Source: Sphaerolaimus hirsutus (lineage: Eukaryota > Nematoda > Chromadorea > Monhysterida > Sphaerolaimidae). Taken from it: a stretch of 64,000 nt of DNA. Below, one piece after another: positions 1 to 64,000 of this stretch (the stretch's first letter is position 1; every line of letters starts with the position of its first letter). A program made the position numbers and the translations under genes. Location: contig OZ038457.1 of NCBI GenBank assembly GCA_964036195.1, positions 27,166,787-27,230,786 of the forward strand. The letters are read 5' to 3'. The notes beneath the pieces are model-generated. The model made no database searches. It was not told where the DNA came from and was given only the letters and a program-made list of their open reading frames with translations.

Positions 1-485
1 CTTTGCATGACATTTGACATGACACTTGACATTTTGCATGACAATTGACACTTTACTTTACATTTGTCATGACAATTGACAAATTGCATCACATTTTATA
101 AATGTGCCCAGCACACTCCACTAGTCCTTCTACTGAAAATGCAAACCATTCTTATCAATAATTGTAACTTTACACTTGCAGCTAGCTAACAATACATACT
201 GCATGCAACTTTTGAAAAGTAAGGGAAAAATTTGTCACAGGTTTTTGATGTATAGGTCTAATTATAACATTTTTCTGGCCTTGCATGCATGATTCTGATT
301 TTTTGTAAAAATTTTGTACAATTTTTGTAAAAATTTTGTAAAATGTGTCATTTTATTTTATTAATGACTTTTGGTAATAAAATAAAATAAAATAAAATGA
401 AACAAGAATAAAATAAAAATAAAATAAAATTTTTATACAATTTTTATACAATTTTACTAAAATGAATTTTTATAAAACCAACCCT
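1..485 (-). repeat. Dispersed repeat, inverted copy of 31085-31570
   Basis: By eye, this stretch is the reverse complement of 31085-31570 with only scattered differences. It includes the TTTATAAAACCAACCCT end, the A/T-rich TTTTATTTTATT tract, and a tract built from TGACAATTGACACTTTGCA-like units. The same TGACATTTGACACTTTGCATG motif forms the interior of the introner family seen elsewhere in the window. No coding frame is supported. Confidence 0.8.
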
Positions 486-1442
486 GCTCAGAACATGCGA
501 ACTTTGAACGTCAATAACTCGACTATTTCTGGGCCGATTTGGATTGTTTTACACTTCAAATGATCGGCACAACGTGCAGATTCCATTTTTGGAGTTCTGT
601 CAGTGATGTCTAAATCCCGTATGCCGATTTGACGCGGTATTTAAACATAAAAAATAAAGTTATTTTAACATGCTATCGTATACTTTAGACGATGAGAACT
701 CGTATAAAACATTACTGGGTTCAATATCTATCTCCAATCAAAAGTTATTGCGCTTCAAACGTTTCCCTCCCATTCACATAAATAAAAACACCCGCATGAA
801 GAATGATGCATGCAACTTCAAAACGCCATATCTCGACCATTTCTCATCCGATTTTCACCACTGAACAGGGTTGGTTTTAGTAAAATTCTTTTTACTAAAA
901 TTGTATTTTATTTTTATTAAAATTGTATTTTATTTTTATTTTATTCTTCAATTTTCCATTTTATTTTTATTTTATTCTTCAATTTTTCATTTTATTTTTA
1001 TTTTATTTTTAATTTTTTATATAGTTCGTGACCAGGATTGATTTAAGTAAAATTCTTTTTACTAAAATTGTGTTTTATTTTTATTAAAATTGTATTTTAT
1101 TTTTATTTTATTCTTCAATTTTACATGTTATTTTTATTTTATTCTTAAAGTTTCTATTTTATTTTTATTTTATTTTTATTTTTTTCTGAGATTTTGCCAA
1201 CCCTGCCACTGAACACTTAAAATTGTCAGAATGGCATGGAAATTTCATTTTTCCCCAATACTATCCGTATAGTTGATTTGATTCTACGTGCAAGAAAATA
1301 ATGCAAACTCTGCATGGTCGAGATATGCTGTTTTGAAGTTGCATCATCATTCTTCATGCAGTTATTAATGTGGATGGGAGGGAAAGGTTTGAAGCACTAT
1401 AACTTTTGATTGGAATCAGATTTTGAACTCATTTTTGTTTTG

Positions 1443-1860
1443 CCTCAAATCCTCGAATAAGACCCCCATCGAATAGCTCCCCCCCATTGAAAAACTCCCC
1501 CTGTTTGCAAGAGGAGGAAAATATAACTCCCCCCCTCAAATAACTCCCCCCTCATGAATAACACCCCCTCTGGATGAAAACGATACAATACAAAAATACA
1601 AAAGAATATTAGCCTAGAGCAGCGACAGCAGATACATTATGTGTTTACAGTGTATAGGTACACATATTTTTATTGTTGTTGGACAGTTCAATTCCTGAAT
1701 TACATGAGTTTACAGACTGCACCCATACAGTGAAATCAGACCAAATTTTACGAGTAAAAAAATAACTGCCCCTCGAATAACTGCCCCCTTGAATAACTCC
1801 CCCCTCAAAAACGTCTGAGGAGAAAATAACTCCCCTGGGGTCTTATTCGAGGATTTAGGA
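1443..1860. mobile_element. C-rich MITE, ATCCTCGAATAAG family
   Basis: The ends are inverted repeats (AAATCCTCGAATAAGACCCC and its complement GGGGTCTTATTCGAGGATTT). Subterminal copies of a CTCGAATAACTCCCCC-like motif lie inside. The element interrupts the right arm of a foldback whose other arm is intact, which supports insertion. Related copies lie at 5616-7254 and 36451-37142. Confidence 0.7.
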
Positions 1861-2042
1861 TATATGAATTCTCATTGTCTAAAGTATACGATAGCATGTT
1901 TAGATAGATTTATTTTTGTGTTGAAAAACCGGGTCAAATCGGCATACGGGATTTAGACATCACTAACACAACTACAAAAATGGAATCTGCAAGTTGTCCC
2001 GAGCGTTTTAAGTGTTAAATGATCCACATCGGCCCAGAAATA

Positions 2043-2464
2043 CCGCATTACCTTGAAATACCCCCATGGGGGTTTATTATTTCGCCAGCAAAATTTGAGG
2101 GGGTTTATTCGCGGGGGGGAGGGGTTACTCGGGGGGGGGGGGTTATTACTTCGTCAGAAATTTTCGTATGCATTGTAGTAAAAAGTAGGCATTTGCGTAC
2201 CCAAAACCGGTAATAAATGTGTCCAAAACGGGGTATATTTGGACATAAAAACGTAGATAGCTACACAAACTAGTCTATGTGTAGCTGCAATGCAAATTAG
2301 CAGTAATATCCATCATGTACATTGTATACGTGATGTATTTATTATGTACATGATGTACATCATTCTGAGGGGGGGGGGGTATTTCGAGGCGGGCGTTTAT
2401 TATTTTTCCAGCCCATTTGTAGGGGGGGGGGTCATTCGAGGGGGGATAGTTCGAGGTAATACGG
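2043..2464. mobile_element. TA-target MITE, CCGTATTACCTCG family
   Basis: The ends are CCGCATTACCTTGAAATAC and TTCGAGGTAATACGG, flanked by TA on both sides. The intact left arm of the surrounding foldback (TA at 524-525) gives the empty site with a single TA, so TA duplication is directly visible. The interior has long G runs. A TA target is typical of Tc1/mariner-like elements; no transposase is present. Confidence 0.8.
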
Positions 2465-2515
2465 TAGTCGAGTTATTGATGTTCAAAGTTTGCATGTTCT
2501 GGGCAACACCCAAAG

Positions 2516-3193
2516 ATGTCGCAAATGACCACCTTTTTATAAACCCACCCAATCTCCAGTCAGGGGGGCATAGGAGAATTCCCTCGGACTTGTAATTAGC
2601 CCCGACCTGAAACCATATTATATCCAAATATGAACATTTTCCAATAAGCCGTTTCCGAGTTATAAACACGTGCTCCGCGGCCGACCCCCCTCCCCTAAAA
2701 TGCTACCCCCAAAATCCCCTATGGGTATCCCCCCATTGGAGAGCCCTGCCAAAGCCACCTGAGTGCATGTTGACAGGGCGGCCAGTGCGACGGGGAAAAA
2801 CAACACAAGGCCAGCGACAAGCCAAATTATGGCACAAGTGCCGCAGGTGTACCGAACTTGCGTGACCACCTGTGCAAGGAAATAATAGTGATTTTGGTCC
2901 AATGTTTTTGGAACGGTTTGGCATTAGAGAAAGGTATAGGTTTTCGGGGAAGTTTAAATGTGAATATTGATAGTGCTTGGGAAGGATCATACAGAATGTA
3001 TTTATATTCATATTCTGTCTGAATAAAGTGACTTGGTACTCCAATGTTTTTGAATGGTTCAAGAATAGTGAAAAAGTATATAAAAAGTTTCAAACTAAGG
3101 TGCCTTCAACACCTTCACCTAGCTTCACCGTGCGCTTCACGCGCATCCACACATGTGGAAGACACTTCACGGCGCTGGCGCTTCCACACGCTT
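2516..3193. other. No gene seen
   Basis: Overlapping ORFs of up to 119 codons occur on both strands, but none shows a recognisable domain or plausible splice-linked partner. I see nothing supportable here. Confidence 0.5.
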
Positions 3194-3201
3194 CCCCTAT
3201 G

Positions 3202-3696
3202 CATAGTTGTAAAAACGTATTTACGTTTACTCTATATCTACGGATACTCGAGTACTGCGTAAATACGTTTACGTTTCCTAGCGAAAAAAATACTCGCTTT
3301 TTGAAAGTACGCGAGTTCAGAAAACGTATTTTTAGGAGACAGAAAATGTCATTTTGCCAAACCGTAAGTGACAAACATAAGACATTTACATAGAAATACT
3401 TAGCAGGAGAGAAAAACAGTTTTTTTTGTATATCAAAGTAAAAATTCGAAAAATACAGACTTTTTTCTGAGAAATCTACTAACTTTTACGTTTTCTGTGA
3501 GAAAAATACCCGTTTTTTACGTTTTCTCCAGGAAAAATCTCGTTTTTACGTTTTCTCTAAAAAAAGTATTTTACTCATGTTTTACGCAGCGAAAAAGTAT
3601 TCTAAAAATACTTTACGTTTTCTGTACTCAGGGGTGAGTAGAAGAAAAATACTTTACGTTTACTTTTAAAAAAGTTCAGTACTTTTAACAACTCTG
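3202..3696. mobile_element. hAT-like MITE, CAGAGTTGTTAAAAGT family
   Basis: The ends are CATAGTTGTAAAAACG and CTTTTAACAACTCTG. They are flanked by CCCCTATG and CCCCTATC, a 7/8 match to an 8-bp duplication, the size made by hAT elements. The interior repeats ACGTTTACGTTT and AAAAGTA motifs. Related copies are at 60680-61003 (perfect duplication), about 12098-12506 and about 30366-30840. Confidence 0.75.
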
Positions 3697-4130
3697 CCCC
3701 TATCTATAAATCTGCGTGGGAGCGCCATATTAACAAGCGTGAGGTAACTTCACACAGATTTTCGTGATGTGTGTGGAAGGCTGATATGCTTGGCGAAGCG
3801 TCGGCGAGTGTCTGCGTGAAGACACTTCACGACACTTCATCGCGCATCCACACACCCATTTTTTGCTGTGAGGTTCCAGGCTGGCCAATCAACACTGGTA
3901 AATACAGCATCTCACTCAATTTCAAGTGGGTCAATTCATCACTGCACACAGGCAGTGCCACAAAGCAACCAATTCGCCAAAACCCAGAAGCCCCCCCCCC
4001 CCAACCTGAGACTTGCAATTGAAACAAGTTGCCGGCACAGGATAAAATGAATTAACAGCTTGGTTTCCTCCAATAACCACAATATTGGGGCCACCAGCAT
4101 GAGGGACTGGGGCAACTGCGGGACTGTACT

Positions 4131-4447
4131 GTGGAGTACCAGGGGCCAGTCCCGCAAGTGGACTAGTACTTTACTCTTTTGACTCTTGGCTTTGCTCTTC
4201 ACTTTAAACGTTACTCTTAATTTTGCCACTTGCGGAACCATCCAGCACCAGGAGGCAGTCTCAAAGTGTCAATTGTGCATCCAAATCTTATGTTTTTGTA
4301 GATTTTATTTGGATACAAAAATCAAGATTTGGATACAGAATACCTAAGGTTTGTACACACCCTGGTTTGTATACAGGACTGCCGCCTGATTAAAAAAGTC
4401 AAGAATCAAGAGTAGAGTACTTGTCCACTTGCGGGACTGGCACCAGG
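4131..4447. repeat. Introner-like family B repeat
   Basis: Inverted ends contain CCAGTCCCGCAAGTGGAC (left) and TCCACTTGCGGGACTGGCACC (right, shared family end). Between them are Ser/Thr-neutral A/T-rich tracts, including AAGATTTGGATACA units. A truncated extra end (GCCACTTGCGGAACC) occurs near 4225. The same ends occur at 39220-39582, 44876-45048, 57920 and 61730-61754. No flanking exon was recognised here. Confidence 0.6.
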
Positions 4448-4671
4448 ACTGTACTGGGGAGTACCAGGAGGGTAGGGCGCTCGATTATCCATTCCCACTT
4501 TCCGGCGGTCAATTTGAAAGGATTTTGACCTTTGTGTGGATTTATGACGATCGTAAAAGTGATTTTATGTAGTTATGACGAGAGTAATTTTTGTTTTGCT
4601 ATAAAAGAGGTATAGATAGCAGAAAGATTATTGGCTTGCAGCTGCTTTGCTAAAGCCGGAGTTACAGCATA

Positions 4672-5072
4672 CCGTATTACCTCGAATTATCCCCCCTTGA
4701 ATTAACCCCCCCCCCTCAAAATGGGCTGCGGAAATAATAAACCCCCCCTCGAAATACCCCCCTCCGTAATGATGTACATCATGTATGCAATGTACATGAT
4801 GTATTTATTACTACTTATTTGCATGGCAGCTACACTTACACGCTCATTTGTGTACAGATGTACTTCTATAGCTCCAATATAACCTATTTGCTCACGTTTA
4901 TTACCGTTTTTGTGTAATAAAAAGCGTATTCTTAACTATGAATTTCACGAAAATTTCTGACGAAATAATAACCCCCCCCCTCTAAGAAACCCCCCTCGAA
5001 TTAACCCCCCCCCCCCCCCAATTTTGCTGGCGAAATAATAAACCCACATGGGGGTATTTCGAGGTAATACGG
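4672..5072. mobile_element. TA-target MITE, CCGTATTACCTCG family
   Basis: Inverted ends CCGTATTACCTCGAA and TTCGAGGTAATACGG are flanked by TA on both sides. Multiple C runs of 7-14 bases with CTCGAA spacers lie inside. It is nonautonomous, with no transposase frame. Confidence 0.75.
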
Positions 5073-5129
5073 TAACTAAAAATAGAAGGCGATAAATCCA
5101 TTTTTTTCATGTTTACAAGTGTTTTTTTT

Positions 5130-5590
5130 GAAAATGAATGTTCAATACTCCAATTTGAGTGAATAAATTTTCATATGGGAGATGTTAAATTCGAATTTGA
5201 ATGAAAAACGTTCGATGAAAAATGGACCGTTGACAAAAAAATTTCACGGTGATGCCCAAAAATCAATTTGCCGATGGCCATTTCATGCAATGACTCGAAT
5301 TAAAATGAAAAATTGTTCATATGGGAGATGTTAAATTCGAATTTGAATGAAAAACATTCGATGAAAAATCTTCCACTGACAAATCAATTTCACGTGATGC
5401 CCTAAAATCAATTTGTCGGCCGTCATTGCAGGAAATGGCCATCGACAAATAGATGTTTGGGCATCACCGTGAAATTGATTTGTCGGCGGACCATTTTTCA
5501 TCGAAGTTTTTCATTCAAATTCGAATTTAACATCTCCCATATGAAAATTTATTCATTCAAATTGGAGTATTGAACATTTATTTTCAATAA
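5130..5590. repeat. Foldback repeat
   Basis: CAATACTCCAATTTGAGTGA near 5140 recurs inverted near 5560. The intervening TTAAATTCGAATTTGAATGA blocks are also inverted around 5400. There is no coding potential. Confidence 0.7.
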
Positions 5591-5615
5591 AAAACTTGAA
5601 AACATGAAAATACCG

Positions 5616-7254
5616 CAAATCCTCAAATAAGACCCCCCCCCTCGAATAACTCCCCCCCTTGAATAACTCCCCCGTTTGCAAGGTGAGGACAAAATAACTC
5701 CCCCCTCGAATAACTCCCTCCTCTTGAAAAACGCCCCCCTCTGGATGAAAACGATACAATACAAAAATATGAAAGAATATTAGTCTTGAGCAGCAAAAGC
5801 AGATACATTATGTGAATGCAATGTAAACTGGTGGCACATATAAATGAGAAAACAGCTACCTCCTTTTTCACAACAACCTCACAGGGAACTGTGCAGCCCA
5901 ATATGTCTGCCATTTTTTCTGGGGGTGCCCACAACATTTGTCTACATATATGCCAAGTGGCACCCCATGGCACCCCCTTGTTCTTCTGCTACAGATTGAT
6001 GAAGTTTTTTTGCCAATTTTTTCCCGGAAAATATAAATGAGAATTTTCAAAAAACCAAACAAAATATAGCTGCGGTAAAGTGAGCAGCAATTTTTTGGTG
6101 TGCTGACAACACAAGGGATGATTACACTTGTGTTGGTGCTTTTTCAAAAAATACAAACTCCTTGTGGCTTGCCAAAAGCCATATTTTGACCCACTGGTCA
6201 TTTGTGGGTATATTTTGACCCCCATCCCACTACCCCCAATTAAAAATGGCCCCAATATGCAGACATGTGCTATGATACCATCTCAACAACTATTTTGAAC
6301 TTTGTCCTAATCCAAATTGTGATTGTAATTGAAAAACCATGATTTTCAACTTTCTGGACATGACATAGTTTTTTGTCTGGTCCATTAAAACTAGATACAT
6401 AGCACATTGCCCATTGGCCCCAATAGATTTTTTACAGATAATTAGTGCCCACATTGAATGGGCACAATTATTTTGTGATTTGTGCTGTGACATTGCAGGC
6501 GTCGGACACGCTGTCACGCAAGTGCCCTCTTTACACAGGGCCATTTTTATCATTTGCTATAAAAAATATTTGAGTGCAAAAACGGGGCCCAGAAGCAGCC
6601 ATATGTTGCCCCTGACACTGAACAAGACAATTCTGGCCAAGCTTGGGATAGTGGATTGTCCACTTTCTAAAACCTATGTTTTTCTCAAAAAAATGTTTCA
6701 GTTTGATCAACAACGCCATCATTGTGTGGGGGTTCTGGGGACTCTGAGGGTATAAAAAAGTTGTACATACTTTGAATCTACCAATGTTTAAAAAACTTTT
6801 TGGTCTCAAATGTCCAGAAAAAAAAATTATTGAAAATTTAAATTTCATCGGGAACAAAAATTTGTATGGAATTCTCATTTATATTTTCCAAAAAAAAAAT
6901 GTGAATTTTTTTTTCCTGCACCATAGGTGGCCTGAGGGAGGTGCCCCCTAAGGTATATATAGTAAATACTTGGGGGCACCCTCACACAAGATGAAAGCCT
7001 AACAGCTTGCACGTGGGATTTGTAAAATACAATTAAGTGATTTTCTCATTTATATTTTCCACCAGTTTATACACATCTTTCTATTGTTGTTGGACCGTTA
7101 AATACCTGAATTACATGAGTTTACAGACTGCATCGATACAATGAATAATGAGGAAGTTTACGAGGAAAAAATAACTCCCCCCCTCAAATAACTCCCCCCT
7201 CCGAAACATCTGAGGAAAAAATAACTCCCCTGGGGTCTTATTTGAGGATTTAGG
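5616..7254. mobile_element. C-rich element, ATCCTCGAATAAG family (1.6 kb)
   Basis: The inverted ends AATCCTCAAATAAGACCCC and GGGGTCTTATTTGAGGATTT match the shorter family copies. Subterminal blocks (ATGTACACATATTTT-like, TGTTGTTGGAC) are also shared with 1443-1860. The interior (5.8-7.1 kb) has ORFs of 87-116 codons without recognisable domains. It could be an older element or a composite. Confidence 0.55.
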
Positions 7255-8385
7255 GTAATTGATTTATCGGTGACGTTTTATTTGTCGTATCACCTTCTTT
7301 TTATCGTTATGCTGTAAATCCGGCTCAAACCCCACACAACCACTTTTTGATAAACCTTTTTACTCCCTAAAAATTTCAGAAACATTTGAGTAGGGTTTAA
7401 AATAAATAAATAGCTGGTGCGTTTCACCCCCACTTGGAGACCCCCGTCACTTTGAACGGACTTCTAAAGGATGACGCTGCAGCGGAATTTTTTGATAAAT
7501 TTACCCGGTCAAATTTTGTGCACGTTGGGTCTGCAGCGAGACGTTTCTGTAGAATCTTGCCAGGAACAAAAGTGAACATGAAATTAGTGCGGTATTTTTA
7601 AGTGAAGTGATCGATGAATGAATAAAAAATCGTACAAAAAGGACTAAGTACAGCAGTTCAAAAAAGCTTCTGGCGAAATAATAACCCCCCCTCGAATAAA
7701 CCCCCCTCGATTACCCCCCACAACAAATTTTATACTCTTTACTTCAGAGAATTTGACACCGCTAGCCCGGGGTACAAGCGAACGCGTTGCAGGAGGTAAA
7801 TTGAGTTAAACTCGACGGACATTATGGAAGTCAATGCTCTACGGGATTTTCGTACAACTGCGTATATTCGTAGTTGGCACTCGTCCAAGTTACCGTTTGA
7901 GAGAATGTTACCCAGTATGAAAGATGCAGGATTTCCGTCTGCGTCACCAAAAATGGCTGCGGAATGCGATTAAGCGAACGCAATTGGTCGCTAATGGCGG
8001 CGCACACACGAGTTGACACACATGTTGATTTAATTGGATACCGCGGTCATTTTCGTTGACGAAAGCGGAAATCTAGCGTCTTTTACCTCATTCGTATTCA
8101 ACGCAAAGGTAACTTGGATGCACTGGGAAGTTCATACGTACTTTTTTGAAGGAATTCGTCGAGACTGCGACGATAAGATCCGACCTAAGACCTTACAATC
8201 TGACTTTCTATAACGATTTGTCTATCAAACTCATCTCGTTCTCGCATAAAAAGTTGGATTGAATCAAAAGTATCGTGAACCGAATGGAATCCGTCCATTC
8301 AAGTTCGAATTAAAAAAGATACGTCATTGGTAACCAAGGGCCGAATACCTGATTCGTTTCATGTCTGCCGAGTTTAAATACATTT
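7255..8385. other. No gene seen
   Basis: There are no exons, tRNA or repeat structure I can support, apart from a short C-rich motif near 7685-7720 resembling the CTCGAATAA family. Confidence 0.5.
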
Positions 8386-10030
8386 GAGGCGTCTAATTCT
8401 AAAAGTCGACAAGTCCACAAAATGCGATTTTGAGTAAATCGCATTTTAAGTTTCAGATCCAATTTGTGGTCTGTGCAGCGTGTCCAATCTGGCTCTCTCA
8501 TGCTTTACATTAAGTTCCATATGTTGACAATAAAGTGTCAAATTTTCAACCCCTGCTCTCAACGTTTATGTGAAAAATGGGGTGTCCATAAAATGCCATT
8601 TGGATATTTGCAAGAAATCAGCAGCAAAATCCAGTAAACAAAGGTGGACTTGTCGACTTCTTGCTGCAAACACCTTCGGACTTGTCGACTTCTTGCTTTA
8701 AACCATGTGGACTTGTCGACTTTTTGCACTTGCAAACATTTGATTTAAAAGCACCTGGAAGTTGCGCCATTTTTATGGAGTCACGCTATCGACTCCAAAA
8801 TAGCGCCATTTCCATGGCGTTGGCGCCATTTTTATGGAGTGACGCTATAGACTCCAAAGTAGCGCCATTTCCATGGCGTTGGCGCCATTTTTATGGAGTG
8901 GCACTATCGACTCCAAAGTAGCGCCATTTCCATGGCGTTGGCGCCATTTTTATGGAGTTGCACTATCGACTCCAAAGTAGCGCCATTTCCATGGCGTTGG
9001 CGCCATTTTTATGGAGTTGCACTATCGACTCCAAAGTAGCGCCATTTCCATGGCGTTGGCGCCATTTTTATGGAGTTGCGCTATCGACTCCAAAATAGCG
9101 CCATTTCCATGGCGTTGGCGCCATTTTTATGGAGTGGCGCTATCGACTCCAAAGTAGCGCCATTTCCATGGCGTTGGCGCCATTTTTATGGAGTGGCGCT
9201 ATCAACTCCAAAATAGCGCCATTTCCATGGCGTTGGCACCATTTTTATGGAGTGGCGCTATCAACTCCAAAATAGCGCCACTCCATAAAAATGGCACTAA
9301 CGCCATGGAAATGGCGCTACTTTGGAGTCAATAGTGCCACTCCATAAAAATGGCGCCAACGCCATGGAAATGGCGCTACTTTGGAGTCAATAGTGCCACT
9401 CCATAAAAATGGCACCAACGCCATGGAAATGGCGCTACTTTGGAGTCAATAGTGCCACTCCATAAAAATGGCGCCAACGCCATGGAAATGGCACTACTTT
9501 TACAAACAATGTTCAGTAAACAAAAGTGGACTTGTCGACTTCTTGCGTTAATGAAATGGACTTGTCGACTTTTAGCTCTAATCAGGCATGGACTTGTCGA
9601 CTTCTTGCCCAAAAAAAATTTATGGGCAGGGGAGTGGACTTGTCGACTTCTTGCACTTGCAAACATTTTTGTTCCCAGCTTGAAAAAATTTGCCTTATGG
9701 GCTATTTTTGTACTTGTCGACTTTTAGAAATAACTGCCCATAGCGGACTTAACACATTTCTTGCTTTTTTTGTCCCAACAAAAAAGGCTGCACAAGGTGG
9801 ACTTGTCGACTTTTTGCCCAAAAACTAGGCGTACTTGTCGACTTCTTGCCCAAATTTTCTCCATTTTCCCCCAAAATGGTCAAATTTGGCATGGTCGTAT
9901 AGGGGAATGTGAGGTAGGAAAATTTATGGGAAATTTTGAAAAATGAGAGGGACCATCCCCAGATCATTTTCACGGGGCTAACTCAAATTTTCCAAATTTG
10001 GACTTGTCGACTTTTAGAATTAGACGCCTC
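8386..10030. mobile_element. TIR element with GTCGAC repeats, long copy
   Basis: The ends are near-perfect inverted repeats beginning GAGGCGTCTAATTCTAAAAG. They are flanked by ATTT (8382-8385 and 10031-10034), a 4-bp duplication. The interior repeats TGGACTTGTCGACTTCTTGC many times and contains a 59-bp tandem array. Shorter copies are at 37756-38395 and 48144-49195, each flanked by AATT. No transposase is visible, so it is nonautonomous. Confidence 0.85.
8764..9500. repeat. 59-bp tandem array with inversion
   Basis: Units starting GCGCCATTTTTATGGAGT recur every 59 bp at 8764, 8823, 8882, 8941, 9000, 9059, 9118, 9177 and about 9236. Each unit carries an inverted pair (GCGCCATTT and its complement). 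After about 9276 the units continue in the opposite orientation to about 9500, so the whole array is a giant hairpin. The short ORFs across it are artefacts of the repeat. Confidence 0.9.
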
Positions 10031-10142
10031 ATTTGCAGACTGAATGCAGCCGGTAAAATGGACAACGCCAATGTACACACAGTCATACATCATGCAACTT
10101 ACGTACGTTTGACCCAGACCTAGTTCAATTGGAGGGATCCAG

Positions 10143-10325
10143 GTGCCACACCCAGACCCTGTAAAATTCCCAGTATAATGTCAAATGGGTTTCATGCAAA
10201 GTGACTAAAGTCATGGAAAATGCCCTGCAAAAAGAGAACACGCTTGCCATGTTCCGGGGTATTCTGCATGACTTAGACACTTTGCATGCCATTTGACATT
10301 TTACAGGGTTTGGGAGTGCCCCCAG
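10143..10325 (+). mobile_element. Introner family A copy, host exons unresolved
   Basis: It begins GTGCCACACCCAGACCCTG after CAG and ends TTTGGGAGTGCCCCCAG, the same termini as the introners at 18722, 19437, 53732 and 62164. The interior has the palindromic GACATTTTACAGGG / CCCTGTAAAA arms. Downstream, a GTAAGG donor-like site at about 10360 could close a short exon. I could not confirm a reading frame across it. Confidence 0.65.
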
Positions 10326-13293
10326 GAGCCCATGAGCTGAGTCAACTGTGCATTTGCATTGTAAGGGGGGGGGGGATAATTCAATCTAACCTCTGACCCA
10401 AAATCGGATTAGGTTGTAAATCGCAGCGAACGCAAGGCGCCTCACACATGTAGGGAACCCAAAATTGTTCACTTCAGCCCTTAATCGCGCCTTAAATGCG
10501 CCTTACATCCGCATTTTATCTGACCCCTGGAAGTTTTAATTTTCAATTGCACATTTATGTGGTTAAAAATGAACGTTGCTTTGGTGAATCTTCCGGGTGC
10601 AGTCACAAACGTCATCATGAAAATGTACACTTTTCTGCCAATCAATTCCCATACCAATTCCATGTGAGCAAATGGAATATTGGAACATCGGCTTACGTAT
10701 CTTTCTGCGCCGCACAACGTTAAGCTAATATGGATACAAGCACAACAAGGTTCACTCGTCTTACGTACCGTATATCCTCGAATAAGTCCCCAGGGGAGTT
10801 ATTTTTCGTCAGACTTTTTGACTGGGGAGTTACTCGGGATGGGTTTTCTTTCCAGGGGGGGGGGTATTTTTCTATCAGGATTATCAGTGAAATGCATGAT
10901 AATTTACTGGTTTAATGGAGTTAACCTAATACTCATCAAAATATGGTAACGTTTGGTGCAAAGCACGCGGTCTGGACTCTGCATATCACAAAAGTTCTAG
11001 GGTACAAAAAGAGATATTTCCAAATTTTCCAATGACATTTAGAATTAAATTTGACAACACCACGTGAGTAAATTTGACTTTTAACATGAATAACTCCGTG
11101 AACAGTTTCAAACACACACGGAGACAGATATTTACATTTGAAATGTCTCCATGCAAATGGAGAAATCCAATTCCCAGCGGGCGCGGCACCGATCCGCTTT
11201 TGTGCCGCATTCAATTTCCGCTATTCTTGGTATCTTCCTTCGGTGTATTTATGTATTTTGTCTGGGCAAGCACTTACTTTGTAACGAAATCTACCATAAC
11301 CTTCGAATAATATACAAAACGTTATTTTTATTTTTCGTCGCAATGCATAGCTCATTCTCGGTATAGGATTATTAAACGCGAGAAATTGTTTGAAAAATGC
11401 ATGATTTTGAGGTGAAACATAAAAATAATCGTGTTCTTGGTCTGGATAAAAAAAAACTAAAAAAATTGTTTTTTTATTAGTTTCTGATTTTTTTAACAGT
11501 TAAAAATCTCTCAGAGTTTATCAATGCTAACATCTCGCATAAATCACTTTATTCATCGAATTATGGTAACATACTATGCAAAGCATGTAATCCGCTCAGT
11601 ATAAATGAATTTCGTGCAAAGTGGGTGCGCGGCGCAGACGGTCCGAAGCTATTCTGACTGTTTTATCTTCGTGTGAGATCTGCGTGTGATGCCTTTTGGG
11701 TGTGATTTATCAAGTCTTCCAATGCATTAAAGTGCCATCTAAATGGATTCTTTTCATTTTGACCTTTTCTGGTTTTATGGGTCACTTTTGACGTAAAATG
11801 CTGATTTTTTTCATTTAAGCACATTTTTACGTCAATAAATGCAGTGCGGTGCAATTTTCACTTAAGGACAGTACCGTAGTTGTTCTAATAGAAGAGCATA
11901 GTTTTTTTCTCACAAATTTTTTACCTGCCTTTCTATTGGAGGATGCCATCTTTTTTCATCAATTTTTTTACACATTTTCATTTGAAAATAGTTTTTAGGA
12001 GACTTGCACATTAGAGCATCAATTTAAAATTAACCAATTATTTGAATGCTTTTAACACTTTTGCCAGGCATTTTTGTATTTTTGCAGTCTTCCCACAGTT
12101 GTTAAAACATATTTACGTATAGTCAAAAAATATGTATACTTCAGTACTAATAAATACATTCATGTTTCCTCTAAAAAAGTATATATGAGTACATATACTT
12201 TTTGTTTCTACTTGCCTGTTCATATACTTTCTGAAAGTATTTGAGTACAGAAAAACTATTTCAGATCGGCTTTTATGTAAGCTTTTCAAGTTATAGAATT
12301 GAAGATGCTAAAAGTAGGGGAAAATAACCACAAGTGTGTACCTGTACAAGTAGACATAGAGCAAAAAATAGCTGAAAATAGGCAAAAAGCACATGAACGG
12401 CAAAATTATACATCTACGTTTTATGTACTCAGGAAGTGAGTAAAACAAAAATACTTTTCATTTACTTATACTTTGAAAAAAGTTCGGTACTTTTAACAAC
12501 TATATTCTATTGAAGTGAGCCATTCTATTGTTTTCGTCAGCGCTAAAACGTTCCAAAACCTGCCGCTCTATTGGAGGTGCCATTCTATTGGAAGAAATAG
12601 GGCATCCATAAAATACCAAAGTATATACTGACCTAAAAAGCATTTATTCTACCTAAATATGCATTTATTCAGATGCAGCGCAGTGGATTAAGTAGCTGTA
12701 CAGAGGCATAAACTTTACCAGCGCAATGTATACTGCAACTTTTGTCCCAATATTACAAGTACAAGTAAATGAGGCGTAACGAATTTCCTTGGAGAAATGG
12801 CTGAAACTACAGTATTTTATATAACTTTATCTACACATTTGAAGTTTGAGTTTGGTTGGATAAATGTTGTTGAGATTGCATCGATGGAAGCGATAACACC
12901 TGACATCGAAGAAAAGCTGCATGCATTTTTCACGGTCGGTTTTTTTCGACAAACAATACCGTCAGATGAGAAAAAGATAAAATATACTCGGTGTTCCGTA
13001 TACAGTGCATTTTTATGGACGAAACAACCCGTCATCATGACATTATAATTGAAAAGAAATGACATTATAAAAAAATGAAAATACCTACCTAGTAAAAAAT
13101 AAAAATTGTTTAAAAAATGATTTCAGGCACGAATAATATTTACGTAGGTTATTCGACTTCGCCTGTAAAATAATATTTTTCGTTTTTTTCTGGTGAAAGT
13201 GCGTGCATAAGTCGTGGTTGATTTTCGACTACAAGCCAAAGTAATTTTGGACGAATACTTGTATTCGGTCCTTTAAGTGTATTGAAATACCTA
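10326..13293. other. No gene seen; MITE fragments
   Basis: A CCGTATATCCTCGAATAAGT end at about 10769 marks one side of a C-rich MITE without a clear partner. At about 12098-12506, CAGTTGTTAAAA...TTTTAACAACT ends suggest another hAT-like MITE, but no convincing 8-bp duplication was found. ORFs such as 12797-13048 (83 codons) have no recognisable domain. Confidence 0.45.
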
Positions 13294-15160
13294 CCGTATT
13301 TCCTCGAAATACCCCCCCCCCCCCTCTCGAGACCACTATGAAACAATCACCCCCCCCCCCCCGATTGAGTGTAAAGAGAACGTACATGACAAATACTGCA
13401 GTTTGTGTTCTGCGTAGTGCAGAACACACGTTAAAACAATGTCGGAATCACGTTAGAACAGTGTTTATACCATCTACGTAAACACCTTCCCGATCAAGTC
13501 CGGCCGCCTATTTTTTTTTCACTTCGCAGGCCATATCTCTGGTTGTGGAAGTGGTGGAAAGCTAATACTTGTGGGGTATATAGGCGCAACCCCCCACTAC
13601 CCCGCATGAATAAATGGGGCAGCGGCGACTCACTATAGAGGGGTCGCCATATACGAGAAAAAAATTTGCAGCGTTTTCACTGTCCCGCACAGGTCCGGCC
13701 CCCGGTTGATTTCTTACACTGCGGGTCCCGTATCTCCAGCTGTGGGAGGGTTATAGATCTAAAATTTTTGGGGATGTGTCGCCAACACCCCTCCCCTTTG
13801 GCAACTCACCACAGTGTGGGGTGCAAAGTTTAAAATTTATAAAAATGTTACTGTCCCACACAAGTCCAGCATCCAATTGAAATTCAAAAAATGGACACTT
13901 TTGTGTTGTTTTAACACTAATGTTGTTGACAATGTGAAATAAGCATGAAATATCCTCTAAAAATATCTTATCCGACCTAAAACTGGCCACCACATGAACC
14001 CCTTCCCCCAAGTGGGTGACAAAAAAATCACTTTTTACAACTTTTTTATTAGACACTTGAATGGCTGGTTTACAATAATTTATAGGGGAGGGTTAAAGGT
14101 CTCAAGTTGTGTAAAAAATCTTACCTCAAAAATGCCTTCATAAGAAAATTTGCTGGGGGTGAATTTCAAATTGTAAAAATGACATCATTGCAGGAACAAA
14201 AATAGGCAAAATTCACGATTTGAAATTCACCCCCAGCAAATTTTCTTATGAAGGCATTTTTGAGGTAAGGTTTTTTACACAATTTGAAACCTTTAACCCT
14301 CCTCTATAAATCATTGTAAACCAGCAGTTCGAGTGTCTGATGAAAAAGTTGTAAAAAGTGATTTTTTGTCACCCACTTGGGGGGAGGGGTTCATGTGGTG
14401 GGCAGTTTTAGGTTGGATAAGATATTTTTAGAGGATATTTCATGCTTATTTCACATTGTCAACCACATTAGTGTTAAAACAAAAAGTGTCCATTTTTTGA
14501 AATTCAATTGGATGCTGTACTTGTGTGGGACAGTAACATTTACATAAATTTTAAACCTTGCACCCCACACTGTGGTGAGTTGCCAAAGACCGCCTGGCCA
14601 GTGTATAGTAGGGGAGGGGTGTTGGCGACACATCCCCAAAATTTTAGATTTATACCCCTCCCACAGGTGGAGGTACGGCACCCGCAGTGAAAGAAATCAG
14701 TGGGGGCCGGACCTGTGTGGGACACTAAAAAAGCTGCAATTTTTTCTTTGCACTCGTCGACCCACCCTGTAGGGGGTCGCCGCGACCCCTTCAATTCATG
14801 CGAAGTAGAGGGGGGTTGCGCCAATATCTACCCCAAGTTTCAGCTTCTGGCGCGTCCTAGAACAGGAGATAGGACGTCAGAAGTAAAATAAAAAATGGGG
14901 GACCGGACTTGATCGGGAAGGTGTTTACTTATATTAGTCTACAGGAGTCTATACATGTCAGTTATTGATGCATTTTTCTACCCCAGTGTACATCACAAAC
15001 GACGATTTTGTACTAGGAGGCAAGGAGCTAGGAGTATGAAAAAATTTCTGGCGAAATAATAACCCCCCCTCGAAATACCTTCCCCCCTCGTTTAACCCCC
15101 CCCCCCTCTCGGGACCACTATGAAACAATCACCCCCGGGGGGTATTTCGAGGAAATACGG
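13294..15160. mobile_element. TA-target C-rich MITE carrying a nested element
   Basis: The ends CCGTATTTCCTCGAAATACC and GGTATTTCGAGGAAATACGG are flanked by TA. A second inverted-repeat element (13481-14924) sits inside, which explains the unusual length. The right end lies only about 18 bp before the first recognised exon of the coiled-coil gene. Confidence 0.75.
13481..14924. mobile_element. TA-target foldback, AACACCTTCCCG family, long copy
   Basis: The ends AACACCTTCCCGATCAAGTC and its complement are flanked by TA. Long inner arms (about 13740-14090 against 14240-14700) form a second layer of inversion. A 250-bp relative is at 55387-55636. The ORFs on both strands (66-101 codons) lie in the arms and are not genes. 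Confidence 0.8.
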
Positions 15161-15178
15161 TATCTAAAATGTTTGCAG

Positions 15179-18100
15179 ACGCAACCCACGCCGCCGCACA
15201 CATCAGTGAGTGGCCAGAATGAATCATGCAACAATCACCCAATGCAGTCTTTACTCCATGAAAATGCCTTTTTGAGACACAGAGTCATGCATTTGGAGGC
15301 AGCCTTGGAGGCTTGTGTGAAAAATTATCACCACGAATGCATCAATGGGGCGAAATTGTGCAGAAAGGTGATTTTATTTTACTGTGCAAAGAAAGTTACA
15401 GTAAGGGACACATGCAAGCAAGAATATAAAAAAACAAGCAAGTGGCAAGGAAATGCTAAAAAAATTTTTTGTATTTTTTTGCCTTTTCCCTTCTCACTTA
15501 AACCGCTCTTATTCTAATAGGAGGGCGCTTCTAAATTTTATAGTTATCGTCACCTCTTTTTTACCCGCCCCTCTATTATTGGAGACGCGCCCTTCTATTA
15601 GAAGAAATACGGTAAATTTACTTTTTTAACGTTTTACTTCCCACTTATAAATTGTTTGTGTTTTTACTTTTGCCCACTGGTGGAATTGACCTTTTCCGCT
15701 TTTCCGAACCCCGGCGCCAAGCGCCAATGGCGCCACAGCAACATAACGCCAAGCGCCAGAAGCGCCATGACGCTTTTTCCTTTGACGTTAGCGCCAAGCA
15801 CCAGCGCCATGGCGCTTTTCCATCACTATCCGCGCCTAGCTCCACTATTTTTTTTGTTTGTAAAAAAATTGTTTCGATTATTCACATGCCCATTTCACTC
15901 ATCCTAAAGCGGAGGTATTTATTGAGTGGGATTATTCGAGGGGGGCTGATATTCATAGGAACCGTGAGTGAAAACACCACATTTTGCTCTGAATCATTCA
16001 AGTTTCAATGCTCAGCTGCGAAAGTGCAAGACCTCTAAATTGGACTCAGCAGCCCCGGCCAGTTGCATTCCGATCACAAAAACATCTGGCAAAGGTCTGT
16101 GCACGGCTGAGATTATCAGACCGAAAAGCGCGGTCGTGCTAAAATTGACACAGGAAAAACAGAATGAGTGGCTGCACGGAGCCGATATTGCCAAATTGGT
16201 GAGTTTCTGGCGTTTTTTTTTCAGTCCTAACAAATTCTGGCGCAGGACAAACTTTTGTCGCGCTGTTTTTTTGCGGAACAAAAGCTTTTTTGTGCAAGTA
16301 ATGTGGCCACACAAGCTAGTTTTCAACCGAAATTTTGAAAACTCATAAATCAGCATTGAACGGATTTGAGTTTTCTACAATGAGGTGCCCGTCATCTACA
16401 GTTGACAGAGAGTAAAAATGACTCATTCTAGAAAACTCAAATGCGTTCAATGCTAATTTACGAGTTTTCAAAATTTCAGTTGAAAACTAGCTTGTGTGGC
16501 CACAATGATGACATGACGCCATGGCGCTGGCACCGTTTGAGGGCGTCAAAGGGCTTCGTGCCATGGCGCCATTTGTGCATGGCAAACTTATGTCGCGCTG
16601 TATGTTGTGCAGGTAGTGATGCAGTGGACTACGCTATGGCGCCACTCCATCAATCCCAGCACAACAAACTTTTCTTCCGCAAAAAAACAACAGAATTTGC
16701 CGTGAGCCTTTTATTCGTTGAAACAGATTTAGGTGCTTCAAAACTTTCTGGCAAAATGCCAAAAAGCACAGGCTCAAAACTCTAGCGTGGTCGAAATGCT
16801 GACAGGGGACACAATGCAGGCGGCAGCGTTGATGGAGAGGTGCGGCTGGCAGCCAGACTCTGGCACAGATCACCTGGACAGCGACAGCGACAAGAACACC
16901 TTGCTCCTGTGCGAATTGGATAGACTCAATGCTCATGTTGGTTTGATAGCCTGTTTTATTAATTAGTATAGATTTGCATTTGCTTGTAAATAAATGAGAT
17001 TTAAATGCTTGGCGTACACAACAGTTTGAAAAAGGTACATGCGCAAATGTCCTGTGTCTCTCCCAAAAAGAGGAGTCAAGTTCACCCAACATCCGCGAAG
17101 TTTAAAAAAAGATTTTTTTCGATGACGTCATCGTGGATTTGTTTCATTGAGAAAAACGTAAAGAAGGAAATTGTCGAAAAAATAGTTTTTCAGCAATTAA
17201 AAAACTGTTTTCTAAAAAAAACAGGGATCTCAAAGTTTTTTTCCACCCCTAGTCCACATAGAAAACAATCACCCAAACCAAAACCAAAACCATCCCCATT
17301 CCCCCAGACATCATCCCAGCGTGCCCAAATCTGCACACTGGAGTCAGCGGTGCAGGAAGCCAGAACTGTGGCAGACAGCCTGGCTGCCAGCTGCGCCAAG
17401 CTGGAATCCAATGGCACTGCCATGCAGCAGGCTCTCGCAAAGGCGGGGCTTATGGATTTGGTTGTCAGGTGAATGCACCTATGGATGATTAAAGGACTTA
17501 TCGACTTACCTATAAACTTAGATGTCAATGATGGACTTGAACTTTTTGCTATATTTACAACTTTTGCTGACTTCTGTTCCAATTTTTCCGCGAAATGGTC
17601 AAAAAGTGACACTCTAAAACGATGCAAGTAGAGTCAATTTTTCAAAATTCTGGCTTGCAGATTTTGATGGACTTATCTTATTCGCCCGTTGTTTGCAAGC
17701 TTGTTAAAAAGATCAAATGTAGCGCTTTAAAAGGAATTATTTTAACACTTATCGACTTTTAGGAACGGACACCTCAATTGTTTGATTATCCAAATGAATT
17801 CATATGATGCAGATTTTTAATGGAAATCGCCGTGAGACAAGCGAGCGGTGAAAAACCGGGTGACCAATGGCTCTACTCTTCTGTGAAGTTATTGTCCAAG
17901 TTGAGACGACAAATGAACGGGGACAGCGATACAGACAACAAAAATGATGCAGAAACTTCGGGAATTGAGTAATTTTATTTTATTGAGAAAAATTATGCAA
18001 ATAATTATAATGCAGTGACCTGACACCTTGCACGTGCGGTGAACGCTGGAAAATTGCCAACCATGTTTAACACATCTGATTTTTATATTTTAAGCGGAAA

Positions 18101-19759
18101 TTAATTGCCGTTATACATATATGGCTTATTCACAACAAAAAATGTTTTCATATTTTCAAAAATAATTGCATGCTTTATAATTTTTTGTCTCGCTTCCAAC
18201 ATGAGACGTAAACAACTGCGCATGCAGCTTGCAGACTGCCACGTCATATAAGTTTCGTTATTATAAAACCCTTCCCGTTATTATAAAACAAAAACTTTAT
18301 AAAACCTTCATTATAAAACAAGTTCACCCTTTTCCATCTCGCAGCTTATATGAATCCTGCTCAATGAGCGATTCACTGGAACAAACGAACAGTGGGAAAC
18401 AAGAACTGAACCTGATGCATTGGCAGCGGATGCTGGAGAAAATTTGCAATCAATGCGAGATAATCCTGACTGCCAAGGCTGACCTGTGTGCCACAACCGT
18501 TCCCCTGACCACATGCTTCCACAGGTGTTTCCTTTTTATGCCCCCCCCCAAAAAAATGTATTTTCTATGTTCTTGTTTATTAACTCAAATAAACATTTTT
18601 CACCCCATTTTACAGTGCACCAATTGCTGAGGCAAGAGCAAATGCATCAGAATGCAGCCATACAGCACAGTCCACCAGCAATTTTTGTGCCACGGCAGCT
18701 GACATACAAATTCTGCTTCAGGTGCCACTCCCAGACCCTGTAAAGTGCCTGTAAAATGGCAAAAGGGCATTTTACATGACAGTTGACACTTTGCATTTTA
18801 CAGGATTTTTTTAATTGACGTTTGACAAATTTGCATGTCATTTGATATTTTATAGGGCATTTTACAGGGTTTGGGAGTGTGCCCAGGAAGTGCACTCACT
18901 GAGAGAGCAAAGGGCTGAAATCAGTGCGCAGTTGCATCTGTGTCAGCAGGACAAAAAAGCCATGCAGTTTGAATTGGATGCAAAGTTGGCTGAAACACGT
19001 GCAGTTAAATTGATCTTGGAACAGGCAAATCTGGTAATTTTATTTGTTAATTAAACTGATTTGACAGAGTTGTTGGAAGGATTCAGGAAAAATACAGTGT
19101 TTTAGACATTAAAATTGCCTTGGGATAGATACATACCCAGATAGATAGGTCAGCAGCCTAAGGGATAGCATAGATAGCTTGAGCATTTGTGGGGTAACCG
19201 CCCAACCCCCTATACTAGACCACTGATTCTGATATGCTGTGATACATGACTGCACTCAAAATCAAATGAGCATTTTGGCCCTTTTCAGCCATCAGCCACC
19301 TGCCACAATTCAACTCCAGAAAATGAATGCACCCCAGAAACTGACACAATTCTCAAACTGCGCAATCAGTTATCAGAACTAGTTGAGGCTGTGCAAATTC
19401 TGATGGAAAGTGCCGCTGGGCGACAGGCTCACTCAGGTGCCACTCCCAGACCCTGTAAAAAGTCTTGTCAAATATCAAATATCATGCAAAATGTCAAAAG
19501 TCATGCAAGAATGTTATTTTAAACGGCATTTTACATTATCTTTGTATGGAATTTTACAGAACATTTTTACATGAATTTCATTTTACAGAGCTTTTACATG
19601 CATTATGACATTGTGCATTACGTTTGACATTTTCCGGGTCTGGAAGTGCCCCCAGATCTTCTGGTGGCTGAATTAAGGCGGGCCAATGCCACTTTGCTGG
19701 CTGCTTATGAGGTTTTGAGGAATCGAAATTGTGAGAGGATTAGGGTTTTGACTGAGAAA
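15179..19759 (+). CDS. Coiled-coil protein gene, 10 exons, ends uncertain
   Basis: Ten exons join in one open frame: 15179-15367, 16016-16198, 16733-16936, 17320-17468, 17813-17968, 18345-18524, 18616-18721, 18887-19033, 19289-19436 and 19656-19759 (522 codons so far). Every intron is GT...AG and the phases agree at each junction (0,0,0,2,2,2,0,0,1). The protein is hydrophilic and rich in Leu, Glu, Gln and Cys. Heptad-like stretches (for example SLREQRAEISAQLHL in exon 8) suggest a coiled coil. I do not recognise the family. Introns 7 and 9 are family A introners. The start codon lies upstream and was not found; an ATG in exon 6 (18361) is internal to the frame. After 19759, either the GTTAGT donor is used or the frame reads on to a stop at 19849. 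Confidence 0.7.
16270..16505. repeat. Inverted repeat in intron 2
   Basis: GTGGCCACACAAGCTAGTTT (16303 region) and GAAAACTCATAAAT recur inverted at about 16445-16505. The pair flanks a short spacer inside intron 2 of the coiled-coil gene. Confidence 0.7.
18722..18886 (+). mobile_element. Introner family A = intron 7 of the coiled-coil gene
   Basis: The 165-bp element spans the whole intron. It starts GTGCCACTCCCAGACCCTG and ends TTTGGGAGTGTGCCCAG. The inner arms (CCCTGTAAA...TTTACAGGG) are inverted and the middle carries TGACATTTGACA-type units. Exons on both sides end and begin in phase 0 (…ILLQ / EVHSLREQ…), so removal at the element ends restores the frame exactly. Confidence 0.9.
19437..19655 (+). 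mobile_element. Introner family A = intron 9 of the coiled-coil gene
   Basis: This 219-bp copy starts GTGCCACTCCCAGACCCTG and ends TCTGGAAGTGCCCCCAG. It splits a codon in phase 1 (…RQAHS-D-LLVAELRR…). It is the second copy in the same gene, two introns after the first. Confidence 0.9.
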
Positions 19760-19849
19760 GTTAGTTGGGTGGGTCTTTTATCTTGGATTACTTTTGGAAT
19801 TTTCGAATTTTTCCCAGTAAATTATCGCCTTTTCAATATTTCCTGCTAA

Positions 19850-21879
19850 AATTTAAACATGTTTTGCTGCCTTCCAAGCTGTCACCGCAAGCAAATTTGC
19901 ACCTTTTTTGATATGTTACTATAAAATAAATCCCTTTGAAATTGATGTTTTGAATATTTCTCCGCATTTCTTACGAGCTTTCAGCCGCAGTTCGCAGCAA
20001 AAAGTTCTAAAATTCCTAAACGTTTTCGAATTTCTTTTTAAAAAGTCGACAATGCGTTTTTTCTAGTGATGAAATAAAAATTCGAAAAGTTTTTAGAAAA
20101 GGTTTGCAAATTTTTCTTTGCCATCGTTACCATGTCATGCGCTCCTTTCAGTATACGCAAACAATTTTAATTGGTCTCATTTTTAATTGGTGCGAACTGT
20201 GTTTGTCTCGAGCGGAAAATTTTTCCTTAGTGCCTCAGCAGACTCACTCAGTAATCTGAAAAATTGAAACAATTTTTCGATAAAATGATGTGAATTTGGC
20301 CCTTCACACACCAGTTGACAAAGAAACCAAATGTCAACTGGTTCCGATCCCAATTCATAGTTTGTTATATCCATAATTTTATACTCTATATTATGGAATG
20401 ATTCTGCGCATTAACTTTACGGTCCGCCGACTATATGTGAATACAATAATGTGTGGTGCTACTCGCAAGCAAGCTTTGAATTGGAATGGTAACCAGTTGA
20501 CATATAGTGTCGTATCGTTGTCAACTAGTGTGTGTTGGGCCTTTATGACATTTTAAGAATTACCTGTCTGACAAGGGTTAGCATTTAAACCAAAGTATAA
20601 ATGTGTCTGAATATTTATCCGTTCAATCTTTGTGATGTATCAAATCGAAGATACTATAGTTTTGAAGATTATTTACAACACTTCCATTTACCTATGCACT
20701 TTCAACTCATATCATGAAACATTTTCACACTTAACCCTACCTTCACACTATGCATTCTCTCATTTTAACCCCATATACCTATGATATATTAGAAAACTAC
20801 CAGTTATACATAAAATAAGAACCTAAGAAAGTTAGAGAAATGCAAAGTTCACATTTTACTGAAGTTTCCTGAATCCTGAAACATGCAATATTTCCGCATG
20901 GTGCAGATGTTTAAAATACTTTTAAATATACAGGGTGGCCCACGCCAGCCGCACAGTTTCAATTGGCTCCCAACACGCCAATTTTGGATGAAAACTGCTC
21001 AAATTTGGTACGGAGGTAGATAAAGTTACCCCATTTGTTGTGTTCAATGCACGGTTCCACATCGCAAACATTCATGTCGGAACGTGAAGCACAGTTTAAT
21101 ACGTGTTTGAACGTGGCACACAGATTCAGTCGTCTACCAAAGCACCAATTCTTCATAAAAATAGTCCAAATTTGGCATGGTTGTAGATATATGTACCCTG
21201 TTTAGTATGTTAAGTGCACACATGCATATCACAAAATTTTCACATTTATCACACGATATGCAAAACAACGTCACTCCACAGGAGCTGCTTAATTAAAGGA
21301 GTCCACTCTTGCTCCACAAGAGTAATTATGAAACTGCTTCACGTTCCGACAGGAAATATTGTGATATCAAACCGTGCACTTATCACAACAAATGGGGTAC
21401 ATTTATCTACCCCTATACCAAATTTGAGCAGTTTTCATTCAACATTGACGTGTTGGGAGCCAATTGAAACCGTGCGCCTGACGTGGGCCACCCGGTATAC
21501 ACGCGCATATAAAAGCAAACTAGTGATGAAATGGCGCCATTCAATGGACCCTTTTATGGCCCAATGGGCGCCAGCACTAGCAGGCGCCATGGCTCTATTG
21601 GTGCTTGGCGCCCTTTTATGTGGCGCCGTTTGCCGCCTGGCGCCATTTTTCCATCACTAATGATAACATATGATAATCTATGAATACATTAAAATAATGG
21701 ATTTCCGCTTCAAAGTGGGCGCCATTAATAAACTCGCATTTGTTCAGCTGGGGTGTGATTTGATTGGCCCGTGTCCCGATTATTCCGAGTAGGGATCGAA
21801 AAAACTGTGTTTTTTTCAACGACCCTTTAAAAAAACGGTTTTCTTAAAAGCTCACAAATATATTATATGAGTTAACATA
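19850..21879. other. No gene seen; several MITE-like repeats
   Basis: At 20304-20536, ends CACACACCAGTTGACA and CAACTAGTGTGTG match a copy at 46151-46417. At 20931-21495 a foldback has ends CAGGGTGGCCCACG and CGTGGGCCACCCGG next to TATA. At about 21523-21659, TAGTGATGAAATGGCGCC and TTTCCATCACTA bound a GGCGCC-rich element like 59728-60607. No exons were recognised. Confidence 0.6.
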
Positions 21880-22271
21880 CCGAATAAGCTCGAAATACCC
21901 CCAGGGGGTTTATTATTTCGCCAGCAAAGTTTGAGGGGGTTAATTCGAGGGGGGTTATTCGAGGTGGGTCTATTATTTCTACAGAAATTTTTGGAAATTG
22001 CCCATACTCAGACGTAACAAAATCCAACAATTACATAGATGTAAATGTGTTTGTAGTCATATGTGACTGTATATACACATAAACCCTTCCCTAACGTGAC
22101 TCAATTATCGGTTTTAACGTGTGTTCTGCATTGTACACATCACAAACTGTTGTATTTGTCATGTACTTTCTCTTCACATTCAATTTTATGGGGGGTATTT
22201 CGAGGGGTGTTTGTTTATTATTTCCTCAGCAAAATTTTAGGGGGGGGGGGGGTTGATTCAAGGTAATACGG
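21880..22271. mobile_element. TA-target C/G-rich MITE
   Basis: The ends CCGAATAAGCTCGAAATAC and TTCAAGGTAATACGG are flanked by TA. The ends are more diverged than in other copies of the CCGTATTACCTCG family. Confidence 0.65.
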
Positions 22272-22362
22272 TACACAGTTATATCAGACAATTGCCTGTA
22301 GGTACTTTGTGATGTTACATATAGCCATAGAATGGCTGTGGGACCATGGGATATCATTATAA

Positions 22363-22644
22363 AAAAGAAGCTTGCCGCCGTGTCGCAAGTTCTTAATTTA
22401 GTTAGTGTTCGATGAGTAAGGGAGAGCCATCGATTAAGATGTAGTGCATTTATTGGGTGTGTGCCAAATAGAATAGAAAATGTGGAGCGAAAATATAGAA
22501 TGAATAAACAACACCTAAATCAACGTTGCGCCATCGCTTCCACACACAAATTCAAAAAGGGAAGCGAAACCTAGATGGCGCCAAAAAACCGGAATGCGGC
22601 GCGCAGCGGAAATACAAAATGCGTGCAAATACATGATGGTTAAC
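22363..22644 (-). repeat. 3' LTR of the retrotransposon
   Basis: It is identical to 28554-28835. Read on the minus strand it starts GTTAACC and ends CTTCTTTT, so it lacks the usual TG...CA ends; some insect gypsy elements also begin AGTTA. It contains a CTATATTTT TATA-like box, and AATAAA (complement of 22449-22454) as a likely polyadenylation signal. The sequence just upstream in element sense (…CCCCCGAGGA) is only weakly purine-rich. Confidence 0.95.
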
Positions 22645-22738
22645 TCCTCGGGGGTTTTAAGACTGTACGTCCCCGGACAGCAATAAAAAATGATCACCTC
22701 ATCACTGTTACAAAAAATACACGGCAACAATGACAATA

Positions 22739-25700
22739 CTACAGCTCAACAGAAACATTGTCATCATCCACAGTTTCTTCATTGTCAGGGACAAATCGTG
22801 GCTGTAACATGTTGGTGGGCACGATTCTTGTTTTCCCATTGTTGAATCGAATGTTGGCTGCCTTGCGAGAGGTGAATGCGATGATGATGCCCTCGCGTGA
22901 GTTTGGCAGATCGAGCTTGGCTTTGCGACCGCTCATTGCGATCGTGTCTCGAACGAAGACAGTGTCACCAATTTGGAATTTTGTGTCAACTCGCGTGGCA
23001 TGCGAATTGTCAGCAGTGCGCTGCTGTTCACGAGTGGCATGTGCATTGATGCGTTTCCAGTAATCCATTAGGGGTGGATCACATTCAAATTCCAGGCCCG
23101 TAGTGGCACGTTTCGAACCAAAATGAATCTCGAATGGAGTAGCGCCAGTAGCGGAATGTGTAGTGGCATTATATGCGGTAACTGCCTCATGCAGAATGGC
23201 AGTCCAAGCACGTTTGTCAGTAGCGCGCTTTTTTGCAATGATGTCTTGCAGTGTGCGAATGGCTCGCTCAGCTAAGCCATTGCCAGTTTTCGCATTCGGC
23301 GTTGTGGTGTGAAGAATGGTTTTGTGCTTGTCCAAAGCACTCTCGAATTCATGGCATTTGAAATGAGTGCCACTGTCGGTGACAATTTCCTCAGGAACAC
23401 CATGTTTCTCAATGATGTCATTGTAGAAGCGCACAGCATTTTTCGCATCGGTAGCTGCGCAGGCTCGAGCTTCCATGTAACGTGACATGGCGTCAATGGC
23501 CACCAGGCAGTGTCGATTGCCTGGATGTGATGGTGGCACAAAAGTCGAGTAGTCCAGGTGCCAGCGCTTTCGAGGCTGGTCCGGAGGTGGGCGAGGCATG
23601 AGCGGCAAATTCTCATACTTTGTGAGCCGTTGTTTGCACGTATTGCATCGATTGCAAAAATTAACCACGTCAGCCCAGAGCGTGGGCCATGTTTCATGTG
23701 CGTAGAATGGACGGAGTCGCTGATATGTTTTGCGGGCATTGGCGTGAGAAGCCCAGCGACCTTTGTGATGCCAGCGAATCATATCCTGCTTTTCGTCAGC
23801 AGTGGTGAAAGTGATTGCTGCAATTTGAGTGCTGCCAGCCGTGTGTTTTGCAGTTGATGGCGCTGGCAGGTTGGAAACCATTTTTCCAAGTCGAATGTGG
23901 CACACCGTGTCGAGTGTGCCTTCAGGTTGATCGAGAACTGCATCACAGTCCTCGTCGTCGCCAGGTGTGCGCACGGGCACTGAACCAGCAGGGGCACGAG
24001 ACAGGGCATCAGCAACTTGATTTTTGACACCCGGTTTGTACCGGACAGTGATGTCGAATTGCTGGATCATGAGGCACCATCGGTAGAGCCTCGGCGAAGG
24101 ATTGTTCTTTCGGAACAAGTGTGTCAGCGGCAAGTGATCGGTGTAGATAGTGATTTTTTCACCAGTGATGTACGGACGGAATAGCTCCAGGGCGAATATC
24201 ACGGCCCGGGCTTCGAGCTCAGTAGCTGAGTACTTTCGTTCCATCGGAGAAGTTGCCCGACTGGCGAAGGCAATGGGCCGCAGTTGCCCATCGTCACCAG
24301 GTTGTTCCAGCATGGCCCCAAGGCCATCTGCACTGGCGTCACTCGTGATCACATAGCCATTGCCTGGCTTTGGCATAGCCAGACTGCAGGGGTTGCCCAT
24401 CTCGGCACAAATCGAATGAAACAATGCTATTAGTTTTTCATTCCATTCAAGTTTAGAACCATTTGTTGGCGCTCGATTGAACATGGCCCGCAGCGGAGCC
24501 ATTCGTTGTGACAAATTGATGTGGAAGCGCCGCATGTAATTTGCGAAACCCATGAACGCAGCAGCTTCTCGTTTCGTTTGAGGCAGCGGGTAATCTCGAA
24601 TTGTAGCCGCCTTGTTTGGATCCACACTGATGCCATCAGGTGTGATAACATGGCCCAGGTATGCGATCTGGGACTTCAGGAAGTGGCATTTCTTCGGATT
24701 GAGCCGCAGACCAGCGTCCATTAGTGTGGATATGACTGCAGTCAAATTTAGCAAATGATCATCAAATGTTTCTGACGCGATGATGATGTCATCCAAATAT
24801 GCTCGGCAATATTTGGTGTGATCCCGCAGGATGTCATTCATAGCCCGCTGGAATGTCGCAGGGGCTGAATGCAGGCCGAATGGTAGCCGCTTCCATTCGT
24901 ACAACTGGTCCAAGGCAGTGAATGCAGTTTTATGTTGGTCTTCCTCCCGAATGCGGATGTTGTAGTATCCACACTTGATATCCAGTGAAGAGAAAAACTT
25001 CATGCCATGCCATAAATCGAGCATGTCATCCATGCGTGGCAGCGGGTAGCTGTCCCGCCGAGTCAATTTGTTTAGTCGGCGGAAATCGACACAGAACCGC
25101 CACGAGCCATCCTTTTTGCGGGCGAGTACGAATGCACTGCTGTATTCGCTGTTAGATGGTGTAATGCAGCCTTGATTTAGTAGATCTTGTAGCATTTTGG
25201 CCACATCATCCCGTAATTTTAATGGGATGCGTCGCGGTGGCTCACGGAATGGCAGCGAATTGCCGGTGTCGATCGTGTGCTCCACTGCAGTGCAACCAAT
25301 TTCATCCACATTTTGGCATGCACCAGTAGAGTATGTGGAGCTAAATGCATGTTGCAATGCAAACAGTTTGTCCACAAGTTGAGCCCGCTCCATCGGTTTG
25401 CAATCGCCAATGTTGAGCATCGATGCCCAATCGGCTTTGGTGATCTCCGTGACTTTAGAGACCATTTGGGTGCCCTCAGCCATGAGGGGCACGTGAGCCA
25501 TGCGGGTCGGCTCGCCATCGGTGTTGGTGAACACGACCAGCATTGCCGTGTCATCATCCTCGAGTTTGCACGCTTGCACAAGCTTGTCATGCGTGTCAAT
25601 GCCAATTCGGACTTCATCAGCCACTGGCATGAGTGGAGTGCCATCAGCACCCAGAATTTGGACACCAAGTTTTAGCATTATGTCCTGGCCCAGCAGAACA

Positions 25701-27532
25701 TCGTGGTCGATGTCGTCGGACACCTGCCAGGTGTGGCGCGTTTTACCACCCGAGAAAGTGATGTCGATGTCCACACAGCCCTGATTGTGAAGTGCGGTGT
25801 GGTTCACTGCAGTCATGCAGTGTTTGGTTGGCTGCAGCATGAGGCCAAGTTTGTCAGCTACATGCCGGCGAATTATAGACACATCGGCACCATTATCGAC
25901 CAAGTGATTAGTGAATGCGATGCCATTCAAGTGTGGCACCGGTACACTTGGAGCCAATTTTGTAGGTGGCTCCAATTTGGGCACGACCATGTTGGCCCTT
26001 TTTGTTTCGACCCGTCGCACAGTGTCGTCAGTTGCCCTGTCACATTCAATGTGCTGGATACGACCAGTCGAATTAGTGCTCTGCGGGTTTGCACCAGCAG
26101 AACTTTGTTTCAGAGCCCAGCATTCGCTGGTGTTGTGTGTCGGTGATTTGTGGTGTTCGCACCACTTGCCCGATCGATTGTTGTTGCTGGCAGGCGTGCC
26201 AGATTTCGGAGGGAAGCGCAGAGCTCCAGGACCAGTTGGCTTCTGTGAACTGGTTCGATTTCTAGCCTTGCAGTCGGCTGTATTGTGGCCATTGGACTTG
26301 TGATAAGCGCAGTATGGCTTCTTGCCACCTTTCGAAGTAGTAGAATAATTGACCGAGTGATTATTCGGCTTCAGCGTAGATGATTCGTGTCGATCGGAAT
26401 GGGACACCTTGTCCCGTCTGTCTGCAAATTCGAGTCGTTCAGCATTATCCACCAATTCAGAGAAAGGCATGATGTCAAATGTTGGCAGAGTGTACAGCGC
26501 CTTTCGTAGGGCTGTGTCGCGGATTCCGGCCATGAAATAGTGCTTGAGTTGCACTGTGAGTGGTTCATCAGCCACAGCAGGAAGCGCCTGCTGCACCAAA
26601 TTCTCGATGAACAGGCTGAAGTCTCGGACCAATTCTTTTGGCCCTTGACGTGCGCTGCAGAGCTTGCCCATAGCGCTCTGGGCAGCGAATCGATCCCCGT
26701 ACTGCGATTCCAGGAATGTGCAGACTTGTGTGAAAGTGCTGCGCGCAGCTGGCTGTAGCCGCTCGAATTGGCGTAGCGCCCGTCCAGTTAGGCACTTGCG
26801 AATGTGTAGGACCGCAATATTGTCGGGTGCGCCCAACATGTTGATGCGGACCGTTAGCTCCTCGAGCCATAATTTGAATTTGATGGCATCATCACCATCG
26901 AATGTGTCGTAATTCTGCTGCAGTAGCGGAGCCCAAATTCGTTGTTGGGCTGGTGTATAACCAGTCACGTGGATTGGCGCAGGTGAATTGACCACTGAGT
27001 TAGCAGGCGAATTGTGCGAGCCAGAATGATTGCCCCCGGGTCCAGTACCAACAGGGGGACTGGAAATTTGTCCAGTCGGGGCCATGGCTGTTGACGAGTT
27101 TACCATTGGTTGGCCCGTTGCCTGCGAACTCGTCATGAATTGCTGCATTTGCTGCATCATTTGCAACATGGCTTGCTGCTGCTGTGCACTTTGCGCCATC
27201 AAATTGTTGACGACTTGTGTCAACTGATTGACACTGGTGGCAATGTGCACGTTGTTGGATGTTGAGGCAGCGTTAGCAACTGGAATTTCGATTCCAGGCA
27301 CCTCGAAACCGGTGACGTTGTGATCAGTGCGCAGCCTTGTCACAGTGTTGCGCAACATGTTGCCAAAATTGACGAAGGACATTTTGGCCCATTTGTCATC
27401 AGTAGGCCAGTCGTCAATGACTGCACCATGTGCACCGGCCAAAGCATCCTTGATGATCAGCAATTTTGGGCGATCCCTCGCATCGGTGAAAACGGTGATG
27501 CACTGAAGCAGTTGGTCCGAAGTGACAGCCAT
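22739..27532 (-). CDS. Gag-pol polyprotein (1597 aa), intact
   Basis: One uninterrupted ORF encodes, in order, Gag and Pol. Gag has a Gln-rich segment around residues 105-135, a capsid-like core at about 200-370, and two zinc knuckles at 408-421 and 458-471, both of the C-x2-H-x4-H-x4-C type. Pol has an aspartic protease with D-N-G-A at 546-549 and LLG near 614. RT carries YLDD at 912-915. RNase H has D1065, E1105 and D1132. Integrase has the HHCC zinc region (H1255 to C1299) and a D1327, D1386, E1422 triad with 35 residues between the last two. The C-terminus has no chromodomain that I can see. Gag and Pol are in one frame, with no frameshift or stop between them. The protein copies the element's RNA into DNA and integrates it. 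Confidence 0.97.
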   Translation of the reverse strand: MAVTSDQLLQCITVFTDARDRPKLLIIKDALAGAHGAVIDDWPTDDKWAKMSFVNFGNMLRNTVTRLRTDHNVTGFEVPGIEIPVANAASTSNNVHIATSVNQLTQVVNNLMAQSAQQQQAMLQMMQQMQQFMTSSQATGQPMVNSSTAMAPTGQISSPPVGTGPGGNHSGSHNSPANSVVNSPAPIHVTGYTPAQQRIWAPLLQQNYDTFDGDDAIKFKLWLEELTVRINMLGAPDNIAVLHIRKCLTGRALRQFERLQPAARSTFTQVCTFLESQYGDRFAAQSAMGKLCSARQGPKELVRDFSLFIENLVQQALPAVADEPLTVQLKHYFMAGIRDTALRKALYTLPTFDIMPFSELVDNAERLEFADRRDKVSHSDRHESSTLKPNNHSVNYSTTSKGGKKPYCAYHKSNGHNTADCKARNRTSSQKPTGPGALRFPPKSGTPASNNNRSGKWCEHHKSPTHNTSECWALKQSSAGANPQSTNSTGRIQHIECDRATDDTVRRVETKRANMVVPKLEPPTKLAPSVPVPHLNGIAFTNHLVDNGADVSIIRRHVADKLGLMLQPTKHCMTAVNHTALHNQGCVDIDITFSGGKTRHTWQVSDDIDHDVLLGQDIMLKLGVQILGADGTPLMPVADEVRIGIDTHDKLVQACKLEDDDTAMLVVFTNTDGEPTRMAHVPLMAEGTQMVSKVTEITKADWASMLNIGDCKPMERAQLVDKLFALQHAFSSTYSTGACQNVDEIGCTAVEHTIDTGNSLPFREPPRRIPLKLRDDVAKMLQDLLNQGCITPSNSEYSSAFVLARKKDGSWRFCVDFRRLNKLTRRDSYPLPRMDDMLDLWHGMKFFSSLDIKCGYYNIRIREEDQHKTAFTALDQLYEWKRLPFGLHSAPATFQRAMNDILRDHTKYCRAYLDDIIIASETFDDHLLNLTAVISTLMDAGLRLNPKKCHFLKSQIAYLGHVITPDGISVDPNKAATIRDYPLPQTKREAAAFMGFANYMRRFHINLSQRMAPLRAMFNRAPTNGSKLEWNEKLIALFHSICAEMGNPCSLAMPKPGNGYVITSDASADGLGAMLEQPGDDGQLRPIAFASRATSPMERKYSATELEARAVIFALELFRPYITGEKITIYTDHLPLTHLFRKNNPSPRLYRWCLMIQQFDITVRYKPGVKNQVADALSRAPAGSVPVRTPGDDEDCDAVLDQPEGTLDTVCHIRLGKMVSNLPAPSTAKHTAGSTQIAAITFTTADEKQDMIRWHHKGRWASHANARKTYQRLRPFYAHETWPTLWADVVNFCNRCNTCKQRLTKYENLPLMPRPPPDQPRKRWHLDYSTFVPPSHPGNRHCLVAIDAMSRYMEARACAATDAKNAVRFYNDIIEKHGVPEEIVTDSGTHFKCHEFESALDKHKTILHTTTPNAKTGNGLAERAIRTLQDIIAKKRATDKRAWTAILHEAVTAYNATTHSATGATPFEIHFGSKRATTGLEFECDPPLMDYWKRINAHATREQQRTADNSHATRVDTKFQIGDTVFVRDTIAMSGRKAKLDLPNSREGIIIAFTSRKAANIRFNNGKTRIVPTNMLQPRFVPDNEETVDDDNVSVEL

Positions 27533-28553
27533 TTCGATGGCGGCACGTGATTTTGTGCAGGCGGGTGCACTTGGTGTAGAGCCAACAGTCTCGTGACTGT
27601 GACACTAGTTGAGCCAGGCACGTCGCAGTGCTGGCATGCACAACCAAACAGCGTGATTGTGTTGCGCGCAGACTGGCCGTTGTCTAGGGGTCAGTTGTGC
27701 GTTGGGTAGTGGCGCCGAGTCGTTCGGGCCACTGCGTTGAAATGCCGGGACGCAGGCTTGCGTCAGCCGGCTAGTGGATCGCACCACAGCCCAGTGCTGT
27801 GGGTGCGATATGTGCCAGGCGTGGCGGCGCTGGCAATGGGAGTGACGGGCGCGGTCGCGTCGGGCTGGCGCGGACTGCGTCAGCTAGACAAATTGCACCT
27901 CAGCCCAGTGCTGTAGGTGCGATGGCGCTGGGCGCGTTGGCGCTGGCGCGGCGGCCACTGCAGCGCGGTCGCGTTGGGCTGGCGCGGCTGCGTCAGCCAG
28001 CTGATCGCACCACAGCCCAGTGCTGTGGGTGCGACGGAACGCGCTACTGCGCGGTCGCGTTGCGGCTGGGCTGGTCGCGTCCAGCGACCAACAGCCCAGT
28101 GCTGCGGCGGGGCCGAGTCTACTCGGACCGCCCTGCGGAATGCCAGTCGCGGTGGGCGCTGGCGCTGGGACCGCACCTGCGCGGTCGCGATGTCCGGCGG
28201 CGTCAGGTTCGCACCGCAGCCCAATGCCGCGGGTGCGATTTGTGCCAGTCGCGTCAGCGCTGGCGTGGCGGCCGCTCGGGTGCGGTCACGTTTTTTACCG
28301 GGCCGGTCGCGTCCAGCGACAAGCAGCCCAGTGCTGCGAAGTCGCCAGGCGCGGCTGCGCGGCAATGAGACCGCGGGGCGCGGTCGCGTTGAGCGCGGCT
28401 GGCCGCTGGCTTGCGGTCAGTCGCGTGCTGTTGTCGCGGTGCCGAGTCGTCTCGGACCGCTGCGTGGACGCGCCAGGCCGCAGGCAAGCTTTGCTGCGGC
28501 TGGCGATAATTTAGACACTATTAGAAAGTGCCTATATCCACGGTCGCGGCACC
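27533..28553 (-). repeat. GC-rich leader with imperfect tandem repeats
   Basis: Between the 5' LTR and the gag start lies about 1 kb of very GC-rich DNA, unlike the A/T-rich surroundings. The motif CAGCCCAGTGCTG (plus strand) recurs near 27789, 27902, 28013, 28091 and 28324, with a variant near 28217; spacing is about 80-125 bp. GGTCGCGT and GCGCTGG motifs lie between. Long ORFs on both strands here (up to 229 codons) follow from the base composition. It may be a packaging or translation-control region; that is inference. Confidence 0.8.
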
Positions 28554-28554
28554 A
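28537..28554 (-). other. Primer binding site, tRNA-His-like
   Basis: Immediately inside the 5' LTR, the minus strand reads TGGTGCCGCGACCGTGGA. This would pair with a tRNA 3' end ...GGTCGCGGCACCA. From memory, animal tRNA-His ends ...GGTCACGGCACCA, one base different over 13. The tRNA assignment is tentative. Confidence 0.6.
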
Positions 28555-28835
28555 AAAGAAGCTTGCCGCCGTGTCGCAAGTTCTTAATTTAGTTAGTGTT
28601 CGATGAGTAAGGGAGAGCCATCGATTAAGATGTAGTGCATTTATTGGGTGTGTGCCAAATAGAATAGAAAATGTGGAGCGAAAATATAGAATGAATAAAC
28701 AACACCTAAATCAACGTTGCGCCATCGCTTCCACACACAAATTCAAAAAGGGAAGCGAAACCTAGATGGCGCCAAAAAACCGGAATGCGGCGCGCAGCGG
28801 AAATACAAAATGCGTGCAAATACATGATGGTTAAC
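28554..28835 (-). repeat. 5' LTR of the retrotransposon
   Basis: This is the upstream LTR in element orientation, 282 bp, with no difference from the 3' LTR on a line-by-line comparison. Promoter-like and poly(A) motifs are as in the other LTR. Confidence 0.95.
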
Positions 28836-28966
28836 TATAAGTTGTGATTTTTTTCAGAAATATCTATTTTTATGTTGACTAGTAATGTATTTATATCGCG
28901 TTTTGTGAATTGTTCGTGACTGAAAGTGAAGTTTGACATGAAATGCTGTTTAAAAAGGGTTATAAC

Positions 28967-29562
28967 TAGGGATGGCAAAAAATGTCTTTTTTACAACCCT
29001 GTCTTTAAAAAAAGATGGTCTTTTATTAAAAGCTCCCAATTATTGTTATGAGACAACATATACAGGTATATCAGACAAGTACCAGTACTTTGTGATGTTA
29101 AATATAACCACAGAATGGCTGTGGAGCAATGGGATAGCATCATACATAAGTGGTGATTTCTGTCAAATATATTCATTTTTATGTCGACTCAATATGCATA
29201 TTGCCTTTTGTCAAATGTTTGCGACTCAAGTGAAGTTTGGCATGGAATAGTGCTTAAATAAGATTGTAAGAGAAGGCTAATACAGTGTGAGTGATGTTTC
29301 ACACTATAGAAGTATGTGGGAGCACATTACCTGGATATTATATACTACACTAACATATCACAGCTTATTATCATGCAATAGCATGAACAAATGGAAGATT
29401 TTTCACTAAAAATGCTTCAAAGACCAATGACAACAACCACCAATGTGAAATTGCGCGCTTGTGTGCAAAAATTGCAAAATACATAGTGCATAAGTTCTAA
29501 AAATTTTGGCTGATGTTTTGTTTAAAAAAAAGATGGTTAAAAAAAGACATTGGCCATCCCTA
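28967..29562. mobile_element. hAT-like MITE, TAGGGATGGC family
   Basis: The ends TAGGGATGGCAAAAAATG and GGCCATCCCTA are flanked by a perfect 8-bp duplication GTTATAAC (28959-28966 and 29563-29570). It lies 131 bp beyond the retrotransposon. There is no transposase frame. Confidence 0.9.
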
Positions 29563-29570
29563 GTTATAAC

Positions 29571-31084
29571 ATTTAAGAGAAGGCTAATACATTGACAGTG
29601 ATGTTTCACACTACTGTAGAAGTATGTGGGAGCACATTGGCTACATAAATATATCATATGCTACATTAACTAGAGAAGGCCAAACTATTTTAAAGGTTTT
29701 GAAATAAAAAAATGGTGTTGGGAGAAAACGTTTTTGCATCACTAATCAGAACACTTGGAACCCTAATGGTAACCAACAACATTGAACCGAGCAGCATGCA
29801 ATGGAACCATGTGTCGGGCTGATAAAATCTCACCCCATGCTGGTGGCAAATTATTTATGCTGATTATAAATAGGTTAAACATACTGGAGGATAATGGAAA
29901 TTAAGGGCATTTATCACATGCATAATGCAGGGTTTGGGCAAAATTTATGAGAAATTGTATTTTCTTTTTGTTGTTTCCACACATTTTGACACCAATTTTT
30001 TCATCTTATTTATCTTTTTTTCCAATTATTGTAGTTGGTCATTTTATATTATAGTATTTATACATTTTTAAATACCATTTAAAATCGTAATCACCAGATC
30101 AACTACATACCAAATGTGAAAAACTGTTTCATTTGTTAGAATTTTAGTCATGCTGATTAAATTTTATTATCATTACTGTATTGCTTACATTATCCTCAGT
30201 AGCTCAAAATGACATTGTAAATTTATTTAATGTTTTATCAGTCTGTATTTACTTCTCTTCTTGGTATCAGCTTAATTGTGTTCCCCCACAGAAAGAATAA
30301 ACAATTTGGTCCAGCCAATTATATACATAGCGTGGCACCATGGATAGAATCCAGTATAAAATCAGAGTTGTTAAAGGAACTGAACTTTTTCAAAGTAAAC
30401 GTGAACGTTAAGGTATTCTATTTGTACCCACCCCTGAGTACAGAAAATGTTTTTTATGTAAGTAAATTTTTTTACTTTTGCGCTACATAAAAGCTGAGTA
30501 AACGTAATTACCACTATTTTTATTCAGGGAAAATGTAAAACAGAGATTTTCAAATTTTGTACCCAGGAAAACGTAAAAATGAGTAAAAGTAAAAATGCTT
30601 TCCCTACCCATCGTAACTTCTATCATTTCCACTGGCATTATTGGGTAATTCTTATGAGTGGTTTTTGCTCCTTTGCACCTTAAAATTTTTCTCAATCACG
30701 TTTTCTGCATTTGCGTACTTTAAAAAGTACGCGTATAGGTTAGTACTGGTATTTTTACAGAGGAAACATAAACGTATTTACTCAGTACTCAAGTATACAT
30801 ATTTTTCGAGTAAACATAAATACATTTAAACAAATATGTATAAAATGACAATGCAAAATTCATGTAGACTAGAAAAAATATTTAAAAATAATCTTAAAAT
30901 GTAAAATGTTTAGAAATTACAAACAAAACAACTTGTTTTCCTAAATATTGCCCAGGTGATATCAACGAGTTTCAGTGATATTTAACTCATTTCAATGATG
31001 AAAGTGTTGTGCAAGCTGCATCATGTGAAAATTCACGCACATTGCCTGGACTATTTCAGCTCAAAGTTTTTAAGATGTAGGGAT
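29571..31084. other. No gene seen; degenerate MITE
   Basis: CAGAGTTGTTAAAGGAACTG near 30365 and the ACGTAAA/TACTCAAGTA repeats to about 30840 resemble the CAGAGTTGTT hAT-like family. The right end and target duplication are unclear. The 86-codon ORF at 30230-30490 overlaps this and is not supported. Confidence 0.45.
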
Positions 31085-32115
31085 AAGGGTTGGTTTTATA
31101 AAAATTCATTTTAGTAAAATTGTATAAAAATTGTATAAAAATTTTATTGTTTTTTAATTTTATTCTTGTTTCATTTTATTTTATTTTATTCCCAAAAGTC
31201 ATTAATAATAAAAAATGACACATTTTACAAAAATTTTACAAAAATTGTACAAAATTTTTACAAAAAATCAGAATCATGCATGCAAGGCCAGAAAAATGTT
31301 ATAATTAGACCTATACATGAAAAACCTGTGACAAATTTTTCCCTTACTTTTCAAAAGTTGCATGCAGTATGTATTGTTAGCTAGCTGCAAGTGTAAAGTT
31401 ACAATTATTGATAAGAATGGTTTGCATTTTCAGTAGAAGGACTAGTGGAGTGTGCTGGGCACATTTGTAAAATGTAATGCAATTTGTCAATTGTCATGAC
31501 AAATGTAAAGTAAAGAGTGTCAATTGTCATGCAAAATGTCAAGTGTCATGTCAAATTTCAAGCAAAGTGGCAATTGTCATGACAAATGTCACATAAAGTG
31601 TAAATTGTGTATCCAAATCTTGTGTTTTTGTATCCATAGTATGTGTTGTATCCAAATCTTATGTTTTTGTATCCAAATGTTCACATAAGATTTGGATTCA
31701 ATAACAACATAATTTGGATACAAAACATAAGATTTAGATATAAAACATGAGATTTGGACACAATTTGCTTGACAATTGATACTTTATTTTTTACATGTCG
31801 TGACAATTTACACTTTACCTTAGATTTGTCATGACAATTGACACTTTGCATGACATTTTACATTACATTTGACACTTTACACTTGGGACTGCTCCCAGAT
31901 CCATGAATAAACAGGTAGAAACTCAAGCAACCAGATAAAATTTTACAAAAAATATGAATTTTTATACAATTTTACAAAAATTTTACAAAAATTCGAATTT
32001 TTATACAATTTTTATTTTTATTCTTAAATTTTCCATTTTATTTTATTTTATTTTATTCTTGAATTTTCCATTTTATTTTTATTTTATTTTTATTTTTTTC
32101 TGAGATTTTGCCAAC
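31085..32115. repeat. Dispersed repeat, A/T-rich, with TTTGACACTTTGCATG units
   Basis: The left half (31085-31570) matches 1-485 in inverted orientation. 31440-31900 is built from ACAATTGACACTTT units and AAGATTTGGATACA units. It ends TTGGGACTGCTCCCAG at about 31901, much like the family A introner 3' end. The rest is TTTTATTTTTATT tracts closed by GCCAACCCT. Confidence 0.65.
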
Positions 32116-33407
32116 CCTGGTAGGGATGAAAAACGTTGTTTTTCAATAACCCCGTTTACAAAGCGACATTTTTTAAAAATAAAACCATTTTTTAAAGTTC
32201 CAAAGTATGGTTGAGTCAACATGTACAGGTTTGTCAGAAAACTCACAGTATTTTGTGATATTTTATGTAGCCAAAGCATGACCGTGGAGCCATGAGATAG
32301 GATGACAAATAATCATTCCTGTCAAAGAAATGCATTTTTTATTAGGGTGTCAACTTTCCATTTTCCATTTACCATTTCCGCAGACAACATTTTTCCATTT
32401 CGATTACCGTTTTCCAGCAGCTGATTTTTATTCTATTTCCGTTTCCGTTTTCCAAAAAAATTTTTTTTGACATCCTAGTTTTTATGTTGACTCATTGCAT
32501 AAATATATCGCATTTGTTGAACGTTCGTGCTTCAAGTGAACTTCGACATGGAATAGTGGTAAGAGAAGATAAGAGAACTTCATAAGAGAAGGCTGATACA
32601 TTAGCAGTGACGTTTCACACTGTAGAAGTATGTGGGAGGGAGCACATTGGCTGGATATTATATACTACACTAACATATCACAGTTTATTATCACACAAAT
32701 AGCATAAACAAATGGAAGGTTTTAAACTAAAAAAGCCTCAAAATCAATGAAAACAACCACCAATGGCAATGTGTATGAGAAATTGCATTTAAAACACACA
32801 CCAGCCATCACTATTAAGATGCACTTACTTTTACTCAAGAAGTATTTACATATACTCAAGTAACGATATTTTTTGTTTCCTGTCAAAAAGTGTAAGTTTC
32901 ATTTAGAACAGTTTTCCAGGGTAAGAAGAAAAAATTTATAATGCATTTTTCACATATTTTCAGGTGAAGGTACCTTAGTAGCATTTACTTTTTCCACACA
33001 AAAAATCAAAGTCAAAAATCCACTTGTACACTTTTTCTGTACTTCACGTATAATTTTCAAAGTGTTCAATGCTCTAAACTAGGGATGGAAATAAGAGCTT
33101 TTTCAATGGCCCCACTTTAAAAAAGCGTTTTTTTACAAAAAAATGCCCAGATATTCCGGAACTTGCCCAGCATTTCACTTTCACACTCAAAACACACTGC
33201 CTTCACAGCAGTGTAGTCTGGTGAACATTTTTTGTGACTTTTTGCCCATTTTAACATTCAAAATCATTGTTTCGGGCTGTGTATGTATTCACTTATGTAC
33301 CTACTTTGAAGTACTTTTTCCTTTTTTCTGCTTCTATACTTTGAAAATCCCAATAGGTATATTGTACCCCCAGCCCCAACACCCCCAGAAATTTTTTGTA
33401 ACTAAAC
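32116..33407. other. No gene seen; decayed MITE pieces
   Basis: TAGGGATGAAAAACG at 32120 and TAGGGATGGAAATAAG at 33080 look like left ends of TAGGG-type MITEs. I found no matching right ends with an 8-bp duplication. Confidence 0.4.
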
Positions 33408-33970
33408 AGGGTGCACGCCAGGTCCGCCACCCAAATTCTGAGTCGGTGCCGGACGCCATCTCTCCAGTTGTAGTGGGGGGATTTATTCGAAATTTTGAGG
33501 GCATATACTCGAAACCCACCCACTACTATACACGGGCTGGGGAAGGTCGGCGACCCACCTGAGTGTGGGTCGCCGTATAAATGAATAGTTTTTTGAAAAA
33601 ATCGCTGTCCACGCGAGGTCCGCCACCCGTTGTTTTTTTTGATATAACGGGCTGCTAAACTAAAACTGTTGGGGGGAATTGATCGAAATTTTGAGGGGGT
33701 GTACACGACACCCCCACTACTTTTCACGGAAGGTTGAGCCCCCTGGCGACCTCCCTGAGAGTGGAACAGCGATTTTTTCAAAAAAAAACTATTCATTTAT
33801 ACGGCGACCCACACTCAGGTGGGTCGCCGACCTTCCCCAGCCCGCATATAGTAGTGGGTGGGTTTCGAGTATATGCCCTCAAAATTTAGAACAAATCCCC
33901 CCACTACAACTGGAGATATGGCGTCCGGCACCGACTCAGAATTTGGGTGGCGGACCTGGCGTGCACCCTG
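33408..33970. repeat. Long inverted repeat
   Basis: The arm starting CAGGGTGCACGCCAGGTCCG returns inverted and ends at 33970 (GGACCTGGCGTGCACCCTG). The arms are about 180 bp with few differences and include GGCGACCCACCTGAGTGTG. The ORFs (61-167 codons) lie in the arms. It may be related to 13481-14924 by its CGGACGCCATCTC-type motifs. Confidence 0.8.
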
Positions 33971-34089
33971 TTTACTATCCCTCCGAAGGCACAATTTGCT
34001 ATCTATCTAATGCCACAGAACAGATGGTCTCAGAACAGTTAAATAGATAGTTTGAGTGCTAGGGGTAGATAGATAGCTGGGGGGTGCAC

Positions 34090-34456
34090 TGATACGCACA
34101 TCTGCCCGATATGCACATTTGCCCGTTTTTTTCACTTGACACTTTTTCAAGTGATTTTCAGATATGAGTTAAGTAAAAAAAGTTGCGCAATGACATTAGT
34201 GAACTTTTTTCACTTAACTCATATCTGAAAATCACTTGAAAATATGTCAAGTGAAAAAAAACAGTGAAAAATAGCCATTTTTCACTGTTTTTCACTTGAC
34301 ACATTTTCAAGTGATTTTCAGATATGAGTGAAGTGAAAAAAGTTCACTAATGTCATTGCGCAACTTTTTTCACTTTACTCATATCTGAAAATTACTTGAA
34401 AAAGTGTCAAGTGAAACAAACGGGCAAATGTGCGTATCGGGCAGATGTGCGTATCA
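34090..34456. repeat. Nested palindrome element
   Basis: The ends TGATACGCACATCTGCCCG and CGGGCAGATGTGCGTATCA are perfect inverted repeats. Inside, CACTTGACA...TCAAGTGATTTTCAGATATG blocks alternate in direction four times, so each half is itself a hairpin. There is no coding content. Confidence 0.85.
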
Positions 34457-36450
34457 GGCCTGCCCGAGATAGCTGAGCTTTTAACGAAGGTTACCCACAA
34501 CTGACTAAACCTAACCAAAATACTGAAAAATTCTAGAAATTTTTCTGGCTAGTGCTATTTTAAAAAAGCAACCGTTTAAAAAAGTGGTTGAGAAAAAGCG
34601 TCCTCTTCTTAACAACTGTGTAGCACATCTGCATGTGCATCAATACTAGTAGAGAAGCATTGCTTATCTTATCAACATGATGGCAGTAGCAACTTACTTG
34701 GTACTTGAGCGGTGCTCATGAGTGTGTTCCACTTTTCATCCATGACGGTTTACATGCTCACAGTGTCATCTAAAATTCTCTGTTTTACTTGCTGAAACGT
34801 ATGGTTTTCAAGCCCCAGACATGTTTTTACATGCCAAATTGATATGACACTTTTCATCCCACGGTATAGCAGTAAAGTGCCAAAGTATTACAGTTTGCAA
34901 GCCACAGACATGCCAGATAAATATGCCACATTTCATGTTAAAATATACCAGTTTACTTGCCAAAGAGTCATGGTTTACAAGCCATATGAATTTGTTGTAT
35001 GACACGATTTATGGTTAAATTATAACCATAGATACCATTGATCAAATGCACACGTGGCACAGTAAAAAACGGCACCAGACTCAGCCTTTCCATGCACACC
35101 AGGCACAAAATCAATCATAATCAACGATGCTTACCTACTGACAAAATTGAAGTGTGTACTGCAGGGATATGTTGAATTTTGACCCTTCGAGTGGTTGGAT
35201 AGATAGCTGAGCGGCCTTCAGGATAGATAGATAGATAGCTGGGTGGTTTGGGGGGTAACCCCCCCCCCCATTCGAGACCCCTGGTGTGTAGGATAGGGGG
35301 ACTCAGAACTGATGATGCCTGAACCCCCTACACTCAACGGTCTTTTGGAAATGCTGAAACCATTGAACCACATTGAGGTAAAATTGGTTTTGCTGGATCA
35401 GAATATTTAGAACACATGTAGAACATGCAAAAAAAGCCTTAATGCAAGAAAATCACGTGGTAAAAATTTTTGGTTAGTAAAGTTGGACAGATTGGATGAA
35501 AAGGGGCACATTAAATTAGCATGAAAACCATTGCGAGTACATTGGCACAAACATACAAATTTGGCTTGAAAAGTGGCATTCTTTTAGCAAGTAAAGTGAC
35601 ATACTTTGGATGAAAACCGGCACAGTAAGAGAAGCAAGTAAAGTGTCACACTTAGCTAGTAAAGTGTCACAAAATAACACAAAAACCGCATGTAAAGCGT
35701 ACGGGATGAAAAATGAAAATTGCTCGTGCTCATCTCTCCACGTATTTACTATGGAATCGTGGTGTTCTTATATATTTATACCTACAAATACTATGTAATG
35801 CATTTCTGTATACGTGTATTTTTGGAAAGTGTCTCAACTATATGGTAAAGTAGGATCGTATAGTTGAATTTTTCCCAATTATGGGTGTCTGGCGGGGAAA
35901 GTTTTACCCTTCCGTTTTCCATTTTCTGATTGCTTTGTCGCGAATTTTCTTTTATACCTCTCTGCTTTTCAATTTCTGTCTTCATTTCCTGTTTCTGCTG
36001 CATTTTTCACTTTTATAGCACGATTGTGGCTGACATATGTTACACTGATAGTATTTGTAGGTCTCAGTTCACCGTAAAATTAACGCTATTTTTCTTTATT
36101 TTATGGTTCATTTTTCGAATTTAATTGTGCCTTGGTACTATTTAAATATTATATTATTTGGCTCAGTGTATGGTATTAGATACAAAGTGGCGCCCAGTGC
36201 ATTCAAGTGCAAGAAAACATCGCACACGCAGTGAAACTAGAAATCTGAGAGTAAACCATTTCTAAATCTGGGCAATAGTTTTCCTGTTTCAAATTACAAT
36301 GGGCTGTTTATCACATTATCCATCATTAATGCACTGTGCTTTTGTGTTTTCAGCACTCTTATTTCCCTCAGCCATGCGATGGTTCTGCAAGTTGAATGCA
36401 TGTATGAGAGATAGAAACCTCAGTAATCAGAACACATGCGTCCCTACCTA
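34457..36450. other. No gene seen
   Basis: Scattered GATAGATAGCTG motifs (34465-34480, 35200-35245) match those at 34070, 55200 and 55740-55860. Nothing else is supportable. Confidence 0.5.
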
Positions 36451-37142
36451 CCGTATATCCTCGAATAAGTCCCAGGGGAGTTATTTTTGGCGAGTTATTC
36501 GAGGGGGTGTATTTGAAGGCACAAGTTTTTTTTCGTATTAACCACAACTAGCATTCTAAAAATCTCTGGGAGTTTTATACTTTAAAAAATCCCAGAAAAT
36601 ATAATTAAGTATACCTATATATTTAATTATATTTATATTTTTACTGAGATTTTTCAGAGAGATTTAATTATATTCTCTTTTTGAGAGATTTTCTGAGATT
36701 TTTAAAAATATCAGAAAATTTCTCAAATTCTGATATTTATATTTATTTATATTTTTTCCAGGTTTTTAAGGAGATTTAATTATATTTTATTTGTGAGAGA
36801 TTTTCTGAGATTATATTTAATTATATTTTCTAAAAATCCGCCATTTTTTGGAACGCTAACTACAACGAATGATTGATCAATATATTGTATGAACGGTATT
36901 GAAAATACCTAGTTGAATACAGAAACTTGTAAATCTGAATATATATTCCATAATTCACGCTGGCAATGAAATCATGCTGGTAAACATCAGCTGCAACGGA
37001 ATACTATTTTAAACCTACACACCTACATGGATAGATTTCTCAACCATCAAAGAGGGAAACTTTTTCGAGGGGAAGTTATTTTTTCCTCAGTCAGCTAAAA
37101 GGGGGAGTTTTTCGAGGGAGGACTTTTTCAAGGATATACTGT
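36451..37142. mobile_element. C/G-rich MITE, CCGTATATCCTCG family
   Basis: The left end CCGTATATCCTCGAATAAGT is preceded by TA. The right end reads TTTTTCAAGGATATACTG, with some mismatch. The interior has several GAGATTTTCTGAGATT repeats. The right border is approximate. Confidence 0.55.
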
Positions 37143-37755
37143 CTATAAACACATGCAGATGCGGCATCAATGTCAGAATGTATCTTATTGAAAGAAGTCC
37201 AGTCTAGCTAGTGATAAAAAAGTGCTGGCACTTTGGCGTGAAAAACCAATAGTGCCATGGCAAATGGTGTTTAGTGCCAATAATCCCACTGCCATAGTAA
37301 ATGCCACTAAGCCAAGATTGTGGAAAAATAAATGCACAAAAAATAAAACACCAACAGTGTCAAAGCAAAGAAATGGTGAAAATCACACAGGTGCCATGGC
37401 GCTTTTGCACCACGTGTCCTGTCATATGAACCTTCCTGATGCGAATAACATTCTTGGTCATACAGTTATGCGCTAAAGAAATGGCTCCATGCTAACGCTA
37501 ATCTATTTCGTACATACATATTTCCTCAATAATCTACTCTGACATTTACAGCACTTTTTATACTTAATGTGCAACGCACAAAAGCTTAAACTGCAGCCCG
37601 CACTACCTGAACGTAATTTGACGATTTATATTCCAGCTAAACGATAATATTCTATTCCTATAAAATACATGATAAAACATTAATCTTAAAAATAATACAT
37701 GTGGCCAACTAATATCAATAAAATAATGACGCCAACCAACCATTAATATGTAATT

Positions 37756-38395
37756 GAGGCGTCTAATTCTAAAAGTCGACAAGTCCACAAAATGTGATTT
37801 TGAGTAAATCGCATTTTAAGTTTCGAACCCAATTCCAGGCCCGTGGTGCGTGTCCAATTTGGCTCTCTCATGCTTTTCATTAAGTTCCATATGTTGACAA
37901 TAAAGTGTCAAATTTTCAGCCCCAAATCTCAACGTATATGTGAAAAATGGGGTGTCCATAAAATTCCATTCGGTCAGAGCAAAACTGTTTTGGGAGGGAA
38001 ATGGACTTGTCGCCTTCTTGCACGCGAGAACATTTTTGTTCCCGCCCGCGTTGCGCCTCCCTTATGGGAAATTTATGCGCTTCTCGACTTTTAGAAATCG
38101 GTGCCCATAGTGGACTTATCACATTTCTTGCGTTTTTTTCCCATAAAAAAAGGATGCGCAGGATGGACTTGTCGACTTTTAGCCCAAAACTAAGTGGACT
38201 TGTCGACTTCTTGCCCAAATTTTTTGCATTTTTCCCAAAAAATGTCGAATTTGGCACTATGCCATATGGGCATGTGTGGTCAAAAAATTTATGGAAAATG
38301 ATGAAAAATGTGCGGAAGTAGCCCCAGATGACGTTTCCGGGCCTAACTCGAAATTTTCATATTTGGACTTGTCGACTTTTAGAATTGGACGCCTC
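37756..38395. mobile_element. TIR element with GTCGAC repeats, short copy
   Basis: The ends GAGGCGTCTAATTCTAAAAG and TCTAAAAG-type complement (…TAGAATTGGACGCCTC) are flanked by AATT (37752-37755 and 38396-38399). The interior matches the ends of the 8386-10030 copy, but without the 59-bp array. Confidence 0.88.
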
Positions 38396-38449
38396 AATTA
38401 TTAATGCAGAACTATCTCTAATCATCGCATACTAAAAACGGCCAGCCAC

Positions 38450-39732
38450 ATGACTTGCGTTCACCGGGTGCCACTCTCAGACCCTGCAAAAAGTCCTGAA
38501 AAACGTCAAATGTCGTGCAGAGTGTCAAAAGTCCTGCAAAAATGCTCTGTAAAGCGTTTGCAACTTTGCAGGGCATTTTGCAAGAGATTTTTACATTTCA
38601 CATGGCATTCTACAGGGTGTGGAAGTGCCGCAGGGCACCTTCGTGCTGACTGCAGTAGCATTCAGCTGCATTGCTGGACTGGCCACTGGCTTGGGAGTTG
38701 TCATGGTGTGTGGGTCACTTTTTGTGTTGTCTGTAAGCCAATGCTGTTTCATTTGAGTCTAGATTTGATGGCTGCATAAAGTGGACAAGTAGTTAAGTCA
38801 ATCGACAAACAAACATACAAGTGACAAATATTTTTAATCACAATTTTACTTGTCACTTATGAGTTTTCTTTTAACCTGACTTACTGTCAACTTGACTTAC
38901 CACTTGTCACTATTATCCCCCTTCCTCACTCATTACGTCCAAGATAATGCAATAATGACCCATTCTATGCAACCAACATGCTTTCCCCACCATTATCATT
39001 CCAGCTGCTGAGTTTTCAGAACAGTACACAAAAATATCAATATGATGGTTCATAGTTGCCATTCAGCATTAGTAAGCATATTTTTTAAGAAAAATATTTA
39101 CATCTCCTTTCATGTCTGCCACAAAACAAAAACATCTGCAATTACTTATTCAACTGTACTTTGCACAGATAGACATCAACCAACACGGGTGGGGACTGTA
39201 TCTAGTCCTTCTATCCCTGGTACAAATTCCGCAAATGGATGAGTAAAAACATTTTGGAAAAGAGAAGTGAAATGGGAAGTGAAGTGAGAAGTAAAATAAA
39301 AAGTGCGACTTGAAATGAAAAGTAAAATCATATGAGAAGTGAAATGAGAAATAAAATCATATATGAGAAGTGAAATGAGGAGTAAAATCAGAAGTGAAAA
39401 ATGAAATGAGAATCAAAAGTGAGAAGTAAACAGTGTTAAATCTTAAAAGCAGAGTAAACTGTTCACTTCTCATTTCACTTCTCACTTTTCACTGGTCACT
39501 TCTCGTTTGCCTCCTCCTTTCAGTGCTCACTTCTCACCTCTAAACTGGCTTTTCACTTGTCCACTTGCGGAATTGACCCCTGGTGATCCTGGTGCTGCTG
39601 GTGGCAGTGGGTGTGGTGGGGCCAGAGAGAGATGGGCGCACAAAGAGCAAAAAAGCCATGGCCAAGGCTATGAGAAACACTGCCAAGGCACACACTGGAT
39701 TACTGAAAGCACCGAGTATTACTGGTGAATAA
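38450..39732 (+). CDS. Small predicted two-helix membrane protein
   Basis: Four exons join in frame: 38450-38467, 38634-38705, 39169-39219 and 39583-39732 (96 aa). The protein has two strongly hydrophobic segments separated by a short polar turn (residues about 8-31 and 40-60; DINQHGWG lies between). A basic tail containing GRTKSKKAMAKAM follows. This is a hairpin membrane topology with a probable cytoplasmic tail. I do not recognise the family. Intron 1 is a family A introner and intron 3 is a family B element. The third junction works in frame only with a non-AG acceptor (…CCCCTG before GTGATC). The six-residue first exon is uncertain. The stop overlaps an AATAAA. Alternatively a GTGAAT donor at 39725 could extend the gene. 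Confidence 0.5.
38468..38633 (+). mobile_element. Introner family A in the membrane-protein gene
   Basis: This 166-bp copy starts GTGCCACTCTCAGACCCTG and ends TGTGGAAGTGCCGCAG. It contains the usual inverted arms (CCCTGCAAA, TTTGCAGGG). A phase 0 junction would join …TCVHR to GTFVLTAV…. The upstream exon is very short, so this is the least certain of the in-frame cases. Confidence 0.75.
39220..39582 (+). mobile_element. Family B inverted repeat spanning intron 3
   Basis: The ends GGTACAAATTCCGCAAATGG and CCACTTGCGGAATTGACC are inverted repeats. CCCTGGT occurs at both borders (39215-39221 and 39578-39584), consistent with a target duplication. The interior is made of AGAAGTGAAATGAG units and their complements. 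Removing it joins two halves of one transmembrane helix in frame, but the 3' border is CTG, not AG. Confidence 0.65.
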
Positions 39733-39909
39733 AAGTTTTGTAGAGAAATTACAGCATAACCATACCATACCCAACCCAAAATCTGTGACTAATGGTGCCA
39801 TGGGGCTGGCCCAAAGATGACACTGGTGCTTGACACTCATTTTCCTGATGTGGCTGCCTAAGAAATGCTGTCAAAGAGCATTGGAGCCATCTTCAATCTC
39901 TGCTAAGAT

Positions 39910-40050
39910 TAGGGCTCGAACGATATGACTTTTCAATATCGATATTTGATATTTTTTCAAAATTTTCGATATCGATATTCGATATTCTATATGAAAAAAT
40001 GGTCGATATCCGATATTCGATATTCGATACGATATATCGTTTGAACCCTA
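39910..40050. mobile_element. hAT-like MITE with GATATTCGATAT interior
   Basis: The ends TAGGGCTCGAACGATATG and CGTTTGAACCCTA are flanked by a perfect 8-bp duplication GCTAAGAT (39902-39909 and 40051-40058). The interior is almost entirely a degenerate GATATTCGATAT repeat. It is 141 bp long. Confidence 0.92.
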
Positions 40051-40301
40051 GCTAAGATGGCAAAAGACCAGTGCTAGTAGGGAGTGGGTAGGGGATAACC
40101 TCCAAAAAGCTCCAGTTATCTATTTTGGTATTTATGCTCAGGCAAACTTTTAGCCTATTGGAGCCTGAATCCCAGCAGAAAATTTTTTCATTTATCTGTT
40201 TCTCAACAGGAGTGATTTACTACATATCTATCTGAACACTAGCAAATGTCCAAACTTGTGATACCCCAGCACCTGACACCACTTTTCCTGGCACTTATTC
40301 A

Positions 40302-40700
40302 TTGGTACCCAACTTCTTCCCACCCAAAATTAAAGGCAGAATGGATGAAATCAGTGAGTCAGGCATGAGTGAAATGCCCACCACCACAATCACCCAGCAA
40401 CAATTTATGCAAAAACCAAGCACTGCGTCAATTTGGTGCACTGAGAATTTAAAGCACAGCCCTATCAAAGAATTGAGCAGTTCTGACAACATTGTCAGTA
40501 ATGACATTGTTGTCAGAAAAGACAATATTGTCAGCATTGAGAAAAATGACATTCCTGGGCATACTGATGGCAGTTTTTCTGGCAACATGGGGATCAGATT
40601 GACTCCTGATTTGGACGGTGGTCTAATTCTGACCAGTGTGACAAGTGTGGCAGATGTGGAAAGAATCAGCTTTGATTCCACTACAGATGTGGCATTGTAG
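40302..40700 (+). CDS. Possible exon, unassigned polar ORF
   Basis: An open frame of 132 codons encodes a Ser/Thr/Asp-rich polar stretch with no recognised domain (SSSDNIVSNDIVVRKDN near the middle). It could be a downstream exon of the membrane-protein gene or of a separate gene. I could not settle its splice sites. Confidence 0.3.
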   Translation: MVPNFFPPKIKGRMDEISESGMSEMPTTTITQQQFMQKPSTASIWCTENLKHSPIKELSSSDNIVSNDIVVRKDNIVSIEKNDIPGHTDGSFSGNMGIRLTPDLDGGLILTSVTSVADVERISFDSTTDVAL

Positions 40701-41111
40701 AAATGAGAGGAATGGTAGCCCACACTTATGTGCCTCAATCCTTGGTAGGGTATATTTTACTTTCTTACTACAGGTGCCTTCATTTTCTACACCATTATGG
40801 ATATACTTTATTATTATTTATAGGATATACATATGACCCATTATTAATACCTAGTTTCTGTTAACATGTCATGATATAACTTCAATTCAGACACCAGCTT
40901 GACATATTCCGCACACTTATTATATTTGGTCTGTGAACACTGTGTTTCTCTTGGTGATGGCTAACACATCAGTGCATTGAGAATAAATTAAGATTGAATG
41001 ATACATTAATTTTCATTGTAACACATCCTGCTGTCAGTACAGAAAATGTACAAAAAAATTTTTTGCCAAAAAAAAACATGATACTCAACCAACCCTCAAC
41101 TCAACCAACAC

Positions 41112-41273
41112 ATCTTCACAGCTATCTCACAAGGAAAACCACAATGAAATTGAGCCAGCTGGGGATGTCAGTGATGGTGGACATGGCAGGCAGAGTGGTG
41201 GATTGGGAGCAGCACATGAAACTGCCAGTGTGAGTGACCTGGGCCAAGCTGTGCTACAGTACTACTACAGATG
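41112..41273 (+). CDS. Possible terminal exon, unassigned
   Basis: After an acceptor-like CATCTTCACAG, a frame runs LSHKENHNEIEPAG... to a TGA at about 41273. It is polar and Gly-rich. A phase 0 junction from the ORF at 40302-40700 is possible, but its donor would be weak. I do not recognise the protein. Confidence 0.3.
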
Positions 41274-41943
41274 ATGCTCAAGTGCTACTCAAGTGGTACT
41301 CAACTCAGTGCATGAGCAAGTTCACTTTGTTAATTGACAGTGTTTTTGTTTTGTTTTTGGAGGGTGAGAATTTGGGCGGGTGTTTTTGAAAGAAGTCTGT
41401 GACATTTGAAGGGCCCTTCTTGAAAAGGAACAATTTTGAAAATGTCCTCATTTTTTTCAAAAATATCTCAAATTTCTCAAGTTTTCAGTTTCAGTTCTTT
41501 AAGTATTTATTACAAGTTTTAAGTTTACAGAGTCAACTTGCGCAAGCATTATTAAGCTTGTGATCTCATATTTTGTTGCAATGATGTGATAGATAAGTGA
41601 TCATTTTGAAATTTATGTTAACTATTCGAATTTTACAATTGAATTCTAACCTGATTGCATTTATAACATATTTAGTATAGCATGAAAAGAACGCGGTTGA
41701 CTATGATTTTAAAAAAGCATTTGAAAAATCTCGTGTCAAGACAGCCAAATTACGACAAATGATAAAACAAGCGAACGCAAATTAAGCAGCTTTTGTGTCA
41801 CAGCGAAAAAAAGCACCGAAAGTGTGCATAGGCCGAATGCTGGCGCGAGCGCAAATAAAAGTAACACAGCATTATTATAACATCCACACGGATGAAAGCG
41901 ATAAAAAAGAAAATAGGGAACTTGAGTTGAAAAGGGGTCGCAA

Positions 41944-44900
41944 ATGGCAACAAAATGCGATTACAAGGTGGCGCTTTGTGTTCGGCAAGCCGTGAAAGAA
42001 CATGTGAAATTGCTACAATCAAAATTGCCAGACAACGTTTCCTTGGACGTGATGGACTTTGATAAAGTTCTTGCAAATGGTTTGTTTTTCTGTTTGAATG
42101 CATTCTGTGTTCTGTAAATACCTTAAGCCTGCATTTATTTGGTGACAATTTCGCAAGTGGACCAGTAACAAGAAAATTGGTAAAAAGTCGGCGGACGTCT
42201 CACTATATAATTCTAAATGATGAAATAGATCTAAATATACTAAACGCACACGCCTGAAACACATCACGAAATTTTGGCACCGAGCCAAAAAATAAACGTA
42301 AAACGTTGTCCCAGTAAAAAGCTCGGCCTGGATAAAATCAAGCCTGAACCGAACGGAATCCATCTGTTGAAATTCAAATTTGAGACATAAGAAATCGTAC
42401 CTAAGGGCAACAAAATTGTATTGTGGAAAGTCCATTATCTTTAAAAGTAATAATCCAAGTGACGAATAAACATAAGTGACAGGTGAATGTGTAGCCCCAA
42501 TAATCACCATTAAAATTAACACAAAACTCCTTCGAACGTAGACCAGTCCTGCAGCAGTTCCGCAACGGTGCTGTATGCAGATTGTGACGTCATAGCTGCA
42601 GCTTCCAAGCAAATGCCACAGCTGCAGTTTGTGCAGTGCAGTTGGGCAGGGGTAAATGTGCTTTTCAAGCCAAAACTTGTGGTAGGGTTGGGGACAGGGA
42701 TTGCCGGAGTTCTTTTACGTTTTTAAAAAAACGTTGTTTTATTAAAAAAAACGCAAGCATCGCAACCATTGTTTTAATCTGCAGCCAAATTTTTTTGTAG
42801 TTATTCACCAGGTATTTTGTGAATTGTTTGTCTGCAAGAGCGCAATTTCATATACAAACTACGATTTGTGGTTGTCAATTTTTTCTGGCATTTTAGGGTG
42901 AAGGCTTCCATTTACCCATGCAGTGTGAAATAGCACGCTGTCATATGTTATAAATGAGAAATATTATATGAGACATTGCGCACTCATGTGCAAAAATCTT
43001 GCAAAATTTGCACCCAGTGGATCACTACCAAAAATACCGCTGCCAAAATTTTTTGTGTTTGCATTTTTTAAATGTTTTTAAAACACTTAAAAAAATTCCA
43101 GCCATCCTTAGGTGGATATTTGTGTAGAACTTGTGTTGCTTTTCATTTTAATATGGGTTTGTATCATCTGGAAATCTTAAAACAAACTTTTCCCCTGCAG
43201 TTTCCAACTCCGCCCACTTGGAAACTTGCCAGAATGGGTGGCTTTTTTGGACGACTTATGGCTGAATATGCACTTGGGCATGTGATTGCGAGAGAAAGAC
43301 ATTTTGAAGTTGGCAGAAATGCTCAGAAGGAAAGCTTTTGGTCAGGAAAAGTTCCATAAAAGTTTCAGCATTTTCAAAAGTAAAATGTTGACAATTTTTC
43401 AGGGCAAAGGATTCATTGAGCAACTATCGTGCTTTGTCTGACCTCACAATACTGATTGTTGGTTTTGGAGAGATTGGGAAGGATGGTTAGTGTAAATGCT
43501 GCTTCAAAACTCCTATAAATTTGTAGAATATAACATGGAGGCAGTCCTGCAAAATGTTAAGTGTAAAATACCGTATTACCTCGAATTATCCCCCCCTTGA
43601 ATTAACCCCCCCCCCCTCGAAATACCCCCCCCCCCTAAATTTCGGCTGAGGAAATAATAAACCCCCCCTCGAAATACCCCCCCCTAAAATTGAGTGTAAC
43701 GTGAACGTACATGACAAATACCGCAGTTTGTGATCTGTACTAGGGTTGGAAAAAAATCGATTTTTTTTAACGACCCCGATTTTTTTTTAAAAAGTCGATT
43801 TTTTTTAAAAAAAATCGATTTTTTTAATAAAAATCGCTGGGGTTGAAATTAGCCCCAATTCTCTCTAAAATCGCCTCTAAAGGTAAGAAAAGCCATATAT
43901 TGATAGGGAGTGCAAACTTATGCTTTCTGTTGTAATACAAGTACTGTAGAGCTTAAGAAAAGCTTGAAAGTCAGTTATTTTTAAGTTTCAGAGAAATTAT
44001 CTAGTTATATTTGCAGCGTGGAATACACCTCATCAATCATTTGCGATTTTGTTTGCAGAAATTGCACGTTCTTGCTGAGAACAAAGTAAAAATCATCTTG
44101 GGAGTGAACATGGATGCATTTGCATGAATGTTTGATGTTAAAACACATAGCATAACTATGAATACTTTCTGAAATGATTCAATGCCTACCTTACATGCTT
44201 AAAAGCACACAGAAATGGGTGCTACACCACCAAATTAGTTGAAAAAGTAATGAAAAAGCAAATGATGGATTGCTTGCATGAAAATGCGCGCTTGCGCGCA
44301 AAAAAATTTGCTTTTTACCTAGTGCAAGAGTACCAAAATTTTTCGCCAGCGATTTTTTTTTTAAAAAATCGGTACGGGTGCTGCGATTTTTTTTTAAAAA
44401 AATCGGAATTTTTTTTAAAAAAATCGCTTAAAAAAAATCGCTTGCCAACCCTAATCTGTACTATGCAGAACACACGTTAACACTGATGATTAAGTGACGT
44501 TAGGGAAGGGTTTTTGTGTATATACAGTAATATATGCCTATAAACACATATAAATCTATGTGATTGTTCGATTTTTCTACGTCTGCGTATGGGGAATTTC
44601 TGAAAATTTCTGGCGAAATAATAGACCCCCCCTCGAATAAACCCCCCCCCCCCCCTCGAATTATCCCCCCCTCAAATTTTGCTGGCGAAATAATAAACCC
44701 CCTGGGGGTATTTCGAGGTAATACGGTACCAAATATATTTAAAATGTCATAAATTTGTCAAATGCCATGCAAGATGTTGAAAGTTCAGTAAAATCTATCT
44801 CTTTTTATGAGCGTTTTATATGACATTTGACACTTTACTTTACACTTTACAAGCTGCTACACTGCCACCTAAATATGGTAAATTCCACAAGTGCACAAGT

Positions 44901-46603
44901 GACAAGAAAAACGGTAAGTGGTAGAGAAAGTTGTAGATGGCACAACACATGTGACATGACAAAGCACGAACGATTATACCCACCACTTATTTTACCATTT
45001 TTCTTGTCACTTTTCCACGTCACTTCCACTTTGCGGAATTGGAACCATTCTCATTGTATCAGTCGCACAATTTCGATTTCAGTCTCTGAGGCGTTCAAGC
45101 TGTTTCAATCGCAAATTTTAGCAATTAAAACAAAATTGCCGGAAAAGAGTGACATTTGCGCATTCGTCGATGAATATGGGTAAAAAGCTTATACATTTTA
45201 ATAAAAATTAAATGAACCAAAAAGGCATCCCACATTTTACAGCACACTGAATGATCTACCGAAATTCTTATCAAAATGTGACTATTGCATCTCGATTTTA
45301 CCACATACAAATGCCACAGATGGCCTTTTCAATAGAGAAATGCTAAAAAATTGCAATGCAAAGGTTAGAGCAACTAAAATGAAATATTGTTATCAGCTAT
45401 CGGACTTCCTTCCTTCATCCTTCAAACACATTATGAAATATTGGCACTGAGCCAAAATAAATTACAATTGTTCTCGCATAAAAAAATTGCGACTGAAAAA
45501 ATTACCGGTGACCTGAACGGAGTCGGTCCGTTCAAATTCGGATTTAAGACATAATTCATTTAAGACATTTAATAATCGTACCTAGTGGAACAAAATCATA
45601 TAGTGAAAAGTCCGTCAACTTTTTTTACTTGTCTGACTGCGCGCTATACAAAGTGTGTTACCGTAGTTTGATGAATAATCACATGAAACATAATGCACCA
45701 TATTCACCAACAGTGAGAAATATGCTGTGATGAGAAGATTTTTTATTCAGATGGAACATGGTAAATTCATTTGTAAAGTGCGACGTCAGCGGACTACCTA
45801 AGTACTTTGTACCTCCATAAATGGTTCATTTTTCCTAGTTTTGTACCTTCGTTAAGGTATAAACTACTTACCTATACAAAATTGCTAGAAAAATCTCGAT
45901 AAAGATAAATTATTCGCAGAAAAGTGTATTTATGAATATTGGAAGGGGTAATGTAGTGAATGAAACTGAGATACTCAACGCGCTGGGGTTAGTTCAAAAT
46001 TGCTTTAAAATACAAATATTGGCAATCATCCAAGTGTGGAAAATACAGGAACAAATGGATAAGTCATGCAATTTTGGATGTATTTGAGCAAGAGCCGTTG
46101 CCGAAGTGCAGCCAACTATGGCAGCATGAAAACGTAGGTTCACTCGGTTCCTACACACACCAGTTGACAAGGACATCCAACGTCGACTGGTTCCCGTCCC
46201 AATCCAAAGCTTGCTCGCGAGTAGACGAACAACGTTCAAATGCAAATGTGTTGAATCAAGTTGCAAATAAAAAGCTGCATCGTTCAAACAGATATTGCAG
46301 TGTGCAATGTGCAAGGCAGGCATGAAGTAAATATTTTACGGTGTTTATGTTATGCTAGCTTTGAATTGGGATGGGAACCAGTTGACATTCGTTGTCTTTG
46401 TCAACTAGTGTGTGTAGCGCCAATCCAATCTAAAAATGTCTAAATATCACTAAACATCATAACAAACGAAGGTCACTATTACCCCGCACGTTTCCGGTAT
46501 AACGATAGCAAGTATGGCAATAGACACATTCGTTCGGAATTGGCACAAACACGTGAAAGGAGAAAAGATTTTGTACGAAGTTGACTGGGACAAACATTAT
46601 TGA
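41944..46603 (+). CDS. D-2-hydroxyacid dehydrogenase (glyoxylate/hydroxypyruvate reductase-like), 320 aa
   Basis: Nine exons join without a frame break: 41944-42079, 42581-42681, 43201-43340, 43403-43485, 45083-45179, 45243-45363, 45920-45987, 46049-46133 and 46472-46603. The family oxidises or reduces 2-hydroxy/2-keto acids with NAD(P). The protein shows a substrate-side segment FVQCSWAGVN (62-71), MAEYALGHVIARER (99-112), the Rossmann loop G-F-G-E-I-G (146-151), and ILPHTNATDGLF near 205. The catalytic set is R235 (NIGRGN), E264 (FEQEPLP) and H283 (TPHVSG). The length is normal for the short animal and bacterial forms. I chose ATG 41944 because the frame then matches the family N-terminus. 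Introns 2, 4 and 8 are filled with MITEs. It is probably cytosolic; no targeting peptide is seen. Confidence 0.9.
43571..44726. mobile_element. TA-target C-rich MITE in dehydrogenase intron 4
   Basis: The ends CCGTATTACCTCGAATTATC and TATTTCGAGGTAATACGG are flanked by TA. Long C runs lie inside. It is itself interrupted by the hAT-like MITE at 43741-44453. Confidence 0.8.
43741..44453. mobile_element. hAT-like MITE nested in a C-rich MITE
   Basis: The ends TAGGGTTGGAAAAAAATCG and CGCTTGCCAACCCTA are flanked by a perfect 8-bp duplication ATCTGTAC (43733-43740 and 44454-44461). Repeats of AAAAAATCGATTTTTTT lie near both ends. Confidence 0.92.
44876..45048. repeat. Family B inverted repeat in dehydrogenase intron 4
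   Basis: GGTAAATTCCACAAGTG on the left and CACTTTGCGGAATTGGAACC on the right are the family B ends. The interior is AAGTGACAAG-like with inverted arms. It ends about 35 bp before the exon 5 acceptor and does not supply the splice site itself. Confidence 0.6.
46151..46417. mobile_element. MITE, CACACACCAGTTGACA family
   Basis: The ends CTACACACACCAGTTGACAA and TTGTCAACTAGTGTGTGTAG are inverted repeats. A related copy is at 20304-20536. It fills most of the last intron of the dehydrogenase gene. Confidence 0.75.
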
Positions 46604-46654
46604 TGTGGATGCAGTGATATGCAGAATTATTTGTGATGAATTGATACGTTTTGA

Positions 46655-46660
46655 AATAAA
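46655..46660 (+). promoter_or_regulatory. Polyadenylation signal of the dehydrogenase gene
   Basis: AATAAA lies 52 bp after the stop codon at 46601-46603, a normal distance. Confidence 0.6.
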
Positions 46661-47315
46661 TTATTTGATTATTAGAATATGTCTTCCAGCCTTATGTCTA
46701 GTGAACTTGCGCTGACAGGTCTGCATGCTAAACAAAAAGTGCGACCATATGTTATCGAATGAAAAGAACTTCAACAGGTGAAAATGTGGCTAGAAATGAA
46801 TATCGCTACGTAAAAAAATCCTCCACTAAATGAGCCCGATGTTACAATGTTACACTTACGTAGAAATAGATTGTTGTTTTTTATTCAGTTGATGTACGGT
46901 AAACTTTAAAAAAGAACGTGTCCTCAGAAATGTATGTGAAGTTGGCCTACGTCCAAGTTCTCTGCTGAGCTTTATGCGAACGAGAGTTTTTCCCCAATTT
47001 TTGCGCCATATCGCTAAAATTTGCTTCATTTTGCTGATGTTCACTTTCATAATCGCTATTTTCATCTATATACATGGTTATATACCTATTTTTAGCAATG
47101 TTTCACCTATTTGATCTTTCACCTAATGTTTTTGATCTATTTTTTACCCATTTTTTGACGATTTCGAAATTTTGGCCAGCTGCCAAGTTCACTCAAGGGC
47201 CAGTGGACTTAAACCACCAGCCAGTGGACTTTGCACATAATTAAAAACTAAAACAAAAACGGTAAACTAACGAAAGAAATTTTAAAAACATTTGAACCAA
47301 GGCAAATTCGTCCAA
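46661..47315. other. Intergenic, no gene seen
   Basis: This is the gap between the dehydrogenase and FAAH. No promoter motif stands out. Confidence 0.5.
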
Positions 47316-48474
47316 ATGGGCAACAAATCGTCATCGTGGAAAAAGCACGTTGAGAAGGAGCAAAGACGACGCCAAGAGACCGTGGAAAAACTGCGACAGC
47401 GCATATCTGATGTCGAAAGTGAAGAATCGCGCTTTTGGGAACAGATCGATCAGTGTGAAAGTGCATTGCAACTGGCCGGTAGGTATAGGGGGTTTTCAGT
47501 GAACCCTTTGGGGAGTTGGCACAATGCCAAGAAAAGATATTCTGGTTTCCTTAGGCAAGTCTCGCACCGCGTGAGATTTCAGACAACTTTCCCAAGTGTC
47601 AAGTGTCACTCATTGACCACTTAGTTCGTTTGCCACTTGCAAGTTGCGGCATTACTCACCACTTACCAACCATTCCCCTTGCCAACTATCAACTTGCAAA
47701 ATTCACCCCCGTGTAGATCTACTGCGCGCTGGCAAAGTGCCAGTAATAGCCGCCCTGCACTTCTACCAAAAAAGGGCACTTAACGCACATGAACAAACGA
47801 ATTGCGTCACGGAATTTCTGCTTGAAGCTGAATCAAGTGCGATCAGATTGGACACTGAATATGAGGGAGTGGAGAAAGATAGGAGACCACCCCTCTTTGG
47901 GTTGCCATTCAGTGTGAAGGAACATTTTGAGGTGATATTAAGTGAATTTTTGTGACGTTTCTGCCTGGTGGCAGTGCCGCACCCTGTAAAGTAAAGTGTA
48001 AAATGTAACACAAATTTGTCAAATGTCAGGCAAAATGTCAAGTGCGGTGATAAAATCTTTTATTATCTATTTTATTCGCATTTTACATGTCATTTGACAC
48101 TCCACAGGGTGCGGTACTGCGCCCTGGTACCGAATCCGCAATTGAGGCGTCTACTTCTAAAAGTCGACAAGTCCAAAATATGGAAATTTCGAGTTAAGCC
48201 CGGAAACGTCATCTGGGGCTACTTCCGCACATTTTTATCATTTTCCATAAAAATTTTTGACCCAGGGGCGGGGTGCGGGGGGGGGCTGCTGCCCCGCCCC
48301 CTCCCGGGGTGAGACCTAAAAGTCACGGAAAATGCAATTTTTTCCAATACATTTTTCGAGGTTTCGCGCAATTTCTTCCCCATACATTGTATTTTTAGCG
48401 CATCGGTCCCCGTAAACAAATATCCTTGAAAATGAACACAATTTTGCGATTTTCGCTGCATATGTATGCATATT

Positions 48475-48514
<40 letters not shown>

Positions 48515-51500
48515 GGTTCCTGCGCTGGCTCCAACGCCAATAGCGCCATGCCGTGGCGCCTTGGTATGGCGCTAGCGCCAAAACACCTTTCTGTCCCTAT
48601 ATAGGGAAAAAAAATTTAGGGGGGGGGGCTGAGCCCCCCACCGCTTGCCGGCCCCCGTAAACAAGCAGCCCCCCCCCCGCTCAAAAATCCCGGATACGTC
48701 CCTGTTTTGACCTCACATGCCCATATGGCAAAGTGCCAAATTTGACATTATTTGGGGAAAATGCAAAAATTTCGGGCAACTAGTCGACAAGTCCATCCTC
48801 CTCGTCCTTTTTTATTGCAAAAAATAGCACGAAATGTGATATGTTCGTCATGGACAGCTACTTCTAAAAGTCGACAAGTCCATAAATTGCCCATAAGGCA
48901 GCTTCGTCGTCGCTGGGAACAAAAATGTTCTCTGGCGTAAGATAGCGACAAGTCCATTTCTCTCCCAAAAACAGTTTTGCTATGGAAATTTATGGACACC
49001 CCATTTTTCACATATAGGTTGAGAGCAGGGGCTGAAAATTTGACACTTTATTGTCAACATATGGAACATAATGGAAAACATGAGAGAGCCAAATTGGACA
49101 CGCACCACGGGCCTGGAATTGGATTGGAAACTTGAAATGCGATTTACTCAAAATCACATTTTGTGGACTTGTCGACTTTTAGAAGTAGAGGCCTCAATTT
49201 GATAATTTGCTTGTTCAGTGTTGAGTAAGTATACAAGTGACAAGTTAACTAAGTGACAGGTAGATTTCAAAATCAAAATACTGCTCATCCTATCATATTC
49301 GAATCCAAGCTGAATCCAACTTAGCTCCCCTTAAAACGTGAAATTCTTTAAAAAAAAGTTTTTATAAATTTTGCAGCTGCGGAATCACATATCAACATTC
49401 GGATACGCACATCGGCTGGCTGAAAATGCGGTCGATTCGGATGCTGTCATGGTTGAGATGCTTCGGCGGTCTGGAGCCATTCCCTTTGTCAGGACAAACA
49501 TACCTATGGTAAGTGTGTGCAGGGACATACGCAGGATTTTTGAGCGGGGGGGGGGCGGATTGTATACGGAGCCCGGCGAATGGGGGGGGCGGTGCCCCCC
49601 CCCTAAATTTTGGCCCCATAGTAAAGGAATGGAGCCATGGCGCTGGCGCCATTTGTAGGCGCCAGCGCCATGGCAGTATTGGCGTTGGCATTGGCGCCAA
49701 CGTCTACTATTTATATAGGTGACTAGGCATTTATACCTATATATATATCGTACTTGGACCATGTTGGGCGCTTTTGTAGTGCTGTAAGACTCCGTATTAA
49801 TTAATGGGAGGGGTATTTGCGCGCTTGCACGCAAAAAAATTTCCAAGTGCCTGCAAAATCGGTTTACAAAAGTGCCATTTCTGGCACATTTTTATGTCCG
49901 GCCCCGGAACGGGGGGGGGCGGCCGCCCCCCCCCCCCCCCCTGCGTACGTCCTTGAGTGTGTGTACCATGGCTTAGTTCAACTTCAATTGAAATGCAAGG
50001 GGATTGTTAGCGTTTTATTTTATTCGCTTACTCGCGTATCTGATGCCTTGCGTTCTAATTGGATTTGGCCCCAAAATTGCAACATCATAAATATTTAAAT
50101 ATGCCGTATTTTTGCTTGGATAATTTCTCCCTTGAAAAATTCACCCCCTGTTAGACGAGTGTGAAAAAATTCCATTTGAATAATCCTACCTTTTGGCATA
50201 TGATCCATTCTTGTTGCCCAATTTGAAAAGAATGACTTGTTATTCCGTTAATAAATCATATTTCGAGTTGATAGAAACATGCTCGAAAATTGTAACGAAA
50301 TAGAAGTTCCCCCTTGAATAGCTTCTCTACAAAAACGTCTGGCGAAAAAAATAATTCACCATGAGAATTAAATATCGACTACACAACACACTAATCTCCC
50401 CCAAATTCAGGGAATGGTCTCGTTCAACTGCTCCAACCCAATCTACGGTGTGAGCACGCACCCCCAAAACAAAGATCGCACTTGCGGGGGGTCCTCCGGG
50501 GGAGAGGGCGCCATCTTGGCATTGAAGGCGGCACCTTTTGGGTCGGTTTGGCATTTTTTGAGCAAAAATTTCTTGAGCATTTAAGTAAATAATTACATTT
50601 TTCGATTCACGGAAATTTATTGTTAAAATGCAGGATTGGTACAGATGGCGGGGGGAGTATTCGACTCCCAGCGGCTTTTTGCGGTGTGGCCGGCTTGAAA
50701 GTGGGTTTTTTTATTAGACTGGAAAGTGAATGTGCAAACCTCTATCTTGTAAATAATGGCAAATGTCATAGAATGTGTTTCAAACAAAAGAAATCGAACT
50801 GTTGTTCTGATTTAGGGTTCAAACGGGATTGACTTTTCGGGATCGGGCTCGGGATCGGGATTCACTTTTTGAGATTTCGGGATCGGGATTGGGGTTTCGG
50901 GATCGGGATCGGGATTGGTATTTTGAGATTTCGGGATCGGGATCGGGATTGGCCGGGATTGGGGTCACGGGATCGTGATTGGGATTGGCATTTTTTCGGG
51001 ATCGGGATTGGGGTCTAGGGATAGAGATTTTCGTTACTGTTCTGGCATTCACAGTTGTTCATAAAGGTCTCAAAACACTGTTGGATGCCAGAAAAGTGAC
51101 ATAAAATGGACGCTGGGGGTTTGCGTTCACATTTTTGCACGCAAAAATGTCATTTTTCACTTTTTAATATTTTCACTATTTTTTCCGGGATCGGGATCCC
51201 GGACTTGGGAGATTCTCGGGATCGGGATTTGAAAGTTTTCGGGATCGGGATCGGGATTGGTATTTTTGGATTTCGGGATCGGGATTGGGGTTTCGGGATC
51301 GGGATCAGGACTGCTAAATCCCGGAATTTCACGGGATCCGGGATCGGGATCGGGATCCCGTTTGAACCCTATTCTGAATTACATTTTTTCTGTTCAAACT
51401 CTACATTAAGGCAATTTGTAAAAACTGGTTGTCATTTTTTTATTTAACTAATTGAAATTTGTTCAATTTGAATTTGAATCTCACACATTGCCCGCAGCCA

Positions 51501-54500
51501 ACGAGCACGAGGGTTTCTCAAAGGGGGGTGCCAGCCAATTTGCCGGGGGTGGTAGTGTTGGGCATCACCTGCGGCCCCATGGCTCCACACGCGGACACTT
51601 TGGCTGAGGTTATGAGGTAAATCATGTGTTTCGGTTGGTACCCGTAGCACACCTTGTTACTAGGGATGGAAACCGTTTAAAAAACCGCTTTTTAAAGGGG
51701 TAAATTTAGACATTTACGGTCTTTTTGGAAAAAGCAAAAATAACGCTTTTATTTTAAAAAATAGGGCCGTTAAAAAGCCGCTTTTGTCCATCTATAGTTG
51801 TTACTGTTGTGCAGGTTTAAGGTTGTTGTGAAATATCTCGTTTTTGGCGAAATTATCACTTTTAAAAGTAATTTTTCACGTCACAGAGCCACTTTGAGTC
51901 CGGCTGCGATGACAATGGACCCTTATTATCTGTGTGTGCCATTCCGCGATGAAGTTTGTTGTCTTTTTATTCAGGGGTATATGAGTTTGGGCGTAGGGTT
52001 GTAATTATATCGTATTATATGGTATTTATTCGTGACGAATCTATTGATCAGACTGAACGTTATGCAGGCTGTTACTGTATTTTGATGAATAAAGACTGGT
52101 GGAAAATTGTGCACCAGTTCACTGTACTGAAAGCGACGTAATTTAGAAATGTCGAATGTCAAACATTTTGAGAGAAAAAGCCTCGTCAAGTATCGATAAT
52201 TGGACAAACACTTCGCTTCAAACCCAATTGTAGCTAGGTATATACGCTTCAGACTGTTTAAGGCAGAAAAAGTTTTCAGGTGCCAATTGCACATGATAAC
52301 ACACGATAACGCTTGTTCCACATGATCCACAGTGATAGCCCCTCTCCTGCCTGACCCGTGCTTTCATATCACCCCATTGCCCCCCAGATGTACGCAAGCG
52401 CGGAACCCCTTCGCATCGGCTACTACCACTCCGACGGCTTCTTCCAGTGCACCCCCGCCGTGCAGAGGGCCGTGGCTCTGGCAAAGGACACCCTACAGGC
52501 GGAGGGCCACCAGTTGGGTAAGTGCGCTTGGAAATGTTGCAAATAATATTTGGGGAATGTAGGTACATTTTGGAGGTGTCATGCTTGGATAGGATAGCTG
52601 GAGATAATGGCATTGTGCCAATGGAGCAGTGCCGCGAGTGAACAATAGCGGACTGCATGGATAGATTTCAAAGGACATTGCCGTCGCCGCATTAAAACCC
52701 TTTTGGTGACTAGAGCCCAGCCGCCACTTGTGTCCAACGCTATTAGAGGGGCACGGGTTCGATTCCCGCCTGTGGCAGTGCAAATTTTGAACTCTTACTT
52801 TAGTGATAAGTAAAGTAAATAGAAGCGTGGTAAGCGAAGTGACAAGTGTCAAAAAAGTTCCACCCAACGCAGTGCGGTGGGACTTCCCGGACACGGAGCG
52901 AGCGCTGCGTCTGTTCTTGAACATGTTCATGCCCGCCGCCGGCCAGGGCATAAAAACTCTCTTTGATAAAGATGGTTAGTATACCATTGTACACGGTGCA
53001 AGGTCGCCATGATTTCGATCGTTTTGGTGGTGTAGCTGAAGATATGGCTCTCGTAAAAAAATCGTGCCGAACTTGATGTGGAAGCAGTTTAGTCAAAAAT
53101 GGGCATTTGCAAATGTCGGAATTTTCCATTTGTAAAATGAACATACTTAAAATACAAATCAATTCAGGTAATTTCTACGAGCCACTTCTGGCGGAGCACC
53201 TTCTGCTTGTGCGACTGCCATTTTGGTTGAAACACTTTATTGGCTTGGTGCTCAAGTGGTCCAGATGTCCCTTTTTTGCCAGGATTTCCAAGGCACTTTT
53301 ATGGATGAGGTATGTTTATATACCGGGCGGACTTGATATCTGCACTCGCGTATATTTATGTCTCATGCTGGATGTGTACCAATGTTAATTGAATTGCGAT
53401 TTGTGTAAAAAAAGATGAAAAATAACATTGTTGTGAATACGTTTACATTGACATTATAACAGCAATGGATTTTTTCAACTAATTTTGATCCTATCATCTT
53501 TTCAAAAGCAGCGTTTGTATTTAATCAATCATTTACATCAATTTTTCAAGTCGAATCTCTAATCCCGTTTATCACACCCCGAAGCACCGATGCAAACACT
53601 CTCCGTGCCGTGTATCAAGAATGTCTGGAATTTCGCCGCGAAATGACCGACAATTGGCTGGAGCGCTCCATCGACGCCGTTTTGACGCCGGCGTATTTTG
53701 GCGTGGCGCCAAGTCACACTTTGCCGGACAGGTGCCACTCACAGACCCTGGAAAATGCCCTGGGAAATGTTAAATGTCATGCAGATGTTCAAAAGTCATG
53801 TAAAATGCCCTGTAAATGGCAAATGAGTTGCCATTTTCCAGGGCGTTTAAACGACTTTAGACACTTTGCATGACATTTGACATGTTACGAGAGCATTTTA
53901 CAGGGTCTGGTAGTGTCCCCAGGTGTTCTCTGTCTGCCGCATACAGTCCAGTGTGGAATGCGTTGGACTTCGCTGCTGGCACAGTGCCAGTTACCAGAGT
54001 TACTGAACTCGATGAGCAGCAGGTGGGGAATTGTTGCCAGTTTGCGTGTTTTTGTCTATTCACTTGGCTGCACATGTCTGATTTCAGCAAGTATAATTCT
54101 CTGCCTTGAAAATCGGTAATAATGTTTGAACATATTCAAATCCGTCCTGGATAGGCCTCTGCACAAGTAGTTTTATAACGTTAGCACTTTTTGATGAGCG
54201 CAGGCCAATAGCTAGTAGTTCATACAGTCAAAAATGTTCACAATTAATCTACCTGCATAATCATGCGTGGTGGCGCAGATGAGCGGCTACCCGTCCAGTG
54301 ACGTGTGGTACCGGCTCGCCAAGAAGGACCAATCAAAAGGTTCGTCACGCTCACAATTTAACTATTTTTACTTTGTTGAAACATTTTTGCCATCTTTTTT
54401 AAAGAAATCTGAATTTTCAGTCTCTAATTTCTGCAGTTTTCAGTAATTTTTCAATTACTTGCTCAGTGCAGGAAATGCAGTAACGATAATACCCGTAGGC

Positions 54501-57500
54501 AATATTCGGTATTCAAAATTGTCTGCGAGCCCAGGGGCCAGATTTAATTCTCCCTACAGATTTGTAGGGTAGGGCGTACGCCTGATAGATTTTTTTAAGT
54601 TCAGCCGCATCGACGCACATGCACCCAGAGCAAGGCGGTTTGTCAAATATACGAAACCATCCCTTAAGGTCGCCGATATTGCAATATGACGTATATCACT
54701 TCGATTTTGGCACGGAAATCATGATTTCGTCATTACTTGGCCGTCAGCCAATTCGTTTTATATTTTTTTTTGTCGGGCGGGTTACTCGCATAAGTCGCGC
54801 TTTTGTGTAGTCAGGTGGTCACTTTTTTAGTGTTCACTGTCTGCAACCGAAACCATGAGGGCAGCGACAAGAAAGAAATGCATGCGCGAGCGTACAAAAG
54901 CGCGACTTATGCGAGTAACACGCCCGACAAAATAAAATAAAAAGCGAATCGGCAGATGGCCAAGAAATGATGAAATAGTGATTTCCGGGCCAAAATCGAA
55001 GTGATATACGTCAAATTGCAATATCGGCGACCTTAATGGATGGTTTTGTATATTTTACAAACCGCCTTGCTCTCGGTGCATGTGCGTCGATGCGGCTGAA
55101 CTTTAAAAAATTTATCGGGCGTATGCCCTACCCTACAAATCTGTAGGGAGAATTATATCTGGCCCCAGGGGTCTCCAGGATTTTCACCCTCACGGCCGGA
55201 TAGATAGCAAATCACTCCTCCGGAGGGATAGATAGCTGGAAATTTTTCTGGTGGGGTGCTGGCGGGGGCACAATATATAGGCTTTTTCAAGGTTAAGAAG
55301 GCAGAAAGGGGAAAAATCGCTAATAATCAGTTGAAAGTAGCCAAAAGTAGGTATAAAATGGCTAAAAATATGTATATAACCATGTAAACACCTTCCCGGT
55401 CACGTCCGGCACCCTATTTTTGATCGTACTTGTGACACCCTATCTCCAGTTCTTGGGCGCGCCAGAAGCTGAAACTTGGGGGAGATATTGGCGCAACCCC
55501 CCTCTACCTCGCATGAATTAGGGGGGTCGCGCCAATATCTCCCCCAAGTTTCAGCCTCTGCGGCACCCTAGAGCTGGGTATAGGATGTGAGAAGTAAAAT
55601 CAAAAAATGGGTGCCGGACGTGACCGGGAAGGTGTTTATATAGCTGGAAAGCACAATTCTGAAAGTGAAAAACTATAAAAGGTGCGAAAATTAGTGATTT
55701 GGACCGAATATTGGGGCAAAATTTTTCAAAAACCACTCCAGATAGATAGATAGCTGAGCGATTTGGGGGAGGGGGTTTAGGGGGTAGTAGCCAAAAATTT
55801 TGCCTCAGGATTGATAGATAGCTGAGCGGCCTCCGGGATAGATAGATAGCTGGCCGATTTGGGGCGGGCAGCCCCCAGCCCCCCGCCCCCTAAAATGACA
55901 AATGGCAAGTTAAATGATAAATGATGAGTTAAGAGACAAGAGTAAAGTTAAATGACAAATCATTAGTTAAGAGAGATGAGAACATAAGATTTGGATACCA
56001 AAACATAAGATCTGGGTACGAAACAATAAGATTTGGATACACTTGCTTGACTCTGAACTTTACTCTTATCTCTTAACTAATCATTTGTCATTTCACTTTA
56101 CTCTTGTCTCTTAACTCATCATTTATCATATAACTTTACTCTTAACTTGCCATTTGTCATTTTACTTAACTAGGGTTGGGGAACCGAACCGACCCGAACC
56201 GAACCGAGAACCGAGCACTATTTTGGAACCGAGAACCGAGAACCGGAACCGAGCTTGAGAACCGAACCGGAACCGAGAACCGGCACTTATACCCGGAACC
56301 GAAGTAAATACCCGAAAGAACCGACATTTTCCAGGAATCTTAAAGTTTTTAAACAGCGTTTTTTCAACACCTACATCTAAGCCTTTAAGCAGCAGCTGAA
56401 CATCTTGGTGCATGTTCAGAATTGCAAAATTCATCTGTTTGCAAAATGATTGCGCGGGAGCGTGTAATTTCACATATGAAGGGTGTGATTCTAAAAGCAC
56501 CGATCTACAAATTTTTCAAATTTTAGTTAGGACCATTTTTGGGGTCACCATAAAAATGTGCTTCAAAAAAATATATAATATGTGGGGGTGCGAAATTCAA
56601 TTTTGAGATATGGGGGGTCGAAAAAAGCAAAAAAATCACAAAATACAGTTTTTGAAATTTTAAAAGTACCGATCTACAAGCTTTTTCAGCTTTTGTATTT
56701 TTTAAAGTACCGATCTACACACATTTTAGAAAATTGTACTTCTAAATGTACCAATCTGCACTTTATTTTTTGTGCTTCTAAAAGTACCGATGTCAGCTCG
56801 GCACCATTAGCAGCAAAAACTCAATTTGTGCTTTTTTACTATGGGTAAAAGTACCAATCTACATCTATCTGATTTTGTGCTTTAAAATGTACCGATCTAC
56901 ATGCTATTACCAATTTGTTCCTTTAAAATGTACTGTACTACAAAAAAAACTAAATGTTATATAGCTAGTGTTATATGTATAAACAATGATTATACCCATG
57001 CATGTTTATACCCAATAATATGGCCGAAATACCCGTACCCAAAATTCCCATACCCAATACCCATGTATGGGTATTGCATACTCCAAACTTTCAATCGCGA
57101 TAATCTCAAAATCGATTTTTTGTAGATCGGTACTTTTAGAAGCACACCCTTCATATACTCCAGCGACATTACACCTTACAATGAAATCTACAATATCCCA
57201 CCTGAATAAAAGAACAAACATAAAAAATTTCATCATATTTATCAAATTGCTTTGATAAATATGATGAAATTTTTATGTATGTTCATTCATTCAGATGGGA
57301 TATGGTAGATTTCATTGTAAGGTGTAATGTCGCTGCAGTATACACATTATCACTGGTAGTAGTTTTCATTGGTTTTGTGGCAGTTTTAACTGTAGTTGGC
57401 AAAAGTTATTTATGTTTGTACTCAAAATAATATGTGTACTCACTCGCGTACTACATAAATACATTTACGTTTCCTCCAGAAAAAAATACCAGTACTCATT

Positions 57501-58180
57501 TACTCGTTTACTTTTTGAAAGTACGCGAGTACAGAAAACGTATGTTTGCTTTTACACTTTTTTAAATGCCAGTATTATTATAACAACTCTTATTTCTGCA
57601 TTCTACCATGAAATAATAAGCTGTGATATGCTCCTGTAGTATGAAATATCCAACCAATGTACATGTAAACTTGGGTATATTGTTTTTCTGTTGTTCAGCC
57701 GATTATTACTCGATACCCGGTTATTTTATTACCCGGAACCGAAATTTCGATCATTTTAGAACCGAAAGAACCGAACCGGAACCGAGTTTAAGAACCGAAC
57801 CGAGAACCGGAACCGAAAATTTTTAGGAACCGAGAACCGATACCCGAACCGAAATCTTTTGGAACCGAGAACCGAGAACCGGAACCGAAAATTTTGAAAT
57901 TCCCAACCCTACTCTTAACTTTTCCACTTGCGGAACTGGCCCCTGGTGTAATTCCATTGAGTTCACCAAAACGTCCGTAATCTGGATTTTCCAGTTGTCC
58001 GCTGATTAACTGTCATCTAAGACTGTTAGCCACAACAATTCCTGTAAAGTCCATTTTTCAGGTACGGTGGGTTTGCCGGTGGCCGTGCAGTGTGTCGCCC
58101 TACCGAATCACGAGGAAACTTGTCTCAGGATAATGACTTTACTGCAAAACAAATTGCCACTGAAACGAGTTGAGAATTGA
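47316..58180 (+). CDS. FAAH: Fatty acid amide hydrolase, 14 exons, 569 aa
   Basis: Exons: 47316-47478, 47717-47931, 49377-49508, 50411-50541, 50634-50700, 51498-51616, 51887-51953, 52388-52517, 52858-52974, 53168-53309, 53585-53731, 53923-54022, 54279-54339 and 58062-58180. They sum to 570 codons with consistent phases. FAAH is a serine hydrolase of the amidase-signature family that cleaves fatty acid amides such as anandamide. The Ser-Ser-Lys triad is visible: K122 (FSVKEHFE), S198 (GGSSGGEG) and S222 (TDGGGSIRLP), with the 24-residue serine spacing of mammalian FAAH. Conserved C-terminal pieces are NALDFAAGTVPVT and VGLPVAVQCVAL. Mammalian FAAH starts with a transmembrane helix; here the N-terminus is charged and begins MGNKSSSW, a possible N-myristoylation site. 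Intron 11 is an introner; introns 2, 5, 6 and 13 hold MITEs. Confidence 0.93.
47966..48130 (+). mobile_element. Introner family A variant inside FAAH intron 2
   Basis: The ends CAGTGCCGCACCCTGTAAAG and CACAGGGTGCGGTACTG are family A-like but changed. It starts 34 bp after the real donor, so it does not form the whole intron. The AAATGTCAGGCAAAATGTCA interior is shared. Confidence 0.65.
48144..49195. mobile_element. TIR element with GTCGAC repeats in FAAH intron 2
   Basis: The ends GAGGCGTCTACTTCTAAAAG and CTTTTAGAAGTAGAGGCCTC are flanked by AATT. The middle holds GGGGGG-rich and GGCGCC blocks and a (TA)n run at about 48477-48510, probably later insertions. Confidence 0.85.
50813..51371. mobile_element. 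hAT-like MITE with GATCGGGATC interior, FAAH intron 5
   Basis: The ends TAGGGTTCAAACGGGATT and CCCGTTTGAACCCTA are flanked by TTCTGATT and TTCTGAAT (7/8 match). Degenerate arrays of TCGGGATCGGGATTGG sit in inverted orientation near both ends. The same family is at 63062-63592. Confidence 0.88.
51661..51796. mobile_element. Short hAT-like MITE in FAAH intron 6
   Basis: The ends TAGGGATGGAAACCG and GTCCATCTATA are flanked by CTTGTTAC and GTTGTTAC (7/8). It is 136 bp with AAAAAGCGGTTTT-type arms. Confidence 0.75.
52711..52780 (+). repeat. tRNA-like B-box fragment, FAAH intron 8
   Basis: ACGGGTTCGATTCCCG forms a T-arm stem-loop containing a perfect pol III B box, but no A box or full cloverleaf precedes it. 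It may be a SINE remnant. Confidence 0.35.
53732..53922 (+). mobile_element. Introner family A = FAAH intron 11
   Basis: The whole 191-bp intron is one element, from GTGCCACTCACAGACCCTG to TCTGGTAGTGTCCCCAG. CAGGTG appears at both borders (CAG|GTG on the left, CAG|GTG on the right), so a 6-bp duplication may have supplied the splice sites. It splits a codon in phase 2 (…SHTLPD-R-CSLSAAYS…). FAAH conservation on both sides makes the border assignment firm. Confidence 0.93.
54531..55171. repeat. Long inverted repeat in FAAH intron 13
   Basis: CCAGGGGCCAGATTTAATTC returns inverted at the right end (ATATCTGGCCCCAGGGG). The arms are about 280 bp and highly similar, around a spacer near 54830-54880. 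ORFs on opposite strands (54619-54810, 54827-55021) are mirror images of the arms. Confidence 0.88.
55387..55636. mobile_element. TA-target foldback, AACACCTTCCCG family, short copy
   Basis: The ends AACACCTTCCCGGTCACGTC and its complement are flanked by TA. Inner arms share GGGGGAGATATTGGCGCAAC. A longer relative is at 13481-14924. Confidence 0.85.
56171..57911. mobile_element. Long TAGGG-type MITE with ACCGAACC arrays, FAAH intron 13
   Basis: The ends TAGGGTTGGGGAACCGAACC and TTCCCAACCCTA are flanked by TACTTAAC and CTCTTAAC (6/8). Arrays of ACCGAGAACCGGA lie near both ends. The middle has AAAGTACCGATCTACA repeats and a near-perfect palindrome (57161-57335). It interrupts a family B-like repeat whose halves flank it (TTAACTTGCCATTTGTC; CCACTTGCGGAACTGGCC). 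Confidence 0.75.
57161..57335. repeat. Near-perfect palindrome
   Basis: CAGCGACATTACACCTTAC and its complement bound arms of about 80 bp meeting at TTTATCAAATTGCTTTGATAAA (central part). It is nested in the 56171-57911 element. Confidence 0.85.
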
Positions 58181-58515
58181 GTTTGATTAAGCGATTTGAG
58201 TGATGGATATTTATTATTTAAGAGGTACTTACGATATTTTGAGCTGTTAATTACTGGAAGTGTATTTTAGTCATAGGGTTATGGTATATTTATACTCAAG
58301 TCCCGGTGAGATGACACTGCACACTCGGTTATTTATGTTTCACGTTGTAAGCGTGCCAATGATAATTTGAGGATGTTTTTGAAAATCTGAAGACACTTAT
58401 TGTAATGAAAATGTTAATGAAAAATGTTATAACAGCACTGAATTTTTATTGCCATTTTATGAAACTCACGTGTTAATGTCGTTGGCACGCTTCACTGGAG
58501 GCAGTCGCTGGGTTA

Positions 58516-58776
58516 CCGTATTACCTCGAAATACCCCCCCCCCCTCGAAATACCTCCTCCCCCTCAAAATGGGCACTATGAATTTGTGGTCCGGAAAATG
58601 CATAACAAACGTTCAAAACACTTACTGTGTTACGTTAGAACATATTTTTTACCATCTACATCCTTATATAAGGCTGTAAAAACTTATAAATGGTGGTTAT
58701 TGTTGCATTTTTCACGTTTTTCAAAATTTTCACTCTGAAAAAATAAACCACCGGGGGGTAATTCGAGGAAATACGG
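58516..58776. mobile_element. TA-target C-rich MITE downstream of FAAH
   Basis: The ends CCGTATTACCTCGAAATACC and TAATTCGAGGAAATACGG are flanked by TA. It is 261 bp. Confidence 0.82.
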
Positions 58777-59303
58777 TATATGAAATTGACTGTTCGACCC
58801 AAGTCCGTTTGGCTGTTCTAGTTCCGAATTTTATACAATATTCTGTTAATTCTACGCGGTGTGTTGTAAAAGATAGAAAGTTGTTTTGAAACACTTTCAC
58901 TTGATGGTAGTTTGTGATATGAAAATCCGTCATGGCATATTTGGTCTCTTCGCATCAGATTCTTATCTTAGCCGTGTGTGACTGCGTTATTTTCATGGAA
59001 TATTTCCGATGTCATTTTTCTTTGGTTTTCAAATTATTGGATGTGTTTTCGCGGATTTTCGATTTTCCACCACAGCTGTTATATCATCCTTTTTATTTAT
59101 ATTGAATGATTTCTTTAGCACTCAGTAATTTTATAATTACCCAACTGTTTGCGCTCACTAAACACGGATAAACCCGAAAATGATAAATCCACTATTCAGA
59201 ATTCAAACCCTTGCAACTCAACGCTACAACCTTTCCAGCCCACACACCACGAACCACAAATTTCATCCTGAAAACCTCCCGCTAGACATCTAATCCCAAC
59301 ACA
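58777..59303. other. Intergenic, no gene seen
   Basis: A/T-rich sequence lies between the MITE and the small ORF at 59304. No repeat structure was recognised. Confidence 0.4.
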
Positions 59304-59471
59304 ATGGGTCAAAACTTCAGCGGCGGCGCCAAGTTGTCCTGCGATCTGCACCCAAAAGAGGAAGGCACGGGCACTGGGCCGGTGATCACTGGGGGACCTG
59401 TGGGCGTCACGGGGACGAGTGTGGGTCAAACTGGGGAACCTATAGGTGTCCATGGGGAGGCACTTGCGTGA
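59304..59471 (+). CDS. Small Gly-rich ORF, 55 aa, hypothetical
   Basis: A good start context (ACAATGG) opens a 55-codon frame ending TGA at 59469-59471. The codons are GC-rich, unlike the A/T-rich flanks. The protein begins MGQNFSGGAKLSC and continues as Gly/Thr/Val-rich quasi-repeats (GVTGTSVGQTGEPIGV). Gly2 with Ser6 fits an N-myristoylation pattern, as at the FAAH start. I do not recognise a family. It could be a complete small protein or the first exon of a longer gene. Confidence 0.45.
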   Translation: MGQNFSGGAKLSCDLHPKEEGTGTGPVITGGPVGVTGTSVGQTGEPIGVHGEALA

Positions 59472-59727
59472 TTTTGATGCTCGCGGAGATTTTTTTGTTT
59501 TTTTTTGTAAATGTGGTTTTGTGATTTATTTGTGTCTTGTTTTTTGGTGTCTCTGTCGCTATGGTTGAACTCTACCTAGTAACTCTTAGGTGTAGTTTTC
59601 TTTTATCTAATTATTTAAAACGCGTGACTGGACGCTCATTTGGTCACTTTTATTAATATTTCTGTGATCTTAGACCATTCAACTGAAATAAAAGTATCTT
59701 GACATGACGTTCCAAAGGGGTGACATG

Positions 59728-60607
59728 TAGTGATGGAATGGCGCCATGGCGCTGGCGCCTTTTGAGGGCGCCAAAGGGCGCCGCGCCATGGCGCCATTGG
59801 CGCTTGGCGCCCTTTTTCTGTGGCGCCCTTGGCGCCTGGCGCCCACTTTCTGAAAGGCGCCATGGCGCCCTTGGCGCTTGGCGCCCATTTTCCGTGGCTC
59901 CCTTGGCGCCTGGCGCCCTGCTTTAAAAGGGCGCCAAAATGGCGCCAGCAGGATTTCAAGGTGAGCGCTGCGAAAACGATTAAAAGAAAAAAGCGTGTCC
60001 GTGGATAATCGAAATTCGCTGGAAAAATACAGTGCCAGTGGATTCAAATCGTTCGTCCAATGGTTTTCCAGACACTTCGGCTGGAATGATGGGCCGTGCA
60101 ACCTACAAACTCGTCAATCAACGGATTCAAATCGTTTGAATTCCGTTTTTATCCACTTCAAAGAACATCCATTGCAATAATCTATTTGAGGTGAATGCTT
60201 TGCGACAATTTTCATTGCGTTTGAATTAAAATTCACGCGTGAGTGAATATGATTTTATGCAAAAATTTTGTTGCTAGTTTCGTTTTTGTTGATTACATGC
60301 TAGAGAACATAATTAAAGAAGTGATTGTGTGAAATATAGTGTTGGAGAACCATTTTTAGCACACGCAGGGTATCATACACACTTATTTATCCTGGCGCCC
60401 TTGGCGCCTGGCGCCCTAATTTTCAAATGGCGCTTGGCGCCCTCTTTCCGTGGCGCCTGGCGCCCACTTTCCGAATGGCGCCATGGCGCCCTTGGCGCCT
60501 GGCGCCCTTTTTCTGTGGCGCCATTGGCGCTTGGCGCCCACTTTTCGAATGGCGCCATGGCGCCATTGGCGCCTGGCGCCCTTTTTTTCGGCGCTTTTCC
60601 ATCACTA
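59728..60607. mobile_element. hAT-like MITE rich in GGCGCC
   Basis: The ends TAGTGATGGAATGGCGCC and CGCTTTTCCATCACTA are flanked by a perfect 8-bp duplication GTGACATG (59720-59727 and 60608-60615). Two arrays of GGCGCC-containing units (59740-59945 and 60390-60595) flank a unique centre. The ORFs across the arrays on both strands are compositional. Confidence 0.92.
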
Positions 60608-60679
60608 GTGACATGACAGACAGCGCATTGATTTTTAGATGGAAGGGGGCAAAAATGGACCAATGCAAATAATAATGCC

Positions 60680-61003
60680 CAGAGTTGTTAGAATTACTGA
60701 ACTTGTTTAAAAGTATATGTAAATGTAAAGTTTTTTTTGCTCACCACAAAGTATAGAAAACGTAAAATACTTTTTTACTCGTACGTACGCGTAAATGTGG
60801 GTACTTTTTTGTGTAGTCACTTTATAGGTAAATGTCCCAAATTGACTTTTCTGAAATACATTTTCCGTACGCCTATGCTTTGAAAATGTACGGGTACAAG
60901 TGCGTACGGTATTTGAAAAAAAGTATATGTGAATGTATTTACCGCGTACTCGCGTACGCGTATTTTTCGAGTAAACGTATTTACGTACCTTTTAACAACT
61001 TTG
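60680..61003. mobile_element. hAT-like MITE, CAGAGTTGTTAAAAGT family
   Basis: The ends CAGAGTTGTTAGAATTACTG and CCTTTTAACAACTTTG are flanked by a perfect 8-bp duplication ATAATGCC (60672-60679 and 61004-61011). The interior has GTACGCGTA-like repeats. It is 324 bp. Confidence 0.92.
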
Positions 61004-61372
61004 ATAATGCCTTTGTTAAACCTGACAGCATCAGAGACAATAGTTGCCATTGTTCTTGTCCAGTCACATGCTGCATACATAATCTGCTTGGCGGCTGTAT
61101 GTACACTTTGCACTGAAATCTACCATATACCATCGGAATAGTGAAACTAGTTTTATATTTTTCATCGCTATGCATTTGTTTGCTACGGCAAATAAAATCA
61201 TGCCCGGAATTTATCACGTGACTTTGTTCAACAAATTATGGTAACATTCCGCCTGCCCAGCGCGTTTCGAACAAAAATTGTAAAGACTATAAATATCATT
61301 TAAATTTACAAGAAAGTAAAGCTACATTTTCTGCAGAAAAAGAAACATTTTCTCAATTTTTATACCATAAAA

Positions 61373-62981
61373 ATGTCCGAGAACGATCCATTTGGGAAGA
61401 GCATCTTGGTTGTGCACAGCGATCCGGAAGAGGCTGCAGACAAGTACAGTGAAAATCCGAATAGTGGAACAAATTATGACAAAAATAAACATGATAGTGA
61501 ATCCTTGAGTCAAAGCGTGGGCAAGTTGATAAGATGATGTTGTTTTTGTGGAATAGATTTGACAATTTGGGCATTTGCTGGGGCTAATTCCACCAGCAGA
61601 AGTTCCATGAAGTTTTTCAGTTACGTAAGTGAAGCGAAGCTACAAGTGGTAAGTCGCGTGTATTTCAAAAGTGAAAAAATAAATAGGTAAGTAAATTTCA
61701 AAAACTTGACGTTTATTACTGTTGTCACTTGACCACTCGTGGAATTGGCACCAGGAAGAGGAACAGACTTGTCGTTAAAAATTTGTCCTTTACTCGGTCC
61801 AACGCATGTTTTCTGAAGGAAGTACCCATTATGACATCATCATGGTTAATAAATAAAAAAGTATGCAAAACTATTTTCCTGGAAAAACATTTTTCGTATT
61901 TCTTGTATAGGTATTTTTCTTTTTGAAATATTTTTTTGTGCAAGTGTGCGCAAACTGCCTCCTTGCGCGTCATCCACTAAGACATAAGTAATTTTTGGCA
62001 CATACTGTGTGGTCTGCCGAGTATACCAATTATCAAATGACCACTTGCCAAATTCATCTATGCTCACAGACACATATTCAAAGAAAAATGGCATATTTCT
62101 TGCCAAGGAAAGGAATGGTTCAAACGACAACAAAAGAGCCAATTCCAGAGACAATCACAGCAGGTGCCACTCTCATACCCTGTAAAATGCCCTGGAAAAT
62201 GTAAACTGACAAGTCATGTAAAATCTAATTTGTTTTTAACTAGTTTTTGACATGTTTCATGACGTTTACCTAACTTTAGACACTTTGTATGACATTTTAC
62301 ATTTTCAAGTGCACATTACATGGTCTGGGACTGCCCCCAGGTCTAGGAAGCCACCACAGAAAAAGCAGCCAATCGTAGTTGAAACATCAGAATCAGAAGA
62401 TGATTATGCAAAGGAAATCATTAAAAAAGATAAAATGGGCATTTTGGGTGTGTCACATTTCACAACACCTTGAGGTCTTTTCTTGTGAATCCATTAGTCT
62501 TTCAAAACTTGCTTAAATTTGTGCTTCCAGGTGCTTATACTGACAGCTCCAGCAGTTCTAGTGGCTCTGAAGACATGAAACCAATGAAATCCAAACACTC
62601 CAAGAAGACAAAAACGAAAAAGTCAAAAGACAGGAGACATTCATCTTCTGATGATGGTTAGATCATGCATAAATCAATCATGGAATAAATTTAAAAAAGC
62701 ATGACATATTTTTGACATCAAACATTTCAATTCCAGTAAACTCAAACTCTGATAGTGAAAAAGAAGACAAAACAAAGAGTAAGAAACAGAAGGGTTCAAG
62801 CAATTCAAAGCCATCAAAACGGCCTGATTCAAAAGATGACTCTAACTCAAAATCTGCAACGAAAAGCGAGCAAAATGACAACCAGGATGAAGATGATAAG
62901 TACAAATTCTGTTCAAAAAGTTTTTTTCCTGCACTTGATTCAATGAATTATAAATCAAAGTCTACTCTGAAGTCGATCTGA
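61373..62981 (+). CDS. Charged Ser/Lys-rich protein, 6 exons, 263 aa
   Basis: Exons 61373-61524, 61755-61860, 62108-62163, 62341-62447, 62531-62656 and 62737-62981 give 264 codons in one frame with matching phases (2,0,2,1,1). The start is MSENDPFGKSILVVH. From about residue 88 the protein becomes low-complexity: ERNGSNDNKR, then acidic (ETSESEDD), a Ser run (SSSSSSGSED), a Lys-rich KHSKKTKTKKSK, and repeated SDSEKED/SNSKPSK stretches. It is probably intrinsically disordered and could be nuclear, judging only by composition. I do not recognise the family. Intron 3 is a family A introner; the intron 1 acceptor is a family B end. AATAAA follows the stop. Confidence 0.72.
61579..61754 (+). mobile_element. 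Family B repeat ending at an acceptor
   Basis: CTGGGGCTAATTCCACCAG on the left and CCACTCGTGGAATTGGCACCAG on the right (shared part CGTGGAATTGGCACCAG) are inverted ends. AAGTGAAGCGAAGCTACAAG-type units lie between. The final CAG is the acceptor of intron 1; the donor lies 54 bp upstream of the element. Confidence 0.6.
62164..62340 (+). mobile_element. Introner family A = intron 3 of the Ser/Lys-rich gene
   Basis: This 177-bp element is the whole intron, from GTGCCACTCTCATACCCTG to TCTGGGACTGCCCCCAG. It splits a codon in phase 2 (…SRDNHS-R-SRKPPQKK…). Neither of the other two frames stays open downstream (each meets a stop within 13 codons), so the junction is well constrained. Confidence 0.88.
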
Positions 62982-63002
62982 ATCATGTGTCCAAAAATGT
63001 GC

Positions 63003-63008
63003 AATAAA
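63003..63008 (+). promoter_or_regulatory. Polyadenylation signal
   Basis: AATAAA lies 22 bp after the stop codon of the Ser/Lys-rich gene. Confidence 0.55.
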
Positions 63009-63061
63009 AAAATAAAAATGAAATGGTGAATCTAGCAGAACAAAAGCAATTCACTTTTGGA

Positions 63062-63592
63062 TAGGGTTCAAACGGGATTCCGATCCCGATCATGAATCCT
63101 GAGAAATTTCGGGATTTTGTGGTCCCGATCCCGAACCCGAAATCTCAAAAAACTAATCCCGATCCTGATCTAGAAACTTTTGAAACAACAATCCCAAACC
63201 CGAAAATTTTTACTCAATCCCGATCCCGGCAAATTTGCCAACTTTTTTAAAATAACATTTTTGTACTAAGAAATGTGACTAGGAACCTCCAACGTCCAAT
63301 CTGACACTTTTCCGGCATTCGTGTGTGTTTTACACCTATTTTTGCAGTAAATTAGAGAAAATCCTTCAATATGAGAATTTTTTCAATGATCCGAATCCCG
63401 ATCCTGAAAAATTGCCAATCCCGGTCGCGATCCCGATCCCGAAACACCAATCCCAATCCCGATCCCGAAATCTCAAAAGACCAATCCCGATCCCGATCCC
63501 AAAAGCCCAATCCCGATCCTGATCCCGAAATCTCAAAAAGCCAATCCCGATCCCGATCCCGATCCTGAAAAGTCAATCCCGTTTGAACCCTA
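63062..63592. mobile_element. hAT-like MITE with GATCCCGATC interior
   Basis: The ends TAGGGTTCAAACGGGATT and AATCCCGTTTGAACCCTA are perfect inverted repeats. They are flanked by CTTTTGGA and CCTTTGGA (7/8). Degenerate CCGATCCCGATCC arrays fill both sides. It is the same family as 50813-51371 and lies directly against the CEP104-like exon. Confidence 0.9.
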
Positions 63593-63611
63593 CCTTTGGA
63601 TACAATATTTA

Positions 63612-63975
63612 ATGCTTAGACAGCAGTCGCATAAAGATGAACATTCACTTTTTGAACAGACTTGGTATAAAGATGAAGAAATGCCAAAATTCAAAGCTGA
63701 CCTGGAAGAAATTCATGAACTTATAGCACTTTTAAAAAGGAAGAAAAAGGAAGCACTTGAGAAAGACAAGTTTGTCAACTAGGTTTTGTCAAACATGTAA
63801 CAAATAATGGTTGACTTGTTTTAACATTCAGGTATAAAAATGCACAACATCTAAAGGATATGATTGATAGCTTGCAAAATTCTGAAAAGCAACTGAATGG
63901 GTTTATGTATGAAACAAAGGTGGCTGTTGAGAAGGAAGATTACAAGAGAGCACATGAAATGAAAAAGATATATAA
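63612..63975 (+). CDS. CEP104: CEP104-like protein, partial, runs off the window
   Basis: Two exons (about 63612-63769 and 63832-63975) join in phase 2. They encode ...LIALLKRKKKEALEKDK + YKNAQHLKDMI... and then ...VAVEKEDYKRAHEMKK. This tandem pattern of basic/acidic UVR-like repeats (EALEKDKYKNAQHLK; VAVEKEDYKRAHEMK) matches my memory of the coiled-coil region after the N-terminal domain of CEP104, a centriole and ciliary-tip protein. The N-terminal domain is not in the window, or its exons were not recognised. The frame is open leftward through the MITE border, so the true exon start is unknown. The end is either a GTAATG donor (more likely) or the TAA in frame. Confidence 0.6.
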
Positions 63976-64000
63976 GTAATGCTTGATTCATTCTCCAAAA

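Follow-up and report, generated by a model that had tools for sequence, protein, structure and literature searches.

A palindromic transposon family that appears to supply complete introns to genes of the nematode Sphaerolaimus hirsutus

The genome of Sphaerolaimus hirsutus contains thousands of copies of a short palindromic element that, judging from its sequence, is very probably a palindromic MITE that moves as a non-autonomous DNA transposon and acts as an introner, and whose CAG-flanked exonic copies appear to be spliced out as complete introns. Introners as such are already known, and the S. hirsutus family is a large animal variant of them; new introns seem to have entered the animal's genome in a large wave. 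The origin of new introns is a long-standing question, and the combination of thousands of copies, empty paralogous sites for some of them, both target orientations and part-mismatched duplications makes intron birth directly testable here.

Six copies are present in the 64-kb window (the whole stretch of DNA that was analyzed), where the initial annotation had placed them, and their termini match the motif given there with small differences, such as GTGCCACAC for GTGCCACTC in the copy at 10143. The right-hand coordinates of that annotation include one copy of a 3-bp CAG duplication, the element itself ending 3 nt earlier, as in the following list.

10143..10322, + strand: copy 1, with CAG at 10140-10142 and 10323-10325
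18722..18883, + strand: copy 2, with CAG at 18719-18721 and 18884-18886
18722-18886, + strand: putative intron of copy 2, phase 0, in a gene for a coiled-coil-like product, from the open frame
19437..19652, + strand: copy 3, with CAG at 19434-19436 and 19653-19655
19437-19655, + strand: putative intron of copy 3, phase 1, from the open frame
38468..38630, + strand: copy 4, left flank CGG at 38465-38467, right flank CAG at 38631-38633
47968..48123, + strand: copy of a related subfamily, ends GTGGCAGTGCCGCACCCTG and CAGGGTGCGGTACTGCGCC, CTG-flanked
53589..53731, + strand: putative FAAH coding sequence upstream of copy 5, start approximate
53732..53919, + strand: copy 5, with CAG at 53729-53731 and 53920-53922
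53732-53922, + strand: putative intron of copy 5, phase 2, in the FAAH gene
53923..54028, + strand: putative FAAH coding sequence downstream of copy 5, end approximate
62164..62337, + strand: copy 6, with CAG at 62161-62163 and 62338-62340
62164-62340, + strand: putative intron of copy 6, phase 2, in a gene with a charged product, from the open frame

Removal of copies 2, 3, 5 and 6 leaves an open frame in the listed phase, as had been claimed, and homology of the FAAH gene supports the exon borders: the peptide across the copy 5 junction aligns to FAAH chains in the PDB (E 1.2e-7) without a gap at the junction, which the Amidase Pfam domain also spans, albeit under the family cut-off (E 0.001). 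In a protein collection, the matches of the FAAH model came from nematodes and other animals at about 30%, with no close product of the same species among those listed. Copies 2 and 3 probably share one gene, and their junction peptides gave no Pfam match above the family cut-off. The claim of introns in at least three unrelated genes of the window is upheld by homology for FAAH only, the two other genes being candidates delimited by their open frames. Removal of copy 1 leaves no open frame over the junction, where the longest frame is 31 aa. Copy 4 departs from the others in its unequal flanks, and the FAAH gene of copy 5 also contains the subfamily copy, within a putative intron.

The search of the genome with the element ends that had been proposed as a check recovered at least 3,677 left ends in 348 Mb (CAGGTGCCACTCNCAGACCCTG, a 22-mer with at most 1 mismatch; 1883 + 1794), as opposed to 0 + 0 for the reversed control 22-mer at the same stringency. 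Exact left ends are CAG-flanked in 729 cases and CTG-flanked in 586, and exact right ends in 538 and 368, with 0 in all controls; a genome-wide selective preference for a right-hand AG was considered on these ratios, right versus left, and set aside as suggestive at most (Fisher p 0.067). The copies have a median length of 188.5 nt (116-631 nt over 84 rows), carry terminal inverted repeats and are without coding capacity, as expected of MITEs. A consensus built from 54 sampled copies measures 188 nt and is perfect in 92 of its 94 mirrored pairs, the arms mismatching solely at nucleotides 2 and 4, a difference that results in GTGC at one tip and GGGG at the other, with nucleotide 2 creating a GT donor at one end only. 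That the palindrome is unequal only at the GT-donor base and one neighbor suggests a route from a symmetric transposon to a one-way intron. Individual copies vary in this respect: of 27, 18 have a GT end opposite a GG end, 3 have GT at both ends, 1 has GG at both and 5 show other combinations.

Among 27 copies picked without regard to their flanks, the same 3-mer stands on both sides of the element in 21, constituting a 3-bp CWG target duplication, as compared with agreement of the next 3-mers outward in 1 of 27. Three empty sites are available, all of them paralogous or repeat sites and none in a confirmed exon: the flanks of L018:1719, once joined, align ungapped to L017, a paralog, with 97% identity over 140 nt, and the counterparts of L050:286 and L081:705 are repeat copies that run on uninterrupted. 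Recency of the copies is suggested by just these three sites, together with a nearest-neighbor identity among the 54 copies of up to 96%. With the stringency set at four levels, mismatched duplications of the type CTG..CAG outnumber CAG..CTG by 6:1 (p 0.125), 6:1 (p 0.125), 8:1 (p 0.039) and 8:2 (p 0.109), which is suggestive only, with most of these loci preselected by their left triplet.

Genome-wide, seven domains in seven different genes continue over removed copies, namely those of FAAH, carnitine acyltransferase (2.9e-16), lipase (2.4e-27), STAG (4.7e-13), bestrophin (1.7e-22), TPT (3.6e-15) and CHGN (5.9e-16), with the bestrophin junction peptide also aligning ungapped to PDB chains. 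Copies are found in unrelated coding genes whose conserved proteins are restored by exact removal, and, as is characteristic of introners, many alike introns share similarity up to both of their deduced splice borders. The CHGN-gene model had one match in the protein collection, at 37%, and no close same-species product was listed. The GT end lies upstream in 7 of the 7 coding exons with a homology-confirmed strand, and a junction-spanning domain was found in 7 of 33 sense peptides as opposed to 0 of 31 antisense ones (Fisher p 0.011), a comparison in which part of the sense peptides had been preselected for a coding look and the sense flanks, at up to 450 nt a side, exceeded those of 30 antisense peptides (210 nt). 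A blind composition score of the coding strand favored sense by only 16:6 (p 0.052) at loci outside the training set, and no GG-donor intron, i.e. one with the GG end upstream at CAG, was confirmed among the peptides scanned.

These observations support the introner reading of the initial annotation, which is borne out by the inverted ends, the target duplication, the coincidence of the ends with GT and AG, and the recovery of conserved proteins when the insertion is taken out exactly, and they lead to the following scheme. The element would be mobilized by a transposase, and in the pre-mRNA the first target copy would be kept as the last bases of the exon, with the GT donor coming from the element tip and the AG acceptor from the second CAG copy. 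Splicing would consequently excise exactly the element plus one target copy, leaving the protein unchanged. The RNA is predicted to fold as a single long hairpin (−99.7 kcal/mol, z −11.8 for copy 5), which may hide internal decoys of both the donor (GTAAA) and the acceptor type (TTTACAG, GGGAG) while leaving the terminal splice sites freer. In a hand-picked exonic set, the mean predicted probability of being unpaired is 0.04 for inner GTAAA (n=14), 0.00 for inner CAG (n=19) and 0.09 for GGGAG (n=15), and 0.46 and 0.62 for the terminal donor and target (n=21). In 38 other copies the values are nearly equal (0.05, 0.03 and 0.08 inside; 0.42 and 0.52 at the ends), and the hairpin is therefore no mark of exonic copies.

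The exonic CTG..CTG copies, as in bestrophin (L098), TPT (L038) and CHGN (L080), have no AG at their precise end and are for that reason not covered by the simple GT-AG scheme; they raise the question of how strictly the animal spliceosome requires a 3' AG. It is possible, if only tentatively so, that they are spliced by ordinary GT-AG pairs off the exact ends, at the inner GGGAG or at a nearby exonic GT or AG. Use of the inner AG would leave nine extra bases, i.e. three codons, and codon-adding introners have been reported in Aureococcus (PMC9860276). Of 9 candidate CTG..CTG copies, 7 keep the frame and meet no stop codon between GT and GGGAG, but several of the copies keeping this AG were found via the exact right end, which guarantees it. 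With those loci set aside, no signal of its retention was seen by eye: it is kept in L086 and L098 and missing from L060 and from L080, and bestrophin would receive the additional residues within a stretch that aligns to vertebrate bestrophins with no gap. Length-neutral GT-AG pairs with exonic GT or AG or an inner site likewise exist in 7 of the 9 (not in L086 and L098), but they come from a 75 x 76 offset search, in which some are expected by chance, and they replace exon residues. It is somewhat unlikely that most CTG exonic copies escape splicing and represent damaging alleles or pseudogenes in the one assembled genome. Some do look young, L080:2548 being 95% identical to another sampled copy with a nearly perfect hairpin as its predicted fold; however, CTG-flanked ends are nearly as common as CAG-flanked ones, and the copies occur in several conserved genes with frames otherwise open around them. 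We consider it unlikely that these copies are removed exactly (GT...TG, or hairpin-guided, with no 3' AG), CTG..CAG copies then representing later stages with AG acquired by mutation; if true, the host spliceosome would at first put up with newly inserted introns, whose borders would be repaired only afterwards.

That the family is an ordinary MITE residing mostly in intergenic DNA and pre-existing introns, with secondary or chance matches to exon borders, is very unlikely. In 43 of 72 copies neither strand was called coding, by stops or low score in a 150-nt junction window, and L071, in opposite orientation, seems to be nested in a larger GDT1-gene intron, with a TTTACAG acceptor preceding the conserved exon; yet the seven conserved domains are each broken exactly by the element plus one target copy, always with the GT end upstream. 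Reverse splicing, as proposed for some fungal introner-like elements, would agree with repeat limits that equal splice limits, but it is extremely improbable given that the family has target duplications and inverted ends and that some copies lie outside open frames or lack AG, all of which points to DNA transposition, and for the copies with empty sites the target duplication refutes it.

As to the class of the presumed DNA transposon, PIF/Harbinger elements create a 3-bp target duplication, typically TWA, which the present family matches in length but not in sequence (CWG). PF13359 (DDE_Tnp_4) has 163 matches in the genome, and the one copy read (L102, 4 kb) showed no matching element ends within the stretch read; no autonomous element with the same ends was found in this examination of one copy of one transposase family. 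The tips of CACTA/EnSpm elements start with CACTR, unlike the tips here, which are mostly GTGC and GGGG, with CACTC starting four bases inside.

Several known systems resemble this family in part. A 2022 survey of 3,325 genomes (PMC9860276) reports introners in only two animal groups and family sizes from 5 to more than 2,000 copies; these families have in common with the present one DNA-transposon signatures, insertion into exons and a pair of splice sites of which the element carries one and the target duplication provides the other. The Chrysochromulina introner of that survey, which has 4-bp TSDs and no evident TIRs, carries its 5' site and co-opts its 3' site, and that of Symbiodinium has TIRs and the reverse splice-site arrangement. 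By comparison, the 3-bp CWG duplication, the palindrome broken at two bases and the animal host differ here. The human U2 introns with TG 3' splice sites (PMC2374985) provide the GT...TG that exact removal of CTG copies would need, although the human TG is an alternative site and GT...TG splicing of the present copies is hypothetical. In the copepod Eurytemora affinis (PMC5714493), likewise an animal with recently gained introns, GA and GG donors have an obligatory AG at the preceding exon end, as here; in the present family they would require an upstream GG end, an arrangement confirmed in no exonic copy. The introner elements of Amoebophrya (PMC7789003) are also MITE-like, with inverted repeats, predicted hairpins and direct repeats of 3-5 nt at exon borders, but were described from a set of introns whose borders are highly diverse and not GT-AG, whereas the CAG copies here fit GT-AG. 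Non-canonical introns of another animal, Fritillaria borealis, have mainly AG/AC and AG/AT borders (PMC13326754), unlike those described here, but show a YAY triplet that precedes the 5' site and recurs at the 3' end, comparable to the target triplet on both sides of the present elements.

The repeat family to which the six window copies belong very probably consists of introners made of palindromic MITEs, a reading that is drawn from genome sequence throughout. The initial annotation placed these six copies correctly, with intervals that had taken in one copy of the 3-bp target duplication. A genome search with the element ends recovered an abundant family in the assembly (348,482,957 bases, the window lying on contig C13), in which CAGGTGCCACTCNCAGACCCTG and CTGGTGCC..., each with at most one mismatch, occur 3,677 and 3,272 times, respectively (reversed-pattern controls 0). 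The two match sets overlap, because a one-mismatch search with either pattern takes in exact members of the other. Counted as exact, non-overlapping matches, left ends (the GT end of the element) number 729 with CAG and 586 with CTG, and exact right ends (the GG end) 538 and 368 (reversed controls 0), all copies in the assembly being taken together irrespective of exon position. The 9-mer GTGCCACTC on its own was found 8,529 times vs 1,262 for its control, an excess suggesting roughly 7,000 left ends. On contig C4 (881755-982294), ten CTG right ends lie on one strand throughout, approximately 7-15 kb apart, apparently as parts of a tandemly repeated gene or segment with one element copy per unit.

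The element has a median length of 188.5 nt (range 116-631) in 84 sampled rows, which include nine rows from GT/GT copies (some of them read on both strands), a few duplicate loci, and, in L052 (548 nt) at least, two neighboring copies joined into one long row. In the 188-nt consensus of 54 copies, the inverted repeat is perfect save for the mirrored positions 2 (T/G) and 4 (C/G). Since the GT end had been used to orient this set and GT/GT copies had been excluded, the end types were rechecked in 27 copies for which only the inner core had served as the search pattern: 18 carry GT and GG, three GT/GT, one GG/GG, and five other ends. In 21 of these 27 copies the two flanking 3-mers agree exactly; 47 of the 54 flanks are CAG or CTG, and the next 3-mers outward match in one copy. 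The median pairwise identity among sampled copies is 79%, and that between nearest neighbors is 89%, with 96% as the highest value. For 3 of 92 queried copies (L018:1719, L050:286, and L081:705, none of them among the confirmed exons), the joined flanks match uninterrupted counterparts, which shows insertion with a 3-bp duplication. A related subfamily at window 47968-48123, in a putative larger FAAH intron, shares the CTG duplication but differs in its inner ends (GTGGCAGTGCCGCACCCTG).

Junction peptides were obtained by taking out the element with one target copy and translating the remainder. A Pfam domain spans the junction (E ≤0.001) in 7 of 33 sense peptides scanned (GT end upstream; one scanned twice), some of which were picked by eye and which had longer flanks than the antisense peptides, vs none of 31 antisense peptides in the Pfam scan.

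Sense copies with a Pfam domain across the junction (left and right flanking 3-mers; position relative to Pfam's cut-off)
L024: carnitine acyltransferase; CAG..CAG; above
Window FAAH copy: FAAH; CAG..CAG; under
L089: lipase; CTG..CAG; above
L077: STAG; CTG..CAG; above
L098: bestrophin; CTG..CTG; above
L038: TPT; CTG..CTG; above
L080:2548: CHGN; CTG..CTG; above

PDB alignments also cross the junction, entirely gap-free for bestrophin and gap-free at that point for FAAH, lipase, and carnitine acyltransferase; the TPT match is weak (E 0.00056). The best named matches of the FAAH model built from the window are nematodes, at approximately 30%. At L101 a 7tm domain begins directly downstream of the junction. 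A right-first copy adjoining a GDT1 gene looks intronic, and exonic copies, as far as tested, carry the GT end upstream. A blind composition score gave 16 sense and 6 antisense calls at loci outside its training set (p 0.052); the six antisense calls include L028, whose sense peptide weakly matches the Y and C2 domains of phospholipase C, and the score also put one training locus, TPT, on the wrong (antisense) strand.

At CAG targets, removal would follow the scheme ...CAG/GTGCC...GCCCC-CAG/..., in which the element would supply the donor and the second target copy the acceptor AG. Decoy sites lie further in, the donor GTAAA 18 nt inside the element, and TTTACAG and GGGAG 19 and 9 nt before the point where the second target copy ends. 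The hairpin is predicted to pair these inner decoys (mean unpaired probability 0.04, 0.00, and 0.09, respectively, in a hand-picked exonic set) and to leave the terminal donor (0.46) and target (0.62) half open in 21 hand-picked exonic copies, a pattern due to the palindromic nature of the element. Similar probabilities were obtained for 38 other copies, and the fold z-scores of three copies are -11.8, -20.2, and -3.7.

This scheme does not fit the exonic CTG..CTG copies, whose exact end lacks an AG. Nine candidates, three of which are Pfam-confirmed as exonic (L038, L080, and L098), were searched around their ends for GT-AG pairs that preserve the frame and introduce no stop. Such copies may be removed without an AG acceptor, or they may use the inner AG of GGGAG, for which the product, longer by 9 nt, is open in seven of the nine (exceptions L080 and L060), although in bestrophin it would interrupt a conserved gapless stretch. 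Length-neutral pairs, which draw on a GT or AG in the exon or on an inner site, also exist for seven of the nine (exceptions L086 and L098), in a wide search whose pairs would replace exon residues by element residues. Alternatively, these copies may be damaged alleles. CTG..CAG copies outnumber CAG..CTG copies, and the CAG share is higher at right than at left ends, both as suggestive trends (p 0.039-0.125 and 0.067, respectively). The copy at L051:1143-1519, with ends GAAGC and GTGCC and flanks CTG and CAG, lies in a long open frame with its GA end upstream and is a possible GA-AG intron; Pfam gave no support for this frame.

Introners derived from DNA transposons are already known, and the survey in PMC9860276 gives family sizes of 5 to >2,000 copies, TIRs in 72 of 177 and TSDs in 49 of 130 families, and two animal groups, with copepods named. 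Also on record are introners of Amoebophrya that combine hairpins with short direct repeats (PMC7789003), non-canonical introns in an animal, Fritillaria (PMC13326754), GA/GG donors in Eurytemora (PMC5714493), and TG acceptors in human (PMC2374985). In the literature searched, by description rather than by sequence, we recognized no account of the present palindromic family, which may nevertheless have been described before.

Other repeats were noted alongside the introners. A 378-nt inverted pair (window 48-425 and 31141-31518, 95% complementary) adjoins sequence of TGACATTTGACA-type words, as in the introner arms, with different ends, and one repeat occurs at 9812-10034 and 38177-38399 (79% identical), preceding the element copies at 10143 and 38468 by approximately 70-110 nt. 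At 8646-9500, a 59-bp unit is repeated in tandem and then continues in inverted orientation as a second array. On the minus strand, 22363-28836 holds an LTR retrotransposon-like element, whose 1,621-aa open frame (22739-27604; protease-like, RT, RNase H, and integrase domains) lies between two direct repeats of 283 nt, which are listed as 100% identical and thus point to a very recent insertion. The Harbinger transposase domain PF13359 has 163 matches in the assembly (e.g. L102, C1:20512400-20516400), many scoring identically, interrupted by apparent short introns and mostly with four TGA within the match. In COI on the mitochondrial contig, TGA is read as Trp and AGA stands at positions usually occupied by Ser, as in the invertebrate code; among named COIs its best matches, from arthropods and a priapulid, share approximately 70% identity with it, and the best unnamed one shares 91%.
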